Source: Eubacteriales bacterium
Lineage (GTDB): Bacteria; Bacillota; Clostridia; Lachnospirales; Lachnospiraceae
Direction of reading: 5' to 3'
Assembly: GCA_030536575.1 (NCBI GenBank)
Contig: JAUNPS010000006.1
Location: 62,001 to 126,000 of the forward strand
Length of the DNA stretch: 64,000 nucleotides
Within the stretch, counting starts at the first letter, position 1. Every line of letters begins with the position of its first letter. Positions 1-64,000 of this stretch are shown piece by piece. The translations under genes and the position numbers were made by a program. The notes beneath the pieces were generated by a model. That model was not told where the DNA came from. It searched no databases and worked only from the letters and a program-made list of their open reading frames with translations.

Positions 1-119
1 ATCTTAACCTTTTCCCGCTCTGTCAGATCTTTTTTATTTGTATTAAGGTTTGTTTGTCTTTTTTATCTTATGCTATCTCTCCCATAAAAGCAAGTTTTTT
101 CGGACTGCTGCGCTTTCGC
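1..119. other. Intergenic, no gene seen
   Basis: AT-rich sequence at the window edge. I see no ORF with a ribosome binding site and no RNA gene here. Anything transcribed leftward across position 1 cannot be judged. Confidence 0.5.
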
Positions 120-225
120 TATTTCATTCATAGAAAAAACCACCCAAGCACATACCATGCTTGAATGGTTTCCTAACTAATGATCCTATCCGTCAGGCCA
201 CCCGCAATCGCTGATAGCCTTTTCT
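120..225 (-). ncRNA. Candidate antitoxin small RNA of a type I toxin locus
   Basis: Read on the minus strand, a weak promoter (TTGCAT at 257-252, N16, TACAGA at 235-230) precedes about 100 nt that end in a strong hairpin. The arms AACCATTCAAGCA and TGCTTGGGTGGTT pair with G-U wobbles and are followed by TTTTTTCT, as in an intrinsic terminator. The RNA diverges from the holin-like toxin mRNA. Its terminal GGGTGGTTTTTTCT is complementary to AGAAAAACCACCC in the toxin 3' region (461-473). Small antisense RNAs are the usual partners of this toxin family. The terminator is clear; the promoter and the antitoxin role are inferred. Confidence 0.5.
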
Positions 226-264
226 TACATCTGTATTATTTTAATACAATCATGCAAATTATGA

Positions 265-293
265 TTGTGTTTTCCCCGGCTCTATGGTAGAAT
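265..293 (+). promoter_or_regulatory. Promoter of the holin-like toxin
   Basis: TTGTGT at 265-270, a 17-nt spacer and TAGAAT at 288-293 with a TG extension. Predicted start near 300, giving a 5' leader of about 62 nt that contains the stem CAGCC/GGCTG. Confidence 0.65.
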
Positions 294-362
294 ATTCCAC
301 AGGGACAGCCGTGTTGCAGGGTGGGCTGACCTCTCATTTTTTACAGAATGGGGGTGATGCCT

Positions 363-452
363 ATGAAAAATCATTTTGATTTTAAGGATTTGATGACCTT
401 TGGTCTTTTCCTTTTGGCATTGCTTACATTCGTTTTTACGTTTTGTAAGTAA
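363..452 (+). CDS. Putative holin-like toxin peptide (type I toxin)
   Basis: A 29-residue peptide, MKNHFDFKDL followed by MTFGLFLLALLTFVFTF and a CK end. It has a short charged N-terminus, one hydrophobic segment (about residues 11-27) with the FGLFLLALLT core typical of the Firmicutes 'putative holin-like toxin' family, and a basic last residue. A strong GGGGGTGAT ribosome binding site at 350-358 sits 4 nt before the ATG. Related peptides (TxpA/BsrG/Fst-like) act at the membrane and are silenced by antisense RNAs. The gene has its own promoter and is followed by a terminator hairpin, and a divergent small-RNA candidate lies upstream. It stands alone with no phage or plasmid genes nearby, so it is a chromosomal cassette. 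Membrane toxicity is inferred from the family. Confidence 0.75.
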   Translation: MKNHFDFKDLMTFGLFLLALLTFVFTFCK

Positions 453-460
453 CCATACAT

Positions 461-506
461 AGAAAAACCACCCCTAAACTTTGACCGAGTACAGGGTGGT
501 TTTTCT
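461..506. terminator. Bidirectional terminator between toxin and queA
   Basis: Perfect 13-bp arms AGAAAAACCACCC (461-473) and GGGTGGTTTTTCT (494-506) carry T-runs on both strands. It can end the toxin mRNA rightward and the pheST-queA operon leftward. Confidence 0.8.
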
Positions 507-608
507 ATCCCAACATAAGGTCAACCCACCTTGTGGGCGGCTGTTCTTTTTACACGTCTACTATAACATGTCTCTCCCATTTTTTCAAGAAGAAATTCTT
601 TTCCCTTC

Positions 609-1634
609 TCACAGAATCAGCATCGCATCCCCAAACGAAAAGAACCGATACCTCTCCTCCACCGCCTCCCGGTAAGCCCCCAAAATCTCCTCCTTCCCCA
701 CCAGCGCCGCCACCAGCATCACCAGCGTCGACTCCGGCAAATGGAAATTCGTAATCAGCCGGTCAATCATCTTAAACCGATACCCCGGATAAATAAAAAT
801 ATCCGTCCACCCGCTCCCGGCCCGCAAAACACCATCCTCCCCCGTCGCCGACTCCAGCGTCCGACAGCTCGTCGTCCCGACCGCAACCACCTTCCCGCCA
901 TTTTGCTTCGTCTCATTGATCAGCGCCGCCTGCTCCTCTTCCACCACATAAAACTCCGAATGCATATGATGCTCCGTCACATCCTCCACCTTCACCGGCC
1001 GGAACGTCCCAAGCCCCACATGAAGCGTCACATGCGCAAGCTTTACGCCCTTCGCCTGGATCTGCGCAAGCAGCTCCGGCGTAAAATGCAGCCCGGCCGT
1101 AGGCGCCGCCGCAGAGCCGTCATGCTTCGCATAAACCGTCTGATACCGGTTCTTATCCTGAAGCTGATGGTGGATATAAGGCGGCAGCGGCATCTGTCCC
1201 AACTGATCCAGAATCTCCTCAAAAATCCCCTCATAAGAAAACTGAATCAGCCGGTTCCCTTCCTCGACAATGTCCACTACTTCCCCCACAAGCAGCCCTT
1301 CTCCAAAGGAAATCCGCGTCCCAATCTTACACTTCTTTCCAGGCTTCACCAGGGTCTCCCAAATATTGTTCTCCCGCCGTTTCAGCAGAAGCACCTCAAT
1401 CTTGGCCTCCGTCCCTTCCCGGCTTCCAAAAAGCCTGGCCGGGATCACCTTCGTATCATTCACCACCAGGCAGTCCCCCGGATTCAGATACTCGATCACA
1501 TCCCGAAACGTGCGGTGCTCCCGCGTCCCGTTCTCCCGGTTCAGCACCATCAGCCGGGAGCCCGCCCGGTCCTCCAGCGGGTCCTGCGCAATCAGCTCCT
1601 CCGGCAAATCATAATAAAAATCCGATGTCTTCAT
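609..1634 (-). CDS. queA: S-adenosylmethionine:tRNA ribosyltransferase-isomerase
   Basis: 341 aa, full family length. QueA transfers and isomerises the ribosyl part of SAM onto 7-aminomethyl-7-deazaguanine at tRNA position 34, making epoxyqueuosine in the cytoplasm. The family signatures are visible: N-terminal [37 protein letters not shown] and the [15 protein letters not shown] block. The start at MKTSDF is set by AAAGGGGAC about 7 nt upstream; a 23-residue upstream extension lacks a ribosome binding site. It lies 13 nt after the histidine phosphatase and is probably the last gene of the pheS-pheT unit. No other queuosine genes are in the window. Confidence 0.95.
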
Positions 1635-1647
1635 TCTTTTGTCCCCT

Positions 1648-2259
1648 TTAATAAAATACACGGTTCTCCCACAAAAGCTTCCGCTCTCCTCCATGGCTCT
1701 CAATCAGCGCCACCGCACAGTTTTTCGGCACGCCGCCGTTCCAGTAGTCCGTCCGCGGCGCCTTGCACATACTGTTTAGCAGCCCCCGCATCGCACATCC
1801 GTGCGTAGACACCAGGACAGTCTGGTCTTCCAGCTCTTTCCGGCTGCAAATATCCTCCAGAAAAGCCGCCGTGCGCGCCTCCACCTGATCCAGGGATTCC
1901 CCTCCCGGCGGCGTCCGGTAAAGTTCCGGATGCTCAAAAAAATTCGGAAAATCCGGATCCGGAATCTCATAATGCGAAGCCTTGCTGCACAATCCCTCGT
2001 ACTCTCCAAAGCTCACCTCAATCAGCCGCTCATCCGGAATCAGCGGAATCTCCCTCTCTCCCAGCACCAGCCTGGCCGTCTCCACAGCCCGCTTCAGGGG
2101 ACTCGTGAAAACGCACGCAAAGGGGACGCCCAAAAAGGCTTCCCCCGTAATTTTTGCAAGCCGCATTCCATTTTCATTTAAATCGGTATCGGAACGGCCC
2201 TGGAGCCGCCTTGCCACGTTCCAGTCCGTTTCCCCATGCCGTATGATATAAATTTTCAT
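1648..2259 (-). CDS. Histidine phosphatase family protein (phosphoglycerate mutase-like)
   Basis: 203 aa. The catalytic phosphohistidine motif RHGETDWN is at residues 7-14, the second family Arg lies in [11 protein letters not shown], the Glu in FGEYEGL, and the second catalytic His in [12 protein letters not shown]. This set defines the branch-1 histidine phosphatases (GpmB/CobC/PhoE-like), cytoplasmic enzymes acting on small phosphoesters. Substrate cannot be told from sequence, and no cobalamin genes nearby support CobC. Start from GGAG 8 nt upstream of ATG. It sits 14 nt downstream of pheT and 13 nt upstream of queA, so it is probably co-transcribed with them. Confidence 0.85.
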
Positions 2260-2273
2260 CCGAAATTCTCCGC

Positions 2274-4706
2274 TTATTGACGCAGTTCGATTCCCATGGA
2301 CTGCAAACCGTTCAGGATCTTCTTCATGGCAGCGGTAATCTCCGCCTCTTCCAGCGTCTTATCCTTCGCCCGGAACACAACGGAATAGGCCATAGACTTA
2401 TAGCCCGGCTTAATCTGCGCGCCTTCATAAATATCGAAAAGCTGATAGCTCTCCAGAATCTTGCCGCCTCTCTGCTCGATCATCGCCTCGATCTGGCCCG
2501 CCAGGATCTCCTTTGGAACCACCATACTGAGGTCTCTGGTCACAGCCGGGAACCGGGCAATGCCGTTGTACTTCCGGTCAAAGGTTGCCGCCTCCACAAT
2601 GTACGGCATATCCAGAACCGCCACATAAACCTTCTCGCCAATGCCGTAATTGTCCGCCACCTGCGGATGGATCTCACCCAGATAACCCACAATCTGGCCG
2701 TCATAGATAATATTCGCCTGACGTCCCGGATGCAGGAACGGCTTTCCGGCCTTCGGGTCATACTGCGTCTTTTTCCGCATGCCAACCTTTTCGAAGAACT
2801 CTTCCACAACGCCCTTCATATGGAAGAAATCGCCCTCTCCGTACATGCCAAGGGTGAACTGCATGCGCTCATCCGGCAGCTCCTTCAGCGGAAGCTCCTT
2901 CGGAATGTAAATATTTCCAAGTTCGTACAGGCGGACATTCTTATTCCGGTGGTTATAGTTAAACGCCAGAGAAGTCAGCATGCCGTTCAGGGAAATCGTG
3001 CGCATAATGCTGAAATCCTCTCCCAGCGGATTCGAAATCGTAATCGCCTGGCGCTCCGGCGCATCCGGCGCCAGCAGCAGCTTATCAAACACCTTCGGGC
3101 TTTCGAAGGAATAGGTCATGCCCTGGGAGAATCCGCAGAATTCCGCAATATTTCTGGCAATTTCTTCAATCCGCAGCTTATAGGACAGCTTTCCGGTAGT
3201 CGCCTCGCCGGTCGGCAGCGTCGTCGGAATGTTATCGTAGCCGTAGAAACGCGCCACTTCCTCCGCCAGATCCGCGGTACGGAACAAATCGTGCCGGAAT
3301 GTCGGCGCAATGACCTCATTCGTCTTTGCATCGTATTCCAGGTCAATTTTCCTGAAGTACCCAAGCATCTGCTCCGCCGGGATCTCGGTTCCCAGAAGCG
3401 CATTGATCTTCTCCGGCTCGAAGGGCACTCTGACCGGCTCTTTCTTCTTCGTATAAATATCTACCATGCCGCCGACCACCTCTCCGGCTCCCAGCTCTTC
3501 CACCAGCTGGCAGGCGCGGTCGATGGCCGCCTGGGCATTGTTCGGGTCAAGCCCCTTTTCGAATTTTCCGGAAGCGTCGGTGCGAAGGCCCACCCGCTTG
3601 CTGGAAAGGCGGATATTCGTCCCGTCGAAGCAGGCCGCTTCGAACAGCATCGTCTTCACCTGATCGGTGATCATGGAATTTTCCCCGCCCATGATTCCGG
3701 CAATGCCGACCGCTTTTTCTCCGTCGCAGATCATCAGCACATTTTCATCCATGGTACGCTCCTGTCCGTCCAGGGTCACGAATTTCTCGTCTTTTTCGGC
3801 ACGGCGCACGATGATTTCATGGCCTGCAATGGTGTCGTAATCGTAAGCGTGCATCGGCTGGCCGTATTCTTCCATCACGTAGTTCGTGATATCCACAATG
3901 TTGTTAATGGGGCGGATCCCGTTGGAAGCCAGGCGTCTCTGCATCCACTTCGGAGACGGCCCGATTTTAATATTTTTCACAACTCTTGCGCAGTAACGTG
4001 TGCAGAGATCCGGGTCTTTTACCGTCACTTTCACATAATCGTTCGCGTCCTCGTCATTTCCGGTTTTCGTCACAATCGGCGGTACGAATTCTTTTCCGAA
4101 GGTCGCCGCCGCTTCCCTGGCAATCCCCAGCACGCTGTAGCAGTCCACCCGGTTCGACGTAATCTCATACTCGAAAATCACATCGTCCAGCCCCAGGGCG
4201 TGAATCGCGTCCTCGCCCACCTGTACCTCGGCGTCCTCCGGGAAAATATAAATGCCTTCTTCCGGCGCTTCCGGATACAGTTCCCGGCTGGAACCCAGTT
4301 CCTCGATGGAGCACATCATGCCGCTGGACTCCACCCCGCGCAGTTTTCCTTTTTTAATCTGGATCCCGCCCGGCGTCATTTTTCCGTCATGGCCTCCGGC
4401 CACCTTGCCGCCGTCCAGCACCACGACCACTTTCTGGCCGGACTCGCCCGGCTTCACATTCGGCGCGCCGGTCACGATCTGCACGGTTTCCGTCCCCACG
4501 TTGACCTGGCAGACCACCAGTTTCGTGGCATCCGGATGGGGCTCGATGGATTCGATCTGGCCCACAACGATCTTCTCCAGATCCGCATCCTGTTTTACAA
4601 ATCCTTCTACTTTCGTACCGGACAGGGTCATCGCATCCGTGTATTCCTGCGCGGTACAGGAAAGTTCCGGCACATAAGCTTTTATCCATGATAATGATGT
4701 ATTCAT
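2274..4706 (-). CDS. pheT: Phenylalanine--tRNA ligase beta subunit
   Basis: 810 aa, usual for the bacterial long form. Order of domains: N-terminal core, EMAP-like tRNA-binding domain (about residues 40-150, containing KLVVCQVNVG), the B3/B4 editing region (about 210-390, with AREAAATFGKEF upstream), B5, the catalytic-like module and a C-terminal FDX-ACB anticodon-binding domain (RFPAVTRDLSMVV onward). With PheS it forms the heterotetramer that charges and proofreads tRNA-Phe. The start MNTSLSWIKAYV fits the family; AAGGAAAAAG precedes it, while an 8-residue upstream extension does not. It follows pheS by about 50 nt under the same T-box leader. Confidence 0.97.
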   Translation of the reverse strand: MNTSLSWIKAYVPELSCTAQEYTDAMTLSGTKVEGFVKQDADLEKIVVGQIESIEPHPDATKLVVCQVNVGTETVQIVTGAPNVKPGESGQKVVVVLDGGKVAGGHDGKMTPGGIQIKKGKLRGVESSGMMCSIEELGSSRELYPEAPEEGIYIFPEDAEVQVGEDAIHALGLDDVIFEYEITSNRVDCYSVLGIAREAAATFGKEFVPPIVTKTGNDEDANDYVKVTVKDPDLCTRYCARVVKNIKIGPSPKWMQRRLASNGIRPINNIVDITNYVMEEYGQPMHAYDYDTIAGHEIIVRRAEKDEKFVTLDGQERTMDENVLMICDGEKAVGIAGIMGGENSMITDQVKTMLFEAACFDGTNIRLSSKRVGLRTDASGKFEKGLDPNNAQAAIDRACQLVEELGAGEVVGGMVDIYTKKKEPVRVPFEPEKINALLGTEIPAEQMLGYFRKIDLEYDAKTNEVIAPTFRHDLFRTADLAEEVARFYGYDNIPTTLPTGEATTGKLSYKLRIEEIARNIAEFCGFSQGMTYSFESPKVFDKLLLAPDAPERQAITISNPLGEDFSIMRTISLNGMLTSLAFNYNHRNKNVRLYELGNIYIPKELPLKELPDERMQFTLGMYGEGDFFHMKGVVEEFFEKVGMRKKTQYDPKAGKPFLHPGRQANIIYDGQIVGYLGEIHPQVADNYGIGEKVYVAVLDMPYIVEAATFDRKYNGIARFPAVTRDLSMVVPKEILAGQIEAMIEQRGGKILESYQLFDIYEGAQIKPGYKSMAYSVVFRAKDKTLEEAEITAAMKKILNGLQSMGIELRQ

Positions 4707-4755
4707 AGTCTTTTTCCTTTCTTCGCTCAAACTCTCAGATTTCCCGCAGCCTGCA

Positions 4756-5775
4756 CTAGAACTGCTTCAGGAACCGGATATCGTTTTCATACAGCAGACG
4801 CATGTCGTCGATTTCATATTTCAGCAGGGTGATACGCTCCAGCCCCACGCCGAACGCGAAGCCCGTGTACTGCTCCGGATCGATGCCGCACATTTCCAGC
4901 ACATGGGGGTGCACCATCCCGCAGCCAAGGATTTCGATCCAGCCGGAGCCTTTGCAGAACCGGCAGCCTTTTCCGCCGCATTTGAAGCAGGAAACGTCCA
5001 TCTCAGCGCTCGGCTCCGTGAACGGGAAATGATGGGGACGGAATTTCGTCTTCGTCTCTGTCCCGAACAGCTCCTTCGCGAACTCCTCCAGCGTTCCTTT
5101 CAGGTCGGCCAGGGTAATATTTTTATCAATGACCAGTCCTTCGATCTGATTGAAAGACGGCGAATGGGTCGCATCCACTTCATCCGCGCGGAATACACGG
5201 CCCGGCGCAAGCATACGGATCGGCAGTTTCCCCTGCTCCATCACACGCGCCTGGACCGGGGAGGTCTGGGTACGCAGCACAATGTCCTTATTGATGTAGA
5301 AGGTGTCCTGCTCGTCCTTCGCCGGATGGTTCGCCGGAATGTTCAGCTTCTCGAAATTGTAAAGGTCGTACTCAATTTCCGGCCCCTCCACAACTTCATA
5401 GCCCATGCCAATGAAGATACGTTCCACTTCCTCCAGGGCAATCGTGTTCGGATGGCGGTGTCCCACGTTATTTTTCTTGGCCGGAAGGGTTACGTCGATG
5501 ACCTCTTTCGCCAACTGCTCTTCCCTTGCCTTGGCTTCCAGATTCTTTTTCGTCTCATCCAGGAATTTTTCGATGGAAGCCCTGGTTTCATTCACGAGCT
5601 GTCCCACGAGCGGCCGCTCTTCCGGCGCCACGTCTTTCATGCTCTTCAGGACGGCGGTCAGCTCTCCCTTTTTCCCAAGGAAGGCCACGCGGACGTCGTT
5701 TAATTTATCCAGGGCGTCCGATTCCTGAATCTGCTTCATCGCTTCTTCTTTGATCGCTTGCAGTTTGTCTTTCAT
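4756..5775 (-). CDS. pheS: Phenylalanine--tRNA ligase alpha subunit
   Basis: 339 aa, normal length. An N-terminal coiled-coil tRNA-binding arm (about residues 1-90) is followed by the class II catalytic core. Visible motifs are GHRHPNTIALEEVERIF, motif 2 LLRTQTSPVQAR-like (VLRTQTSPVQARVM) and motif 3 GFAFGVGLERITLL. PheS binds ATP and phenylalanine and partners PheT. The ATG at MKDKLQ is preceded by AAAGGAGAT; the open frame upstream is only the T-box leader. Expression should rise when uncharged tRNA-Phe accumulates, through the leader at 5820-6073. Confidence 0.97.
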   Translation of the reverse strand: MKDKLQAIKEEAMKQIQESDALDKLNDVRVAFLGKKGELTAVLKSMKDVAPEERPLVGQLVNETRASIEKFLDETKKNLEAKAREEQLAKEVIDVTLPAKKNNVGHRHPNTIALEEVERIFIGMGYEVVEGPEIEYDLYNFEKLNIPANHPAKDEQDTFYINKDIVLRTQTSPVQARVMEQGKLPIRMLAPGRVFRADEVDATHSPSFNQIEGLVIDKNITLADLKGTLEEFAKELFGTETKTKFRPHHFPFTEPSAEMDVSCFKCGGKGCRFCKGSGWIEILGCGMVHPHVLEMCGIDPEQYTGFAFGVGLERITLLKYEIDDMRLLYENDIRFLKQF

Positions 5776-5819
5776 GGTAGATCTCCTTTTCGTAAATTCG
5801 GTTGTATCGGCTCCAAACG

Positions 5820-6073
5820 AAAAAAGCTTCGTCCCAAAAAGGGACGAAGCATAACTGTTCCGCGGTGCCACCCAGATTCCTGCCAATAACCAGCAGGCTC
5901 TCTTATGCTTAACGCGCACTCACGTCACTCCCTACTGCTCGTTCAGGAGTGCGGCTCCGGTGGGAAATTCGAGTGCTTATCGGAACTTAAGGGGGCTTCC
6001 AGCCGGTGGCCTCCTCTCTCTGGAAGAAAAATAAGACTCTACTGACACCTTCCATGCCTTTACTTCTTTGATG
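5820..6073 (-). promoter_or_regulatory. T-box riboswitch of the pheST operon
   Basis: On the minus strand the leader carries the T-box core GGGTGGCACCGCGG (5873-5860). A perfect 10-bp terminator hairpin (5850-5841 with 5835-5826) and a T-run follow. A Stem I region with AGAGAGAGGAGGCC lies upstream, and a candidate Phe codon UUC sits at 5985-5983 within AAGTTCCGATAAGC. The specifier was picked by eye and is less sure than the T-box and terminator. Confidence 0.93.
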
Positions 6074-6079
6074 ATACCT

Positions 6080-6108
6080 ATTGTAACCACAAAGTCCAAA
6101 TCTGTCAA
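6080..6108 (-). promoter_or_regulatory. Promoter of the pheST T-box transcript
   Basis: Minus strand TTGACA (6108-6103), 17-nt spacer, TACAAT (6085-6080). It lies only 20 bp from the left end of dispersed repeat copy 1. Confidence 0.85.
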
Positions 6109-6127
6109 CCCACTTTTTTTTACCACT

Positions 6128-6271
6128 CGTTACTGTTCACTCGTACCTCGTTCCAGTAACGCTTCACAGGCTCATTTTAAGTTTTGCTTCGCAAAAGAGC
6201 CTGCTCACACCTGAATCACGTTCTTACGTACCTGAGCAGCTAAGTGCTCAGGTACTGTCTCAATCGTAACG
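6128..6271 (+). repeat. Dispersed structured repeat, copy 1
   Basis: About 143 bp bounded by CGTTAC/GTAACG. Three hairpins are visible. Hairpin A is CGTTACTG...CAGTAACG. Hairpin B is CAGGCTC...GAGCCTG, enclosing TTTTGC-TTC-GCAAAA. Hairpin C is GTACCTGAGCA-gctaag-TGCTCAGGTAC. Other copies are at 14607, 22998 and 54297 (inverted), with a remnant at 50139. The right end contains the hflC stop codon and the left end abuts the pheST promoter. No coding capacity or transposase. Confidence 0.9.
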
Positions 6272-7123
6272 AAAAATCTGCGCGATCGGCGAATCCTCCG
6301 GCAAAACCAGAGTCTTATCTTCCCCGGTCATCGAAGCCTTCAGCGCGTCCAGGCTGCGGACAAAAGAGTAAAAATCCGTTTTCTCTTCATCCGAGTAGGC
6401 CTCCGCCAGGATCCGCATATACTCCGCTTCACCCTCCGCCTTCAGGATCTCCGCCTGCTTTTCCGCCTCGGAAAGCTGAATCGCCACTTCCTTATCCGTG
6501 GTATTGCGGATCACCTTCGCCTCCGAATTTCCTTCCGCCGTATAAGTGGCCGCAATGTTATTCCGCTCGGAAATCATCCGCTCATAAACCGCTTCTTTGT
6601 TGTCATTGGGCAGATCCAGCTTCTTGATCTCAAACACCACGACTTCAATTCCGTACTGAGATAAATTGTTCCCGATCCCTTCCATGACCTTTTCCGCCAG
6701 AAGCCCGTCCCGCCCGGAAATCACCTCATCCTGGGGCATGCTGCTGATAACGTTTTTCGTCGCATTGTAGACCGAGGTGTTAATCCGGCTCTCCGCATTG
6801 CTGATCGAAGAATTCAGGGTCTGGGCGAATTTCAGCGGGTCGCTGATCCGCCAGATTACATAGCTGTCGCTGATCATCGTCTTCTTATCCTGCGTGATCA
6901 CGTCCGAAGGAACCAGGTCATACAGCAGGTTCTGCTTAGGCAGCGTGGACACGGTCTGGATAAACGGAATTTTCATGCTTACGCCCGCCTCCTCGATCAC
7001 ACGTCCCACTTTTCCGAACTGGCGCACCAGACTGTATTCATTCTGTTCCGTAATCACCATCGAAGATTCCGCCAGCACCAGCGCCGCAATCACAACAACT
7101 CCTGCAATTATTTTCTTCTTCAT
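6260..7123 (-). CDS. hflC: HflC-like SPFH/band-7 membrane protein
   Basis: 287 aa. An N-terminal membrane anchor (about residues 4-20) is followed by an SPFH/prohibitin domain (NEYSLVRQFGKVGRVIEEAG and so on) and a charged Ala/Glu-rich helix around residues 190-250. With HflK it forms large membrane assemblies that modulate the FtsH protease and membrane protein turnover in bacteria where this was studied. ATG with GGAGG 9 nt upstream, 2 nt after the hflK stop, so translation is probably coupled. The last codons (RYD-stop) lie inside dispersed repeat copy 1, so the native C-terminus may have been changed by its insertion. Confidence 0.9.
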   Translation of the reverse strand: MKKKIIAGVVVIAALVLAESSMVITEQNEYSLVRQFGKVGRVIEEAGVSMKIPFIQTVSTLPKQNLLYDLVPSDVITQDKKTMISDSYVIWRISDPLKFAQTLNSSISNAESRINTSVYNATKNVISSMPQDEVISGRDGLLAEKVMEGIGNNLSQYGIEVVVFEIKKLDLPNDNKEAVYERMISERNNIAATYTAEGNSEAKVIRNTTDKEVAIQLSEAEKQAEILKAEGEAEYMRILAEAYSDEEKTDFYSFVRSLDALKASMTGEDKTLVLPEDSPIAQIFRYD

Positions 7124-7125
7124 AC

Positions 7126-8160
7126 CTAATTTCCTCCTTCCGCCGTATTCGCCGCCGCATTCGTCGCCGCGGTTTCCGTCTCGCCGCCATCCGTTCCGGT
7201 AAAGGAATCAAGCGGCAGTACCTTCTGAATCCCGTCTCCGCTGTCGATGATCACTTTCATGCCAGGGAGCACGTCTTCCATAGTCTCGTAGAACATCCGC
7301 TGTTTCGTCACGATCGGATTCTTCTGATATTCCTCATACATGGCATTGAACCGGGCCACCTGGGCCTCCGCCTCGTTGATGCGGGTCTGCTTTTCGGCTT
7401 CGGCCTCTTTGATGATCTGGTCTGCCTGGGCCTCCGCTTCCGGAAGCTGTTCGCTGCGGTATTTGTTGGCATTGTTCAGCGCGGTTTCTTTCCCCTGCTT
7501 CGCCGTTTCCACCGCTTTGAAAGCTTCCATGACGCTGGCCGTAGGCGGCTCGGAATCCTGGATCGTAATGTTCACAAGCTGGATTCCCACATCCTGAACT
7601 TCCATTTTTTCCAGGATCATTTCCTTAATCTTCGCCTGGATCTCACTCTTTCCGGTGGTCAGCACGTCGTCCACCGGATAGCTCCCGATGACGGTACGGA
7701 TACAGCTCTGGGAAATGTTTTTCAAAATCAGCTCCGGTTCGCTGGATGCGTATAAATACTGGACAGGTTCGGTAATCCGGTATTCTACATAAAAATCTAC
7801 GTTGATAAAGTTATAGTCCGAGGTGATCATGACGCTCTCGTCCTCGTTTGATTCATTGTTCGTCTCGTTGTAGCCGATGGCGAAGCCCTGGATCGTGGTG
7901 TTGACCTTTGTCACCTGCTGAACCAATGGAATTTTAAAGTGAAGGCCCGTCTCGGTCACTGCCTTGGGCTTTCCGAAGGTTACCAGCACGGCCTGCTCCT
8001 GTTCCTGGATCTGATAGAAGGAGCCTGTGAGGGCGACGCCTGCCACAGCCACGATACAGACGGCAATGATGCCGCCCTTGGCCGCCTTTCCCATCTTTCC
8101 TTTCTTTGGTTTTTCTTCGTAAACAACATTTTCATCCGCTTGTTTCTTTTTCTTCCACAT
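7126..8160 (-). CDS. hflK: HflK-like SPFH/band-7 membrane protein
   Basis: 344 aa. A basic cytoplasmic N-terminus (MWKKKKQADEN...), a transmembrane helix at about residues 30-50 (GGIIAVCIVAVAGVALTGSF), an SPFH domain from YQIQEQEQAVLVTFG, and a long helical tail ending in an Ala/Thr/Glu-rich segment. First gene of the hflK-hflC pair. The start MWKKKK has an excellent AAGGAGGAAAC; an upstream 26-residue extension does not. Partner and role as for HflC. This order matches E. coli but here without hfq or hflX beside it. Confidence 0.9.
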   Translation of the reverse strand: MWKKKKQADENVVYEEKPKKGKMGKAAKGGIIAVCIVAVAGVALTGSFYQIQEQEQAVLVTFGKPKAVTETGLHFKIPLVQQVTKVNTTIQGFAIGYNETNNESNEDESVMITSDYNFINVDFYVEYRITEPVQYLYASSEPELILKNISQSCIRTVIGSYPVDDVLTTGKSEIQAKIKEMILEKMEVQDVGIQLVNITIQDSEPPTASVMEAFKAVETAKQGKETALNNANKYRSEQLPEAEAQADQIIKEAEAEKQTRINEAEAQVARFNAMYEEYQKNPIVTKQRMFYETMEDVLPGMKVIIDSGDGIQKVLPLDSFTGTDGGETETAATNAAANTAEGGN

Positions 8161-8344
8161 ACGTTTCCTCCTTTTTAGGTGCTTTACAACTGGAGCACAG
8201 TTCCAAAGCGGGTGGCAGCCGGCCATTTTCTGTTTCAATCCACGTTCCTCACGGTATCGCGGTCTTTACGTGAAACATGTACCGCTGGCGCGCAGCGTAT
8301 TCTCCGTTTCCCTCCGTGCAAAACATGTACTGTTGTTTTCTGTG
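8161..8344. other. Intergenic region upstream of hflK
   Basis: No convincing ORF. It holds the hflK ribosome binding site, a solitary 33-bp segment at 8232-8264 resembling a type I-C CRISPR repeat (GTTTCAATCCACG at one end), and two copies of an ACATGT-containing motif near 8275 and 8327. No array and no clear promoter were found. Confidence 0.4.
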
Positions 8345-8389
8345 TAAAAAAAAGACTTTTACATCAGGTCGCCCTGAAATAAAAGTCTT
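8345..8389 (-). terminator. Rho-independent terminator of yihY
   Basis: On the minus strand AAGACTTTTATTTCAGGG pairs with CCTGATGTAAAAGTCTT and is followed by eight or more T. It ends leftward transcription of the spoIID-yihY unit. Confidence 0.8.
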
Positions 8390-8504
8390 GCTATTTGCTT
8401 ACATGAAACGGATAATTTCTATCGTTCTGACGATTCATGTACCACCTGATTCAAAAAAAACGGTGGCAGCTACTCCCTACTCCCTTTTCTTTGTCAAAAT
8501 TTTA

Positions 8505-9347
8505 TCAAATTTTCATCCCTTTGTCAAGCATATTTTTAATTTTTGCCCGCTCATAGAACCGGTTGAACTGCGCCCCGGCAAACAGAAGCCACATACAGAA
8601 ATACAGCCACAGCATGATCATAACGATCATCGTCAGGCCGCCGTAAATCGAAGTAAACTTCTCTTTCCATCCCACATACAGCGAGATCACATAGGAAAAC
8701 ACCGACCAGGAAATGGCCGCCAGCGCCGCTCCCGGAAGCTGCGTTACAAATTTCCGCCGGATATTCGGCAGATACGTGTACATTGCAGCAATCAACAGCA
8801 TCAGAGCCACCAGCACTCCTCCTGTTCTGACCAAGATAATCAGATCAGAAATCCTCGTCAAGGCCGGAATGTACACCAGAAGGATGCTATGAATGGTGTT
8901 GCCGAACACCAGCATGCCAAGGGCCAGAAGCAGGCTGACCAGAAGGATCATCACATAAAAGACGCCCCGTATCCTGCATAGAATATAGTTTCTGGTCTCT
9001 TTCAGCCCGTAAATGGAATTCAGGCCGTTGGATATGGACATGACGCTTCGCCCGCAGGCCCAGAGCGCCGCAATGGCCGTTCCGGACAGGATTGCTGTAT
9101 TTTTCACAAAGATTCCTCTTACCAGATCCTCCAGATAGGACCAGAACGCCTCCGGCAGCGCATCATGCAGGGCGTTTAACAGATCTTCTTCGGTCAGCGG
9201 CGTGTACTGGATCAGAATCAGCAAAAGCATCACGAATGGGATCAGTCCCATGATAATGTAAAAAGCAGACTGGGCAGCATAGGCATCCATGCGCGCTTCT
9301 CTGTTATCCTCCATAAATTGTCTGACTGTCTGAACTGCCTTTTTCAT
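8505..9347 (-). CDS. YihY/BrkB family inner membrane protein
   Basis: 280 aa with about six hydrophobic segments (FYIIMGLIPFVMLLLILI, GTAIAALWACGRSVMSISNG, FYVMILLVSLLLALGMLVFG, LVALMLLIAAMYTYLPN, and so on). The N-terminal AYAAQSAFYIIMGLIPF and the RRKFVTQLPGAALAAISW motif are typical of the YihY/BrkB family (formerly misnamed ribonuclease BN). Transport or virulence roles have been suggested for the family but the biochemical function is not settled. Its ATG has a GGAGAGG ribosome binding site inside the 3' end of the spoIID-like gene, overlapping it by 44 bp, which implies one mRNA. Confidence 0.85.
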   Translation of the reverse strand: MKKAVQTVRQFMEDNREARMDAYAAQSAFYIIMGLIPFVMLLLILIQYTPLTEEDLLNALHDALPEAFWSYLEDLVRGIFVKNTAILSGTAIAALWACGRSVMSISNGLNSIYGLKETRNYILCRIRGVFYVMILLVSLLLALGMLVFGNTIHSILLVYIPALTRISDLIILVRTGGVLVALMLLIAAMYTYLPNIRRKFVTQLPGAALAAISWSVFSYVISLYVGWKEKFTSIYGGLTMIVMIMLWLYFCMWLLFAGAQFNRFYERAKIKNMLDKGMKI

Positions 9348-10845
9348 CGAGTTCTACCTCTCCGTAATAATACTTTAAAATTTCCTCAAAGGTTTCCCCG
9401 GCCTCGGCCATATGCATAGCGCCGTTCTGGCTCATCCCAATGCCGTGGCCGTATCCTCCTCCGACTATCTGATAGCCCGTCAGCGTCTCCTCTTCGGTCT
9501 CCTCCGTCAAATAGAAAAAGGCGCTCGGCAGCAGGCCAAGATCCGGGGCCGTACTTCCATCCTGGCGCGTCACTGGGGTACTGGCGGGTTTTAAAAATTT
9601 CCGTATGGCATATTCGCCCGAAATTTCCGTGCTGCCTTTCGTCCCTTCCACACGGAGTATACGGGCGCTTCCGGAAGCTTCCCGTTCCGTAACGGAAAGC
9701 GCCGTAATTTCTCCCAGCTTCAGGCCAGCCTCCTTCGCCATTTCCGTCAGCTCTTCCAGGGAAAAGGCGGTGTCCCAGCGATACCACGGTTCGTCTTTTT
9801 CGTAGTCTTCCCGCTGCCCGTCCGAAAGATAGGCACAGAAAACGGCTTCTTCGGACAAATCTCTGGTCAGGTCGATGCCGCAGGAGGTGGAATAATATCT
9901 GGCGTCGGCCAGGTTTCCGTTTTCCATGAGGACGAGCCCTCTGGTGCCTTCTACGGCCTGGGTGCTGCGGGCGTCCCGCGGGAAATTGTTATAAACCTGG
10001 AATTCCACGCTGTCATCTACATCCGCGCCAAAGGCCTTTAACCGGCCGGAGGAAATCTGCGCGTAAGCGTAAGTCCGGGCGCAGACGGCCTGGGCTTTCA
10101 GGGCTTCCAGGGGATAGCGCGCCGGCATTTCACTCGGAACCACTGCGCTTAAATAGGCTTCGATATCCAATGTGTTCAAAAACAGATAACCCTCCTCCGT
10201 GCGCGTTACCTGAAGGCTGCCCTCGTAAAGAGGGTTTTCATAGCTGCGCTTTAAAAGCGGCATGGTAAAGCTGCCGTTCTCGCCTTCCGGTTCCAGAAGC
10301 CATACCGTGTTCTCCGTTTCGGTGTTTTCTTCCGGGAAATAAATCTGCTCGCCGGCTTCACAGCGGATTTTCTCGCCATTTTCCAGCGTACAGACATAGG
10401 CGGACTGAAATACAACCGTTTCTTCACTGTGGTAATAGCTCTTGAAGGAGTCCGACCGGAGCAGGACACGGATTTTTCCGGGTTCTGCCTCCTGAAAAAC
10501 CTCTGATACCTGCGTTTCATGGGCTGACTGCGAAGTTTCGTCCGTTTGCCCTGCCGCATCTGCCTGGGCGGCCCCGTCCGTTTGGCCCGCCGCATCTGTC
10601 CGCACGGCCCCGTTCGTTTGCTCTGCCGCATCTGTCTGCGTAGCCTCGTCCGTTTGGCCCGCCGCATCTGCCTGCGAATTCCTGTCCTCCTGCGCATCTT
10701 CGCCCGGCCATGCCGTTTCGTCCGCCCGCTCCGTCACGCCTGCCTGCGCCGTCTGTCCCTTCCACCTCTCATACCGCCACAGCGTCACTCCCAAAAGCGC
10801 CACAATCACCAGCGCCAGCAGCCCCCCATATTTCTTCCCGTCCAC
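9304..10845 (-). CDS. SpoIID/LytB domain protein
   Basis: 513 aa. Residues 7-23 form a membrane anchor. Residues 30-115 are a low-complexity Gln/Thr/Asp/Ala linker with four 12-residue repeats. The remainder is a SpoIID/LytB domain with LFLNTLDIEAYLSAVVPSEMPA, KAQAVCARTYAYAQ, YYSTSCG and the C-terminal GGGYGHGIGMSQNGAMHMA. SpoIID is a lytic transglycosylase needed for engulfment; LytB-type members modify amidases. The anchored, extracytoplasmic layout fits either. GTG start with AAAGGAGAAGC 8 nt upstream. A TATAAT at about 10884-10889 has no good -35. It overlaps yihY by 44 bp. Confidence 0.88.
   Translation of the reverse strand: MDGKKYGGLLALVIVALLGVTLWRYERWKGQTAQAGVTERADETAWPGEDAQEDRNSQADAAGQTDEATQTDAAEQTNGAVRTDAAGQTDGAAQADAAGQTDETSQSAHETQVSEVFQEAEPGKIRVLLRSDSFKSYYHSEETVVFQSAYVCTLENGEKIRCEAGEQIYFPEENTETENTVWLLEPEGENGSFTMPLLKRSYENPLYEGSLQVTRTEEGYLFLNTLDIEAYLSAVVPSEMPARYPLEALKAQAVCARTYAYAQISSGRLKAFGADVDDSVEFQVYNNFPRDARSTQAVEGTRGLVLMENGNLADARYYSTSCGIDLTRDLSEEAVFCAYLSDGQREDYEKDEPWYRWDTAFSLEELTEMAKEAGLKLGEITALSVTEREASGSARILRVEGTKGSTEISGEYAIRKFLKPASTPVTRQDGSTAPDLGLLPSAFFYLTEETEEETLTGYQIVGGGYGHGIGMSQNGAMHMAEAGETFEEILKYYYGEVELDEKGSSDSQTIYGG
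10531..10674. repeat. In-frame 36-bp tandem repeat, four units
   Basis: Encodes residues 58-105 of the SpoIID-like protein as four degenerate 12-residue units of the form QADAAGQTDEAT. GC-rich and imperfect. It forms a linker between the membrane anchor and the enzyme domain. Confidence 0.85.
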
Positions 10846-10919
10846 TCAGCTTCTCCTTTGGCATGTCCGGCTCTTGCTTCCATTATATCTTCTTTTTTCC
10901 AAAACATGCGTACAATGTA

Positions 10920-11969
10920 CTATTCCCATACAAAGCGGTAAACCGTGGTGGTATCATAAACCTCCCCCGCCTTCAGCACCGAGCTCGGAAAATTCTCATG
11001 ATGCACCGCATCCGGATACACCTGCGTCTCCAGGCACAGCCCCTGGCGCTTCCCATAATGGACACCGCCCTTCCCGGTCTTCTCCTCCCCGATAAAATTC
11101 CCGGCATAGAACTGCACGCCCGGCAGATCCGTAAACACTTCCATCTTCCTTCCCATCGCCGGAAGCGTCACCTCCGCAATCTTCCGAATCCCCTCACCCT
11201 GATGGTTCAGGACAAAGTTATGGTCATAACCGCCGCCCTTCACGATCTGCTCATAATCCGAATCGATCTCCAGCCCGATCTCCTTGGGCGACCGGAAATC
11301 AAAAGGCGTCCCCTCCACCGGACGGATCTCCCCCGTCGGGATCGAATCCGCATCCGTAGGCGTAAACGCGTCCGCATCCAGCCACAGTACATGATCCGTG
11401 ATCGTCCCCGGCCGGTCATGCCCTGCCAGGTTAAAGTAACTGTGGTTCGTCAGGTTCGCAATCGTATCCGCATCCGCTTTCGCCTGATAATGCAGCTTGA
11501 TGCTGTTCTCTTCTGTCAATGTATAGGTCACGGATACGGTCATATTTCCAGGAAATCCTTCGTCTCCATCCGGGCTTTCCAGCGTAAAGCGCACGGCGTT
11601 CTCCTCTTCCAGGCATACAGCTTCCCAGATCCGTTTATCGAATCCGCTGTTTCCGCTGTGCAGGTTATTTTCCTTCTCATTCTTCTCCAGGTGGTAGGTC
11701 TTTCCGTTTAATTCCACTTCTGCATTCCCGATCCGGTTTCCATTCCGGCCGATGACCGCCCCGAAAAAGCCGCCGTAAGTTTCATAATCCTTCGCTTCCC
11801 GATATCCCAGAATCACATCTGTCAGCTTTCCGTCTTTTCCCGGCACGCAGGCTGCGACCAGCGTCGCCCCCAGATCCGTCACGGAAACGCGCATCCCGTT
11901 TCGATTTGTCAGTGTAAACAGACTGGCCTGCGCTCCGTTTCCAGTCTTTCCAAAAGCACATCGCTCCAT
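10920..11969 (-). CDS. galM: Aldose 1-epimerase (galactose mutarotase)
   Basis: 349 aa, usual length. It interconverts alpha and beta anomers of aldoses. Motifs: FGAVIGRNGNRIGNAEVELNGK, the base/acid histidines in NLHSGNSGFDKR and NLTNHSYFNLAGH, and the catalytic Glu region CLETQVYPDAVHHENFPSS. The ATG at MERCAFG follows AAGGAGGATAAGG; a TTG 21 nt upstream overlaps that ribosome binding site and is rejected. No gal operon surrounds it. The 6S RNA gene ends only about 20 nt upstream, so there is no room for a separate promoter apart from one inside the 6S gene. Confidence 0.93.
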   Translation of the reverse strand: MERCAFGKTGNGAQASLFTLTNRNGMRVSVTDLGATLVAACVPGKDGKLTDVILGYREAKDYETYGGFFGAVIGRNGNRIGNAEVELNGKTYHLEKNEKENNLHSGNSGFDKRIWEAVCLEEENAVRFTLESPDGDEGFPGNMTVSVTYTLTEENSIKLHYQAKADADTIANLTNHSYFNLAGHDRPGTITDHVLWLDADAFTPTDADSIPTGEIRPVEGTPFDFRSPKEIGLEIDSDYEQIVKGGGYDHNFVLNHQGEGIRKIAEVTLPAMGRKMEVFTDLPGVQFYAGNFIGEEKTGKGGVHYGKRQGLCLETQVYPDAVHHENFPSSVLKAGEVYDTTTVYRFVWE

Positions 11970-11990
11970 ATCCTTATCCTCCTTATTCAA

Positions 11991-12212
11991 AAAAAAGAGA
12001 GCTTTCGCTCCCTTTTAGACACCCAGAATGCCGTTTCCTGCACTTTGACTCCTAGCAAAGCTAGGTGGGTAACCGCAGCCGCAAGCTCTGCCTTCCGCTG
12101 ATTCGAGGCGGCCTGGCATCACCTGTGGCGATATAAGAATCCCATAAAAGTAAATGTAGGTTCAAAATAGCAGGATTGTCGAACACCCCAGGAAGTTCTC
12201 GTTTTGGTATCT
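11991..12212 (-). ncRNA. ssrS: 6S RNA
   Basis: Minus-strand RNA of about 200 nt. The 5' segment CCTGGGGTGTTCGACAATCC and the 3' segment CAGGAAACGGCATTCTGGG pair along their length with wobbles to form the closing stem, as in bacterial 6S RNA. The middle contains TTTTGAACCTACATTTAC and GGGATTCTTATATC, which I recall from Firmicutes 6S RNAs, plus a CCTAGCTTTGCTAGG hairpin. It ends with GGGAGC-GAAA-GCTCTC and a T8 run. 6S RNA mimics an open promoter and holds housekeeping RNA polymerase. Ends are approximate. Confidence 0.85.
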
Positions 12213-12218
12213 GTAATG

Positions 12219-12247
12219 ATTATACCCCAGTATCTGCTTATTTTCAA
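12219..12247 (-). promoter_or_regulatory. Promoter of 6S RNA
   Basis: Minus strand TTGAAA (12247-12242), 17-nt spacer, consensus TATAAT (12224-12219). Predicted start near 12212. Confidence 0.88.
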
Positions 12248-12380
12248 TAGATAATTCTATCCAGATTTTATTCCCAAAATTTGGACAGAATTCCGACAAA
12301 TTTCGACTTGCGTCCCCGTTGTCTTCTCAAGCCCCTTCATCATACCGTACTTCTTTTCCCCCGTCAACAACTTTTTTTCA

Positions 12381-12410
12381 TTGTACAACCCGCCCATTTT
12401 ATGGTAAGAT
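12381..12410 (+). promoter_or_regulatory. Promoter of citrate synthase 1
   Basis: TTGTAC (12381-12386), 18-nt spacer, TAAGAT (12405-12410) with TGG extension. The leader to the ATG is about 60 nt. Confidence 0.65.
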
Positions 12411-12475
12411 ATGTTTGATGTGCCGATTTAACACCGAAAAGTGACGCACAATTGATTTTTTCAAGGAGGTTTAGC

Positions 12476-13843
12476 ATGAATACCACAACTTATTCCGAAA
12501 TTACCCCCGAAATCCTGAACCTGGCCAAACAAAGCTACGAAACCAGCCAGATCAACCAGGAATTATACACCAAATACGAAGTCAAACGCGGCCTGCGCGA
12601 CATCAACGGAAAAGGCGTCCTGGCCGGCCTCACCGACATTTCCGAAGTCCGCTCCTGCATCGTCGTCGACAACGAAATGATCCCCTGCGAAGGAAAACTC
12701 TTCTACCGGGGCTATGACATCGAAGAACTGATCCAGGGCCTGTTAAAAGATAACCGCTACGGATTCGAAGAAATCACCTACCTTCTTCTTACCGGAAGCC
12801 TTCCCACTGCCGCAGAGCTTTCCTCCTTTTCGGAGCTTCTCGGCAGTTACCGTTCCCTTCCCACCAGTTTCGTCCGCGATATCATTATGAAAGCGCCAAG
12901 CCGCGACATGATGAACACCCTGGCCCGAAGCGTCCTGACACTCTATTCCTATGACGACCGCGCGGACGATATTACCATTCCAAATGTCCTGCGCCAGTGC
13001 CTGCAGCTCATTGCACTCTTTCCGGTGCTTTCCGTTTACGGCTACCAGGCCTACAGCCATTACCACGACGGAAACAGCCTGTTCATCCATCCGCCCGTGC
13101 CAGACCTCTCCACCGCCGAAAGCATCCTCTACCTTCTTAGGCCGGACAGCAAATACACGGAGCTGGAAGCGCGGATTCTGGACATTGCCCTGATCCTTCA
13201 TATGGAACACGGCGGTGGAAATAACTCCACCTTCACCACCCACGTAGTCTCCTCCTCCGGCACGGACACTTACTCCTCCATGGCCGCTTCTTTAGGCTCC
13301 TTAAAAGGCCCAAGGCACGGCGGCGCAAACATCAAAGTCGTCCGGATGTTCGATGACATGAAAAGTGTCCTCACAGACTGGAAAGACGAAGACGCCATTC
13401 AGGCCTACCTGCGCGATCTCCTGCACAAAGAAGCCTTTGACCATGCAGGCCTGATCTATGGAATGGGCCATGCCGTCTACTCCATCTCGGATCCCAGAGC
13501 CAACATCTTCAAGTCCTTCGTCCACAGCCTGGCGAAAGAGAAAGGACGCGAAGAAGAATTCCAGCTCTATTCCGCCGTGGAGCGCCTGGCTCCCAAGGTT
13601 ATCGGCGAAGAACGCCGCATCTACAAAGGCGTCAGCGCGAACGTGGACTTCTACAGCGGCTTCGTTTACAGCATGCTGGATCTTCCCACCGAGCTGTTCA
13701 CCCCGATCTTTGCCATGGCGCGTGTGGTGGGCTGGAGCGCGCACCGGATCGAAGAATTGTCCAACAACGGAAAGATTATCCGTCCGGCCTACAAAAGCGT
13801 TGCCGGGCATCAGAAATATACCCCGTTAAAACGCCGGAAATAG
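12476..13843 (+). CDS. gltA: Citrate synthase (paralog 1)
   Basis: 455 aa. It condenses acetyl-CoA and oxaloacetate to citrate. Active-site regions are visible: the His in LHMEHGGGNNSTFTT, the second His in GLIYGMGHAVYS, and the Asp in SANVDFYSGFVYSML; CoA-binding GSLKGPRHGGANIKV is intact. The start MNTTTYSEI follows AAGGAGGT (12463-12470). It is monocistronic between a promoter and a perfect terminator. Closely similar over its length to the second citrate synthase at 56137-57495, including RGLRD, GVLAGLT and KGVSANVDFYSG. A 2-methylcitrate activity cannot be excluded. No aconitase or isocitrate dehydrogenase is adjacent. Confidence 0.93.
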   Translation: MNTTTYSEITPEILNLAKQSYETSQINQELYTKYEVKRGLRDINGKGVLAGLTDISEVRSCIVVDNEMIPCEGKLFYRGYDIEELIQGLLKDNRYGFEEITYLLLTGSLPTAAELSSFSELLGSYRSLPTSFVRDIIMKAPSRDMMNTLARSVLTLYSYDDRADDITIPNVLRQCLQLIALFPVLSVYGYQAYSHYHDGNSLFIHPPVPDLSTAESILYLLRPDSKYTELEARILDIALILHMEHGGGNNSTFTTHVVSSSGTDTYSSMAASLGSLKGPRHGGANIKVVRMFDDMKSVLTDWKDEDAIQAYLRDLLHKEAFDHAGLIYGMGHAVYSISDPRANIFKSFVHSLAKEKGREEEFQLYSAVERLAPKVIGEERRIYKGVSANVDFYSGFVYSMLDLPTELFTPIFAMARVVGWSAHRIEELSNNGKIIRPAYKSVAGHQKYTPLKRRK

Positions 13844-13855
13844 CAGAAGGCATCG

Positions 13856-13887
13856 AGAGCGCAGACGTATAATCGCCTGCGCTCTTT
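13856..13887 (+). terminator. Terminator of citrate synthase 1
   Basis: Perfect 9-bp stem AGAGCGCAG/CTGCGCTCT with a 12-nt loop and a short TTT tail. Convergent with the next gene. Confidence 0.75.
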
Positions 13888-13894
13888 CCCTGTT

Positions 13895-14560
13895 CTAATC
13901 TTCTCCTGCATCATTGATTTCAAGCAATGAAATTTCGCAGGACGACAGCTCCATCTTTTCATCAGATAAACGTTCTGTCAGTTCCTCCGCTTTGTCTGTG
14001 AGCATTGTTCTGAAATTGCCGGCCGTGATCTCTGCTTCGCCAAGTCCGTCCAGATACGTTTGCATTTCCTCTTGAAACGACAGCAAAGTATCGTCTCTTT
14101 CCGCTACGGTTAAAAGCTCCGGTTCCACGATAACATAAGGAACCTGAAAATCCACAAAGCAGGCAAAATCATACGTTCTTTCTCCATCCTCACCCGGTTC
14201 CCGGCAAGGCCTGCTCATTTTTTTAATTCCGGCATAAAAACCAAGCGCTTCTCCCACCTCCCTGCAGTACAATTCATTCGTCGAAAACTGCATCGTCGTT
14301 CGAAAAAAATCATAGTTTTCATCCTCCGGATCGATCGCATTGATCACATCCGCCTGTGCCGCAAGCAGCTCCGTCAGTTCATCGGGTGTCGAAGCAAGCG
14401 CGGCATTGAAATCGGCGACGCTTTGCTGTAAATAATTCTCCGTTTTGTACGCAATCAGCTTTGTATACGCCTCCGAAGCATTTTGCTCCGCCCCCTCACA
14501 CTCTGTTTGCATACTCACAGCAAAAAGAGCGGCAAGAACCACTGGTAAATATTTTTTCAT
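13895..14560 (-). CDS. Exported protein of unknown function
   Basis: 221 aa. N-terminal signal peptide MKKYLPVVLAALFAVSMQ with a likely cleavage near residue 23 (EGA-EQ), then an acidic, mostly helical mature part. No domain recognised. Four Cys are present: residue 21 in the signal region, then in YCREV, SRPCRE and SSCEIS; FACFVDF adds another. The start has AAGGAG 9 nt upstream. Dispersed repeat copy 2 lies 46 bp upstream, between this gene and the sensor kinase gene. It may be an output of the two-component system, but that is only positional. Confidence 0.7.
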   Translation of the reverse strand: MKKYLPVVLAALFAVSMQTECEGAEQNASEAYTKLIAYKTENYLQQSVADFNAALASTPDELTELLAAQADVINAIDPEDENYDFFRTTMQFSTNELYCREVGEALGFYAGIKKMSRPCREPGEDGERTYDFACFVDFQVPYVIVEPELLTVAERDDTLLSFQEEMQTYLDGLGEAEITAGNFRTMLTDKAEELTERLSDEKMELSSCEISLLEINDAGED

Positions 14561-14606
14561 AGCTGAAACTCCTTCCTGTCCTTTTCCTGGTACAGTAACC
14601 AGGATA

Positions 14607-14730
14607 CGTTACTGTTTACTCGTACCTCGTTCCAGTAACATTTCGCAGGCTCATTTTAAGTTTTGCTTTGCAAAAGAGCCTGTTCACACCTGAATCGCGT
14701 TCTTACGTACCTGAACAGTACTAGGGTACC
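14607..14730 (+). repeat. Dispersed structured repeat, copy 2
   Basis: Hairpins A and B are intact (CGTTACTG..., CAGGCTC...TTTTGC-TTT-GCAAAA-GAGCCTG). Hairpin C is shortened to GTACCTGAACAGTACTAGGGTAC, and the right terminus is missing. This is the most diverged full-size copy. It lies between the sensor kinase 3' end and the unknown exported protein. Confidence 0.85.
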
Positions 14731-14767
14731 GCTTTTTCTTGAACTGGTCTTGGAGTGAAGATGTTTT

Positions 14768-16186
14768 TTATGTGGAGATGGTCGGAAATTGTACGGAAAC
14801 AAGAACGCCCTGAGCCGAATTCGCAATGCTGATTTCCGCTCCGTGCAGTTCAAGAATTTTTTTCACAATATACAGTCCCAGTCCTGTCCCGCCCGTCTGC
14901 CGATTTCTGGAAGGTTCCACCCGGTAAAACGCTTCAAACAAGCGCGGAATCTCCTCCTCCGGAATCGATGCGCCCGTATTCTCCACCGTCAGCCTTGCTT
15001 TGCCCGCTTCTCCCCACAAATGCACGCTCACCTGATTTCCAGCCTCCGAATACGCCGCAGCATTCCCCAGAAGATTGTCCAACGCCTTTTGAAGCAGCGA
15101 AAGGTCGCCCCAAACAGCCAGCCCCGGCATGATGGCTCTTGTAATGGTCAGTTCTTTTTGCATGAAAAAATCTTCATACGTGAGCAGGCGCTCCTTCAAA
15201 AGCCCGCTAAGATCAATCTTGGCTTTCCTGCAGCAGTATCCCGGCGTATCCAGGCGGGAAATTGTCAAAAGCTCCTGTACCATCGTTTCCAACGTATCCG
15301 CCGTTTCCAGCGATTGCTTCAGATAGGTTTCCCGGTCTTTATAACGCCCAACCTGATAGAGCATCCCCTGAAGCTGACCTTTCAGAATCGTAATCGGGGT
15401 TTTCAGCTCATGGGACGCAGCCGAAAAAAACGCTGTTCGCTGCCGTTCGAGCTGCCTTTCCGCCGCAATGTCTGCCTGAAGCTTCCGGTTCGCTTCCTGC
15501 AATTCGGAAAGGGTTGCCTCCAGTTTCCTGGAAAGCGTATTTAAGCTGTCCGCCAGCACCCCGATCTCATCCGTGCGTCCCGTGACACAAACGCCGCTGA
15601 AATCCAGTTCCGCCATCTGCTTCGAACGCCTGCTCACTTTTTTGATCGGCGCTGTCAGATACCAGGAACAGAAGAACGCCGCAATCGCCGCGCCAGCCAA
15701 AACGACCATGCAAAGCGGCGGGAGCGTTCTCTGAATCGCCTTCTCCGTCTCCGTGCGTTTGGCCAAATTCCTTGTCAGCAAGAGCGTATAAGGCGAATTG
15801 CTGTCCGCAAAGCGAATCGTGTAGGCTTTCGATTTTTCAGCCTTCTCAAAATCCTCCATCTGTCCGCCTGTAAGCTGATTCACGTTCCCAAGACTCACTT
15901 CCTGCCCATCCGCCCGGAAGAAATGCAGTTCAAATTCATTTTCGTATTGTTCCCGTATGCTTTTCTCCGTTTCTTCAAGCCAGATTGGAGCGTTCTCGCT
16001 GGATTCTCCCGCTAAATCATCCGGCAGAAAGCAGATCCACCATTCGGCATCTTCCAGGTCATATTGATAATTCTTGGGAACCGCCCACGCAAGGAAACAA
16101 TATGTAACGAAACAGCATGCCAGAATCAAGACAAAGGTCAGCAAAAAGACCTTAACGGATAACCGGCTTTTCCTCTTCTTTCTCAA
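14768..16186 (-). CDS. Sensor histidine kinase (HAMP, HisKA, HATPase)
   Basis: About 472 aa. Two transmembrane helices (about residues 10-30 and 150-175) flank an extracytoplasmic sensor of about 120 residues. A HAMP domain (SWYLTAPIKKVSRRSKQM...) follows, then a coiled linker. The H-box is FFSAASHELKTPITILKGQL, the N-box NLLGNAAAYSEAG, and the G-box GGTGLGLYIVKKIL. It autophosphorylates at His and passes phosphate to the regulator encoded just upstream. The best start is a TTG at 16186 with AGGGGTGG upstream, overlapping the regulator gene by 35 bp; no ATG fits. The signal is unknown. Confidence 0.9.
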   Translation of the reverse strand: MRKKRKSRLSVKVFLLTFVLILACCFVTYCFLAWAVPKNYQYDLEDAEWWICFLPDDLAGESSENAPIWLEETEKSIREQYENEFELHFFRADGQEVSLGNVNQLTGGQMEDFEKAEKSKAYTIRFADSNSPYTLLLTRNLAKRTETEKAIQRTLPPLCMVVLAGAAIAAFFCSWYLTAPIKKVSRRSKQMAELDFSGVCVTGRTDEIGVLADSLNTLSRKLEATLSELQEANRKLQADIAAERQLERQRTAFFSAASHELKTPITILKGQLQGMLYQVGRYKDRETYLKQSLETADTLETMVQELLTISRLDTPGYCCRKAKIDLSGLLKERLLTYEDFFMQKELTITRAIMPGLAVWGDLSLLQKALDNLLGNAAAYSEAGNQVSVHLWGEAGKARLTVENTGASIPEEEIPRLFEAFYRVEPSRNRQTGGTGLGLYIVKKILELHGAEISIANSAQGVLVSVQFPTIST

Positions 16187-16841
16187 TGCAGTATCCCACC
16201 CCTCTGATCGTTTCAATGTAATCGGCCGTTCCAAGTTTCTTCCGCAGATTTTTGATATGCGTATCAATAATCCGTTCTTCCCCGAAAAATTCATATTTCC
16301 AAAGCGTCTGAAGCAGGTTCTGCCGTGTCAGGATCCTCCCCCTGTGCGTCAGCAATTCCCGCAGGATTTCAAATTCCCGCGGAGTCAGCTCCAGATTTTC
16401 CTGCCCTCTGTACGCTTTATAACCGTCAAAATCCAACGTCAGATCCTTATAACGCATCGTCTGCGGCGCATCATCCTTTTTTGCCGAACGCCGCAGGACA
16501 GCTGCTATTTTCCGCAGCAGGACAGGCACCGAAAACGGCTTCGTCAGATAATCGTCTGCCTGTAAGTCCAATCCCCTGATCTGATCCTCCTCGCTGTCCA
16601 GGGCCGTCAGCATGATGATCGGTACGTCCGACCTCTGCCGGATCACTTCGCAGACGCCGTAGCCGTCGATTTTGGGAATCATCAGATCCAGCAGAATCAG
16701 ATCAAACTCCTGTTCCGTGTATTTTGAAAGCGCTTCTACGCCATCCGAGGCCAGTACAACGCTGTGCCCGGCTTCCTCTATAAAATCATGCAGCAATGCC
16801 TGGATCGCGAAATCATCCTCTACAATTAAAATCCTGCTCAT
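16152..16841 (-). CDS. OmpR/PhoB-family response regulator
   Basis: 229 aa. The receiver domain at residues 1-120 has the acidic pocket ILIVEDD, the phosphorylated Asp in FDLILLDLMIPKIDG, the Thr in IIMLTALDS and the Lys in DDYLTKPFSVPVLL. A C-terminal winged helix follows (LTPREFEILRELLTHRGRILTR, TIRGVGYCIE). It is the cognate regulator of the downstream kinase, with overlapping genes. Start ATG with CAGGAGGTGCATT. A TATACT lies about 25 bp upstream without a good -35. Confidence 0.93.
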   Translation of the reverse strand: MSRILIVEDDFAIQALLHDFIEEAGHSVVLASDGVEALSKYTEQEFDLILLDLMIPKIDGYGVCEVIRQRSDVPIIMLTALDSEEDQIRGLDLQADDYLTKPFSVPVLLRKIAAVLRRSAKKDDAPQTMRYKDLTLDFDGYKAYRGQENLELTPREFEILRELLTHRGRILTRQNLLQTLWKYEFFGEERIIDTHIKNLRKKLGTADYIETIRGVGYCIEKEEEKPVIR

Positions 16842-16916
16842 AATGCACCTCCTGTCCTAAGTATAACAAAGGAATTTGAATCTATTGTGTAGATTTTTGG
16901 GGAATCGTCAAACACA

Positions 16917-16946
16917 GAAACGGCATAGCCAAAGCTACGCCGTTTC
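16917..16946 (-). terminator. Hairpin downstream of the thrC operon
   Basis: GAAACGGCATAGC and GCTACGCCGTTTC pair with one mismatch. On the minus strand it is followed by TGTGTTTG, a weak T-tract. It would end the thrC-small membrane protein transcript. Confidence 0.65.
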
Positions 16947-16969
16947 CCAGACCAGTTCAAATCTAATTT

Positions 16970-17314
16970 CTAAAAATAGTTTTTAATCGCGTTTTTCGTC
17001 CCAACGCCGTACCAAATCGCCGCCACCAGGAAAATCACCGTGATCAGCAGGGAAAAATTCCCCAGCACGCCCGTAAAATCATTCAGCAGTCCAAACAGGC
17101 CGCAAATCAGCATCACGATCCCGAATCCCAGCATCTTGGGCTTCATGAAGTTCACAAACCCATCCTTGTCCTTACAGCGCTTCATCGTCATATTCTTTGG
17201 CAGAACCAGATTCTCTTTGACTTCCCCTTTCTGCGCCATCAGGAACCAGGCGTACAGCAGATAAACTCCAAAGCCCGTTATGATCAGGTCAACCATAATA
17301 AACATACTATCCAT
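16970..17314 (-). CDS. Small membrane protein of unknown function
   Basis: 114 aa with three predicted transmembrane segments at about residues 5-27 (MVDLIITGFGVYLLYAW), 62-80 (LGFGIVMLICGLFGLL) and 88-105 (FSLLITVIFLVAAIWYGV). A conserved-looking cytoplasmic basic stretch MTMKRCKDKDGFVNFMKPK lies between the first two. I do not recognise a named family. It begins 13 nt after the thrC stop, so it is probably co-transcribed. Confidence 0.7.
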   Translation of the reverse strand: MDSMFIMVDLIITGFGVYLLYAWFLMAQKGEVKENLVLPKNMTMKRCKDKDGFVNFMKPKMLGFGIVMLICGLFGLLNDFTGVLGNFSLLITVIFLVAAIWYGVGTKNAIKNYF

Positions 17315-17327
17315 AGCTTTTCTCCTT

Positions 17328-18821
17328 TTAGCGGATATTCAGGAACTGCTTCACAGCCGCCTTCATATCACAGACGTCTACCACCGTTTTGTGCAGGACG
17401 GGCGCCGTGCGGATTTCCTCAATCGCCTGGGGCACTTTCGTCCCTGCCAGCTTCGACAGCTCGTCCACCAGCTCGAAATCGCCCATCGCGTCGTATTTTT
17501 CATCAATGGCGTTCATGACGCTTCTGGTAAACTTATAGGGGCTTGCCGTGGAAGCGATGAGCGTCTTCGTCTGACAGTCGCCCGTTTCCGCCCGGTATTT
17601 CTTCGAAACCGCAGACGCCACAGCCGTATGGGTATCCAGCACATAGCCGGACTTCCGGTAAACGTCCGCAATCTCCTGCGCCGTCTCCTCCTCGGATGCA
17701 TAATTTCCATAGAAATCCGCAAGCTGTCCCTTCATCTCTTCCGTAATCTCATAGCGGCCTTTCTCACCCAGTGCCGCCATCAGGTCGGTATCCTTCTTCG
17801 CATCCTCTCCGGCGGTCTTATAGATCAGACGCTCCAGGTTGCTGGAGATCAGAATATCCATCGACGGGGAGCTGGTCAGCAGGAACTCCCGGTTCCGGTC
17901 ATAAGCCCCAGTACGGAAGAAATCGTACAGCACTTTATTCTCGTTCGAGGCACAGATCAGCTTCCCGATGGGAACGCCCATGTGCTTCGCATAATAAGCG
18001 GCCAGAATGTTTCCGAAATTTCCGGTGGGTACGACGACATTGATCTTCTCGCCGTCCGAAATCTCGCCCTTTTCCAGAAGCTTCGCGTAGGCATAAACAT
18101 AATAGACGACCTGCGGTACGAGACGGCCGATGTTAATCGAATTGGCCGAAGAGAACTGATAACCGGCCTTGGCCAGCTCCTTTGCCAGCTCCTCGTCCCC
18201 GAACATTTTTTTCACACCGGTCTGGGCGTCATCAAAATTCCCGCGAATCCCGACCACAAAGGTATTCGCCCCTTTCTGGGTCACCATCTGTTTCTCCTGG
18301 ATGGGGCTTACGCCGTCCTTGGGGTAGAAGACAATGATTTTCGTTCCCGGAACGTCCGCAAAGCCTGCCAGCGCCGCTTTTCCGGTATCGCCGGAGGTGG
18401 CGGTCAGGATCACGATCTCGTGGTCGGCATGATTCTTCTTCGCAGCCGTCGTCATCAGGTGCGGCAGGATCGAAAGGGCCATATCCTTAAACGCAATGGT
18501 CGCGCCGTGGAACAGCTCCAGATAATAGGCGTCTTCCGTCTTCTGAATCGGCGCAATCTCTTCCGTGTCAAACTTCTGGTCGTAAGCCCTGGCAATGCAG
18601 CCCTTTAACTCTTCTTCCGTAAAATCCGTCAGGAAGCACTTCATGACCTCATACGCCGTCTCCTGATAACTCATCCCGGCAAGCTCCGCCATCGTCCGGT
18701 CAAGCTTCGGCAGAAATCCCGGCACGTACAGCCCGCCGTCCGGGGCCAGTCCCTGCAGAATCGCCCAAGAAGCCGTCACTTTTTCGTCTTTGTTCCGGGT
18801 ACTGTTGTATAATAATTCCAT
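17328..18821 (-). CDS. thrC: Threonine synthase
   Basis: 497 aa, the longer form. A PLP enzyme making threonine from O-phosphohomoserine. The N-terminal GLAPDGGLYVPGFLP signature, the PLP lysine in ATIAFKDMALSILPHLM, and the phosphate-binding TATSGDTGKAAL and VVPTGNFGNILAAYYA are visible. The ATG at MELLYN has AAGGATGG 5 nt upstream; an in-frame ATG 9 nt earlier sits directly on AAAAGG. It has its own sigma-A promoter with a short leader and no evident riboswitch or leader peptide. Confidence 0.95.
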   Translation of the reverse strand: MELLYNSTRNKDEKVTASWAILQGLAPDGGLYVPGFLPKLDRTMAELAGMSYQETAYEVMKCFLTDFTEEELKGCIARAYDQKFDTEEIAPIQKTEDAYYLELFHGATIAFKDMALSILPHLMTTAAKKNHADHEIVILTATSGDTGKAALAGFADVPGTKIIVFYPKDGVSPIQEKQMVTQKGANTFVVGIRGNFDDAQTGVKKMFGDEELAKELAKAGYQFSSANSINIGRLVPQVVYYVYAYAKLLEKGEISDGEKINVVVPTGNFGNILAAYYAKHMGVPIGKLICASNENKVLYDFFRTGAYDRNREFLLTSSPSMDILISSNLERLIYKTAGEDAKKDTDLMAALGEKGRYEITEEMKGQLADFYGNYASEEETAQEIADVYRKSGYVLDTHTAVASAVSKKYRAETGDCQTKTLIASTASPYKFTRSVMNAIDEKYDAMGDFELVDELSKLAGTKVPQAIEEIRTAPVLHKTVVDVCDMKAAVKQFLNIR

Positions 18822-18865
18822 CTTATCCATCCTTTTCTTTCTGTAGTCTGCATCTTTAATGTCAG

Positions 18866-18894
18866 ATTATAGCATACCTTTTGCCGCTTCACAA
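18866..18894 (-). promoter_or_regulatory. Promoter of thrC
   Basis: Minus strand TTGTGA (18894-18889), 17-nt spacer, TGC-TATAAT (18871-18866). Confidence 0.8.
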
Positions 18895-18906
18895 GGTGAA
18901 AGTTTC

Positions 18907-18941
18907 CATCTGAGAAAAAAACAGGGCCGCTTTTGCAGCCC
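18907..18941 (-). terminator. Terminator of the SleB-like gene
   Basis: Minus strand GGGCTGC-AAAA-GCGGCCC hairpin followed by TGTTTTTTT. Confidence 0.8.
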
Positions 18942-18964
18942 CATTTCCCGCACGTCATGTACTT

Positions 18965-19807
18965 TCAGTCTGTAAATGTAAAATACTCGTGGCCTCCATA
19001 TTCAAACAACAGCGTCAAATTCGCGTCAAACCACTCGATGTTATGGTTGTCCGAATCGGATCTCGCCATGAAGCACAGAGCTCCCTGGGAATAATCTTCC
19101 CCTGCCAGCGCCCGGTCCACGGCCTCGATTGTCTCATCCGTGATCGTCACGCTGTCGATCCGCCCATCCGCGGTGGGCGAAAACTGCACTACATTTCCTG
19201 TCCTTTCCCAGACCACATCATAAATCGTATCCGGAAAACGACGGTCTTTCACGCGGTTCAGGACCACATTCGCGATCAGGATCTTGCTCTTCATATCTCC
19301 TCCCGTCGCTTCTGCCTCGACAATCTTCAGCAGGGTATAATAGTCCTGGGAAGCCATATGGTTCTCGCGCACAGTCTGCTGCGCATAATAGCCAATCTCA
19401 CTGATCTTTTCCGTTCCCTGTTCCACTCTCAGCCGGTTCAGCGTATTTCGGCAGACACTGTCAGATCCCACCAGAATACTCTCATAGTCATTTTCCAGAC
19501 TCACTTTTTCCGTCGCATGCGAATATTCTTCCATGGAATTGACACTGCTGACAATGCCCATCAGGCCTGCCTGGAGCCTGCTGCCCCCTTCTCCCTGGCC
19601 GCTCTCCTGGTTTCCCGCGAAGCCTGAACTGCTCCGCACCGCGTAAACCGTGCCGCTGTCACTGTTCGTAAAAACACTGGCGCACAGCACGATCACTGCC
19701 AGGCCCACTGTCACGGACAGGAGCATCATGAACGCCCCGTATCCGTTCCGTTTCCACCTCATAACGCAACTGAAAGCTTTCCTTAATATTGCACTGCGTA
19801 ATTGCAT
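18965..19807 (-). CDS. SleB-family cell wall hydrolase
   Basis: 280 aa. Basic N-terminus, one membrane segment (about residues 25-47, AFMMLLSVTVGLAVIVLCAS), a Gly/Ser-rich linker, then a C-terminal Hydrolase_2 (SleB/CwlJ) domain from TLLKIVEAEATGGDMKSKILIANVVLNRV, whose Glu is in the position of the catalytic Glu, to FFTF-like GGHEYFTF. SleB proteins cleave cortex peptidoglycan during germination; anchored relatives occur in vegetative clostridia. No ypeB follows, so a germination role is not assured. Start MQLRSA with GAGGA 8 nt upstream. Confidence 0.85.
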   Translation of the reverse strand: MQLRSAILRKAFSCVMRWKRNGYGAFMMLLSVTVGLAVIVLCASVFTNSDSGTVYAVRSSSGFAGNQESGQGEGGSRLQAGLMGIVSSVNSMEEYSHATEKVSLENDYESILVGSDSVCRNTLNRLRVEQGTEKISEIGYYAQQTVRENHMASQDYYTLLKIVEAEATGGDMKSKILIANVVLNRVKDRRFPDTIYDVVWERTGNVVQFSPTADGRIDSVTITDETIEAVDRALAGEDYSQGALCFMARSDSDNHNIEWFDANLTLLFEYGGHEYFTFTD

Positions 19808-19923
19808 GTCTGTGTTCCTCTCTTTTCCTGTTATCCAGGTAGTAACCCCCCGTCCATACGGAGGGCCGCTACAAAACACCTACATCCAAAAGTACAATCC
19901 TGCGGTAAGCTCTGTGTAGCTGT

Positions 19924-19953
19924 ATTATAACGGAAATATTAATGAAATGTCAA
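19924..19953 (-). promoter_or_regulatory. Promoter of the SleB-like gene
   Basis: Minus strand TTGACA (19953-19948), 18-nt spacer, TATAAT (19929-19924). The leader of about 110 nt contains a CCCTCCGTATGGACGGGGG hairpin but matches no riboswitch I know. Confidence 0.75.
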
Positions 19954-20211
19954 GCTTTATTTCATATTTTTGTAATATTTTCGCCGACATATTTTTTATT
20001 TATTCAACATTTTCGTTTTATTTCCCCGTCAAAACGCCCGTTTTCGACCTGTATCCAGTCGGATTCTGCCGATTTTTCCGTGATTTTTCAGCACTTTTCA
20101 CAAAATTTCATTCGCCGCGCTTCTTTCTGTTTCCCGATTTTTCGGAAATTTTCGTCATTTTTACATATTTATTTCCATCAGTTAATAATTTCGAAATATA
20201 TTACAATTTCT
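19954..20211. other. AT-rich intergenic region
   Basis: About 260 bp, T-rich on the plus strand. I see no gene, no clear hairpin terminator for the ferritin-like gene and no repeat from elsewhere in the window. Confidence 0.5.
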
Positions 20212-20769
20212 TCAGGAAGCCGCCAATTCGTTCAGAAGCGTCCTAAGAATCAGGATATGATACTCCTCATCTTTCACGATCCGTTCCAAAACCGCATTGA
20301 TATGCGGGTCCCGGATCATCTTTTCATGCATCCGGTACTGGTTGATCGCCGCCTTCTCGGACTCGATATCCGCCAGCAGCATATTGCGGGCATTCCCCGG
20401 AATAGTCAGGTATTCCGGCGTCCACATGCTTTTCCGTCCATTCTGGTGCTTTGCCAGAAAATCGATAGAACCGCCCAGCAGATGAATCAGCTCGCCCAGT
20501 TTCTGCAGATGGATCATCTCCGCCATCGCGATTCCCAGGATCGTCTTCGCCAGCGGGCACCGCTCGCAGAACAGACGGTTTTCATTGTTAATATACTGCG
20601 CAATCGCGGTCATCTCCGAAACGGAGCCGCAGTAATCGAAACTGAGCATCTGCGCATAGGCCAGATTCTTTTCCTTTACCTGCATGGGCGGATAGGGCAG
20701 ATCCATCATAATCGGTTTCACGCCCGCAAAACTGCACGGGCTGGATATAAGCGCCTCTTTTTCCTGCAT
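20212..20769 (-). CDS. Ferritin-like/rubrerythrin-fold protein
   Basis: 185 aa, four-helix bundle type. Metal-ligand motifs are visible as E...H pairs: in the first half EMTAIAQYINNE and AEMIHLQKLGEL, in the second half ESEKAAINQYRMHEKM and DEEYHILIL. Manganese-catalase-like and spore-coat CotJC-like proteins share this layout. Two CxxC-like cysteines (FCERCP) sit after the first helix, which is unusual for CotJC. It could be a di-iron peroxidase or a spore-associated protein. Start MQEKEA with AAGAGGG upstream. It is a single gene 126 bp from leuA. Confidence 0.7.
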   Translation of the reverse strand: MQEKEALISSPCSFAGVKPIMMDLPYPPMQVKEKNLAYAQMLSFDYCGSVSEMTAIAQYINNENRLFCERCPLAKTILGIAMAEMIHLQKLGELIHLLGGSIDFLAKHQNGRKSMWTPEYLTIPGNARNMLLADIESEKAAINQYRMHEKMIRDPHINAVLERIVKDEEYHILILRTLLNELAAS

Positions 20770-20813
20770 GTTCGAACCCTCTTCTATCATTGATATTCTG
20801 TATTACGATATGC

Positions 20814-20856
20814 ATAAAAAAAGAAAGCCGTTCCTTTTCCCTAAGAACAGCTTTCT
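20814..20856 (-). terminator. Terminator of leuA
   Basis: Minus strand AGAAAGCTGTTC pairs with GAACGGCTTTCT and a run of T follows. Confidence 0.85.
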
Positions 20857-20895
20857 CGTTTTATTCCTGCGTCCGGCCGTAGCGGCACATCGCTT

Positions 20896-22563
20896 TTATT
20901 TGCCGCTTGCTACCATGTTGTTGATGGCGGTCAGCAGCGCATTGATCGAGGCGCGGATGATATCCTGGTCAACGCCGGCGCCCCAGAACAGTTTTTCTTC
21001 TTTGCTCCGGATTCCCACATAGGCGATCGCTCTGGAACTGGAGCTCTGCTCTAAGGCGTGCTCCTGGTAGGTGATCAGGTCGTAGTTCAGGCGGAACTGC
21101 TTCTTCAGCGCATTGCTGACCGCGTTCAGACGTCCGTTTCCTGCCGCGATGGCTACCTTCGTGTCGCCGTTATATTCCACGGTTACTTCCGCAATGATGC
21201 CGTTATGCTGCTTGAAATGGACTTCCGTGATGTTGTACGGCGTCGTAATGTCCTCGAAACGCTCCTTGAACAGCTCGAAAATCTCCTTGGGCATCAGCTC
21301 CTTGTGCTGGTGGTCGGAAACCTCCTTGGCCGCATAGCCCATGGCTTCCCGCATCTTGGCCGGAAGATTCAGCCCGAAATTGTGCTCCAGGACATAGCCG
21401 ACGCCGCCCTTGCCGGACTGGCTGTTGATCCGGATCACGTCTGCCTCGTATTCCCTTCCGATATCCTTCGGGTCGATGGGCAGGTACGGAACCGTCCAAT
21501 GCTCGCAGTTGTTGTCTTCCCGGTATTTCATGCCCTTGGCAATGGCATCCTGATGCGAACCGGAGAATGCCGCAAAGACCAGCGCGCCGCTGTACGGGCT
21601 TCTCATATCCACATGCATGCCGGTGTATTTTTCATATTCTTCGCAGATGGCAGGCATATCCGTGAAATCCAGTTCCGGATCCACGCCCTGGGAATACATG
21701 TTCATTGCCAGCGTCACAATGTCCACGTTTCCGGTGCGCTCCCCGTTTCCAAACAGGGTGCCTTCGATCCGGTCCGCGCCTGCCAGGATTCCCATTTCCG
21801 CGTCGGAAACGCCGCAGCCGCGGTCATTGTGGGGATGCAGGGAAAGCAGGACGTTTTCCCGGTATTTCATGTTTTTGCTCATGTATTCGATCTGGCTGGC
21901 GTAGACGTGGGGCATGGAGTGCTGGACGGTGCTCGGCAGGTTGATGATGACTTTGTTGTCCGGGGTGGGCTGCCAGACGTCCAGAACGGCATTGCAGACT
22001 TCCAGGGCGTATTCCACTTCCGTTCCGGTGAAGCTCTCCGGGCTGTACTCGAAGGAAAAGTTTCCATCGGTTTCCGCAGCCAGTTTCTTCAGAAGCGCCG
22101 CGCCGTCCACCGCGATCTGCAAAATCTCTTCTTTGGATTTTTTAAACACCTGCTCCCGCTGTGCCAGCGAGGTGGAATTATAAACATGTACGACTGCCTT
22201 CTTCGCGCCTTTCAGGGCCTCGAAGGTCTTTTTGATGATATGTTCTCTGGCCTGGGTCAGCACCTGGATGGTCACGTCGTCCGGGATCAGATTTTCCTCG
22301 ATCAATGTCCGCAGGAACTGATATTCGGTCTCGGAAGCGGCCGGGAAGCCTACCTCGATCTCTTTAAAGCCGATTTTTACCAGAAGTTTGAAAAAGGCTA
22401 CCTTCTGTTCCAGGCTCATCGGGACGATCAGCGCCTGGTTGCCGTCCCGCAGGTCTACGCTGCACCAGATCGGCGCTTTTTCGATGTGGTCTTTCTTCGT
22501 CCACTCCATGGAGGGAACCGGGGGCATAAAATACTGTCTTGTGTACTTGGATACGTTCTGCAT
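20896..22563 (-). CDS. leuA: 2-isopropylmalate synthase
   Basis: 555 aa, the long LeuA2 type. It condenses acetyl-CoA and 2-ketoisovalerate in the first committed step of leucine synthesis. HMGL-like TIM-barrel signatures: WCSVDLRDGNQAL, FKEIEVGFPAAS, and the metal-binding HPHNDRGCGVSDAEMG. A C-terminal LeuA dimer/allosteric domain (about residue 435 on) carries YNGDTKVAIAAGNGRLNAV. Start MQNVSK with AAGGAG. Controlled by the T-box leader at 22640-22948. The leuC and leuD genes are 40 kb away under a LysR. Confidence 0.95.
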   Translation of the reverse strand: MQNVSKYTRQYFMPPVPSMEWTKKDHIEKAPIWCSVDLRDGNQALIVPMSLEQKVAFFKLLVKIGFKEIEVGFPAASETEYQFLRTLIEENLIPDDVTIQVLTQAREHIIKKTFEALKGAKKAVVHVYNSTSLAQREQVFKKSKEEILQIAVDGAALLKKLAAETDGNFSFEYSPESFTGTEVEYALEVCNAVLDVWQPTPDNKVIINLPSTVQHSMPHVYASQIEYMSKNMKYRENVLLSLHPHNDRGCGVSDAEMGILAGADRIEGTLFGNGERTGNVDIVTLAMNMYSQGVDPELDFTDMPAICEEYEKYTGMHVDMRSPYSGALVFAAFSGSHQDAIAKGMKYREDNNCEHWTVPYLPIDPKDIGREYEADVIRINSQSGKGGVGYVLEHNFGLNLPAKMREAMGYAAKEVSDHQHKELMPKEIFELFKERFEDITTPYNITEVHFKQHNGIIAEVTVEYNGDTKVAIAAGNGRLNAVSNALKKQFRLNYDLITYQEHALEQSSSSRAIAYVGIRSKEEKLFWGAGVDQDIIRASINALLTAINNMVASGK

Positions 22564-22639
22564 ATTCATTCTCCTTTTCGCGATACTTTCCATTCTTGTT
22601 GATCCAATGCTTTTGGGAGCCGTGGCACGGGCGTTTCTG

Positions 22640-22948
22640 AAAATAAAAAAGCCTTCAGTCTCTGATCCAGCAAATGCTGTCGTAGAGACGAAAGACTATA
22701 AAAATCTCACGCGGTACCACTCTATTTTATGAATTTCTTCATACACTCAACGGATACGGGCTTTTCAGCTTTATATCCTTTCCCTTCTAACGGTGGGACT
22801 CCGTCTGCGTCTACTCTCCTTTGGATTTCGGGCAGCCGCTCCGAGGCGAGTTCTGACCATCCCTTCTGCTGTCTCGCATCATCCGGCAGCTTTCTGGATT
22901 CCAGTCCGATCGTACTATTCCTCTTCTCAGCATTTGAGTATTCAACTG
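22640..22948 (-). promoter_or_regulatory. T-box riboswitch upstream of leuA
   Basis: Minus strand T-box core AGAGTGGTACCGCG around 22723-22711, then a terminator stem (AGTCTTTCGTCTCT with AGAGACTGAAGGCT) and a T6 run at 22650-22643. A long structured leader precedes it. The gene identity implies tRNA-Leu; CTC in AGAACTCGCC is one possible specifier, not proven. Confidence 0.92.
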
Positions 22949-22954
22949 AGAAAC

Positions 22955-22983
22955 AGCATACCATTCTTCCCGCCATTTGTCAA
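22955..22983 (-). promoter_or_regulatory. Promoter of the leuA T-box transcript
   Basis: Minus strand TTGACA (22983-22978), 17-nt spacer, TATGCT (22960-22955). Its -35 lies 15 bp from the left end of repeat copy 3. Confidence 0.85.
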
Positions 22984-22997
22984 GAGCCGAAATCAAA

Positions 22998-23139
22998 CGT
23001 TACTGTTACTCGTACCTCGCTCCAGTAACGATTCACAGGCTCATTTTAAGTTTTGCTTTGCAAAAGAGCCTGCTCACTCCTGAATCACTTTCTTACGTAC
23101 CTGAGCAGCTAAGTGCTCAGGTACTGTCTGAATCGTAAC
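22998..23139 (+). repeat. Dispersed structured repeat, copy 3
   Basis: Full-length, with the same three hairpins as copy 1 and only scattered substitutions. The right 23 bp contain the last codons and stop of the radical SAM gene (DSDST-stop). The left end abuts the leuA promoter. Confidence 0.9.
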
Positions 23140-24031
23140 AGTCAAACAAATTCATCTGCCGCACCTCATACCTCTGCCGGTATCCCGCAATAATATCCCT
23201 CATCCGGTAACGGATCTTCCGCCTCTCACACTCCGCCGCAAAAACCTCCCAGAGCTCTTTCGCCCGCGAACTCCTGCACTCATAAAGATTCCCATACCGC
23301 TTCTGGTACTTCACCACCAGCCCCTCCCCCGGAAACACCTCATTCAGCTTCTCATAATACCACTCCCGCTGGTTCATCCGCAGCGTCATCCCAAAAGCCG
23401 GATAGATAAATTTCCCTCCCGCCTCCGCCGTCCGCCGCACAATCTCCAGCACATTTTCCGGCGTATCCTCCAGAAACGGCAGCACCGGCATCAGCAGCAC
23501 CCCCGCAAACAGCCCTTCCGCCGACAATTTCGCGATCATATCCAGCCTCTCCGAAGACAGCGCCACTCTGGGCTCGATCTTCCGGCAAAGCCCGTCATCC
23601 GCCGTCGTCACCGTCACCTTCAGAAGCACCGGGGAATGCTCCGAAATCTCCTTCAAAATGTCCACATCCCGGAGCATCAGCGTACTTTTTGTCGCAATCG
23701 CCGCCCCAAATCCGAACGCATCCACAAGCTCCAGCGCATGGCGTGTCAGAAGCAGCTCCTTTTCAAACGGATTGTACGGATCGCTCATGGCCCCGGTTCC
23801 CACCACGCCCTTTTTCGTCTTCCGCCGCAGATCATCCCGGATCACCCGCAGCGCGTCCGCCTTCACCCGCACCCGGTCAAACTCCTCCACGCCATAGCAG
23901 GCCGAACGGCTGTCACAGTAAATGCACCCGTGACAGCAGCCCTTATAAATGTTCATATTGTAATCAATTCCAAACCATTCCGCCGGAGCCTTGCATTTCG
24001 TCACAATGGTCTTCGCAGGGATTTCTTCCAT
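23117..24031 (-). CDS. SPL-like radical SAM protein
   Basis: 304 aa. The [4Fe-4S] motif CxxxCxxC is at KGCCHGCIYCDSRS (about residues 31-44). A SAM-binding TIM barrel follows with GTGAMSDPYNPFEKELLLTR, LKVTVTTADD and GVLLMPVLPFLEDT, as in the spore-photoproduct-lyase-related/Rv2578c family found widely in Firmicutes. Substrate is unknown; true SplB has a C-terminal substrate cysteine region that I cannot identify here. It starts 29 nt after the ABC exporter with AAGGAGAG and may be co-transcribed. Its C-terminus is provided by the dispersed repeat. Confidence 0.85.
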   Translation of the reverse strand: MEEIPAKTIVTKCKAPAEWFGIDYNMNIYKGCCHGCIYCDSRSACYGVEEFDRVRVKADALRVIRDDLRRKTKKGVVGTGAMSDPYNPFEKELLLTRHALELVDAFGFGAAIATKSTLMLRDVDILKEISEHSPVLLKVTVTTADDGLCRKIEPRVALSSERLDMIAKLSAEGLFAGVLLMPVLPFLEDTPENVLEIVRRTAEAGGKFIYPAFGMTLRMNQREWYYEKLNEVFPGEGLVVKYQKRYGNLYECRSSRAKELWEVFAAECERRKIRYRMRDIIAGYRQRYEVRQMNLFDCYDSDST

Positions 24032-24060
24032 TTTCTCTCTCCTTAACCGTCCGTCAGGCC

Positions 24061-25893
24061 TTACGCCGTCTTTACAAACTGACTGTTATACAGGCCCGCA
24101 TAGAACCCATTCTTCTCCATCAGTTCTTCATGCGTTCCCTGTTCGATAATATTGCCGTCCTTCATCACCAGGATCAGATCCGCATCCCGAATCGTCGACA
24201 GCCGGTGCGCGATCACAAAACTCGTCCTTCCCCGCATCAGGTTATCCATCGCCTTCTGAATTCGGATCTCCGTCCTGGTATCCACCGAACTGGTCGCCTC
24301 GTCCAGAATCAGGATCGGCGGATCGGCCAGAATTGCCCGCGCAATCGTCAAAAGCTGCTTCTGGCCCTGGGAAAGATTGCTCGTCTCCTCATTCAGCACC
24401 ATCTGATAGCCGCCCGGAAGCGTCTGGATAAAGTTATGCGCATGCGCAGCCTTCGCCGCCGCAATCACTTCCTCATCCGTAGCATCCAGCCGTCCATACC
24501 GGATATTTTCCATGATCGTCCCGTTAAACAGCCAGGTATCCTGCAGCACCATTCCAAACATATCCCGCAGTTCACTTCGGTTAAACCTGCGCAGATCGCG
24601 GCCGTCCACCTGGATCGACCCGGAATTCACATCATAAAACCGCAGCAGCAGCTTGATCATCGTCGTCTTCCCCGCTCCGGTGGGGCCTACGATCGCCACC
24701 TTCTGTCCTTCCCGGATCTTCGCTGAAAAATCGTGGATCGTAATCTTCTCCGGCGTATAGCCAAAGCTTACATGGGAAAATTCCACATTTCCCTTCAATG
24801 CATCGATATGTTCCGGATTCTCTACGGTCTGTTCCTCTTCTTCCTCCTCCAGGAACTCAAACACCCGCTCGGAAGCCGCCGCCGAAGACTGCAATAAATT
24901 CGTCACCTGCGCGATCTGCTGGATCGGCTGGGTAAAATTCCGGATATACTGGAAAAAGGATTGGATCTGCCCCACTTCAATGCTGCCCCTGGCCGCCAGA
25001 TACCCGCCCAGAAGCGCAACCATCACATACCCCAAGTTTCCTACAAACTGCATGATCGGCATCATCATGCCGGAAAAGAACTGGGACTTCCAGGCAGATT
25101 CGTACAGCTTATCATTCGTTTCCCGGAAAGTCTGTACCACTGCTTCTTCTTTGTTAAATACCTTTACGATATTGTGGCCGCCGTAGACCTCTTCCACCTG
25201 ACCGTTCACCTCGCCCAGGTAAGCCTGCTGCTGCTGGAAAAACCGCTGAGACCGCTTCATGACCATATTGATGATCAGCATGGAAAACGGCAGGATGAGC
25301 AGCGCGCAGACCGTCATCAGCACATTGATCCGCAGCATCATGATAAATACGCCCACCAGTGTTGTCACCGATGTAATGAGCTGCGTAATGCTCTGGTTCA
25401 GGCTCTGTCCCAGCGTATCCACATCATTGGTAATCCGGGAAAGCACTTCGCCCGTCGGCCTGCTTTCAAAATATTTCAGCGGCATTTTATGAATTTTCTC
25501 CGAAATTTCCTGGCGCAGGCTGTACGTCACATCGTTCGAAATTCCGGACATAATGAATCCCTGAATAAAGGACATGCAGGCGCTCATCACATAAAGTCCC
25601 AAAAGCGTCAGCAGAATCTGCCCTACCTTCGCAAAATCAATGCCCCCGGTTCCGTTAATCTTCGCCACAAGCCCGTTAAAAATCTCCGTCGTCGCATTGC
25701 CCAGGATCGTCGGCCCGATAATCGAAAAAACCGTACTGGCAATGGCAAACACCAGCATCAGGAGCAGCCGGTATTTATAGCGCTCCATATAGGCGGCCAG
25801 CTTCTTCATGGCGCCCTTAAAATCCTTTGCCTTTTCGCCCCGTCCCCTTCCGTGGCCCATACCGCCTCTGCCCTTTGGCCTTGTCTCACTCAT
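24061..25893 (-). CDS. Heterodimeric ABC exporter, subunit 2
   Basis: 610 aa. A Gly/Arg-rich N-terminus (KGRGGMGHGRGRG), a six-helix type-1 exporter domain (about residues 40-330), then the nucleotide-binding domain: Walker A GPTGAGKTT, Q-loop, signature LSQGQKQLLTIARAI, Walker B ILILDEATSSVDT with the catalytic Glu, and H-loop IAHRLS. With subunit 1 it likely exports lipids or drugs across the membrane. The ATG overlaps the upstream gene by 8 bp with AAGGAGG. Confidence 0.93.
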   Translation of the reverse strand: MSETRPKGRGGMGHGRGRGEKAKDFKGAMKKLAAYMERYKYRLLLMLVFAIASTVFSIIGPTILGNATTEIFNGLVAKINGTGGIDFAKVGQILLTLLGLYVMSACMSFIQGFIMSGISNDVTYSLRQEISEKIHKMPLKYFESRPTGEVLSRITNDVDTLGQSLNQSITQLITSVTTLVGVFIMMLRINVLMTVCALLILPFSMLIINMVMKRSQRFFQQQQAYLGEVNGQVEEVYGGHNIVKVFNKEEAVVQTFRETNDKLYESAWKSQFFSGMMMPIMQFVGNLGYVMVALLGGYLAARGSIEVGQIQSFFQYIRNFTQPIQQIAQVTNLLQSSAAASERVFEFLEEEEEEQTVENPEHIDALKGNVEFSHVSFGYTPEKITIHDFSAKIREGQKVAIVGPTGAGKTTMIKLLLRFYDVNSGSIQVDGRDLRRFNRSELRDMFGMVLQDTWLFNGTIMENIRYGRLDATDEEVIAAAKAAHAHNFIQTLPGGYQMVLNEETSNLSQGQKQLLTIARAILADPPILILDEATSSVDTRTEIRIQKAMDNLMRGRTSFVIAHRLSTIRDADLILVMKDGNIIEQGTHEELMEKNGFYAGLYNSQFVKTA

Positions 25894-28048
25894 GTTCCAG
25901 TTCCTCCTTTGACAGTTGTGACGTTGCAATCTGTTCGTAAACCTCACAGGTTTTCAGCAGCTCCCGGTGTGTCCCGATTCCGGCAATCCGCCCCTCATCC
26001 AGGACAATGATCTGCTCCGCATGCAGGATCGTGCTGATCCGCTGCGCAACAATAATCGTCGTCGCCTCCGCCGTGGCCTCCCTCAGCGCCTTCCTGAGGG
26101 CCACATCCGTCTTATAGTCCAGCGCCGAAAAACTGTCGTCAAACACATAGATTTCCGGATTCTTCGCGATTGCCCTGGCAATGGAAAGCCGTTGCTTCTG
26201 CCCACCGGAAACATTCGTCCCGCCCTGGGCGATCGGCGACTCATACCGCTCTTCCTTCGCCTCAATGAATTCGGACGCCTGCGCGATTCGGGCCGCCCTT
26301 TCCACCTCCGCTTCCGACGCTTCTTCCCAGCCATACCGGATATTCGAATCAATGGTTCCGGAGAACAGGACGCCCTTCTGGGGCACATACCCAATCTTGT
26401 CATGAAGTTCATGCTGAGACAGCTTCCGCACATCCACGCCGTCCACCAGCACCTGCCCCTCCCGCACGTCAAAGAAACGCGGGATCAGGTTTACCAGCGT
26501 AGACTTTCCGCATCCGGTGCTTCCGATGATCGCCGTCGTCTCCCCTGGCTTCGCCGTAAAGGTGATATGCTCCAGAACCGGCTGTTCCGCTCCCGGATAG
26601 GCAAAGGAAACGTCCCGGAATTCCACATAGCCTTTCCTGCACGGATCGGCATGCTCCGGCACTTCCGGATCAGCCAGGTTTACTTCCGTGTCCAAAATTT
26701 CATTGATCCGCCCGGCCGACACCAGCGCCCGCGGCAGCATGATCGACATAGCCGTCAGCATCAAAAACGACATGATGATCATCATTGTATACTGGATATA
26801 GGCCATCATATCGCCCACCTGCATTGTCCCTTTATCAATCCCCAGCGACCCGCAGTATACGATCAAAACGGTAATGCCATTCATAATGAACATCATCATC
26901 GGCATCATAAAGGTCATGCAGCGGTTTACGAACAGGTTTACCCTTTTGAAATTCTGGTTCGCCTCCTCGAACCGCTCCTTCTCCCGCTCTTCCCGGCTGA
27001 ATGCCCGGATCACCGGGATTCCCTGGAGAATTTCCCGCGATACCAGGTTCAGGCGGTCGATCAGGGTCTGCTGGATGCGGAATTTCGGCATCGCCACCGT
27101 CATCAGAATCAGCACCAGCAAAATGATCAAAACCACCGCCAGCACGATCACCCACGCCATACCCACATTCGTCTGCAATGCCTTCGAAACGCCTCCAATT
27201 CCCAGAATCGGCGCGTACAGCACGATCCGGAACACCATTGTCAGAAGCATCTGGATCTGCTGGATATCGTTCGTGCTGCGCGTGATCAGGGATGCCGTGG
27301 AAAACCGGTCAAATTCCGCATTGGAAAAGGACATAACCTTGCGGAATACCATTTCCCGCAGCTTCCGGCTCATTCCGGCCGCCACCCGGCAGGAAAGGAA
27401 CATCACCGTCACCGCAGCCAGCATGATCACCAGCGCAAACCCCAGCATTTTTACACCGGCCTTCAAAAGATACCGTGTCTGAAGCGCTTCCATATCCACG
27501 CCCTGGGCCTCATACTCCGCCTTCACGAACGCAACGGCAGCCTGGCTCAGCATCGTATCCGGATAGTCCGCAAACTTTTCGTACATAGCCTCTTTTATCA
27601 TTGAAAATTGTTCTTCCGGGAGTGCCTGAAAAAGTTCAAAAGGATCGGCATTCTCCGGAAGTCCCATAGCCGCCAGCATCTGTCCCGCATTTTCCCCGGA
27701 GGTCAGGCCGTAAACGGCCAGCATCGGTTTCTCGAAAACCGCATTCAGCGCTTCCCGCTCCGTTTTGCTGACGCTGTTCAAATGCCAAAGATCGCCCTCC
27801 TCTGTATAATGAGACTCCACCAGGGCCTTTTCCTCTTCATCCAGAAACAAAAATAGCTTCTCCATGGTTTCCGCCCGCAGATCCTGGGCCACGGCGTCCT
27901 CCACGCCGCCCTGCTGGATCCCTACGTTCACGATGTTTGAGGTATACTCCGGCAGAGACAGGTCGCAGTTGGCCTGCACGAACAGCAGCACCACAATGAT
28001 CAGGATTTCCCACGTAAATTCCTTCAGATGTTTCATTAATTTCAGCAT
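25886..28048 (-). CDS. Heterodimeric ABC exporter, subunit 1
   Basis: 720 aa, longer than usual because of an insertion of about 130 residues between the first two membrane helices (about residues 45-180), which should lie outside the cell. NBD: Walker A GSTGCGKST, signature NVSGGQKQRLSIARAI, Walker B IYVFDDSFSALD. The catalytic Glu is Asp, marking the degenerate ATP site typical of one half of a heterodimer such as BmrC or LmrC. Start 3 nt after the MarR gene with GGAGGAG. MarR-family control is inferred from this operon order and the operator at 28650. Confidence 0.93.
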   Translation of the reverse strand: MLKLMKHLKEFTWEILIIVVLLFVQANCDLSLPEYTSNIVNVGIQQGGVEDAVAQDLRAETMEKLFLFLDEEEKALVESHYTEEGDLWHLNSVSKTEREALNAVFEKPMLAVYGLTSGENAGQMLAAMGLPENADPFELFQALPEEQFSMIKEAMYEKFADYPDTMLSQAAVAFVKAEYEAQGVDMEALQTRYLLKAGVKMLGFALVIMLAAVTVMFLSCRVAAGMSRKLREMVFRKVMSFSNAEFDRFSTASLITRSTNDIQQIQMLLTMVFRIVLYAPILGIGGVSKALQTNVGMAWVIVLAVVLIILLVLILMTVAMPKFRIQQTLIDRLNLVSREILQGIPVIRAFSREEREKERFEEANQNFKRVNLFVNRCMTFMMPMMMFIMNGITVLIVYCGSLGIDKGTMQVGDMMAYIQYTMMIIMSFLMLTAMSIMLPRALVSAGRINEILDTEVNLADPEVPEHADPCRKGYVEFRDVSFAYPGAEQPVLEHITFTAKPGETTAIIGSTGCGKSTLVNLIPRFFDVREGQVLVDGVDVRKLSQHELHDKIGYVPQKGVLFSGTIDSNIRYGWEEASEAEVERAARIAQASEFIEAKEERYESPIAQGGTNVSGGQKQRLSIARAIAKNPEIYVFDDSFSALDYKTDVALRKALREATAEATTIIVAQRISTILHAEQIIVLDEGRIAGIGTHRELLKTCEVYEQIATSQLSKEELEHE

Positions 28049-28051
28049 GCT

Positions 28052-28534
28052 TTACTCCTCCATCCCGCAGCTTCCCGCGCTGTTGCCCTTTCCGGGCTCC
28101 TCTCCGGCCAGCCGTTCCAGGTTCCCCCGGATTTTTTCCAAAATCTTTTTATGGGCCGCCAGTTCTTCCTCTGTGAGACCTTCGTAGATTTCTGCGACTG
28201 CTTCGGTGAGCAGTTCGCGGGTGCGCTCGCTGACCGCCTTTCCTTCTTCTGTGATGTAGACAAGCTGGCTTCTCTGATCCTTCGGGGAAGGCCGCCGGAT
28301 GATCAGGCCGGCGCTTTCCATCCGCTTCAGCATCACGGTCAGGGTCGCCGGCTTCACGCACAGCTTCTTCGCGATCTCAATCTGCGTCTGGCCGTCGTGC
28401 TCTGCGACGGTCATCAGGAGTCTGGGGTCGCCCCTGTACAGATTTTCCCGATCCAGCTTGCTTCTCATAAAACGGAATTCCAGCTTTCGGATGTGCGTCT
28501 CCTGAATGCGGATTTCCTGTAATTTTTCCTTCAA
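28052..28534 (-). CDS. MarR-family regulator of the ABC exporter
   Basis: 160 aa from a TTG at 28534 with AGGAGGT 9 nt upstream; a longer frame to 28630 also starts at TTG but has no ribosome binding site. Winged helix at about residues 40-110: LLMTVAEHDGQTQIEIAKKLCVKPATLTVMLKRMESAGLIIRR and the wing DQRSQLVYITEEGK. First gene of the operon with two ABC subunits; it probably represses the operon until a substrate drug binds. A palindrome overlaps the promoter start region. Confidence 0.9.
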   Translation of the reverse strand: MKEKLQEIRIQETHIRKLEFRFMRSKLDRENLYRGDPRLLMTVAEHDGQTQIEIAKKLCVKPATLTVMLKRMESAGLIIRRPSPKDQRSQLVYITEEGKAVSERTRELLTEAVAEIYEGLTEEELAAHKKILEKIRGNLERLAGEEPGKGNSAGSCGMEE

Positions 28535-28649
28535 TGTCTGTTCACCTCCTGTTTTCTCCTCCTGCCCGCCGGGCCCTTTTGTTTCCCGCCCGACACGCCG
28601 TTTCGGTTCCTGCCCGGTATACTCTTTCAATCGCGGCGCCTTTTATTTA

Positions 28650-28700
28650 GTTAGACAGCTAACGGGAATGTTATCATATCCTATCTGTAAAATCAATAAA
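28650..28700 (-). promoter_or_regulatory. Promoter and putative MarR operator
   Basis: Minus strand TTTATT (28700-28695), 16-nt spacer, TATGAT (28678-28673). The palindrome GTTAG-CTGT-CTAAC at 28663-28650 lies across the expected start site, a typical autoregulatory position. Confidence 0.6.
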
Positions 28701-28776
28701 GAAACTATAAATTTTTGCCCCATTGCGCCTTCTCTTTTCTTTCAAAATTTTTTTGCAGGAAAAACAAAAATAACAC

Positions 28777-28804
28777 TTGTATTTTTCGCCACAAGTGCTA
28801 TAAT
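28777..28804 (+). promoter_or_regulatory. Promoter of tRNA-Val
   Basis: TTGTAT (28777-28782), 16-nt spacer with TGC, TATAAT (28799-28804). A perfect inverted repeat CACTTGT (28774-28780)/ACAAGTG (28791-28797) overlaps the -35 and spacer. Confidence 0.75.
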
Positions 28805-28813
28805 AAAACACAT

Positions 28814-28887
28814 GGAAGCATAGCTCAGCCGGGATGAGCGTTCGCCTCACACGCGAAAGGTCAGGAGTTCGAGCCTCCTTGCTTCCA
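28814..28887 (+). tRNA. tRNA-Val (CAC)
   Basis: 74 nt. The acceptor stem GGAAGCA/TGCTTCC is perfect, the D-loop is TAGCTCAGCCGGGATGAGC, the anticodon stem-loop TTCGC-CTCACAC-GCGAA has anticodon CAC, and the T-arm GGAGTTCGAGCCTCC is standard. Discriminator A; CCA is not encoded. Confidence 0.95.
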
Positions 28888-28914
28888 TTTTTTTTGAAAT
28901 TTTTTATTTTTTCC

Positions 28915-28943
28915 TTGACAAACGGACATTTATAAGATATACT
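28915..28943 (+). promoter_or_regulatory. Promoter of tRNA-Pro
   Basis: TTGACA (28915-28920), 17-nt spacer, TATACT (28938-28943), so this tRNA is transcribed apart from tRNA-Val. Confidence 0.88.
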
Positions 28944-28983
28944 GTCTAAGTGTCAGAAATTAATTGAATATTTCTTACAATAT

Positions 28984-29057
28984 CGGAGTATGGCGTAGCT
29001 TGGTAGCGCGCTCGGCTGGGGGCCGAGAGGTCGCAGGTTCAAATCCTGTTACTCCGA
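28984..29057 (+). tRNA. tRNA-Pro (GGG)
   Basis: 74 nt. Acceptor stem CGGAGTA/TACTCCG, D-arm GCGTAGCTTGGTAGCGC, anticodon arm CTCGG-CTGGGGG-CCGAG with anticodon GGG, T-arm CAGGTTCAAATCCTG. No encoded CCA. Confidence 0.95.
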
Positions 29058-29074
29058 TTTTTTATTGCAAAAAC

Positions 29075-29106
29075 AAGGGTTTCCAGAAATGGAAGCCCTT
29101 ATTTTT
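29075..29106 (+). terminator. Terminator of tRNA-Pro
   Basis: AAGGGTTTCC-agaaat-GGAAGCCCTT followed by ATTTTTTG. Confidence 0.85.
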
Positions 29107-29233
29107 TGAAACATGTGCGCGTGCCACAGGCACACAGTACCGCCAAATATCCGCACAAATGCGGCCGCTTGCTCTGCTGCTCACTGGAATAAATGAGTTC
29201 GCCGCAGCCGCCTCCTAAGCAAATACAAAGCAC

Positions 29234-29779
29234 TCATTTCCTGCGCAGTTTCAGTAAAATGCCCTGCTCTTCTGCCGCCCGCCGAAAACGTTCTGTGATG
29301 AGAATCGCTTTCTCTTTTACGGACAATGTTTCAAATACCGCATCGTTTCTCGCCTGTTCCACCGTCTGTTTTACAGTTTCCATATCCAGCAGATTTACGG
29401 CTACGCAAAAAAATGTCTTTTTTCTGCCGTCGTTGCAGTTTTTTAGCAGCCATTGCAGAAGCTGGATTTTTTCTTTCTGTTCCGCCTGATACGCCTCCAC
29501 ACCCATTTCACGCTGTTTTTCCAAATCCTTTCTCCGGTTTTGGTGCGTGATAAAGGAATCCGTTTTGTCAATGTCCGCATAAAGTTCGCAGGCAAATTCC
29601 CGGCATTGGCTGCAATATGCCGGACTGCCGTGCCGGAGGCTGCATTTCGCGATTTTACACGACTGGTTTCCCTCCCCGCCGCCACAGCCGGGACAATACC
29701 CGTCCAGATGCATCGGGCACAGGCCACAGTTCAGCCCGCACAAGGAAAACAGCAAGTCTTCTCTTGTAAAATTCTTCAA
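29234..29779 (-). CDS. DUF3795-like cysteine-rich protein
   Basis: 181 aa. The N-terminal half is a cysteine cluster (LCGLNCGLCPMHLDGYCPGC, CKIAKCS, YCSQCREFACELY) resembling DUF3795, which probably binds zinc or an Fe-S cluster. The C-terminal half is helical and charged. Start is TTG with a strong AGGGGGGAC 7 nt upstream; no ATG fits. Function unknown. Monocistronic as far as seen. Confidence 0.75.
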   Translation of the reverse strand: MKNFTREDLLFSLCGLNCGLCPMHLDGYCPGCGGGEGNQSCKIAKCSLRHGSPAYCSQCREFACELYADIDKTDSFITHQNRRKDLEKQREMGVEAYQAEQKEKIQLLQWLLKNCNDGRKKTFFCVAVNLLDMETVKQTVEQARNDAVFETLSVKEKAILITERFRRAAEEQGILLKLRRK

Positions 29780-29887
29780 AATTCGTCCCCCCTATTTCTT
29801 ACGTAAAAACCGCAAATAACCTCTGCCGTCCGCTCCGCATTCGCGCGTCTCCCTGTTCAAAATTTCCATTTTCCTTCCGGCTCCATT

Positions 29888-30211
29888 CTATCTTTTATAG
29901 AAAAGTCTTACCGTTTCTTTCAGACCATCGCTGAATTCGTCGAGATCCTCAAGTCGAATAACGCCCTCATTCAGAAGTTCGACCAAATAAAAAATCAGTT
30001 CGGAACGTTTCATTTCCAGGCAGACGCCTTTCTTCTTTTTATCTCTGTTAATCCTTTTTTCCAATTCCCAGAATTTATCGGATGGTGAGCCGTCTTTCCT
30101 TAATATTTCAATGTATTTCTTATTGAGCTTATCCATATAGGCTTCTTGCCAATCGACGATTTTATTTTTGAAAAGTGTCCAGTCCTTCTTTGTGAATCTC
30201 TCTTCCTGCAT
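29888..30211 (-). CDS. Small conserved protein of unknown function
   Basis: 107 aa, soluble and highly charged (MQEERFTKKDWTLFKNKIVD...). No transmembrane segment. I recall similar proteins annotated in databases as 'multidrug transporter', which this sequence cannot be. Predicted all-helical, with a central basic stretch (RINRDKKKKGVCLEMKR) and an acidic C-terminal half (EDLDEFSDGLKETV). Start ATG with AAGGGGAAAA. It follows rlmD by 35 nt and may share its mRNA. Confidence 0.7.
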   Translation of the reverse strand: MQEERFTKKDWTLFKNKIVDWQEAYMDKLNKKYIEILRKDGSPSDKFWELEKRINRDKKKKGVCLEMKRSELIFYLVELLNEGVIRLEDLDEFSDGLKETVRLFYKR

Positions 30212-30246
30212 AGTTTTCCCCTTTTTCGTTCCAATTCTATCAAATA

Positions 30247-31647
30247 TCAAAACTCTATTTCTAAGTCTTTTAATTTCTGTGTTTCTCGTGTGAGCAGAGC
30301 GATTGTCTCCACGTGGCTCGTCCCAGGAAACATATCAACACAGCAAACACGCTCCACCCGATACCCATACCCCTGCATCTCCACCAAATCCCTCGCCAAA
30401 CTCGTCGGCTTACAGGAAATATAAACCATCCTCTCCGCCCCCATACTCCCCGCAATCTTCTGCAGCGCCTTCGGATGCATCCCATCCCTCGGCGGATCCA
30501 CCACCACCAAATCCGGCCGCTCCTCCAGCATATCCACCACCTTCAACACATCCCCCGCAAGGAATTCACAGTTCTCCAGCCCATTCAGCTTCGCATTCGT
30601 CTTCGCCGCCTCCACGGCCTCCTCCACAATTTCCACCCCCACAACCTTCTTCGCCACCGGCGCAAGCATCTGCGCAATCGTGCCGGTCCCACTGTAAAGG
30701 TCGAAAATCACTTTGTCTTTCGTCTCGCCTACATAGCTTCTGGCAGTTTCGTAGAGGACTTCCGCTCCCAGGGAATTGGTCTGGAAGAAGGAAAACGGCG
30801 TGATTTTGAAACGCAGGCCCAGAAGTTCTTCGTAAAAATAGTCCTGGCCCCAGAGGATTTTTGTTCCGTCATTTTGGATGATATCCGCAAGGCTGTCGTT
30901 GGCGGTATGCAGGATGCCGGTGATTTTTCCGGAAAGGGGCAGCGCCAGAAGGGCATCCACAAATTCCTGGAAGCCGGACTCGTAGGTCTTTTCGGTGCTG
31001 GTCACCAGGTCGATCAGGATTTCCTCGGTTCTTGCCGCCTTGCGCACAAGGAGATGGCGGAGGTAGCCTTCATGGCGCATTTTGTGATAAAAAGTCCAGC
31101 CCTGAGCCTGGGAAAATTTCAGGACACACGATAGAATCTGCCGGAAATCGGAATCAACGATCTGGCACTGATCTACGGTGACGATATCGTAGAAGCTCCC
31201 GCGTTTATGCATGCCGAGGACGAGGGGGCCGTCCTTTACTTCGTCGCCGAAAGAGAACTCCATTTTGTTCCGGTAAGCAAACTGACGGGGGCTTGGCTTA
31301 ATTCCTTCGAAAATATAGTTCTGGCAGACTTCGTCCAGGAGTTTCTGCACTTGCTCCGCTTTTAGCTTTAGCTGTTCTTCATAGGGAAGGTTCTGCCAGG
31401 AGCAGCCGCCGCAGATGCCGAAATGGGGGCATGGCGGCGTGATTTCCGCAGGGGCTTTTTCAAGGACTTCCAACAGGCGGGCCTCACATTTGCCTTTTCG
31501 TACTTTGTTAATCTGGAAGCGCACATTCTGGCCTTTTACGGTATGTTTTACGATCACCGGGCGCTCCTGAATTTCCACAATCCCTTTGTTGGGAAAAATT
31601 ACTTCTTTTACGGTTCCTTCGTAGATTTCTCCTTTTTTTATGCTCAT
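30247..31647 (-). CDS. rlmD: 23S rRNA (uracil-C5)-methyltransferase, RlmD type
   Basis: 466 aa. An N-terminal TRAM RNA-binding domain (residues 1-60) and an iron-sulfur cluster motif CPHFGICGGCSWQ (about residues 73-85) precede a Rossmann SAM-dependent methyltransferase: FDLYSGTGTIAQML, VVDPPRDGMHPKAL and the catalytic Cys in VYISCKPTSLARDL. It methylates uridines in 23S rRNA; Firmicutes often have RlmCD-type enzymes with dual sites, so the exact uridine is uncertain. Start ATG with AAGGATGG. Confidence 0.88.
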   Translation of the reverse strand: MSIKKGEIYEGTVKEVIFPNKGIVEIQERPVIVKHTVKGQNVRFQINKVRKGKCEARLLEVLEKAPAEITPPCPHFGICGGCSWQNLPYEEQLKLKAEQVQKLLDEVCQNYIFEGIKPSPRQFAYRNKMEFSFGDEVKDGPLVLGMHKRGSFYDIVTVDQCQIVDSDFRQILSCVLKFSQAQGWTFYHKMRHEGYLRHLLVRKAARTEEILIDLVTSTEKTYESGFQEFVDALLALPLSGKITGILHTANDSLADIIQNDGTKILWGQDYFYEELLGLRFKITPFSFFQTNSLGAEVLYETARSYVGETKDKVIFDLYSGTGTIAQMLAPVAKKVVGVEIVEEAVEAAKTNAKLNGLENCEFLAGDVLKVVDMLEERPDLVVVDPPRDGMHPKALQKIAGSMGAERMVYISCKPTSLARDLVEMQGYGYRVERVCCVDMFPGTSHVETIALLTRETQKLKDLEIEF

Positions 31648-31805
31648 CGTTCCATCCTTTTTATCTGTTTTCTGTCTCTTTTGGCTTCACTTCAGACGTG
31701 TGCCGCCGGCATCCCATACCGTCCAGGCTCCATGCCTGCATGGCTGTTTGGGGCCGCGCTCCGCTTCCGGCCGCGTGAAGCATGTGCTGCTGTCTGCGCA
31801 GAATT

Positions 31806-31840
31806 CAAAAAACAGGCAGGTGCCTTTCGACATCTGCCTG
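31806..31840 (-). terminator. Terminator of the acidic membrane protein gene
   Basis: Minus strand CAGGCAGATG/CACCTGCCTG hairpin followed by TTTTTTG. Confidence 0.82.
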
Positions 31841-31858
31841 CATCCTTTTTCTGACGGG

Positions 31859-32203
31859 TTATTCTGCTTCTGCAGCTGCTTTTACTTCTTCTGCTTTCGC
31901 GGCTACTTTTTCTGCCATCTCTTCCACTTTTTCAGCGGCTGCTTCTACTTTTTCTGCTACGCTTTCTTTTACTTTCTCGGCGGCAGACTCTTCGTCATCG
32001 TCAAAATAATCGTCGAAATCATCGTCAAAATCGTCTTCGAAATCTTCCAGATAATCGGGCGTAAAGTAACGGTATACAGCGTATGCGATCGCTGCTACAG
32101 CAGATACGGCGCCGATAATCGCCAGAATCCACAATACGGTATTCTTCTGTCTGTCGTCCTCTTTTTTCTGCAGATTCACCAGTAATTCTTCCAGTCTGTT
32201 CAT
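31859..32203 (-). CDS. Acidic single-pass membrane protein of unknown function
   Basis: 114 aa. A short helical N-terminus (MNRLEELLVNLQKKEDDRQ), one membrane helix (about residues 22-42), then an extremely acidic Asp/Phe/Tyr stretch (LEDFEDDFDDDFDDYFDDDE) and a Lys/Ala/Glu heptad-like tail (AEKVEAAAEKVEEMAEKVAA). The tail looks like a long single alpha-helix or coiled coil. No homology recognised. It lies between pcrA and rlmD on the same strand and has its own terminator. GGA about 11 nt upstream of the ATG is a weak ribosome binding site. Confidence 0.7.
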   Translation of the reverse strand: MNRLEELLVNLQKKEDDRQKNTVLWILAIIGAVSAVAAIAYAVYRYFTPDYLEDFEDDFDDDFDDYFDDDEESAAEKVKESVAEKVEAAAEKVEEMAEKVAAKAEEVKAAAEAE

Positions 32204-32286
32204 AATACGCACGTCCTTTCCTTTGCTAAAGAATATTTTGGGTATAGTATATCACGATTTTTCCAATTTTACTATATGAAATATGA

Positions 32287-34509
32287 TTAAATTTTCTTAA
32301 GTTTTGCAAATGCGGCAAACATCTTTTTGATCCCGTATTTTTCAAAATTGACGGTGACTTCGTAGTCCTTTCCGCCGTCCACGATTTTTTCAACCATTCC
32401 GACGCCGAATTTGATATGGCGCACCGTGTCGCCCACTTCATAATCCAGTTTGTCTGATTTTTTCACCTGGAAATCTTTCGGGTCAAATGCCTTGGCCTGG
32501 AAGACTTCTTTTGCCTGCTGAAAGGCGTTTTTCGCCTTTTCCCTTGGGACAGCGGCCTCTTCTTTCCGGGATGCGGAAATGTTGCTGAAGGTCAGAAGGT
32601 CTTTGGGGATTTCTTCCATAAAGCGGGAGGTGCGGTTATACTGGGTTTCGCCGCGCACCATCCGCTGTCTGGCGCAGGTCATAGTCAGATGGCGCATCGC
32701 TCTTGTAATGCCGACGTAACAGAGACGGCGTTCCTCCTCCAGATCGCCGGGGTCGTCGGACGTCGCAGCCATATAGCTGGGGAACATGCCGTCTTCCATT
32801 CCAGCCATATAAACGTATGGAAATTCCAGGCCTTTCGCACTGTGCAGGGTCATCAGGACGACATGGTTCCCGTCGTCGTCCAGGCTGTCAATGTCCGCAA
32901 CAAGCGCCACTTCCTCCAAAAATCCGCTCAATGTGGGCTCTTCTGCTGACTCTTCATAATCCGCCGTTTTGGAAAGAAGCTCGTCGATGTTTTCGATCCG
33001 TGCCTGGGCCTCTTCGGTTCCTTCCGCTTCCAGTTCTTTGACGTATCCGGTCTGTTCGATGATCTGTTCCAGAAGTTCTTTTACGGACAGGAATTCTGTC
33101 TGGCTGCGCAGGGTCTGGATAAATGTCACAAAGGGCTTCAGCTTCACCGCGCTCCGGCCAAGGCTTGGAATCTGGTCTGCGGCACGCAGTGCGTCGTAAA
33201 AGCTCATGCCGTGTTCCAGGGCAAAATCCTGGACACGCGCAAGGGTAGTCGCGCCGATTCCGCGTTTCGGCACATTGATGATCCGGCGGACGGCCAGATC
33301 GTCCCGCGCATTGTCCACGGTTTTCAGGTAGCAGAGCAAGTCCTTGATTTCTTTTCTGGCGTAGAAATTAATCCCGCCGATGATCCGGTACGGAATGTTC
33401 GCCATCAGGAATTTTTCTTCAAACAGACGGGACTGGGCGTTTGTGCGGTAGAGAATCGCGCAGTCCTTGTATTCGCATTCGCCCAGCCGGGTTCGCCGTC
33501 CAATGTCGCCGACCACGTATTCGGCTTCGTCATAGCCAGTGAGGAATTGATGAAATTCGATTTTTTCACCTTCGCCGTTGTCGGTCCAGAGGCACTTCTC
33601 TTTTCTTCCTACGTTGTTCCGGATAACGTCGTTGGCGGCGTTTAGGATGTTCTGGGTGGAGCGGTAATTCTGTTCCAGCTTTACAACGAAAGCATCGGGG
33701 AATACCTGTTCGAAGTTCAGGATATTGCCAATGTTTGCCCCGCGGAATTTGTAGATGGACTGGTCGTCGTCGCCTACCACGCAGAGGTTGTGGTATTTCC
33801 GCGCCAGGATGCTGATCAGCTGGAACTGGGCGGTGTTCGTGTCCTGGTATTCGTCTACCATGATATAGCGGAAACGTTCCTGGTAATAGTCCAGGACGTC
33901 CGGGCAATTCTGGAACAGCTCCACGGTTTTGACGATCAGGTCGTCGAAGTCCAGCGCATTGTTGTTTTTCAGCTGCTTCTGGTATTCTTTATAGGCCTCG
34001 GCGATCCGTTTTTTCGAGAAATCGCCCTGCTGGCGCATCTCATATTCTTCCGGGCCGATCAATTCGTCCTTTGCAGAGGAAATGGCGCTCAGAATAGCGC
34101 GTTCCTTGTAGACTTTGGTATCAATGTTCAGGCGTTTGCAGACGTCTTTCATCACGGTTTTCTGATCGTCCGCATCGTAAATGGCAAATTTTGTATCGTA
34201 TCCCAACCGGTCGATGTAGCGTCTGAGGATCCGCACGCAGGTGGAATGGAAGGTGGCCACCCAGACGCTTTCGGAACCGTAGCCCACCAGCCGGTCGACA
34301 CGTTCGCGCATCTCTCCCGCTGCCTTGTTTGTGAAAGTTATGGCCAGGATGTTCCAGGGATTTACTTTTTTTTCATCAATCAGGTAAGCAATCCGGTGGG
34401 TCAGCACTCTCGTTTTTCCGGAACCGGCCCCGGCCAGAATCAGAAGCGGCCCCTCCGTGTGAAAAACCGCCTCTCTCTGTTCGGTATTTAAACTGTCGTA
34501 AATACTCAT
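32287..34509 (-). CDS. pcrA: ATP-dependent DNA helicase PcrA (UvrD family)
   Basis: 740 aa, normal for PcrA. Superfamily 1A motifs: Walker A ILAGAGSGKTRVLTHR, motif Ia, motif II VDEYQDTN, motif III GDDDQSIYKFRGA, motif IV NYRST, motif V LMTLHSAKGLEFPYV, motif VI LCYVGITRAMRHL, and the C-terminal Tudor-like RNA-polymerase-binding segment (VGDTVRHIKFGVGMVEKI). It unwinds DNA 3'-5' in repair and in removing recombinase or RNA polymerase. ATG with AGAGGAG. Single gene. Confidence 0.97.
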   Translation of the reverse strand: MSIYDSLNTEQREAVFHTEGPLLILAGAGSGKTRVLTHRIAYLIDEKKVNPWNILAITFTNKAAGEMRERVDRLVGYGSESVWVATFHSTCVRILRRYIDRLGYDTKFAIYDADDQKTVMKDVCKRLNIDTKVYKERAILSAISSAKDELIGPEEYEMRQQGDFSKKRIAEAYKEYQKQLKNNNALDFDDLIVKTVELFQNCPDVLDYYQERFRYIMVDEYQDTNTAQFQLISILARKYHNLCVVGDDDQSIYKFRGANIGNILNFEQVFPDAFVVKLEQNYRSTQNILNAANDVIRNNVGRKEKCLWTDNGEGEKIEFHQFLTGYDEAEYVVGDIGRRTRLGECEYKDCAILYRTNAQSRLFEEKFLMANIPYRIIGGINFYARKEIKDLLCYLKTVDNARDDLAVRRIINVPKRGIGATTLARVQDFALEHGMSFYDALRAADQIPSLGRSAVKLKPFVTFIQTLRSQTEFLSVKELLEQIIEQTGYVKELEAEGTEEAQARIENIDELLSKTADYEESAEEPTLSGFLEEVALVADIDSLDDDGNHVVLMTLHSAKGLEFPYVYMAGMEDGMFPSYMAATSDDPGDLEEERRLCYVGITRAMRHLTMTCARQRMVRGETQYNRTSRFMEEIPKDLLTFSNISASRKEEAAVPREKAKNAFQQAKEVFQAKAFDPKDFQVKKSDKLDYEVGDTVRHIKFGVGMVEKIVDGGKDYEVTVNFEKYGIKKMFAAFAKLKKI

Positions 34510-34613
34510 ACTGTACTCCTCTCTTTTTCACCTGTCCTTCATTATAGTATAAATTCCGGGTTCTGTCATCCCAAAGAAAGGCTCCTTGAAAAATTTTTCC
34601 CGATAAAAAACAC

Positions 34614-34642
34614 TTGTCATCTAGTATTGAAAACTATATAAT
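34614..34642 (+). promoter_or_regulatory. Promoter of the DUF1836 gene
   Basis: TTGTCA (34614-34619), 17-nt spacer, TATAAT (34637-34642), 18 bp before the ATG; the mRNA leader would be about 12 nt, barely enough for the AGAGGTG ribosome binding site. Confidence 0.75.
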
Positions 34643-34660
34643 GTAATAGAGGTGAAACAA

Positions 34661-35266
34661 ATGACAATTAATCCTGATGATTTAATAAATAGTATTTTAA
34701 GCAGTCTTTCCCGCGTGGATTACATTAAGCCGGAGGAGATTCCGGACATTGATCTGTATATGGATCAGGTCACGACTTTTATGGATACACACATGGCGTC
34801 GACCAGACGGTATGAGAACGATAAAATTTTGACGAAAACCATGATTAACAATTATGCGAAGAATGACCTTCTTCCCCCTCCCGTGAAGAAAAAATATTCC
34901 AAAGAACATATGCTGGTCATGATCTTCATCTATTATTTTAAGAGTATCCTGTCCATTACGGATATCCAGTCTCTTTTAAATCCGATCACCCAAAAATATT
35001 TTAAGGGAAACCCGGATTTTTCCATCGAGCAGCTCTATGAGGAGGTGTTCAGCCTGGAAGAGACCCAGGTGGATTCCCTGAAAGCGGACATTCTGGACAA
35101 GTATAATGTTTCCATGCGGACTTTCCGGGATGCGCCGGAGGAAGACCAGGAGTTCCTGCATCTGTTTGCATTTATCTGCATGCTGAGTTTTGACGTCTAT
35201 CTGAAGAAACAGTTGATTGAAAAGCTGATCGATACGGTTCCCGAATTTTCTCCGGGAAAGAAATGA
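34661..35266 (+). CDS. DUF1836 domain protein
   Basis: 201 aa. Matches the DUF1836 pattern: RYENDKILTKTMINNYAKNDLLPPPVKKKYSKEHMLVMIFIYYFKSILSI. The part resembling a MerR-like helix-turn-helix (TKTMINNYAKNDLLPPP) suggests DNA binding, but no target is known. Start MTINPDD with AGAGGTG; a GTG 9 nt upstream overlaps the ribosome binding site. Convergent with yerC across a shared terminator. Confidence 0.8.
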   Translation: MTINPDDLINSILSSLSRVDYIKPEEIPDIDLYMDQVTTFMDTHMASTRRYENDKILTKTMINNYAKNDLLPPPVKKKYSKEHMLVMIFIYYFKSILSITDIQSLLNPITQKYFKGNPDFSIEQLYEEVFSLEETQVDSLKADILDKYNVSMRTFRDAPEEDQEFLHLFAFICMLSFDVYLKKQLIEKLIDTVPEFSPGKK

Positions 35267-35273
35267 GTTTTGA

Positions 35274-35304
35274 AAAGCCCTGCCTTTCCGGCAGGGCCTT
35301 TTTC
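35274..35304. terminator. Bidirectional terminator
   Basis: GCCCTGCC-tttcc-GGCAGGGC with A4 on the left and T5 on the right. It serves the DUF1836 gene and, leftward, yerC. Confidence 0.88.
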
Positions 35305-35593
35305 AGGATTCTTTTAAGCGGTTAAATACCATTTCGTAACCGTCGTTCCCGTAGTTCAGGGAACGGTTTACCCGGCTGATGGTGGCGGTGGAAGCTCCGG
35401 TTTTCTCTGCAATTTCCAGATAGGTCTTCCGTTCCCGCAGCATCTTCGCGACTTCAAATCTCTGAGATAAGGAAAGAAGTTCATTGATCGTGCAGACGTC
35501 TTCAAAGAATAAGTAGCACTCTTCCTTATTTTCCAGGCTTAAGATCGCTTCGAACAGCTTATCTACCGCCTCAGTTCTGATATTTTTACTCAT
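35303..35593 (-). CDS. YerC/YecD family TrpR-related protein
   Basis: 96 aa. A TrpR-like helical DNA-binding fold: EDVCTINELLSLSQRFEVAKMLRERKTYLEIAEKTGASTATISRVNRSLNYG contains the helix-turn-helix (YLEIAEKTGASTATISRVNR). It belongs to the YerC/YecD subfamily, which lacks a demonstrated tryptophan role. In Bacillus, YerC lies near pcrA-ligA, and here pcrA is only 0.8 kb away. ATG with AAAGGGGTG. Confidence 0.9.
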   Translation of the reverse strand: MSKNIRTEAVDKLFEAILSLENKEECYLFFEDVCTINELLSLSQRFEVAKMLRERKTYLEIAEKTGASTATISRVNRSLNYGNDGYEMVFNRLKES

Positions 35594-35664
35594 AAGGCAC
35601 CCCTTTACCTGTAATCGTACATCTTTATTTATTCTACCACAGTAAAATTGCGCTGTAAAGAAGT

Positions 35665-36387
35665 TTATTCGTGTCGGAATCGGTTAATGTATTTTTTGTA
35701 TTCCGCAACGGAGCGGTTGACGATCAGTTCTTCCGGAAAATGGATCGTCTCCAAAAGCGGATCCAGGAAACAATGATTTCCGACGTCTTCCAGGGTGTGT
35801 GCATCGGAATCCAGGATGATCGGAACCTGGTACTTTTTGCAGTATTCCAGCATGACAACATCGTTTGGGATGGGGTTTACTCTGGCGCCCAGAGGGTGCA
35901 GGGAATTATTATTCAGTTCCAGGAGTGTGCCGAATTCCTTGGCGGCCTGGACGAGGGCTAAATAGTCTACCGGGTAGCGGCTGTCGTCCGGATGGCCGAT
36001 GATGTTGATGTAAGGATTTTTCATGGCCTGGATGTAGGCGTGGGTGTTTTCGGCTTTCGTGCCTGGCTTGAGGCAGGGGGTGTGCATGCTGGCGATGGTG
36101 ACGTCCATTTTTTTCAGAAGGCTTTCTTCCATGTCCAGGCCGCCCTCGTAATCCATGATATTGACTTCGGCGCCGTGCATGACTTCGATTCCGTAGAGTT
36201 CACGGGGAAGGATACGCATATTTTGGAAATAGTATTCGTGGCAGGTGCCGGGCATGGCCATAGCGTGTTCCGTAATGCCAAGGAGCTGCAGGCCTTTAGC
36301 AGCGGCGGCATGGGCCATTTCGTGGAGGGTGGCGTAGGCGTGGCCGCTGGCAAGGGTATGGGTATGGGAGTCGAGGAGGTAGGTCAT
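35665..36387 (-). CDS. PHP-domain phosphatase/hydrolase (YcdX-like)
   Basis: 240 aa. Metal-binding PHP motifs: DSHTHTLASGHAY (HxH), GITEHAMAMPG, GAEVNIMDYEGG, IASMHTP, IIGHPDD and the C-terminal DSDAHTLEDVGN. These ligate a trinuclear metal site as in E. coli YcdX. Likely a cytoplasmic phosphatase of unknown substrate. Start MTYLLDSH with AAGAAGG; the upstream 34-residue extension lies over the promoter hairpin. Divergent from the MarR-MATE operon. Confidence 0.88.
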   Translation of the reverse strand: MTYLLDSHTHTLASGHAYATLHEMAHAAAAKGLQLLGITEHAMAMPGTCHEYYFQNMRILPRELYGIEVMHGAEVNIMDYEGGLDMEESLLKKMDVTIASMHTPCLKPGTKAENTHAYIQAMKNPYINIIGHPDDSRYPVDYLALVQAAKEFGTLLELNNNSLHPLGARVNPIPNDVVMLEYCKKYQVPIILDSDAHTLEDVGNHCFLDPLLETIHFPEELIVNRSVAEYKKYINRFRHE

Positions 36388-36426
36388 GGGATGCCTTCTT
36401 TCTATCGTTTGTCCTGTTTTTTCAAT

Positions 36427-36489
36427 AACTGGGCAACCTCCGACGAAGTTACCCAGTTCTAGTATACCCTTCCCTTTCCAAAATTTCAA
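36427..36489 (-). promoter_or_regulatory. Promoter and start-site palindrome of the PHP gene
   Basis: Minus strand TTGAAA (36489-36484), 17-nt spacer, TATACT (36466-36461). The 11-bp arms AACTGGGTAAC (36458-36448) and GTTGCCCAGTT (36437-36427), with one G-T position, begin at the expected start. This could be an operator or a 5' mRNA hairpin. Confidence 0.75.
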
Positions 36490-36502
36490 CCCACTTTTTC
36501 CT

Positions 36503-36552
36503 TGACATTAGTCCGGAATCATACTATGATATTTCGTATGATTTCAGACTAA
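36503..36552 (+). promoter_or_regulatory. Promoter with nested MarR operator
   Basis: TTGACA (36503-36508), 16-nt spacer, TATGAT (36525-36530). Two nested inverted repeats cover it: TTAGTC (36508-36513)/GACTAA (36547-36552) and AATCATAC (36517-36524)/GTATGATT (36536-36543). Confidence 0.8.
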
Positions 36553-36565
36553 AGGAGGTTTCAAC

Positions 36566-37003
36566 ATGCATTTTACTCCAAGCAGCACGCTGGCAGAGTA
36601 CAATCGCCTGGCCCGCGAAACGGACATGCTCTACCACACCATTGCCCTGAACGCCGGCCTCTCCGACAGCGCCTTCCTGATCTTTTATACGATCCTTGAA
36701 CTTGGCGAAGGCTGTCTCCAAAAAGACATCTGCGATATGCACTCTGTCAGCAAACAGACTGTCCACTCTTCCATCCGGAAACTGGAACAGGACGGTTATC
36801 TCACCCTCAGCCAGGACACCCGAAGGGAAAAGAAAATTTTCCTGACCCCGGAAGGCCGCCGTCTGGTCAATGAAAAAATTGTCCCTGTTATGGAAATGGA
36901 AAACGAAATCCTGAATGAAATGTCAAAGGAGGACTGTCAGGAGCTTCTCCGCCTTTCCCAGGAATACATGGAGCGGCTTCGGGACAAAATTGCAAAGCTA
37001 TGA
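36566..37003 (+). CDS. MarR-family regulator of the MATE exporter
   Basis: 145 aa. Winged helix at about residues 35-100: TILELGEGCLQKDICDMHSVSKQTVHSSIRKLEQDGYLTL with the wing DTRREKKIFLTPEG. ATG with AAAGGAGG. Its stop overlaps the MATE start by 4 bp (ATGA), so the two are coupled. Autorepression through the nested palindrome is inferred. Confidence 0.92.
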   Translation: MHFTPSSTLAEYNRLARETDMLYHTIALNAGLSDSAFLIFYTILELGEGCLQKDICDMHSVSKQTVHSSIRKLEQDGYLTLSQDTRREKKIFLTPEGRRLVNEKIVPVMEMENEILNEMSKEDCQELLRLSQEYMERLRDKIAKL

Positions 37004-38331
37004 GAATTCAGTTATCGGATCACTTTACTTACAAAAAATTGCTGCGGTTCACCATTCCCTCGATCATCATGATGGTCTGCACTTCCATGTACAGCATCAT
37101 TGACGGCCTGTTTGTGTCGAATTTCGTAGGAAAGACACCCTTTGCGGCGCTGAACTTGATGTATCCCATCATCATGGCTTTCAGCACCGTGGGCTTTATG
37201 CTGGGAACCGGAGGCAGCGCGATTGTAGCGATCACCCTCGGCAAAGGGGAAAAGGAAAAAGCGAATGAATACTTTTCCATGCTCATTTACATTGCCATCG
37301 GTATTGGTCTTGCCATTTCCGCCATCGCAATCCTGTTTATGCGCCCCATTGCCCTCGTTTTGGGCGCGACGCCGGAGCTTCTGGACTATTGCGTTTTATA
37401 TGGAAGGATTCTGTGCGCATCTCTGCCTGCCTTCATGCTTCAGATCATGTTCCAGAGTTTCCTGGTTACTGCGGAGAAGCCTGTTTTGAGTCTTGGCATC
37501 TCCATTGCATCCGGACTGACGAATATTTTTCTGGATTTCCTGTTCATTGTGGTATTCCAGTGGGGGCTTGCCGGAGCCGCGGCTGCTACCGCGTTTGGCC
37601 AGGTAGTCGGCGGCATTGTTCCGATCCTCTACTTTTCCCGCCCGAATAACAGCCTGCTTCGCCTGACCCGGACGAAGTTCTATGGAAATGTCCTGAAAAA
37701 CACCTGCGTCAACGGTTCCTCCGAGCTGATGACGAATCTTTCGTCCTCGGTTGTCAATATCCTCTATAATTTCCAGCTCATGAAGCTGGCCGGGGAAGAC
37801 GGCGTAGCCGCTTATGGCGTCATTCTCTACGCAAACTTCATTTTTGCCGCGATTTTTATCGGGTATTCCATGGGAAGCGCCCCGGTGGTCAGCTATCATT
37901 ACGGCGCGCAGAATCATCCGGAGCTTAAAAATCTTTTTAAGAAGAGTCTCACACTGATCGCCATCGCCGGGCTGGCCATGACGCTGCTGGCCGAAGGGAC
38001 TTCTGCTCCTCTGACCAGGCTGTTTGTCGGCTATGACGGGGATCTCTGGGCTATGACCTGCCGCGGATTCCGGCTGTATGCCCTCTCCTTTTTGATCAAT
38101 GGGTTTAATATCTGGGGTTCCGGTTTCTTCACGGCCCTGGGAGACGGCGTTGTTTCTGCAATCATTTCTTTCCTGCGGACACTGGTGTTTCAGATCGCTG
38201 TCCTGCTGATTCTGCCGGTCTTTTTCGGATTGGACGGCATCTGGCTGGCGATCACCGTTGCCGAGCTGCTTGCTCTGCTTGTGACGGCAACGTTCCTGGT
38301 GAAAAAGAGAACAAAATATCACTATGCCTGA
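37000..38331 (+). CDS. MATE family efflux transporter
   Basis: 443 aa, about 12 membrane helices. MATE features: FTIPSIIMMVCTSMYSIIDGLFVS in the first helices, PIIMAFSTVGFMLGTGGSAIVAI, and the second-half repeat YNFQLMKLAGEDGVAAYGV with FIGYSMGSAPVVSYHYGA. It couples Na+ or H+ entry to export of cationic drugs or other organic molecules; substrate unknown. Second gene of the MarR operon; no terminator is visible before the lipoprotein gene 68 nt on. Confidence 0.93.
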   Translation: MRIQLSDHFTYKKLLRFTIPSIIMMVCTSMYSIIDGLFVSNFVGKTPFAALNLMYPIIMAFSTVGFMLGTGGSAIVAITLGKGEKEKANEYFSMLIYIAIGIGLAISAIAILFMRPIALVLGATPELLDYCVLYGRILCASLPAFMLQIMFQSFLVTAEKPVLSLGISIASGLTNIFLDFLFIVVFQWGLAGAAAATAFGQVVGGIVPILYFSRPNNSLLRLTRTKFYGNVLKNTCVNGSSELMTNLSSSVVNILYNFQLMKLAGEDGVAAYGVILYANFIFAAIFIGYSMGSAPVVSYHYGAQNHPELKNLFKKSLTLIAIAGLAMTLLAEGTSAPLTRLFVGYDGDLWAMTCRGFRLYALSFLINGFNIWGSGFFTALGDGVVSAIISFLRTLVFQIAVLLILPVFFGLDGIWLAITVAELLALLVTATFLVKKRTKYHYA

Positions 38332-38399
38332 CTTTTGTCACGTTTCACCCCTGGTTTCAATACTATAAAACAGAGACGTTTGAAATCAGGAGGTTTTTC

Positions 38400-39398
38400 A
38401 TGAAAAAATGGATGCGGGCGGCTGCCGCTGTGGGCTGTGCGGGGATTCTGCTCTGCGGATGCGGCAAAGAGGAGGATTCGCTGACACCGGTTACGTTGAA
38501 CGAGGTGGCGCATTCGATTTTTTATGCGCCGCAGTATGTGGCGATTGAGTTGGGATATTTTGAAGAAGAAGGCATTGCGCTGACCCTCGTGACTGGTTTT
38601 GGAGCAGATAAGACAATGACGGCTGTCGTATCCGGGGAGGCGGATATCGGCTTTATGGGAAGTGAGTCTTCGATTTATGCTTACAGCGAGGGCGCCAGCG
38701 ATTATGCCGTGAATTTTGCCCAGCTTACCCAGCGCGCCGGGAATTTCCTTGTGGCGCGGGAGGAAATGGAAGATTTTGAGTGGAGTGATTTGAAGGGCAC
38801 GGAGGTCCTGGGCGGTCGGAAAGGCGGTATGCCTGAAATGGTATTCGAATACATTCTCCGCCAGAATGGCCTGGATCCGGCCTCGGATCTTTCCATTGAC
38901 CAGAGTATCGATTTCGGTTCGACCGCTGCTGCTTTTACGGGCGGAAAAGGAGATTTTTCCGTGGAGTTTGAGCCTGCGGCTACCAGCTTGGAGTCGGAAG
39001 GCACTGGTTATGTTGTGGCGTCTCTTGGCGTGGATTCCGGTTATGTGCCTTATACTGCTTATTGTGCGAAGAAAAGCCTTCTGGAAGAACATCCGGACGT
39101 TGCGCAGCGTTTTACCAATGCGCTGCAGAAAGGGATGGATTATGTGCAGTCCCATACGCCGGAAGACATTGCCAAAACGATCCAGCCGCAGTTTCAGGAA
39201 ACAGACCTGGAAACTATCACCGCCATTGTCACGCGGTATTATGAACAGGATACCTGGAAAGAAAATCTGATTTTTGAGGAAAGCAGTTTTGATCTGCTGC
39301 AGGATATTCTGGAGGAAGCCGGGGAATTAAGTGCGCGCGTTCCTTATACCGATCTTGTAACGACAGAGTTTGCCGAAAAAGCTGCCCAAAAGAACTGA
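38400..39398 (+). CDS. Substrate-binding lipoprotein (NMT1/SsuA/THI5-like)
   Basis: 332 aa. Lipoprotein signal MKKWMRAAAAVGCAGILLCGC, with the lipobox LLCGC giving a lipidated Cys near residue 21 (or 19). The mature part has NMT1-like features: VTLNEVAHSIFYAPQYVAIELGYFEEEGI, GADKTMTAVVSGEADIGFMGSESSIYA, and VLGGRKGGMPEMVFEYILR. Relatives bind sulfonates, nitrate or thiamine precursors. No permease or ATPase gene is adjacent, so either it serves a transporter encoded elsewhere or it is a sensor. AGGAGG upstream. It follows the MATE gene on the same strand. Confidence 0.88.
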   Translation: MKKWMRAAAAVGCAGILLCGCGKEEDSLTPVTLNEVAHSIFYAPQYVAIELGYFEEEGIALTLVTGFGADKTMTAVVSGEADIGFMGSESSIYAYSEGASDYAVNFAQLTQRAGNFLVAREEMEDFEWSDLKGTEVLGGRKGGMPEMVFEYILRQNGLDPASDLSIDQSIDFGSTAAAFTGGKGDFSVEFEPAATSLESEGTGYVVASLGVDSGYVPYTAYCAKKSLLEEHPDVAQRFTNALQKGMDYVQSHTPEDIAKTIQPQFQETDLETITAIVTRYYEQDTWKENLIFEESSFDLLQDILEEAGELSARVPYTDLVTTEFAEKAAQKN

Positions 39399-39408
39399 AT
39401 CGACCGCA

Positions 39409-39444
39409 AAAACCCCTTCCGCCAAGAAGCGAAAGGGGCTTTTT
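39409..39444. terminator. Bidirectional terminator
   Basis: CCCCTTCCGC/GCGAAAGGGG stem flanked by A-run and T-run, between the convergent lipoprotein and GH13 genes. Confidence 0.85.
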
Positions 39445-39446
39445 CT

Positions 39447-41246
39447 TTATACCAGCCACAGATATTCGTAGGGCCCTAACAGGATCTGATTATTATAGGA
39501 ACGGATCGGGCGGCCGGTCAGCAGGTCGTGCATTTCGCCCGGCAGGCCGAACCAGTCGAAGGTCTTGGCGTCTACCCATTGCTCCCGCTCTGAGAAGTTT
39601 GCCAGCACCATCATGCGGTTTTCTTTGTGGAAACCGAAAACGGACTGGTTTCCGGTGTCTACCGGGATGGATTTTAAGTCGGAGCGGAAATTCGTGCTGC
39701 TCTTGCGGATATCGAGCATTTTTTTGATCCCCATGAATATCTGGCCCTGGATGGTGCCTAGGTCGTGGCGGTTTTCTGCCAGTTCCCAGTTCATTTTTCC
39801 GCGGTGGAGCCATCTGGAATCGCCGGCGATTTCTTTGTTTTCTTTGTAACTCCAGTCGTTGAGCTGGCCGATCTCGTCGCCGCTGTAGAACAGCGGGATT
39901 CCGGTGTAGGAAATGATGACGGAGTTCAGCAGAAGGATGCGCTTGACGGCCATCTCAATTTTGTAGCTGTGCTTTTCTTTCAGGGCCTGTTCCAGGCCGC
40001 ACATGGAGGCCATGGTTCCGCTGTTCCTTGCGTCTTTGGTCACCGGGTTGTACTCATAAAGCTCGCCGACAGAGAAACTTCCCGGATAACGGCCCAGCAT
40101 GTACTGAATCATGAACTGCTTATGCTGTTCCGGGTCGAATCCCAGGTCGCGCAGGATGTTTTCTTCGAATCCCCAGCCGATATCGTCGTGGCAGCGGGCG
40201 TAATTGATCCAGACGGCGTCGGAGGGGACGTTGTAGTCTTTGGCCAGGGAGCGCTCCATCAGGCGGACGTCACGGGTTGCCAGGGAGTTCCATAAAAGAA
40301 CCATCAGAGAGGCGTTGTACATGACATTGCACTCTTTCTCGTCGCGGGTTCCAAAGTATTTCACAATCTCGTGGGGTTCTACAATGGCTTCTCCTAAAAA
40401 TACGACGGAGGGGCAGACTTCCTGGACAATCTGGTACATCATCCGAAGCAGGGTGTGCACTTTTGGGTGGTTCATGCAGGAGGTTCCGACTTCTTTCCAC
40501 ATGTAGGGGATAGCGTCCAGGCGGAAGATGCTGATGCCTTTGTTAGCCAGGGTCAGGAGCACTTCAACGATTTTGTTGAAGACCTGGGGGTTCGCGTAGT
40601 TCAGATCCCACTGGAATTCGTAGAAGCGGGTCATGACGTATTTTCCCAGATCCGGGTAGTAGGTGAAGTTCCCAGGGGCGACTTCGGGGAAGATCTGGGT
40701 CATGGTGCGCTCGTACTGCTGGGGAAGCTGGTCATTGTCGAACATGTGGTACATGTCGTCGTAGTCGCGGTTTCCGCTTTTGGCTTCCTGGACCCAGACG
40801 TGTTCTTTGGCTGTGTGGTTCAGGACGAAGTCGATGCAGGTACGGATGCCTTTTTCGCGGAGAAGGCTGACGACTTTTTCGAGCTGCTTCATGGTGCCGA
40901 GGCGTTCTTCCACGGAGAGGTAGTCGGAAACCGCGTAGCCGCCGTCGTTATTGCCCTCGCGGGATTTCAGGAGGGGCATGAAATGGACGTAGGTGATGCC
41001 CAGTTCGGCGAGGTAGTCAATTTTATCCTCGAAGCCGTAGAGGTCTTTGCTGAATTGGTCGACGTAGAGCATCATGCCGACCATTTTTTCGGAGAGATAC
41101 CAGGCGTTGCCCTGCTGATCCTGGGCTTTGAGGGCGGGGCTGCGGTCGGTTTTGGCTTTTTGGAGGATTTGTTCGAGTTGGTTATAGCGGTAGGCGGTGA
41201 GGTCGTTGGCGCCGTAGAGGTCGTAGTAGGCTTGTTTTAGTTCCAT
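39447..41246 (-). CDS. GH13 alpha-glucosidase/amylosucrase-like enzyme
   Basis: 599 aa. Family GH13 conserved regions: I CIDFVLNHTA, II ISIFRLDAIPYMWK with the nucleophile Asp, III VVFLGEAIV with the acid/base Glu, IV NYARCHDDIGWGF with the third Asp. The long N-terminal helical part and the YVHFMPLLKSREGNNDGGYAVSDY block resemble GH13_4 amylosucrases and sucrose hydrolases. There is no signal peptide, so it acts on a sugar inside the cell, likely sucrose or a related glucoside. Start ATG with AAAAGGAGA. Likely controlled by the LacI protein encoded just upstream through the operator at 41309-41334. Confidence 0.85.
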   Translation of the reverse strand: MELKQAYYDLYGANDLTAYRYNQLEQILQKAKTDRSPALKAQDQQGNAWYLSEKMVGMMLYVDQFSKDLYGFEDKIDYLAELGITYVHFMPLLKSREGNNDGGYAVSDYLSVEERLGTMKQLEKVVSLLREKGIRTCIDFVLNHTAKEHVWVQEAKSGNRDYDDMYHMFDNDQLPQQYERTMTQIFPEVAPGNFTYYPDLGKYVMTRFYEFQWDLNYANPQVFNKIVEVLLTLANKGISIFRLDAIPYMWKEVGTSCMNHPKVHTLLRMMYQIVQEVCPSVVFLGEAIVEPHEIVKYFGTRDEKECNVMYNASLMVLLWNSLATRDVRLMERSLAKDYNVPSDAVWINYARCHDDIGWGFEENILRDLGFDPEQHKQFMIQYMLGRYPGSFSVGELYEYNPVTKDARNSGTMASMCGLEQALKEKHSYKIEMAVKRILLLNSVIISYTGIPLFYSGDEIGQLNDWSYKENKEIAGDSRWLHRGKMNWELAENRHDLGTIQGQIFMGIKKMLDIRKSSTNFRSDLKSIPVDTGNQSVFGFHKENRMMVLANFSEREQWVDAKTFDWFGLPGEMHDLLTGRPIRSYNNQILLGPYEYLWLV

Positions 41247-41290
41247 GGGATCTCCTTTTCTCTGGGGTGGCAGAGGGTGTTTTTTCTTTT

Positions 41291-41334
41291 AGTATAATCG
41301 GGTTTTTTGTATATGTCAACCGGTTGACATATAC
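41291..41334 (-). promoter_or_regulatory. GH13 promoter with LacI-type operator
   Basis: Minus strand TTGACA (41319-41314), 17-nt spacer, TATACT (41296-41291). The -35 lies inside a 26-bp perfect palindrome (41309-41334) with core TGTCAACCGGTTGACA and central CG, as LacI-family operators have. Confidence 0.9.
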
Positions 41335-41381
41335 TTTCAAAAAAATTTTGCAGCAGGGTCAGGCAGGAATCTCCCGCCCGC

Positions 41382-42359
41382 TCACGTCGTCCCCCGCTTT
41401 ACCAGGCTTACCGCCAGCTTCCGGTCTTCCGGCTCTTCGCTTCCATCCCTGTTTTTCAGAATCGTATGGACTGCCAGCTCGGCCATCTCTTCGGTAGGCT
41501 GATGGATGGTCGTAATCTGGGGGAGGGTTAGCTGGGCGATTTGCGTATCGTCATAGCCGACCAGCTTGATTTCGGTGGGAATCTTTTTTTGGAGTTCTCC
41601 GCAGACTTGAATGACCTGGGCGGCGATCAGGTCGCTGCTGGCAAAGATGCCGTCTGTTTCCGGCTCTTCCCGAAGCGCTTTCTCGATTTCTTCATAGTAG
41701 GCCATGGAACGGTACGCTTCGAAGGGGCTGGTTCTCTCCTGGTGCCAGATACCATGAGCCTGACAGACATCCCGGAAACCGGCGCCGCGCTGGTCTGCGG
41801 GCATACCCAGCCCCTCTACGGCCCCAAAATGAAGGAGCCGACGGCAGCCGCAGGCAATCAGATGCTCGGTAGCGAGTACACCCCCCTGGTAGTTGTCGCA
41901 ATGGATTGTTGCAATGCCTTCTGCGGCGTCACGCTCAATGCAGACAATAGGGACTGCGAGCCGGGCAAGGATTTTGACATCGGTTTTCCCGCTGCAAAGG
42001 ATGATTCCGCTGACCCGGCTGCCTGCAAACAATTCCAGGAATTCCTGGTTTTTGTCAGGTTCGCCTTTCGTGCTGCACAGGAGCATTTTGTATTTCTGTT
42101 TGGCACAGGCTGCTTCCAGGCTGCTGATCAGCTTTGCAAAGTAGGGATGGACGATGTGCGGCACAATGACGCCGATGGTATCGGTTCTCTGTTTGGAAAG
42201 GGAGCGCGCCACCTCGTTTGGCTGATAGTTTAACTGACGCATGGCCTCCATGACTTTGGCTCTTGTGGCTTCGCTGATGTAGCCGCGGTTATTCAGCACG
42301 CGGGAGACGGTGGTCGCGGTAACGCCTGCTTTTGCCGCAACGTCTTTAATGGTCGCCAT
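41382..42359 (-). CDS. LacI-family transcriptional regulator
   Basis: 325 aa. N-terminal helix-turn-helix and hinge helix (MATIKDVAAKAGVTATTVSRVLNNRGYISEATRAKV...LNYQPNEVARSL) are followed by a periplasmic-binding-protein-like sugar domain (IGVIVPHIVHPYFAKLIS...DGIFASSDLIAA...GYDDTQIAQLTLPQITTIHQP). Start MATIKD has GGCAGGTG 7 nt upstream; it overlaps the MocR gene 3' end by 14 bp. Likely represses the GH13 gene and is relieved by a sugar. Confidence 0.93.
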   Translation of the reverse strand: MATIKDVAAKAGVTATTVSRVLNNRGYISEATRAKVMEAMRQLNYQPNEVARSLSKQRTDTIGVIVPHIVHPYFAKLISSLEAACAKQKYKMLLCSTKGEPDKNQEFLELFAGSRVSGIILCSGKTDVKILARLAVPIVCIERDAAEGIATIHCDNYQGGVLATEHLIACGCRRLLHFGAVEGLGMPADQRGAGFRDVCQAHGIWHQERTSPFEAYRSMAYYEEIEKALREEPETDGIFASSDLIAAQVIQVCGELQKKIPTEIKLVGYDDTQIAQLTLPQITTIHQPTEEMAELAVHTILKNRDGSEEPEDRKLAVSLVKRGTT

Positions 42360-43791
42360 TGTCTTCACCTGCCTTTTTCATAGAAACATTCCTGACAGTC
42401 CACGCCTTTTTCAAATCGGAAACAGCCCGGCGGATTTCAGATTCTTCCAGGTTCGCGTAGCCCAGGATGACGGTCGCTTTCTGTGTTTCTTGGGTATTCT
42501 CTGTATAGTAGCCGGACAGGCCGTAGACGCGGATGCCTTCTTTCCCGGCCCGCGCGATGACCTCTGCCTCGGTCATTCCGTTTTCGAATGTTACCAGAAG
42601 ATGGACACCTGCATTCTCTCCGTGGACGGTGATTCCCGGAATTTCTTTCAGCCCTTCCAGAAGCGCGTCATGACGCCCCCGGTACAGGGCGCGCATCTTG
42701 TTCAGATGGCGCTCATAATAGCCTTCGCGCAGAAATCCGGCCACGATCATCTGGTCGACTCTGGACACTGTGGAGGCAAAGACGCTTCCGCGGCTTTTGT
42801 AAGCTTCCATGAGGGAATCCGGCAGAACCATGTAGCTGACACGGATCGCCGGGGCAATGGATTTCGAAAAGGTTCCTAAGTAAATGACGCATCCCTTTCG
42901 GTCAAAGCCCTGCAGGCATGGGATTGGCTTGCCTTTGTAGCGGAATTCGCTGTCATAGTCGTCTTCAATGATGTAGCGCCCCGGCTTTTCGCCTGCCCAG
43001 CCAAGCAGCTTCATCCGGCGCTTCATTGGCATCACTGTTCCGAGCGGATATTGATGGGACGGCATGACGTAAGCCACATCCGCTCCGGATTTCTCCAGCT
43101 CTTCCATGCGCATGCCGTTTTTGTCAAGGCTTACAGAATACATCTCATTATTCAGGGTTTTCAGGACGCGGTAAGCCCGTTTATAGGTCGGGTTTTCCAT
43201 GGCAATTTTCCGCCGACCGCCCCAGACACTGCAAAGAAGCATCAAAAGGTAATCCGTTCCCGCGCCGATGATCACCTGCTCCGGCCGGCAGGCGACTCCC
43301 CGCGCCTGATGGAGATAATCCGCAATGGTTTCCTGCAGGATCGCCTCTCCCGCCGGTGCTCCCAGCATAAACAGCTCTTTCTTATCATCCATCAAAATAT
43401 TTTTGGACAATTTCCGCCAGGCATTATAGGGAAAACTCCCCAGGTCAACGCCGTTTGGCGAAAAATCGTAAGCATAGCATTTTTCCGGAAGCGGTTCTTT
43501 CTGCTTTTTGGCGTGGTTTTTCGGCACAAGGTGATAAATCCCGTCCAATTCGCTGATAAAATAGCCCCTGCATGGGACAGATTCAATATATCCTTCCGAC
43601 AGGAGCTGTTCATAGGCCATATCCACCGTACTGCGGCTCACCTGCAGATGCTCCGCCAGTTTCCGGGTTGAGGGAAGCCGCTCGCCAAAGGCCAGACGGC
43701 CGCTTTTGATCTCTTCTTTTATAAACTGATAAATTTGTTCGTATAAGGGCCTGTCCGATTTGACGTCCAGGCCCATGGTGATTTCATTCAT
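42346..43791 (-). CDS. MocR-type regulator (GntR HTH fused to aminotransferase)
   Basis: 481 aa. A GntR winged helix at residues 12-80 (PLYEQIYQFIKEEIKSGRLAFGERLPSTRKLAEHLQVSRSTVDMAYEQL) joins a fold-type I aminotransferase domain with the PLP lysine in YLGTFSKSIAPAIRVSYMVLP and YIIEDDYDSEFRY. Members include PdxR and GabR. No vitamin B6 or GABA genes are adjacent, so the target is unknown. It starts 3 nt after the glnS stop with the ribosome binding site inside the glnS end (CGGAGTAACG), implying co-transcription with glnS. Confidence 0.9.
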   Translation of the reverse strand: MNEITMGLDVKSDRPLYEQIYQFIKEEIKSGRLAFGERLPSTRKLAEHLQVSRSTVDMAYEQLLSEGYIESVPCRGYFISELDGIYHLVPKNHAKKQKEPLPEKCYAYDFSPNGVDLGSFPYNAWRKLSKNILMDDKKELFMLGAPAGEAILQETIADYLHQARGVACRPEQVIIGAGTDYLLMLLCSVWGGRRKIAMENPTYKRAYRVLKTLNNEMYSVSLDKNGMRMEELEKSGADVAYVMPSHQYPLGTVMPMKRRMKLLGWAGEKPGRYIIEDDYDSEFRYKGKPIPCLQGFDRKGCVIYLGTFSKSIAPAIRVSYMVLPDSLMEAYKSRGSVFASTVSRVDQMIVAGFLREGYYERHLNKMRALYRGRHDALLEGLKEIPGITVHGENAGVHLLVTFENGMTEAEVIARAGKEGIRVYGLSGYYTENTQETQKATVILGYANLEESEIRRAVSDLKKAWTVRNVSMKKAGEDNGDH

Positions 43792-43794
43792 TCG

Positions 43795-45465
43795 TTACTC
43801 CGGTTTCGGCAGTTTGAAGGAGCTCTTTAAGGAGACGATCCGGTTAAAGACCAGAGCCTCCGGTTTGGAATCGTGGGAATCCACGCAGAAATAGCCCTGT
43901 CTGACAAATTGGAAGCTGTCATAGGCTTTTGCCCCGGCAAAGTTCGGCTCTAAGTAGCAGTTCTTTAAGACGGTAAGGGAATTGGGATTCAGGTTCATGC
44001 TGCCGTCTTCATTGTAAACGCCTTTTTCCTCGTCGATCAGGTTCTCGTAGAGGCGGACTTCCGCCTGGATGGCGGTTTTCGCGGCTACCCAGTGGATGGT
44101 TCCCTTCACTTTCCGGCCGGTAAATCCGGTTCCGCATTTCGTCTCCGGGTCGTAGGTGCAATGGATTTCGATGACTTTTCCGGTTTCGTCTTTCTTGTAG
44201 TCTACGCATTTCACAAAGTAAGCGCCCATCAGGCGTACTTCGTTCCCTGGGAAGAGGCGGAAATATTTTTTCGGCGGGTTTTCCATAAAGTCTTCCCGGT
44301 CGATGTAGAGTTCTCTGCCAAAAGGCACTTTCCGTTTGCCAAGGGCTTCGTTTTCCAGGTTATTCTCGATTTCCAGCTCTTCCATCTGGTCTTCGGGATA
44401 GTTGTCAATGATCAGCTTCACCGGATCCAGGGCTGCCATCAGGCGGGGACGCTTCAGCTTTAAGTCCTCGCGGATGCAGTACTCTAACATCGCGTAGTCA
44501 ACAATGGACTGGCTCTTGCTGACACCGCACAGTTCTACAAACATTTTGATGGATTCCGGAGTGAAGCCTCTGCGGCGCAGGGCCGCGATGGAAACCAGAC
44601 GCGGGTCGTCCCAACCGTCTACGCTTCCCTCTTCCACCAGCTTTTTGATGTAACGCTTTCCGGTCACAACGTTTTTCAGGTAGAGTTTGGCGAATTCGAT
44701 CTGCTTGGGCGGCTTTTCGTACTCCAGCTCCCGGACTACCCAGTCGTATAATGGGCGGTGATCCTCAAATTCCAGGGTGCAGATGGAATGGGTGATTCCT
44801 TCAATGGCGTCTTCGATGGGGTGGGCGAAATCGTACATCGGGTAAATGCACCATTTGTCTCCGGTGTTATGGTGGGTTAAATGGGCCACACGGTAGATGA
44901 CCGGGTCGCGCATGTTGATATTCGAGGATGCCATGTCGATCTTGGCGCGAAGGACTTTTTCGCCGTCCTGGTAGACGCCGTTTTTCATGTTTTCGAACAA
45001 TTCCAGGTTCTCCTCTACGCTGCGGTCACGGTAGGGGCTGTTTTTCCCCGGCTCGGTCAGGGTGCCGCGGTATTCCCGGATTTCTTCCGCGGAAAGATCA
45101 CAGACAAACGCTTTCCCTTTTTTAATCAGCTTCACAGCTGCCTCATACATCTGTTCAAAATAATTCGATGCGAAGAAAAGACGGTCTTCCCAGTCTGCAC
45201 CGAGCCATTTGATATCGTCCTGGATAGCTTCCACGAATTCGGTCTTCTCCTTGGTGGGGTTCGTATCATCGAAACGCATGTTAAATTTCCCGTGATACTT
45301 CTGGGCGAGCCCGTAGTTTAACAGGATGGATTTGGCGTGTCCGATGTGCAGATAGCCGTTCGGCTCCGGTGGGAAACGGGTGCAGACCGTATCGCAGCGT
45401 CCTTCCGCCAGGTCTTTTTCTATGATCTGTTCAATAAAATTCTTGGAAACTACTTCATTTTCCAT
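43795..45465 (-). CDS. glnS: Glutamine--tRNA ligase
   Basis: 556 aa. Class I motif HIGH in [21 protein letters not shown] and the KMSKS-like loop [10 protein letters not shown], the GlnRS signature [14 protein letters not shown], and a C-terminal beta-barrel anticodon-binding domain. It charges tRNA-Gln directly, unlike most Firmicutes, which use GluRS plus GatCAB. Start ATG with GGAGGCAG. Its own promoter lies at 45499-45527. No gat genes in the window. Confidence 0.96.
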
Positions 45466-45498
45466 AACTGCCTCCTGATTCTCATGTTATAATACCCC

Positions 45499-45527
45499 AT
45501 CATAGCATAAACCCGCAAAAAATACAA
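45499..45527 (-). promoter_or_regulatory. Promoter of glnS
   Basis: Minus strand TTGTAT (45527-45522), 17-nt spacer with TGC, TATGAT (45504-45499). Confidence 0.8.
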
Positions 45528-45535
45528 TTTTTCTC

Positions 45536-46552
45536 TTAATTAAATCCGAAAAATTTTCTTGTAACCTTATAAGCGGCCACCGATACCTGCCGTCCGCCTT
45601 TTCCGGGCAGGTTCATTACCTCTCCCAACAGGCCATGGCGCAGTTTATAATAAAGGCGCCGGTCTTTCTGCTTCAGATACTGCCAGAGCTGCTTTTTCTT
45701 TTCCAGGTTTTCATCTGTACCGGAGCGGATCAGCATGATGGAAGAGATCGTGGTAATGATATCCAGGTAGCTGATCATATAGTTCCGCAGCTTTTTCTCC
45801 TGGATCTTCAGTCCGGACAGGGTGTCGATCATGATTTTATTCACCCGGATCTGCTGGTCAATCCGCCGGATCATCACCTCTTCATTCACGGACTGGTCTT
45901 CCCGTCCGATAAAATAGTGATAGAAAACTTTATCCAGGTAATACATTTTCTTCACGTGCGGAAACGGCTGGAACACGAACAGGTTGTCCACGTAAAAGGT
46001 GTGTTTGGGCAGCTCCAGGCCGCATTCCCGCAGCAAATTTGTCCGGTAGATCACGGAATGCATTAAAATATAATGCCCCTTCATCATCGGGTGCATCTGG
46101 GCCCATGTAAAGACTTCTTCCTTCGGAAAAGCGGACCGGTACTGCATGATTTTTTTCCGGCGGACGCCGACTTTGTCGTAGACGAAATTGCTGATAAACA
46201 TGTCCACGGTGTCCGGGCCCTTTAACAGTTCCTTCAGGGTTTCGATGATTTCCAGAAGGATTTTCGGATCCACCCAGTCGTCGCTGTCTACAACTTTAAA
46301 GTAGATGCCTGCGGCGTTTCGGATTCCGGCGTTTACTGCCTCGCCGTGGCCGCCGTTTTCCTGATGGATGGCCTTAACGATTCCGGGATACTTTGCTTCG
46401 TATGCGTCGGCAATTTCCGCCGTCCGGTCGTGGGAGCCGTCGTCTACCACCAGAATTTCCACGTCATTTCCCCCCGGAAGGAGGGATTCGATACATTTTT
46501 CCATATAATCCTGCGAATTATAGCAGGGAATCGCTACTGATAAAATCTTCAT
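45536..46552 (-). CDS. Family 2 glycosyltransferase
   Basis: 338 aa. GT-A fold: LSVAIPCYNSQDYMEKCIESLL, the DDG of ILVVDDGSHDRT, ENGGHGEAVNAGI and the metal-binding DSDDWVDP. The C-terminal half has a Lys/Arg-rich helical part that often contacts membrane or polyprenyl acceptors (RRLYYKLRHGLLGEV). Donor and acceptor are unknown; likely a cell-surface polysaccharide or glycolipid step. It overlaps mutY by 4 bp (ATGA). Confidence 0.85.
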   Translation of the reverse strand: MKILSVAIPCYNSQDYMEKCIESLLPGGNDVEILVVDDGSHDRTAEIADAYEAKYPGIVKAIHQENGGHGEAVNAGIRNAAGIYFKVVDSDDWVDPKILLEIIETLKELLKGPDTVDMFISNFVYDKVGVRRKKIMQYRSAFPKEEVFTWAQMHPMMKGHYILMHSVIYRTNLLRECGLELPKHTFYVDNLFVFQPFPHVKKMYYLDKVFYHYFIGREDQSVNEEVMIRRIDQQIRVNKIMIDTLSGLKIQEKKLRNYMISYLDIITTISSIMLIRSGTDENLEKKKQLWQYLKQKDRRLYYKLRHGLLGEVMNLPGKGGRQVSVAAYKVTRKFFGFN

Positions 46553-47646
46553 AATCCAATCTCCGCTTCGTATTTTTCCTGTCCCAGCCGGATCTGCAGT
46601 TCCTCCGTATAGGCCGCAAACGCCGCCGGTATGGGATAGTCTTTCTCTGTCCTGAACGGCTCCACGAAAAGAAGCCCCTCCTGGACGCTCTGTTCCAACT
46701 GCGCCACCCGAACCGCATAGCCGGTCATATGCCATTCAATGTGGCTGAAAATGTGTTTTGCTTCTTTTAACGGGCGGATGTGAACCGGAACCATTCCCCA
46801 GTCCTCCAACTGCCGCAGCACATCCTCCCGGCCCAGCCTTCCCGGCAGATTCGGCAGTTCGTAAAGCCCTGCCAGAAGGCCTTTGTCCGGCCTTTTGCGG
46901 ATGGCCGCCCGTTCGCCGTCCCGGATCACCAGAACGGTACGTTCTTCAATCTTCCGTGCCTTTTTCGGCGTTTTCTTCGGGAATTCCCCGGTACGCCCCT
47001 CCTGATTTGCAAGGCACAGGCCATGCAGCGGACAGACGCCGCATTTTGCCGGGCCGTTTGGCACGCAGACGGTAGCGCCAAGCTCCATCAGCGCCTGATT
47101 AAACGCGCCGGGGCGTTCTTTTGGGATAACCGCCTGAATCTGCTCTTCCATCCGGCGCTTCACCGACTGCTTCAGCACATCTTCTTCCAGGGTCAGAATC
47201 CTGGACAGCACCCGCAGCACATTCCCATCCACGGCCGGAACCGGAATCCCATATGCAATGGACGCCACCGCACCGGCCGTATAGGGGCCGATTCCCGGCA
47301 GCCCGCGTATGGCATCGTAATCTGGCGGCATCTCAGCCTGGTACTCAGAAACCAGGACCTGCGCGGCTTTCTGTAAATTTCTCGCCCGGTTATAATACCC
47401 AAGGCCCTCCCACAGCTTCAAGAGCCGATCCTCCGGACAGGCCGCCAGGGACGGAATATCCGGGAGCGCTTCCAGAAAACGTTCGTAAAAGGGTTTGACC
47501 GCTTCCACACGCGTCTGCTGCAGCATGATTTCCGAAATCCACACCCGGTAGGGCGTCGGCTCTTCTCTCCATGGCAGAACCCTGGCATTCCCGTCGAACC
47601 AGGCCAGGAGGGGTTCCACAATGTTTTTCAGTCTGTTTTCTTCCAT
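46549..47646 (-). CDS. mutY: A/G-specific adenine glycosylase
   Basis: 365 aa. MutY removes adenine mispaired with 8-oxoguanine. Helix-hairpin-helix GLPGIGPYTAGAVASIAYG, catalytic Asp in VDGNVLRVLSR, the Fe-S cluster loop CVPNGPAKCGVCPLHGLC (C-x6-C-x2-C-x5-C type) and a C-terminal NUDIX-like 8-oxoG recognition domain (RKRPDKGLLAGLYELPNLPG). Start MEENRLK with GGAG. It starts 2 nt after the sfsA stop. Confidence 0.95.
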   Translation of the reverse strand: MEENRLKNIVEPLLAWFDGNARVLPWREEPTPYRVWISEIMLQQTRVEAVKPFYERFLEALPDIPSLAACPEDRLLKLWEGLGYYNRARNLQKAAQVLVSEYQAEMPPDYDAIRGLPGIGPYTAGAVASIAYGIPVPAVDGNVLRVLSRILTLEEDVLKQSVKRRMEEQIQAVIPKERPGAFNQALMELGATVCVPNGPAKCGVCPLHGLCLANQEGRTGEFPKKTPKKARKIEERTVLVIRDGERAAIRKRPDKGLLAGLYELPNLPGRLGREDVLRQLEDWGMVPVHIRPLKEAKHIFSHIEWHMTGYAVRVAQLEQSVQEGLLFVEPFRTEKDYPIPAAFAAYTEELQIRLGQEKYEAEIGL

Positions 47647-47648
47647 TT

Positions 47649-48329
47649 TTACAGCTCCACTCTCACCGGCTGATCGATCCGCATGGAATCCGGCGTCACC
47701 AGGCAGTCCCTGGCGAAAATCCGCACTCCCTGCTTCTGGGCGTCCCGCAGGGCCTCCCCAAAGGCCGGATGCGTCTGGTCGTTGGGCTGAAAGCAGGAAA
47801 TGCCTTTCATCTGGATCACAAACAGCAGACAGGCTTCGTAGCCGTCCCGCACGCACCGGACAAGCTCCTGGACATGCCGGACGCCCCGCTCGGTGGGCGC
47901 ATCCGGGAAACGGGCAATCCCCTCTTCTTCCAGGGTCACGCCCTTGACTTCCAGAAATATGCGGCGTTTTTCCGTTTCCATATAGAAATCAAAACGGGAA
48001 TTTCCGTATCTGGTTTCCGGCCGGACGAAAAGCGGCTCCGGGATGAACGCGCCGGATCTCAGCCATTCTTCCGTGACACGGTTCGGGGCCTGGGAGTCCA
48101 GATTGATGATGGTATTTCCTTTTTTCACACTGATCAGATCGTACTTTGTCTTACGCGCCGGGTTTTCGCTTTTCGAAATCCAGACCGTGGTCTGGGGAAC
48201 CAAAAGCTCCCGGCATCTTCCGGTGTTTTTTACATGGCAGATTTCCGTCTGTCCGTCCCGGAGCACATGGGCAATGAAACGGTTCGGCCTGGACTGGAAA
48301 ACTGCCTCTTCTACCTTTGTATACTGCAT
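47649..48329 (-). CDS. sfsA: SfsA family DNA/RNA nuclease-like protein
   Basis: 226 aa. SfsA signatures: FIAHVLRDGQTEICHVKNTGRCRELL, the nuclease-like D/E-x-K pattern SRFDFYMETEKRRIFLEVKGVTLEEEGIARFPDAPTERGVRHVQEL, and QKQGVRIFARDC. First described as a sugar-fermentation stimulation protein; the fold resembles restriction endonucleases. Start MQYTKVEEA fits the family but AGGAAGG lies almost directly on the ATG; an ATG 12 nt earlier is an alternative. Confidence 0.88.
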   Translation of the reverse strand: MQYTKVEEAVFQSRPNRFIAHVLRDGQTEICHVKNTGRCRELLVPQTTVWISKSENPARKTKYDLISVKKGNTIINLDSQAPNRVTEEWLRSGAFIPEPLFVRPETRYGNSRFDFYMETEKRRIFLEVKGVTLEEEGIARFPDAPTERGVRHVQELVRCVRDGYEACLLFVIQMKGISCFQPNDQTHPAFGEALRDAQKQGVRIFARDCLVTPDSMRIDQPVRVEL

Positions 48330-48345
48330 CCTTCCTACCATCCGG

Positions 48346-49977
48346 TCATCGGTAAAAACAGACCACCGGAAATCCTGCATAAATATTTTCGTACATCAGC
48401 GCTGCCTGGTCCAATGGCATATTAATGCATCCGTGGGAACCTCCGTTCTGGTAAATGCTTCCGCCGAAACTTCCCCGCCAGGTGGCATCGTGGAAACCGA
48501 TTCCACCGTTAAAGGGCATCCAATAGTTTACAGGCGTCTCATAGGAGTCGCCCGGCGTATCGCTCTTTAGAACATCCGGAGATTTCTTATAATAAATCGT
48601 ATAAATCCCCGCGGGCGTCGCATGGTTTTTCGCAATATCCCCGGACACAAAATCGGTATCCAGCAGCAGACGGCCGTCCACATACATCCAGAGGTGCTGT
48701 TTCGTCAGGTCGACTTCCACATAACTGTCTCCCATGCCGCAGTTATCGAAACTGAGCGCGGTCTGGGCGTAGGCGGGGTCGCGGATTTCCTGCTGGCTGT
48801 TCTTGAGATCATTGTTCAGGTTTTCGATCTCGGCCGCCTGATCGATCATCCAGCCGAAACTGCCGCCGCTGACCTGGATATAGGTGCCGTCGGTCGCCTT
48901 GAATTCTTTGGTTTTATTATAGGTGTCGTGGCGGGCGGCCAGTTCTGCGACGTACTGCGCGACGGCTTCCTGGTCAACGGTTACATTGCCCTCCTCGTCT
49001 GCGGTCAGCCATTCCTTGATGGTGTTCCCGTCCAGAATCTCCGATTCGTCCCCGAAGGTATATTCCACTCTGGTGTCGGTGTAATGCTTCAGATTCTGAT
49101 ACAGGTTTTTCAGATATGGATCTTCGCTGGTCACATTTGGCTCCGCGTAGCAGCCCTGGGCCTCCAGGGAAACGCCGGCGGCTCCTGCCTGGATGACTTT
49201 TTTGATAATGTATTCCAGCCGTTCAAAGTCGATCAGGTCGCCTTCCTTTTCCCGGATGAGCTGATAGGTGCCGCCTTTGAACTCTATGCGGGCGTCTTCG
49301 GGAGCTTCCATGTCCTGCATGCATTTCAGGTTTAAAAGCACCTCTTTTAACTTTTCCGGATCGTAGGCCGTGCTGGAATCGAACGAATAATCGTAGGTTT
49401 TAAAAAAGCTGACGGGCCATTCGAAAGCGCCCTGTTCGACCTTGAACAGCTCGACTTCGTTTCTGGATACGTAATGGTAATCAATGTCCGCGGCGTCGAT
49501 ATACTCCCGCTCGCCGCCCCGTTCTGCCAGCTCAATGTGGTACTTTTCGGCATTTTTCGCCAGGCGCGCCTCGATCTCTTCGACGGTACAGCCGGATGCA
49601 TCCGTCCCGTTAATCGTCGTGTTCGGCAAAAATTTATCCTGAAAGTATATCATGCCGCCTACGTACAGGACGGCGCACAGGGCTGCCAGGATACCGGCCG
49701 GAAGTAGGACGGCTCTGCCCCATGGGAAATATTTTTTCCGGTGCAAGGACTCTTCGCTGCTGGAATTCGTCTGCTGTTCCATTCTTTTTAACCTGCGCTT
49801 CTCCCTTCTTCGGCTGGCTTTTTCTGCTTTTTTGCGGGCTCGCCGGCTGGATGGAGGCGGGGCCGTATCGGACGGCGATTCCCCGTGCTCCGAAAGGGGC
49901 GGCTGGCCCTTCGCTCTCCCCTGCGGTTCTTCTTCTGTCAGATCCGCTAATGTAATTTCTTTCATATCCCCACTCAT
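48346..49977 (-). CDS. L,D-transpeptidase with PG-binding region
   Basis: About 543 aa. A cytoplasmic Arg/Lys/Glu-rich N-terminus (about residues 1-85, with RRARKKAEKASRRREKRRLKR), one membrane helix (about 90-112), two peptidoglycan-binding_4/VanW-type domains with TTINGTDASGCTVEEIEARL, and a C-terminal YkuD catalytic domain (about 410-543) with SGDIAKNHATPAGIYTI, HDATWRG and the active-site GSHGCINMPLDQA. It makes 3-3 crosslinks or anchors proteins in peptidoglycan, resistant to penicillins. Two starts are possible (MSGD at 49977, MKEI at 49965). First gene of the ldt-sfsA-mutY-GT unit. Confidence 0.88.
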   Translation of the reverse strand: MSGDMKEITLADLTEEEPQGRAKGQPPLSEHGESPSDTAPPPSSRRARKKAEKASRRREKRRLKRMEQQTNSSSEESLHRKKYFPWGRAVLLPAGILAALCAVLYVGGMIYFQDKFLPNTTINGTDASGCTVEEIEARLAKNAEKYHIELAERGGEREYIDAADIDYHYVSRNEVELFKVEQGAFEWPVSFFKTYDYSFDSSTAYDPEKLKEVLLNLKCMQDMEAPEDARIEFKGGTYQLIREKEGDLIDFERLEYIIKKVIQAGAAGVSLEAQGCYAEPNVTSEDPYLKNLYQNLKHYTDTRVEYTFGDESEILDGNTIKEWLTADEEGNVTVDQEAVAQYVAELAARHDTYNKTKEFKATDGTYIQVSGGSFGWMIDQAAEIENLNNDLKNSQQEIRDPAYAQTALSFDNCGMGDSYVEVDLTKQHLWMYVDGRLLLDTDFVSGDIAKNHATPAGIYTIYYKKSPDVLKSDTPGDSYETPVNYWMPFNGGIGFHDATWRGSFGGSIYQNGGSHGCINMPLDQAALMYENIYAGFPVVCFYR

Positions 49978-50278
49978 TTTCCCCTGAAAATCCTGGCTCC
50001 GCCGGACGGTGCTGCCAGGCACACGGATATACGGAGCCGGAATTAGTGTATGGCCTGCGCTTTTCTACCTGACTATCATAACATTTTCTTCCGTGTTGAG
50101 AAAGTCCTTTTTTGAATCCTTAAGAAAAATTAATAAGTGAATCATATTCTTACGTACCTGAGCAGTAACTAATAAGTCGCTGCCGTTCCCGCCGCGCCGG
50201 ACGCCATACAACCTTATTATGCCAGAAAATGTCCCAGCGCATACAGCGGCACGGCAAAACCTGCCGCACCGCCTTCCT
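49978..50278. other. Intergenic region with a repeat remnant
   Basis: About 300 bp between the divergence of ldt upstream sequence and the amidase 3' end. It holds only the remnant of the dispersed repeat at 50139-50169; no gene, and no sigma-A promoter of good quality was seen. Confidence 0.5.
50139..50169 (+). repeat. Remnant of the dispersed structured repeat
   Basis: GAATCATATTCTTACGTACC and TGAGCAG match the segment before and into hairpin C of the full copies; then GTAAC resembles the terminus. The rest is absent, so this is a deletion derivative. Confidence 0.7.
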
Positions 50279-51076
50279 TCAGTAATCAACCGTCACAATC
50301 CAGGTATTATACCCATACCTGCGCAGCACACGCTCCATCTCCACTGCACAGTCCATCTGCGGGCAAAATCCCACCCGCACCCGGAAATACCCGTCCTCCT
50401 CCGTCAGATAAGCCGGAAATCCCTGACTTACCAGCTCAAACAGCATCTCCCATGCATACCGCCTGTTCCGGAAGGCCCCTGTCTGCACACTGTAAACCAT
50501 CTGGCCGGACGGCGTCTCCTCCTCTTGTCCCCTGGAATTCTCCTCCCGGATCGTCTCTAAAATCCCATCTGCAATGGCCTGCGCCACCTCCTGGAATTTC
50601 TCATCAAAAATCCGGTTGTCCTCTTCGCTGTTAATGAAACCCGCTTCTACCAGCACTGCCGGCATCTGCGTCCTGCGCAGCACCACCAGCCCCGGCCGCT
50701 CCTCTACGCCCAGATTCCGGAAACCCAGCTTCTCCAGTTCGCTGTTAATGTTCTCCGCCATCTGAAGCTTTACGCCGGACTTGTCATAGACCAACGTCTG
50801 CACGCCTGAATACTGTCCCGGCACCGCACCGGAATTCCGGTGAATGGATACGAAAAAATCCGCTCCGGCATTGTTTGCGATCTGTGCCTTCTCAAAAGGC
50901 TGCTGATAAACGTCTTCCGTCCGTGTATAGATCACATCCACACCATTTCTCTGCAAAATTTCCCCTACCGCAAGGGCCAGGGAAAGGTTGTCGTTCTTTT
51001 CTTCGCGTCCCTGATAGACCGCGCCGCTGTCCTGTCCGCCGCCGTGTCCGGCGTCGATTACTACAACTGGGGGCAT
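50279..51076 (-). CDS. N-acetylmuramoyl-L-alanine amidase with SPOR domain
   Basis: 265 aa. Amidase_3 catalytic zinc site: VVVIDAGHGGGQDSGAV (first His), the Glu after GREEKNDNLSLALAVGE, the second His in FFVSIHRNSGA, and the catalytic Glu in PAVLVEAGFINSEEDN. A C-terminal SPOR domain (about residues 190-265; MVYSVQTGAFRNRRYAWEMLFELVSQGFPAY) binds denuded glycan. No signal peptide precedes MPPVVVIDAGHGG although AAGGAGGTC fixes this start, so the export route is unclear. Confidence 0.9.
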   Translation of the reverse strand: MPPVVVIDAGHGGGQDSGAVYQGREEKNDNLSLALAVGEILQRNGVDVIYTRTEDVYQQPFEKAQIANNAGADFFVSIHRNSGAVPGQYSGVQTLVYDKSGVKLQMAENINSELEKLGFRNLGVEERPGLVVLRRTQMPAVLVEAGFINSEEDNRIFDEKFQEVAQAIADGILETIREENSRGQEEETPSGQMVYSVQTGAFRNRRYAWEMLFELVSQGFPAYLTEEDGYFRVRVGFCPQMDCAVEMERVLRRYGYNTWIVTVDY

Positions 51077-51217
51077 AAAAAGACCTCCTTGCCTATTCTT
51101 TATAGAATATGCAGGAGGCCGCCATACCGGAACCTTTTCCGCAGGATTTTGTCTTTCTTCCGGGCGCCGCAAAGGCACTATGCCGTCTGCGGCTGTCCCA
51201 AGTACCATCTCATCCGC

Positions 51218-51622
51218 TTAGAATATTGCTTTTGTTTTACTGCAAATCGGAAACCACTCACAGTCGCCGCACACGCGCTCCAGACTGCCTGTCTCCAGAA
51301 TCTTCTCCTTCACCGTCACCGAAAACTCCTTCCACGAAAGCTCCATTCCCGGCTCCAAGCCGCACAGCTCCATGACTGACCGGTCATACTTTTTCACCTT
51401 CTGGCCGCTCTCGCAGGCCTCTCCCCGCCTGTGCGGACATTTCGCACACAGCGCATCCGCGCTGTCCGCCAGTTCAATGACTGTATCTTCATATACCTTA
51501 AGCTGCTCCTGAACCATCGTCATGTGCGCAACAAATTCGCTGCTGTATCCTTTTCCCATATAAAACTGGAGGCACAGACCATGATGTCCGCGCAGCCGGA
51601 GTTTCCCATCCATCTTATGCAT
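51218..51622 (-). CDS. DUF1284 domain protein
   Basis: 134 aa. The diagnostic LRLRGHHGLCLQFYMGKGYS opens the protein, and cysteine pairs follow (CAKCPHRRGEAC and CGDCEWFPIC), so it probably binds zinc or an Fe-S cluster. Function unknown; the family is sometimes near cofactor genes, here bioY. Its start overlaps the bioY stop by 8 bp; a second ATG is 9 nt on. The ribosome binding site is poor, so translation probably depends on bioY. Confidence 0.85.
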   Translation of the reverse strand: MHKMDGKLRLRGHHGLCLQFYMGKGYSSEFVAHMTMVQEQLKVYEDTVIELADSADALCAKCPHRRGEACESGQKVKKYDRSVMELCGLEPGMELSWKEFSVTVKEKILETGSLERVCGDCEWFPICSKTKAIF

Positions 51623-52163
51623 TCGCCATCGTCAGCTTCAGCGCCGGACGCAGCCGAACCGCCAGCGCTCCCGCCAGCACAATCTTCACCGCATCCCCCG
51701 GCAGGAACGGCAATACGCAGTACGCCAGGCTCGTTCCCAGATCCAGCCCGGTGACAACCATAAACCAGATCGTTCCCAGCACATAGCAGGCCGCACATCC
51801 AACCACCGCTGCAATGCACATTTTCCAGAACTCTGTCCCCCATTTTTCACAGATCAGCCCGGTCAGAAAAGCGCTTAAAATGTAGCCGATCGCATAGCCG
51901 CCCGTCTTTCCCATCAGGATTCCCAGGCCTCCCGTGAAGCCTGCCATAACCGGAACGCCGACTGCCGCCAGCAGAATATAAATCGCCTGGCTCAGTGCCC
52001 CGTACTTCTTTCCAAGAAGCAGCGCAGACAGGTGCACGCTGAACAGCGCCAGATTAATCGGCACCATCGGAAGCGGAATCTGAATCTGGCTGCAGGCGGC
52101 TGTCAGGGCCGCGAAAAGGGCGCTCAGAGCGAGCATTTGCGTTTTGGTTCTTGATTTTTCCAT
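51615..52163 (-). CDS. bioY: Biotin transporter BioY
   Basis: 182 aa, six membrane helices. S-component of an ECF biotin transporter: ALSALFAALTAACSQIQIPLPMVPINLALFSVHLSALLLG, GKKYGALSQAIYILLAAVGVPVMAGFTGG and GKTGGYAIGYILSAFLTG are typical. The shared EcfAT energising module is not in the window. Start MEKSRTK with GGAG. A BirA-type operator overlaps its promoter, so biotin represses it. Confidence 0.95.
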   Translation of the reverse strand: MEKSRTKTQMLALSALFAALTAACSQIQIPLPMVPINLALFSVHLSALLLGKKYGALSQAIYILLAAVGVPVMAGFTGGLGILMGKTGGYAIGYILSAFLTGLICEKWGTEFWKMCIAAVVGCAACYVLGTIWFMVVTGLDLGTSLAYCVLPFLPGDAVKIVLAGALAVRLRPALKLTMANA

Positions 52164-52195
52164 AATATTCTCCACTCCTATCATTTACTGCGCCC

Positions 52196-52250
52196 ATTAT
52201 ATTCCATTTCTTTTTGATTGTCAACTATTTTATTTTTATTGGTTAACAAT
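52196..52250 (-). promoter_or_regulatory. BirA operator and promoter of bioY
   Basis: Minus strand TTGTTAACC-N14-AGTTGACAA (operator 52250-52217) closely matches the BirA box. The -35 TTGACA (52224-52219) lies in the right half-site; 17-nt spacer, TATAAT (52201-52196). The left half-site contains the TAA stop of the upstream GNAT gene. Confidence 0.92.
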
Positions 52251-53106
52251 CCGTTTTCTTCCTCTTTTTTTTCCCTTCCGCTTCTCCGGCCAATCCAACC
52301 GTCTTTAAAATACTCCAGATATAAGGCGCGCCGAAAATCCCCAGCATTTTCGGGCCAGTGATCGGTTCCCCCGCGTTTCTGGCCGCGCAGATTTTCTGAT
52401 AGGCTTTCACCACCGTTGCCTGGGTGATGGACTTCGCCTTCCGGTCGCAGAACAGCTCGCCGCCCCGGACCCGGTACTGGAACGGCAGATTCTTACTCGT
52501 AAAAAAGAGCTGCCCTTCATACTGCGTAATCACTTCCCACAATAGTCGCGGCATTTCCGCTTCCGACTGGCATGCCTTCAGCTCCTCCACGGCCCTCCGG
52601 CAGACCTCCTCCTGCCTTTGCAGCATCTCTATTCTGCTCTTTTCCATCAGATAATTCTTCAAAACCACTCCGTCCCGTTCCACGAAATTCTCCCGCACCA
52701 CGCGGTATCCCCGGCTCTCGAAAAACGGCTTCGCTGTAATCGACGCATAAACCGTAAACGTCTCCACCGCCTCGCCCTGAATCCCATTTTCCAGGAATTT
52801 TACCAGATTTCCCGCGATTCCCTCGCGCTGGAAATCCCGGTGGACATACAGGCAGTCCAGATAGCCGTTTGGTTCCATATTCGCGAAGCCGATGATTTCC
52901 CCCAGCTTTTCAGCAACCAGGGTGCGGCTTTCGAGGAAACGCTGGTTCCAGGCGGATTCGTCGAAGGGCGTGTTCAGCCAGGCGGTGATCTGGGCGGGGG
53001 TGTAGTCGCGGGAGGCGATGGTTTTTATGGTGCCCTGGTAGAGACTGTGGAGGTTTGAGCAGTCAGTGGGGAGGTATGGACGGAGGATGTAGGCAGCTTT
53101 TTTCAT
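52243..53106 (-). CDS. GNAT acetyltransferase with C-terminal extension
   Basis: 287 aa. Residues 1-155 form a GNAT domain (LRPYLPTDCSNLHSLYQGTI, the acetyl-CoA loop LYVHRDFQREGIAGNLVKFLE, YASITAKPFFESRGYRVV). Residues 160-287 are an extension with EGQLFFTSKNLPFQYRVRGGELFCDRKAKSITQATVVKAYQKI and ITGPKMLGIFGAPYIWSIL, which I recall as a clostridial fused domain without an assigned function; its helix-rich layout could bind nucleic acid. Substrate unknown. ATG with GGGAG. Confidence 0.8.
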   Translation of the reverse strand: MKKAAYILRPYLPTDCSNLHSLYQGTIKTIASRDYTPAQITAWLNTPFDESAWNQRFLESRTLVAEKLGEIIGFANMEPNGYLDCLYVHRDFQREGIAGNLVKFLENGIQGEAVETFTVYASITAKPFFESRGYRVVRENFVERDGVVLKNYLMEKSRIEMLQRQEEVCRRAVEELKACQSEAEMPRLLWEVITQYEGQLFFTSKNLPFQYRVRGGELFCDRKAKSITQATVVKAYQKICAARNAGEPITGPKMLGIFGAPYIWSILKTVGLAGEAEGKKKRKKTDC

Positions 53107-53150
53107 GGGTTCGGACTCCCTTTTTATGGACTTTCTTGTGTTTCGACGGC

Positions 53151-54251
53151 TTAATACAACTGGTATCCATTAGAATCCAAAGAAAACTCCCGCTCTGTCA
53201 GCACTCTGATATTCTCCAGCTCATATTTATTAAAGACATCATCCGAAAAATTCTCCGGGCTGATCCTGCCATAGTACCATCTCTTCCCCTCAAAATACTC
53301 CCGGAGTTCCTGGGAATTAAACAGGCGGCCTCTGCGGGCATAAATCTCATTTTTCGCATAGCATGCCATCTTCAGAGAAAGGCCGTTCACCTCATCGCTG
53401 GTCAGATAGCGGGTATCGCTGTCAATGAAAATGTAGTCATTTTTCAGGAGTTCCTGGTCCGAAGCGCCTGCTGACAGCACTTTTGTAATGTCATAGCCGG
53501 GCTGATCCAGGACATAGCCGCCGGAACTTCTGGCCATTTCGCACTGGGACAGGAGCTGGACGTTGGCGTTCTCGTAGGCATTAAAGATCGCGGTAGAAAA
53601 GTTCTCCGGCTGGACGGTTCCGTTATACCAGTCCTTGCTGTTAAAATAGTCGGTCAGTTCCTGGGATTTGAACAGGCGGCCGTGACGGGCATAGATTTCA
53701 TTTTTCGCGTAACAGATCGCCTGCTGGGACAGGTTTGTGGTCTCGCTTTCTGACAGATAGCGGGTATCGCTGTCCGGGAAAATGTAGCTGTCATCCACAA
53801 GGGTATCGGTGAGCTGTTCGCCGTAGACATACTGATAAACGGCATCATAAGTATAGCCGGAACGATCCAGCACGTAGCCGCCTGGTTCCAGTTCCTTTTC
53901 CCGGTTTGTTAAAAGCTGAATGTTTGCGGTTTCATACTGGTTCAGCACCGCGGACGAAAATTCTTCCGGGCTTAAAAATCCGTAATACCAGGGCTGTTCG
54001 CCAAAATAGCCGGAAAGCTCTTTCGAGACAAAGGTGCGGCCGTGGCGGGCATAAATCTCATTTTTCGCGAAGCAGACAACCTGTACGGACATGCCGCTGA
54101 TGTCTTCGGCTGTCAGGTAACGGCTGTCGCTGTCTGCGATGATGTACTCAAATGCTTTCGTTTCTGCCTTCGTCTCCACGGCGAAGAAATTCACAAACAG
54201 GGCGCACAAGAGCACAAGTAACGGTACTGAAAATCCTTTTCTCTTTTTCAT
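53151..54251 (-). CDS. Secreted protein with three YARHG domains
   Basis: 366 aa. Signal peptide (residues 1-29, PLLVLLCALFVNFFAVETKA), then three repeats of about 105 residues. Each has SDSRYLTAEDI-like start, CFAKNEIYARHGRTF, a YFGEQPWYYG-like segment and a C-terminal ANIQLLTNRE. The hallmark is YARHG in the first two and YARRG in the third. YARHG domains are extracellular and of unclear function, often in cell-wall or surface proteins. ATG with AAGGAGG. Downstream of an amidase fusion gene and separated from it by repeat copy 4. Confidence 0.88.
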   Translation of the reverse strand: MKKRKGFSVPLLVLLCALFVNFFAVETKAETKAFEYIIADSDSRYLTAEDISGMSVQVVCFAKNEIYARHGRTFVSKELSGYFGEQPWYYGFLSPEEFSSAVLNQYETANIQLLTNREKELEPGGYVLDRSGYTYDAVYQYVYGEQLTDTLVDDSYIFPDSDTRYLSESETTNLSQQAICYAKNEIYARHGRLFKSQELTDYFNSKDWYNGTVQPENFSTAIFNAYENANVQLLSQCEMARSSGGYVLDQPGYDITKVLSAGASDQELLKNDYIFIDSDTRYLTSDEVNGLSLKMACYAKNEIYARRGRLFNSQELREYFEGKRWYYGRISPENFSDDVFNKYELENIRVLTEREFSLDSNGYQLY

Positions 54252-54296
54252 GACTTTTCCTCCTTTTTCTATAGAAAATTTTATGACCGTTCTGCG

Positions 54297-54439
54297 GTTA
54301 CTATTCAGGCAGTACCTGAGCACTTAGCTGCTCAGGTACGTAAGAACGTGATTCAGGTGTGAGCAGGCTCTTTTGCGAAGCAAAACTTAAAATGAGCCTG
54401 TGAATCGTTACTGGAACGAGGTACGAGTGAACAGTAACG
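54297..54439 (-). repeat. Dispersed structured repeat, copy 4 (inverted)
   Basis: Full-length copy in inverted orientation relative to the others, with hairpins A, B and C intact. The amidase fusion gene reads into it and gains its last residues and stop codon there. Confidence 0.9.
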
Positions 54440-55996
54440 TTCTGCGTTGGAAAGATAGGTATACACGTCTTTTGAAATATTGACAATGGTTTCCTGGGCG
54501 GCTCCGTTTTCTGCAATGTCGTTCGAGAAAACGCAGATCACATAAGGATAACTGGCGTCGAATACGATCGCCGCGTCGTTTTCAATGCTGCCAAGTCCGT
54601 AGCCTGCGGACATTTCGCCGGTTTTATTGGCCGTTTCCACATCGGCCGGCACACCGGCCGGAATTTTCCCGGTTCGGGTCTGGGCTTTTAGAAGGGCCAG
54701 CATCCGGGAGGAAGCGTCCTCATTGATGAAACTGCCTTTGTAGATTTCAGCCAGCAGGTTACAGCAGTCCAAAGCTGACGTGTAATTGTCATCCGTAGGA
54801 TTTTCCGCCAGGAATGGACGGCCCATGTGAGTTTCCGTGAAGCCATGCTCCTGGCAGAAAGCGTTTATGATCGCTGCTCCTGCTTCAAAATCACCCTGGC
54901 CCAGGCGGCGAACCAGTTCGTTTGCCGCGTCATTGTCGCTGACGGTGATCATGCTGGTCAGCAGGTCTTTCAGTTCACCGTCGTAGCTCTCGGCCATGTT
55001 GATCAGGTCTTTCTGCATTTCTTCCGCGAAAACGGCTCTCTCGTACACAGTGGCCATGATAAAAAGTTTGATGACGCTTGCGGACTGCATTTTCTGATCT
55101 GCATGGATCAGGCAGGAGGCTTCGCTGTTCAGATCCAGGACTGCGGCCGACCAGGTTTCGCCGGAGGCTTGCCGATCATTAAAATAGGTGGTTTCCAGAA
55201 GCTCTTTCAGGGCTTCCATGTCCGGTTCTTCGGCTTTTGCTTCCGTGGAATCTGCTTCACGGGCGATACCGAAATAGGCGTCGATGCCGTCTGCGATTCC
55301 CTGGGCCATGGTTTCGTGGTGGCTGGTGTCTGTGATATAGCGGTCGTCGTGTTCATTGCTCATAAAGCCCATTTCCAGGATGGTCACGGGAACGGTACTC
55401 CAGTTTATGCCGGTCATTTCGTCTGTGGTCAAAATGCCGAGGTTCTCCAGCCCGGTGGTCTCGCAGAAATGCTCCAGGATACAGGAAGAAAGCCTATAGC
55501 TGGACTCCGCTAACTCCGGAACGTAAGGATTTTCGGCGGATGGAGCCATGGTAAGCGCACCTGAAATGCTGCTGTCTTCGCTGCCGTTGGCATGAATGCG
55601 GACGGTAATCGCGGCGTTCGCTTTGGTGGCGAGCTGGGCGCGTTCTTTATTACTGATGGCAATATCGTTATCTTCTCTGGTCAGGACGACCTGGTAGCCT
55701 CTGGATTCCAGCTCTTTACGCAGAGCCAGGGCGACTTCCAGGTTTACCTGGTACTCCGGGATTCCGGTGTAGGCGCCGGTGGTTCCGGCTGTGGCCATGG
55801 CCTTGGTGCGGTCGGAGCCGGGGCCTACGGGCTCCTGGGCGCTCATGTCGACCCAGCTTCCCTGGTGGCCGGGGTCGAGGACGATGACCGGCCCGTCTGC
55901 GGCATTGCCCGCGGTCTGTGCTTCTGCCGCATACGCATGGAACGGAAGCGCCAGGAGCATGCACAGAAACAGAATGATTTTTCCGGTAAGTTTCAT
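54353..55996 (-). CDS. Amidase_3 fused to class A beta-lactamase-like domain
   Basis: 547 aa. Signal peptide (MKLTGKIILFLCMLLALPFHAYAA). Residues about 35-250: Amidase_3 with VIVLDPGHQGSW, VRIHANGSED and VTILEMGFMSNEHDD. Residues about 270-520: serine hydrolase with SxxK in MQSASVIKLFIMA, SDN in ITVSDNDAANELV and KTG in ETANKTGEMSAG, the class A beta-lactamase/DD-peptidase motif set. The last 23 or so residues (SLVPRSSNDSQAHFKFCFAK...) come from repeat copy 4 and are probably not native. Could cleave and remodel peptidoglycan or sense beta-lactams. ATG (55996) with GAGAGG; an upstream TTG is rejected. Confidence 0.85.
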   Translation of the reverse strand: MKLTGKIILFLCMLLALPFHAYAAEAQTAGNAADGPVIVLDPGHQGSWVDMSAQEPVGPGSDRTKAMATAGTTGAYTGIPEYQVNLEVALALRKELESRGYQVVLTREDNDIAISNKERAQLATKANAAITVRIHANGSEDSSISGALTMAPSAENPYVPELAESSYRLSSCILEHFCETTGLENLGILTTDEMTGINWSTVPVTILEMGFMSNEHDDRYITDTSHHETMAQGIADGIDAYFGIAREADSTEAKAEEPDMEALKELLETTYFNDRQASGETWSAAVLDLNSEASCLIHADQKMQSASVIKLFIMATVYERAVFAEEMQKDLINMAESYDGELKDLLTSMITVSDNDAANELVRRLGQGDFEAGAAIINAFCQEHGFTETHMGRPFLAENPTDDNYTSALDCCNLLAEIYKGSFINEDASSRMLALLKAQTRTGKIPAGVPADVETANKTGEMSAGYGLGSIENDAAIVFDASYPYVICVFSNDIAENGAAQETIVNISKDVYTYLSNAERYCSLVPRSSNDSQAHFKFCFAKEPAHT

Positions 55997-56108
55997 CAAA
56001 GGTTCCTCTCTTCGAAATGCATTGCCTGTGGTGTCATTCCTATTTTACCATAAACCTCCGTTCAGGAACAGTAAAATTCGAAAAAATTCATATTCTATAA
56101 CGCCAAAC

Positions 56109-56130
56109 CGGGGCAGCCAACGCCGCCCCG
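56109..56130 (-). terminator. Terminator of citrate synthase 2
   Basis: CGGGGCAGC/GCCGCCCCG hairpin with one mismatch, short T-tract on the minus strand. Confidence 0.6.
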
Positions 56131-56136
56131 ATTTCT

Positions 56137-57495
56137 TCAGCGCTCTTCCAGCGCCACATATTCTTTTTCTTTCATAATACTCTTATAAGCCGGACGGATG
56201 ATCTTATCCATATTCACAAGCTCTTCCACCCGGTGAGCGCTCCATCCGACGATTCGCGCCATCGCGAAAATCGGCGTATACAGTTCCAGCGGAATATCCA
56301 GCATACTGTACACGAATCCACTGTAGAAGTCTACGTTCGCGCTGACACCTTTATAAATGTGCCGCTTTCCGGAAATTACCTGGGGCGCCAGGCGCTCCAC
56401 CATGGAATACAGCGCAAAATCTTTCTCGCGCCCTTTTTCCCGTGCAAGCTGCTCGACGAAGCTCTTAAATACCTGTGCCCGCGGGTCAGAAAGGGAATAC
56501 ACCGCATGGCCCATCCCGTAGATCAGGCCCTTCCGGTCAAATTCTTCTTTCCCCAGAAGCCGCTCCAGATAATGCCGAACCGCATCTTCATCTGACCAGT
56601 CGGAAACTTTTTCCCGCAGATCGCTCATCATTTCCACGACTTTAATGTTCGCGCCGCCGTGTTTGGGCCCCTTCAGGGAGGAAAGCGCCGCCGCAATGAC
56701 CGAATAGGTATCGGAACCTGCGGAGGTCACGACGCGTGTGGTAAAGGAGGAGTTATTTCCGCCGCCGTGCTCCATATGAAGAACCAGCGCGATATCCAGA
56801 ACCTTCGCTTCCAGGGGCGTGTACTGCTTATCCGGGCGCAGCATCAGAAGGATGTTTTCTGCGGTGGAAAGCTCTTCCTGTGGGCGGTGGATATAAAGGC
56901 TGTCATTGCAATTATAATGGTTATGGGCCTGATAACCATAAACGGCCAGCATCGGGAACACGCTGATCAGCCCCAGACACTGACGCAGGACATTTTCCAG
57001 GGTGAGCTCGTTCGTGTGGTCGTCATAAGACGCCAGTGTCAGGACGCTTCTGGTCATGGAATTCATCAGGTCGGCACTGGGCGCTTTCATGATGACGTCT
57101 CTGGTGAAATTCGTCGGAAGGGTACGGCCTTTCGCCAGGATTTCGGTGAATTCTTTCAGTTGGCCCTCATTCGGGAGATCGCCGAACAGAAGCAGGTAGG
57201 CAATTTCTTCGAATCCGTAACGTTTTCCGGTGAAGCCTTTTACCAGATCCAGTACATTGTAGCCGCGATACCAGAGTTTTCCATCACAGGGGGTTTTTAC
57301 ACCGTCTACCATCTGGAATGCTTCGATCCTGGAAATGTTCGTCAGGCCGGCCAGGACGCCATTCCCCTGTTTATCGCGAAGGCCGCGCTGGACACCGAAT
57401 TTTTCCAGCAATTCCTCCGGAATGTCGTCTTCTTTTTCGCAAATGGCCGCGTAGTCCCGGCAGTATTCTTCCATCGTTCTCATGTTTTCTTCCAT
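56137..57495 (-). CDS. Citrate synthase (paralog 2)
   Basis: 452 aa. Same active-site pattern as the paralog at 12476: LHMEHGGGNNSSFTT, GLIYGMGHAVYSL and SANVDFYSGFVYSML, with GSLKGPKHGGANIKVVEMM-like binding loop. Start MEENMRT with GGAGGG; the longer upstream frame overlaps the MarR gene. It is the second gene of a MarR operon (17 nt gap), so it is probably induced by a signal rather than constitutive. Whether it makes citrate or methylcitrate is not decidable here. Confidence 0.92.
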   Translation of the reverse strand: MEENMRTMEEYCRDYAAICEKEDDIPEELLEKFGVQRGLRDKQGNGVLAGLTNISRIEAFQMVDGVKTPCDGKLWYRGYNVLDLVKGFTGKRYGFEEIAYLLLFGDLPNEGQLKEFTEILAKGRTLPTNFTRDVIMKAPSADLMNSMTRSVLTLASYDDHTNELTLENVLRQCLGLISVFPMLAVYGYQAHNHYNCNDSLYIHRPQEELSTAENILLMLRPDKQYTPLEAKVLDIALVLHMEHGGGNNSSFTTRVVTSAGSDTYSVIAAALSSLKGPKHGGANIKVVEMMSDLREKVSDWSDEDAVRHYLERLLGKEEFDRKGLIYGMGHAVYSLSDPRAQVFKSFVEQLAREKGREKDFALYSMVERLAPQVISGKRHIYKGVSANVDFYSGFVYSMLDIPLELYTPIFAMARIVGWSAHRVEELVNMDKIIRPAYKSIMKEKEYVALEER

Positions 57496-57512
57496 AGATT
57501 TCCCTCCATTTT

Positions 57513-57956
57513 TTAAGATTCCGATTCCAGGCTGTTTTGGATGTTTTCTTTGACTTTCAGAACCACCCGGAGCAACACAGCCTTTTCTTCTTCGGTTATT
57601 CCACGGCATACCAGGGATGTGACCTCCTCCCGGAGTTCCCGGATGCGGTCAGCTGCACGCTGCCCTTCTTCGGTAACATGGAGGTATACGCATCTTCGGT
57701 CTTTTTTTCCTCCCTCGACGGCAACGAAGCCCTTTTGTCTGAGATTTTCAACAGACTTTGACACATGGGCCTTGGACGCGCCGCACATTTTTACGAGATC
57801 TTTCTCAGTCTTTTGGGCGTCATAGCGGGCGATCAGATAGAGAATATCCAGTTCGATCTGGCGAAGCTGGTACTCTTCCCGCACGGATTGAAATTTTTTA
57901 TCAAAAAGTTTCCGGAGCATCTGACCGTTGATCAGGGCTTCCACATTATTTTTCAT
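57513..57956 (-). CDS. MarR-family regulator upstream of citrate synthase 2
   Basis: 147 aa. Winged helix at about residues 30-100: LDILYLIARYDAQKTEKDLVKMCGASKAHVSKSVENLRQKGFVAVEGGKKDRRCVYLHVTEEG. Start MKNNVEA with AGAGGCG. A MarR protein paired with a citrate synthase is unusual; an effector linked to acyl-CoA or acetyl-CoA metabolism is only a guess. A 15-bp palindrome lies just upstream. Confidence 0.88.
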   Translation of the reverse strand: MKNNVEALINGQMLRKLFDKKFQSVREEYQLRQIELDILYLIARYDAQKTEKDLVKMCGASKAHVSKSVENLRQKGFVAVEGGKKDRRCVYLHVTEEGQRAADRIRELREEVTSLVCRGITEEEKAVLLRVVLKVKENIQNSLESES

Positions 57957-57979
57957 ATGCACGCCTCTTTGAGTTTCCA

Positions 57980-57994
57980 AGTAAACTGTTTACT
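57980..57994. promoter_or_regulatory. Putative MarR operator
   Basis: Perfect palindrome AGTAAAC-T-GTTTACT, 24 bp upstream of the MarR ATG, in the expected promoter region; no clean -10/-35 pair was recognised. Confidence 0.6.
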
Positions 57995-58116
57995 ATTGAA
58001 CTATTTTAGCACGGCAGGAGGGAGCTGTCCAGAAACTTTTTCTAAAGAAATCTTAAAAAAATGGTATGTTTTTCCTTTCGACAACTATATTTTGAAATAA
58101 AAAAACGAGTTTTGCT

Positions 58117-58950
58117 ATGAAACGGATCAAAAAACTCCCCTGGATTTCCCTTCTCCTAACCGCCTTTCTCTTCCTGTCCGCCTTTTTCCTGGGGCAATTG
58201 GCGGCGCATACCTTTTCCCCAAAAGAAACTGCTTCCATAAACGCTTCCGCGGAAGGCAGCTGGGGACTGAGCTTCCAGGAAGAGGGCAAACCGCCCGTCG
58301 CAAACGCCACCTTTGAGGAACTGAAAGCCTATGACGCCTACTACGCGCAGGATACCGACGAAAAAGTCCTCTATCTGACCTTTGACTGCGGCTATGAAAA
58401 CGGCAATACTCCTGCCATCCTGGCAGCCCTGAAGAAGCATCAGGCCCCGGCCACTTTCTTCGTCGTCGGAAATTTCCTGGAAACCAGTCCCGACCTCGTC
58501 AAACGGATGGTAGCGGAAGGCCACACAGTCGGCAACCACACCTACCATCATCCGGACATGTCCAAAATTTCGACGACCGAACAGTTTTCCGCAGAGCTGA
58601 AAGCCGTGGAAGAGCTCTTTGAGAGCATCACAGGCCAGCCCATTTCTCCCTACTACCGCCCTCCCCAGGGAAAATACAGCGAAGCAAATCTGCAGATGGC
58701 AAAAGATTTGGGTTATCACACCTTTTTCTGGAGCCTGGCTTATGTGGACTGGTATGTGGATGACCAGCCGACAAAGGAGGAAGCTTTTGAAAAGCTGCTG
58801 GGGCGCATTCATCCGGGCGCGGTGGTGCTCCTTCACAACACGTCCAAAACCAACGGGGAAATCCTGGATGAGCTGCTGACGAAATGGGAGGACATGGGCT
58901 ACACTTTCCAATCCCTGGAACATCTGCTCGAAACCTGGAAAACCACTTGA
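58117..58950 (+). CDS. pdaA: PdaA-type polysaccharide deacetylase
   Basis: 277 aa. Signal/anchor (residues 7-30), then WGLSFQEEGKPPVANAT typical of PdaA, and a NodB deacetylase domain: VLYLTFDCGYENGNTP, VGNHTYHHPDMSKI (metal His pair), YYRPPQGKYSEANL, and VVLLHNT. PdaA makes the muramic delta-lactam of the spore cortex, supporting a spore-forming host. The region before the ATG has no good ribosome binding site (ACGAG only). Confidence 0.9.
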   Translation: MKRIKKLPWISLLLTAFLFLSAFFLGQLAAHTFSPKETASINASAEGSWGLSFQEEGKPPVANATFEELKAYDAYYAQDTDEKVLYLTFDCGYENGNTPAILAALKKHQAPATFFVVGNFLETSPDLVKRMVAEGHTVGNHTYHHPDMSKISTTEQFSAELKAVEELFESITGQPISPYYRPPQGKYSEANLQMAKDLGYHTFFWSLAYVDWYVDDQPTKEEAFEKLLGRIHPGAVVLLHNTSKTNGEILDELLTKWEDMGYTFQSLEHLLETWKTT

Positions 58951-59021
58951 TTCTTCCGTTCATTTCCGGTATGATAGAAAAAAGTATCCGTGTACACAAA
59001 AGAAAAAAACTGGAGGCACTT

Positions 59022-60743
59022 ATGAAAAAACTGCACAACTTCTTACTGCCTATACTCCTGCTCCTTCTGCTGTCAGCCGCTTCCGCCTGCGCCGAAGAGT
59101 CCCACCCCATCGCTGCTGTCAACTCCTCCTACGAAGACCTGCTCACGTCCTCAGACCTTCTGACTCTTGACCAGGCTTCCGAAGACGCAGCCAACGCACG
59201 CTCCCTCACCCAAATTCCCTCCTTCAGTACCCAGTCTGCGGCATCCGACTACCTAAAGGAGCAAATGCTGTCCCGCGAAACCCTGGTCACCTTCTGTCTG
59301 GTGTCCTCCTCTGCCATTGCAGATATGCAAACCACCATATCGGATCTGATTTACAGTACCATGGAATACAGCTCCGCCAGTGCTCCGGATGAAGGGGATT
59401 ATCTTCGCTGGCATTACGGCGGTTACCATGGAAATTATGAGCACACGCAGTCCGGCTCCACTCACCGCTATACCATAACTCTGGCCCTTACTTACTTTTC
59501 CACTGCCGCTCAGGAAAAAAAGCTCACCACAGATTTAAAAAAACTGATGACTTCCCTGTCCCTGACCGGTAAAAGCGACTTTGAAAAAACAAAAATCATT
59601 TATGATTACGTAACCAGCCATGTCACCTACGACTACGCTGGCCTGAAGGATTCCACTCTCGGCAAATTCAGCGCTTACAATGCCTTCGAAAAAGGCACTG
59701 CTGTCTGCCAGGGCTACGCCAGCCTCCTCTACCGCATGCTGCGCATGGCCGGTCTCCAGACCCGTTTCATCTCCGGAGACGGCGGCGGCGAACGCCATGG
59801 CTGGAATATTGTCCAAATCGGCAGCTCCTGCTATAACCTGGACAGCACCTGGGACAGCAGCTCCGGAAAGACTACTTACAACTACTTTTTAAAGAGCGAC
59901 GCGGATTTTGTCAATCATGTCCGCGACGCGAAATACCGGACTACGCAGTTTTACAAAGAGTATCCCATGTCTTCCGCCTCCTACGACCTGGAAGGCACCC
60001 ACGAGCACACATGGGCCAGCACCTACACCACAGATGTGGCGGCGACTTGTACCTCCGCTGGAAGTTCTTCCAAACACTGTACCATCTGCGGCGCAAGCAA
60101 TGCTTCTACCTCCCGCACCCTGAAAAAGCTTTCCCACAGCTACGGAAGCTGGACAACCACCAAACAGGCGACCATCTTTTCCACCGGAACCAAAACCCGC
60201 ACCTGTAAACTGTGCGGCGCAGCACAGGCCAAAAAAATCGCGAAAAAGACGGCAAAAGTCACCTTAAACGCATCTTCCGTCACCATGCAGGTGGGGCAGA
60301 AGACCACTGCAATCCAAATCAAAACCAAGACCTCCGGCGATGTGATCAGCAAATGGACTTCTTCCAACACGTCCGTTGCTGCGGTTCAGGCCAAAACCGG
60401 GAAAATCAAAGCGCTGAAAACAGGCACCACCCGCATTACCCTCACGATGAAAAGCGGCGCGACTGCCTCCGTCCTGGTAAAAGTTCAGAAAAGTACCGTA
60501 AAGACCACAAAACTCGCCCTGAACAAAAAGTCCCTGACGCTGAAAAAAGGGAAAAAATACACCCTTACCATCACGCGCACACCGCTTACCGCAAACGATA
60601 AGCTCACGTATTCTTCTTCCAAGCCCGGCGTGGCAAAGGTAAGCTCCAAAGGTGTTATCACCGCCCTTTCAAGCGGGAAGACGATCATCAAAGTCAAAAG
60701 CGCGAGCGGAAAAATTGCAAAATGTAAAGTTACGGTTCCCTGA
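59022..60743 (+). CDS. Secreted transglutaminase-like protein with Big_2 domains
   Basis: 573 aa. Signal peptide MKKLHNFLLPILLLLLLS with cleavage near residue 24. A transglutaminase-like domain (about residues 190-310) has Cys in KGTAVCQGYASLLYRML, His in GERHGWNIVQI and Asp in YNLDSTWD. Two short CxxC segments follow (SKHCTICGASN and TRTCKLCGAAQ), then two group-2 bacterial Ig-like domains (about residues 405-573; KVTLNASSVTMQVGQK and KLALNKKSLTLKKGKKY). Probably acts on the cell surface as a protease or crosslinker. ATG with TGGAGG. Confidence 0.87.
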   Translation: MKKLHNFLLPILLLLLLSAASACAEESHPIAAVNSSYEDLLTSSDLLTLDQASEDAANARSLTQIPSFSTQSAASDYLKEQMLSRETLVTFCLVSSSAIADMQTTISDLIYSTMEYSSASAPDEGDYLRWHYGGYHGNYEHTQSGSTHRYTITLALTYFSTAAQEKKLTTDLKKLMTSLSLTGKSDFEKTKIIYDYVTSHVTYDYAGLKDSTLGKFSAYNAFEKGTAVCQGYASLLYRMLRMAGLQTRFISGDGGGERHGWNIVQIGSSCYNLDSTWDSSSGKTTYNYFLKSDADFVNHVRDAKYRTTQFYKEYPMSSASYDLEGTHEHTWASTYTTDVAATCTSAGSSSKHCTICGASNASTSRTLKKLSHSYGSWTTTKQATIFSTGTKTRTCKLCGAAQAKKIAKKTAKVTLNASSVTMQVGQKTTAIQIKTKTSGDVISKWTSSNTSVAAVQAKTGKIKALKTGTTRITLTMKSGATASVLVKVQKSTVKTTKLALNKKSLTLKKGKKYTLTITRTPLTANDKLTYSSSKPGVAKVSSKGVITALSSGKTIIKVKSASGKIAKCKVTVP

Positions 60744-60810
60744 CCCGCCGATTAAGGCCAACAGGATAAACTTAGAGAAATTGAAAAAGAATTAAAAGAG
60801 CAGATTTCGA

Positions 60811-60860
60811 CGAAAATGCCCTTTCCCTTTTACAGGGAGATTGTGGCATTTTCGTTTTTA
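60811..60860 (+). terminator. Terminator of the transglutaminase gene
   Basis: Perfect arms CGAAAATGCC (60811-60820) and GGCATTTTCG (60845-60854) followed by TTTTTA. Confidence 0.8.
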
Positions 60861-60930
60861 TCTGCTCTTTTGTCTGGTTAAAATTTACTCTTCGGTTTCG
60901 AATGCTGCACAGAGAAAATGGTTTATTTTC

Positions 60931-61416
60931 TCATTTCTGATTAATATAATTAACCAATCCTTCAGCCGCAATAATCTTCTGCATAAACTCCGGAAACGCC
61001 TGCCCCTTAAAGCTCGTCCCCTTCGTCCTGTCATAAATCATCCCGCTGTCAAAGTCGATCTCCACTTCATCCCCGGCGTCAATCCCCTTCGCCGCCTCCG
61101 GGCACTCAATAATCGGCAGCCCGATATTAATCGCATTCCGGTAAAAAATCCGCGCAAACGTCTCCGCGATCACACAGCTCACCCCAGCCGCCTTAATCGC
61201 AATCGGCGCATGCTCCCTGGACGAACCGCATCCGAAATTCTTTTCCGCTACAATAATATCGCCCTTCTGCACCTTCTGCACGAATTCCTTATCAATATCC
61301 TCCATGCAATGGGTCGCCAGCTCCGCTGGATCCGAGGAATTCAGATAGCGCGCAGGAATGATCACATCCGTGTCTACATTATCACCATATTTAAAAACTC
61401 TGCCTTTTGCCTGCAT
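60931..61416 (-). CDS. leuD: 3-isopropylmalate dehydratase small subunit
   Basis: 161 aa. The swivel domain of the aconitase superfamily: [62 protein letters not shown]. With LeuC it isomerises 2- and 3-isopropylmalate. It starts 12 nt after the leuC stop with AGGAGG. A homoaconitase or methylaspartate-type substrate cannot be excluded from sequence, but leuA and ilvC support leucine synthesis. Confidence 0.94.
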
Positions 61417-61428
61417 TTCCTTTTCCTC

Positions 61429-62697
61429 CTATAATCCCAGTTCCGCCGGCGCGGAAATTTTCCCGGTTACGGCGCTCGCCGCTGCTACCGCCGGACTTGC
61501 CAGATAAACTTCCGAATCCACATGTCCCATACGGCCCACGAAATTCCGGTTCGTCGTCGAAATACAGCGCTCACCCGCCGCCAGAATTCCCATATAGCCG
61601 CCCAGACACGGGCCGCAGGTGGGCGTACTCACCACAGCGCCTGCCTCGATAAAGGTCTCCAGCAGCCCCTCCCGCATTGCCTGCAGATAAATCTTCTGCG
61701 TAGCAGGAATCACGATACAGCGGACACCTTTTTTCACTTTTCTGCCCTTTAAAATCTCGGCCGCGCAGCGCAGGTCATCGATCCGGCCATTCGTACAGGA
61801 GCCGATCACCGCCTGGTCGATCACGACGTCTTCCGCAATCTCATCGATCGTCTTCGTATTCTCCGGCAGATGCGGGAATGCGATCGTCGGCTTCAACGCG
61901 CTCAGGTCAATCGTATATTCCGCCTCATAAACCGCGTCCGGATCCGCCTCATACTTCGTGTAAGCGCGCTTGCTGTGCTCTTTCATGTAAGCTTCCGTCA
62001 GCTCGTCTACCGGGAAAATGCCGTTCTTTCCGCCTGCCTCAATGGCCATATTCGCAATGGTAAAGCGGTCGTCCATCGTCAAATTGGCAACGCCTTCCCC
62101 GACAAATTCCATGGATTTATAAAGGGCGCCGTCCACGCCGATCATCCCAATAATATGCAGGATCACATCTTTTCCGCTGACCCATTTGGAAGGCTTTCCA
62201 ACCAGGTTAAATTTGATGGCCGACGGCACTTTAAACCAGGCCTTTCCGGTGGCCATCCCGGCCGCCATATCCGTACTTCCAACGCCCGTGGAAAACGCCC
62301 CCAGCGCACCGTAGGTACAGGTGTGGGAATCCGCGCCGATCACCACGTCTCCGGCCACCGTCAGGCCTTTTTCCGGCAGCAGCGCATGCTCGATCCCCAT
62401 CTCTCCGACGTCGAAATAATTCGTAATGTCGTGGCGACAGGCAAATTCGCGGACGCATTTACAATGTTCTGCGGATTTAATGTCCTTGTTCGGGATAAAA
62501 TGATCCATCACCAGCGCGATCTTCTCTTTGTCAAACACGGCGTCCGACTTAAATTTATCCATTTCATGAATCGCCACCGGGGAGGTAATGTCATTTCCCA
62601 GTACCAGATCCAGATCCGCCTCAATCAGCTGTCCCGCCTCCACAGAGGGCAGGCCGGCATGGGCGGCCAGAATTTTCTGTGTCATTGTCATACCCAT
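61429..62697 (-). CDS. leuC: 3-isopropylmalate dehydratase large subunit
   Basis: 422 aa, the shorter LeuC type. Aconitase-fold with [4Fe-4S] ligands: Cys in [19 protein letters not shown] and CGPC in [16 protein letters not shown], plus [16 protein letters not shown]. Partner of LeuD. Start ATG 62697 with AAGGAGGAATACC. A TATAAT with TGC extension lies at 62742-62737 but no good -35, consistent with activation by the divergent LysR. Confidence 0.95.
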
Positions 62698-62736
62698 CTT
62701 GGTATTCCTCCTTAACTTCCCTTTCTGATATCTTGC

Positions 62737-62792
62737 ATTATAGCACAGGCAGAGATATAATAGAAATACATATTATGAATATTTACTATAAT
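62737..62792. promoter_or_regulatory. Divergent leuC/lysR control region
   Basis: Minus strand TGC-TATAAT (62742-62737) for leuC without a -35; plus strand TATAAT (62787-62792) for the LysR gene. AT-rich imperfect dyads with T-N11-A pattern (ATATTATGAATATTTACTAT) lie between, as LysR sites do. Confidence 0.6.
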
Positions 62793-62812
62793 TTAAAGTT
62801 ATGGAGGAAACA

Positions 62813-63712
62813 ATGGAATCCAACCTGTCATCCTATCGCATTTTTTATACCGTTGCCACGGAAGGGAACATTTCCAGGGCCGCGGAGCGCCTGTTCATCA
62901 GCCAGCCCGCTATCAGCAAATCCATCCGAAAGCTGGAAGAATCCCTGGAAACCACCCTCTTCCTGCGAAATTCCAGAGGCGTCCAGCTCACCGAAGAAGG
63001 AAAAATCCTCTTTGACCACGTAAAAGAAGCCTTCCACACCCTCCGTCTGGGGGAGGAAGAGCTTCGCCAGATCCACACTCTCGGCATCGGCCACCTGCGC
63101 ATCGGCGTCAGCACGACCCTGTGCAAATACCTGCTGCTGCCCTACCTGAAGCCCTTTATCCAGGCCTTCCCGCACGTGCGGATTACCATTTTCTGTCAGT
63201 CCACCGCGCACACGCTCAACCTTCTGAAAGAGGAAAAGATCGATGTGGGGCTTGTGGGAACACCCTCGCATACGGGCCCCTTTTCTTTCGAATCCCTTGG
63301 CAGCATTGAAGACATTTTTGTGGCGACGCCGCAATATCTGGAGAATCTGAACCTCCGGAAAAATTCCGGCGAAACCGTCTTCGACTCGGCGACCCTGATG
63401 CTTCTGGATCGGGAAAACCTGACTCGGCAGTACATTGATACCTATCTGCAGAACAACCGCCTGCATCCGAACAATGTGCTCGAAGTTTCGACAATGGATC
63501 TTCTGATTGATTTTGCGAAAATCGGTTTGGGTGTGGCCTGCGTGATCCGTGATTTCGTGCGGCCGGAGCTTGAACGGGAGGAATTGGTGGAGATTCCGCT
63601 GCCTGTGGCGATTCCGGAACGGGAAGTGGGATTTCTTTATGGAACGCTGGAGCTGCGAAATCCGGCGCTGAAGGATTTTTTGAAATTTTGCAGGAATTAT
63701 CCGAAAAGCTGA
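62813..63712 (+). CDS. LysR-family regulator beside leuCD
   Basis: 299 aa. N-terminal winged helix (YRIFYTVATEGNISRAAERLFISQPAISKSIRKLEESLETTLFLRNSRGVQLTEEG) and a two-lobed effector domain (HLRIGVSTTLCKYLLLPYLKPFIQAFPHVRITI...). Start MESNLSS with TGGAGG; an ATG 12 nt earlier overlaps this ribosome binding site. Divergent from leuCD, as for a LeuO/IlvY-like activator responding to a pathway intermediate; the effector is not known. Confidence 0.93.
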   Translation: MESNLSSYRIFYTVATEGNISRAAERLFISQPAISKSIRKLEESLETTLFLRNSRGVQLTEEGKILFDHVKEAFHTLRLGEEELRQIHTLGIGHLRIGVSTTLCKYLLLPYLKPFIQAFPHVRITIFCQSTAHTLNLLKEEKIDVGLVGTPSHTGPFSFESLGSIEDIFVATPQYLENLNLRKNSGETVFDSATLMLLDRENLTRQYIDTYLQNNRLHPNNVLEVSTMDLLIDFAKIGLGVACVIRDFVRPELEREELVEIPLPVAIPEREVGFLYGTLELRNPALKDFLKFCRNYPKS

Positions 63713-63735
63713 CATTGCAGAAGTGCGCTTTCCAT

Positions 63736-63785
63736 AAAAACAGAGGCCGTGAAGAAATGCAGGAAATTCCGCATTTCTCACAGCC
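63736..63785 (-). terminator. Terminator of ilvC
   Basis: Minus strand GGCTGTGAGAAATGC pairs with GCATTTCTTCACGGCC, followed by TCTGTTTTT. Confidence 0.75.
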
Positions 63786-63809
63786 CCTGGCTAAGTCAGG
63801 TCAATGAAA

Positions 63810-64000
63810 TTAGTTATTGATCAGCTTATTCTCGTCGTTCCAGCTGTACAGCTTCCGCAGCTCTGCACCTACGGCCTCTGCCTGATGCTCCGCCTGATTT
63901 CTTCTCATCGCGCGGAAGGACGGGCAGCCAGCCTGGTTTTCAAGCAGCCAGTTCTTTGCAAACGTACCGTCCTGGATATCGCTCAGAATCTGCTTCATCG
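63810..64000 (-). CDS. ilvC: Ketol-acid reductoisomerase, C-terminal part (cut by window)
   Basis: The visible last 60-odd residues ([53 protein letters not shown]) match the C-terminal domain of class I IlvC, the NADPH enzyme of valine, isoleucine and leucine synthesis. The rest lies beyond 64000. It is convergent with the LysR gene and shares the leucine theme of leuCD. Confidence 0.85.

What the first reader, a model, noticed from the sequence alone, without database searches (positions are those of the whole stretch)
6128..54439. A dispersed ~143-bp repeat with three nested hairpins, four copies and a remnant
Copies at 6128-6271, 14607-14730, 22998-23139 and 54297-54439 (inverted), plus a remnant at 50139-50169, share near-identical sequence. 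They have conserved pairing in hairpins A (GTTACTG/CAGTAAC), B (CAGGCTC/GAGCCTG enclosing TTTTGC..GCAAAA) and C (GTACCTGAGCA/TGCTCAGGTAC). The loops and linkers vary more than the stems. The ends are CGTTAC/GTAACG. This looks like a non-autonomous mobile element or a structured RNA/DNA element; I know no described family that matches.
Basis: seen in the sequence. Interest (0 to 1): 0.82.

Follow-up and report, generated by a model that had tools for sequence, protein, structure and literature searches.

The report
Folded mini-transposons across gut bacteria
The repeat is a tiny gene-less jumping DNA element that copies an 8-base target on insertion and keeps the same three-hairpin shape in many related bacteria even where its sequence has changed almost completely; the enzyme that moves it was not found.

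Summary
The window's genome carries about 109 copies (reversed-pattern control: 0). The canonical unit is 142 bp, GTTACTGTTCA...TGAACAGTAAC. It is a non-autonomous transposon: 37 of 101 copies examined have an exact 8-bp target duplication abutting the terminal repeats, and even the 'remnant' sits between TAATAAGT/TAATAAGT. A covariance model finds the same fold in 42 of 200 genomes (one per genus, own included) of the host family, with 8-bp duplications there too. The fold: a 5' hairpin made from the terminal repeat itself, a bulged hairpin, and a hairpin with a CAGYAARTG loop. Stems covary (278 both-side-changed cells; shuffles 79) while bulge, loop and linker stay. Two further properties: target choice is polar (a pyrimidine flanks the hairpin-A end in 84 of 98 copies; the mirror position is random), and stems show no RNA-strand signature (G-U 4.4% and 4.7% on the two strands; tRNAs 9.8% and 4.0%). 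I read it as a DNA-level folded mini-transposon mobilised in trans by an unidentified transposase; no autonomous partner was found. It resembles pneumococcal BOX/RUP elements in kind; eight paper searches gave no description of this family. New variant of a known kind.

The parts
6129..6270 (+). copy 1, full 142-bp element; hairpin A 6129-6160, B 6167-6203, C 6228-6255
   Evidence: no clear target duplication (TACCACTC / GAAAAATC)
14608..14722 (+). copy 2, hairpin C and 3' end shortened or diverged
   Evidence: a 7-bp CAGTAAC end lies 8 bp upstream (14593-14599)
22991..22998 (+). left target duplication of copy 3 (AATCAAAC)
22999..23139 (+). copy 3, full element with a 1-bp deletion in the left terminal repeat
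23140..23147 (+). right target duplication of copy 3 (AGTCAAAC, one mismatch)
50131..50138 (+). left target duplication of the remnant (TAATAAGT)
50139..50169 (+). remnant: end of the B-C linker, first arm of hairpin C and GTAAC end; deletion derivative
50170..50177 (+). right target duplication of the remnant (TAATAAGT)
54289..54296 (-). target duplication at the 3' end of copy 4 (CGCAGAAC)
54297..54438 (-). copy 4, full 142-bp element; hairpin A 54438-54407, B 54400-54364, C 54339-54312
54439..54446 (-). target duplication at the 5' end of copy 4 (CGCAGAAC)

Best explanation
A family of gene-less DNA transposons (MITE-like), mostly 142 bp (115-166) in the window's genome and mostly 131-149 bp elsewhere. 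SHOWN: terminal repeats GTTACTGTTCA (GTAACTG or GTTACAG starts in other genomes), 8-bp target duplications, high dispersed copy number, a conserved fold of three hairpins in which the 5' terminal repeat can pair either with its neighbour (hairpin A) or with the 3' end, covarying stems with conserved bulge, loop and linker, and a polar target preference (pyrimidine, often TY, abutting the hairpin-A end only). INFERRED: a transposase supplied in trans cuts with an 8-bp stagger, and its two ends are not equivalent. The hairpins act as folded DNA (single-stranded or extruded, for example during replication) in recognition or end choice, because neither strand shows an RNA signature and the fold outlasts sequence similarity. 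Copies then decay mainly at their ends and by internal deletion (for the 32-bp ones, between the repeated CAGTAAC motifs), leaving 27-69-bp derivatives with their target duplications.
For: 109 copies, control 0. Of 101 copies examined, 39 have an exact duplication of >=5 bp at a CAGTAAC-like end, 37 of them exactly 8 bp. In 37 copies from other genomes the model boundaries coincide with exact 8-bp duplications in 19, <=1 mismatch in 27. One own copy sits inside a tandem array whose unoccupied units match the joined flanks at 76-79% across the junction. The model finds the fold in 42 of 200 genomes, one per genus. Covariation on 36 representative elements: 94.6% of cells paired (shuffles 69.8%, slid 29-45%), 278 both-side-changed cells (shuffles 79), covariation score 0.634 (shuffles 0.169); the two weaker measures also exceed shuffles, narrowly (23 pairs changed on both sides against 18.6, 1 of 500 shuffles; 65 further types against 58.2, 5 of 500). 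On a MAFFT alignment not fitted to the model 78-87% Watson-Crick against 20-54% when slid. Polar target: Y at position 8 in 84 of 98, p 2.5e-13 (G000 31/35, G125 24/27, others 29/36); mirror R at position 1 in 48 of 98. No RNA-strand signature: folded G-U 4.4% against 4.7% on the two strands; tRNAs found in the fetched DNA 9.8% against 4.0%.
Against: No transposase with these ends was found: IS6 family not found in own genome, IS256 family not found in own genome and in Roseburia inulinivorans, no matching ends at the IS256 genes found, none among the examined terminal-repeat places of a near-complete genome (100 of 113 places listed). Other transposase families were not searched. The 98 target-site copies were chosen for having exact duplications; T at base 7 (59 of 98) has a mirror, A at base 2, in 43 of 98, so only base 8 is clearly polar. 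Stems could also be kept by arm-to-arm repair of palindromes. G-U scarcity as such depends on alignment: 8 of 705 cells on the fitted alignment but 44 of 805 on the unfitted one.
Confidence: 0.55

Rival explanations
1. The hairpins are an ordinary MITE fold-back with no function: palindrome arms are kept identical by template switching or by gene conversion among copies.
For: Ends vary more (7.2%) than the middle (0.5-4.1% by region, except positions 33-38 at 15.4%) among 67 own copies, as conversion would give; both-side changes with few G-U intermediates on the fitted alignment.
Against: Unpaired parts (CATTTAAA bulge, CTTCG tip, CAGYAARTG loop, and in many but not all sequences the CTGAATCA..TTCTTACG linker) stay recognisable while stems change across genera, which arm-to-arm repair does not explain.
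Confidence: 0.2
2. A functional RNA (cis-regulatory or small RNA) that happens to be spread by transposition, read from one strand.
For: Strong covariation; intergenic placement (2 of 93 inside an ORF) and, in the window's genome, the gene on the hairpin-A side is antisense in 68 of 88, 20 of 28 in G125, so the complement would lie in 5' leaders; BOX and ERIC repeats are reported to affect expression of neighbouring genes (PMC3049150, PMC2229807, passages).
Against: No G-U strand asymmetry, unlike tRNAs; no clear gene orientation in copies from other genomes (18 antisense, 14 sense of 32); no Rfam match over elements searched.
Confidence: 0.15
3. Mobilised by an ordinary insertion sequence with the same ends that is merely missing from draft assemblies or not yet recognised, the hairpins being irrelevant to movement.
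For: High-copy IS often drop out of drafts and terminal repeats with 8-bp duplications are typical of DDE transposases (both recalled); RUP is paired with IS630-Spn1 this way (PMC3049150, passages).
Against: A genome with a 3.59-Mb contig and 43 copies gave no such IS among the places examined, within about 3 kb of each; polar target preference is not what two equivalent ends would give.
Confidence: 0.35

Closest known systems
BOX elements of Streptococcus pneumoniae and S. suis
   Same: short, high-copy, modular, folded repeats with terminal inverted repeats that pair in the fold, and target duplications (PMC3049150, passages)
   Different: BOX is described there for pneumococcus, S. mitis, S. 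suis and rarely other streptococci, with variable boxB numbers and similarity of ends to ISSpn2; this family was seen in 42 genera with unrelated stem sequences, an 8-bp duplication and polar target choice. No BOX sequence was compared here
RUP, ERIC/IRU, Correia (NEMIS)
   Same: non-autonomous MITEs of about 100-200 bp, folded, repeated (PMC2229807 and PMC3049150, passages)
   Different: the review's table lists a TA dinucleotide at the ends of these three, which is absent here; no cross-genus covariation was reported in the passages I saw
REP/REPIN repeats and RAYT (TnpA-REP) transposases
   Same: hairpin repeats in many copies, moved in trans, often without an element around the transposase gene (recalled; search listings only)
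   Different: HUH Y1 transposition leaves no target duplication (recalled); here 8-bp duplications are clear
IS200/IS605-derived palindrome-associated elements
   Same: folded ends and polar target choice (recalled)
   Different: those have no terminal inverted repeats and no target duplication (recalled); both are present here

Membership tests
MITE (non-autonomous DNA transposon) | terminal inverted repeats | tested here: met
   GTTACTGTTCA/TGAACAGTAAC; both 7-bp ends perfect in 27 of 67 own copies (35 allowing TAGTAAC)
MITE (non-autonomous DNA transposon) | target site duplication of fixed length | tested here: met
   8 bp in 37 of the 39 own copies with an exact duplication, of 101 examined; 19 of 37 exact in other genomes
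MITE (non-autonomous DNA transposon) | no coding capacity, short, high copy | tested here: met
   142 bp, about 109 copies
MITE (non-autonomous DNA transposon) | autonomous relative with matching ends | tested here: inconclusive
   none found; IS6 and IS256 families tested, others not
REP/RAYT | insertion without target duplication (recalled) | tested here: not met
   8-bp duplications
IS200/IS605-derived element | no terminal inverted repeats and no target duplication (recalled) | tested here: not met
   both present
BOX element | boxA-boxB-boxC modules of the streptococcal kind | not tested
   no BOX sequence was fetched or compared; only the paper's passages were seen
Known structured RNA family (Rfam 15) | score above a family's gathering cut-off | tested here: not met
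   no match over an element at the gathering cut-off in the window; near copy 4 only two matches far below gathering; 10 loci searched at E <= 0.5 gave only a T-box and a tRNA, both outside the elements
Functional RNA | G-U pairs favoured on the functional strand | tested here: not met
   4.4% against 4.7%; tRNA control 9.8% against 4.0%

The most novel reading that the evidence does not exclude
A transposition system in which the 5' end is read as a folded single-stranded DNA hairpin (hairpin A) that sets the target polarity, yet integration leaves an 8-bp duplication. The transposase is a chromosomal gene not bounded by these ends, and hairpin A alone (27-37 bp) is a mobile unit, among the smallest known.
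Probability: 0.17. Interest if true: 0.85.

Novelty: new variant of a known kind. Interest (0 to 1): 0.62.

Why it matters
MITE interiors are usually thought free to drift (recalled). Here a transposon without genes keeps a detailed three-hairpin fold in dozens of genera while its sequence turns over, with a polar target rule. That makes a testable case of DNA folding under selection for transposition, and it explains a large repeat class in this bacterial family for which I found no annotation. It also gives a covariance model for annotation and for hunting the transposase.

Tried and rejected
Autonomous partner: terminal-repeat patterns in own genome and relatives, pair scans for ends plus 8-bp duplications in the DNA then held, IS6 family and IS256 family. 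Nothing was found. In G125, 13 of 113 terminal-repeat places were not listed and not examined; the 24 listed places that fell in no short pair and no model hit were fetched with about 3 kb on each side, so a longer element, or one without an exact duplication, would have been missed.

Phage or plasmid origin: no plasmid match, no exact viral-contig match to the 19-bp motif. Eight viral contigs matched a looser pattern and, as read, none shows the three-hairpin element (L319 has an inverted repeat of the end motif); the 292-bp family's end gave none. Nine records of 4-33 kb filed as phage from human faeces carry divergent copies, two of them covering at least 80% of the query; I opened six, all unannotated; they may be bacterial.

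Orientation bias as a general rule: rejected. It is strong in the window's genome (A-B-C strand lagging by local GC skew in 70 of 93; 8 of 101 copies dropped for short flanks), moderate in G125 (31 of 43, p 0.005), absent in copies from other genomes (19 of 34, 3 of 37 dropped). Replication and transcription could not be separated.

Scarce G-U pairs as proof of DNA function: weakened. 8 of 705 on the fitted alignment (against 63 of 905 in ARAGORN tRNA stems) but 44 of 805 on the unfitted one; I rely on strand symmetry.

Solo 27-51-bp units as independently mobile: not established. Deletion after insertion explains them equally well.
Full report
OBSERVATION. The four copies and the remnant exist as described, with ends moved by one or two bases. 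In the genome that holds the window (4.81 Mb, 100 contigs, 90.7% complete), a 19-bp motif of the left end occurs 109 times at up to 2 mismatches, the reversed pattern 0 times. BLAST reported 41 places, 40 of its 144 first-look candidates being scored. I loaded 101 distinct copies.

MOBILITY. 39 of 101 copies have an exact duplication of 5 or more bases abutting GTTACTG (up to 2 mismatches) and a CAGTAAC-like end; 37 of the 39 are 8 bp, one 7, one 9. Element lengths there are 142 bp (30), 166 (4), 130, 123, 115 and 32 (2). The window remnant and copy 4 have exact 8-bp duplications, copy 3 one mismatch, copies 1 and 2 none. One copy (locus L033) lies in a tandem array of sites that I recall as parS-like; its joined flanks match neighbouring unoccupied units at 76-79% across the junction. 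This is the only empty-site evidence; strain comparison was not possible.

RELATIVES. An exact 19-bp search of named species genomes found 24 stretches, including Roseburia inulinivorans DSM 16841 and MAGs labelled Lachnospiraceae. I infer that the window comes from that family; no call names it. By plain DNA similarity 3 of 31 genomes match, own included. Elements in other genomes often share the 26-32-bp left end and the terminal repeats but have different interiors, still with 8-bp duplications. A model (R1) from 14 elements matches 42 of 200 genomes, one per genus and own included, at E <= 0.001; E-values are rough, stricter filters applied, and three of the 42 (G000, G005, G006) supplied training sequences. 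G125, with one contig of 3.59 Mb, has 43 matches and its own sequence version, with 8-bp duplications. At model boundaries in 37 copies from other genomes, 19 have exact and 8 more one-mismatch 8-bp duplications.

FOLD. Hairpin A pairs the 5' terminal repeat with a copy of the 3' end roughly 20-40 bases inward; at least 6 of 7 pairs are kept in 33 of 36 elements, the partner being the best of 29 offsets. Hairpin B has a 7-8-base bulge (consensus CATTTAAA) and a CTTCG tip; a linker close to CTGAATCA..TTCTTACG follows in many elements; hairpin C has a CAGYAARTG loop. In G125 and G034 a second type of hairpin C occurs. In G125 a 233-bp form, five copies, carries about 91 extra bases at the bulge. 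On 36 elements 94.6% of cells pair against 69.8% in shuffles, 278 against 79 both-side changes; slid versions 29-45% paired; pairs changed on both sides 23 against 18.6 and further pair types 65 against 58.2, reached by 1 and 5 of 500 shuffles. That alignment is fitted to the model. On a MAFFT alignment of the same 36 the three helices still give 78%, 87% and 80% Watson-Crick against 20-54% when slid by 1 or 2, with 208 both-side changes.

DNA OR RNA. Folding each of 36 interiors gives G-U pairs at 4.4% on the A-B-C strand and 4.7% on the other; the tRNAs found in the fetched DNA (42) give 9.8% and 4.0%. The elements lack the strand asymmetry of a functional RNA. This favours a DNA-level role or arm-to-arm repair. 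I recall, from no call, that C-GAA-G tips (the complement of CTTCG) are very stable as DNA; this is a lead only.

POLAR TARGET. In 98 elements selected for exact duplications and a clear hairpin A at one end, base 8 of the duplication (abutting hairpin A) is a pyrimidine in 84 (p 2.5e-13): 31/35 in the window's genome, 24/27 in G125, 29/36 elsewhere. The mirror position, purine at base 1, is 48 of 98. Base 7 is T in 59 and its mirror, A at base 2, is 43, so the polarity rests on base 8. Two equivalent ends would predict a palindromic preference, so the ends probably differ in function.

DECAY. Among 67 own copies with at most 12 mismatches (9 of 76 dropped) the terminal repeats vary 7.2% and stems B and C 0.6-1.7%. 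Survival of copies that can no longer be excised, or gene conversion of the middle, would both give this. Short derivatives with exact duplications occur: 32 bp twice in the window's genome, 27, 32 and 35 bp in other genomes, 42, 45, 47 and 69 bp in G125. Tandem units sharing one duplication occur in L205 and L311.

MECHANISM. Shown: terminal repeats, 8-bp duplication, fold, covariation, polarity. Inferred: transposase in trans, non-equivalent ends, hairpins acting as DNA. Not found: the transposase. IS6 and IS256 families were tested and do not fit. In G125, 100 of 113 terminal-repeat places were listed, the 24 outside short pairs and model hits were fetched with about 3 kb around, and no pair with an exact duplication enclosed a gene-sized interior.

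KNOWN KINDS. It is a MITE by structure. In organisation it is nearest to pneumococcal BOX and RUP (PMC3049150, passages) and to the MITEs reviewed in PMC2229807 (passages), where the table lists a TA dinucleotide at the ends of Correia, ERIC and RUP. It is not REP/RAYT or IS200/IS605 by the duplication test. A list of candidate structured RNAs from human microbiomes (PMC8040213, passages) mentions 250 palindromic candidates; I could not check whether this one is among them, as supplements were not open to me. Paper searches that gave no description: (listings).

Noticed in passing
L272, L287, L302, L305 (window's genome: C5, C8, C30, C64): A second, 292-293-bp, strongly folded element family with the same terminal repeat start (GTTACTGTTCACA) and 8-bp duplications (0 or 1 mismatch), probably moved by the same enzyme.
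   Followed up: partly
L414-L418 (G125): A 233-bp form in which about 91 extra bases with further hairpin-like repeats sit at the hairpin-B bulge.
   Followed up: partly
L022, L064, L205, L213, L233, L409, L411, L412: Solo units of 27-47 bp with exact 8-bp duplications, several of them hairpin A alone.
   Followed up: partly
window 5837-6063 with 6129-6270, and 22681-22937 with 22999-23139: Two of the four copies lie just upstream of T-box leaders (before a phenylalanyl-tRNA synthetase gene and a 2-isopropylmalate-synthase-like gene).
   Followed up: no
window 14593-14607: A CAGTAAC end followed by exactly 8 bp before copy 2 suggests a tandem insertion or its remnant.
   Followed up: no
L311 (G001:C110), L205 (G034): Tandem elements separated by the same 8 bp, as if new insertions reuse the duplicated target.
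   Followed up: no
L033/L175 (window's genome, C30): A tandem array of TGTTTCACGTGAAACA sites (parS-like, recalled) about 60-64 bp apart, with one element inserted.
   Followed up: no
L314, L086, L098, L099 (window's genome): A 166-bp subtype with 24 extra bases in the hairpin-C loop.
   Followed up: no
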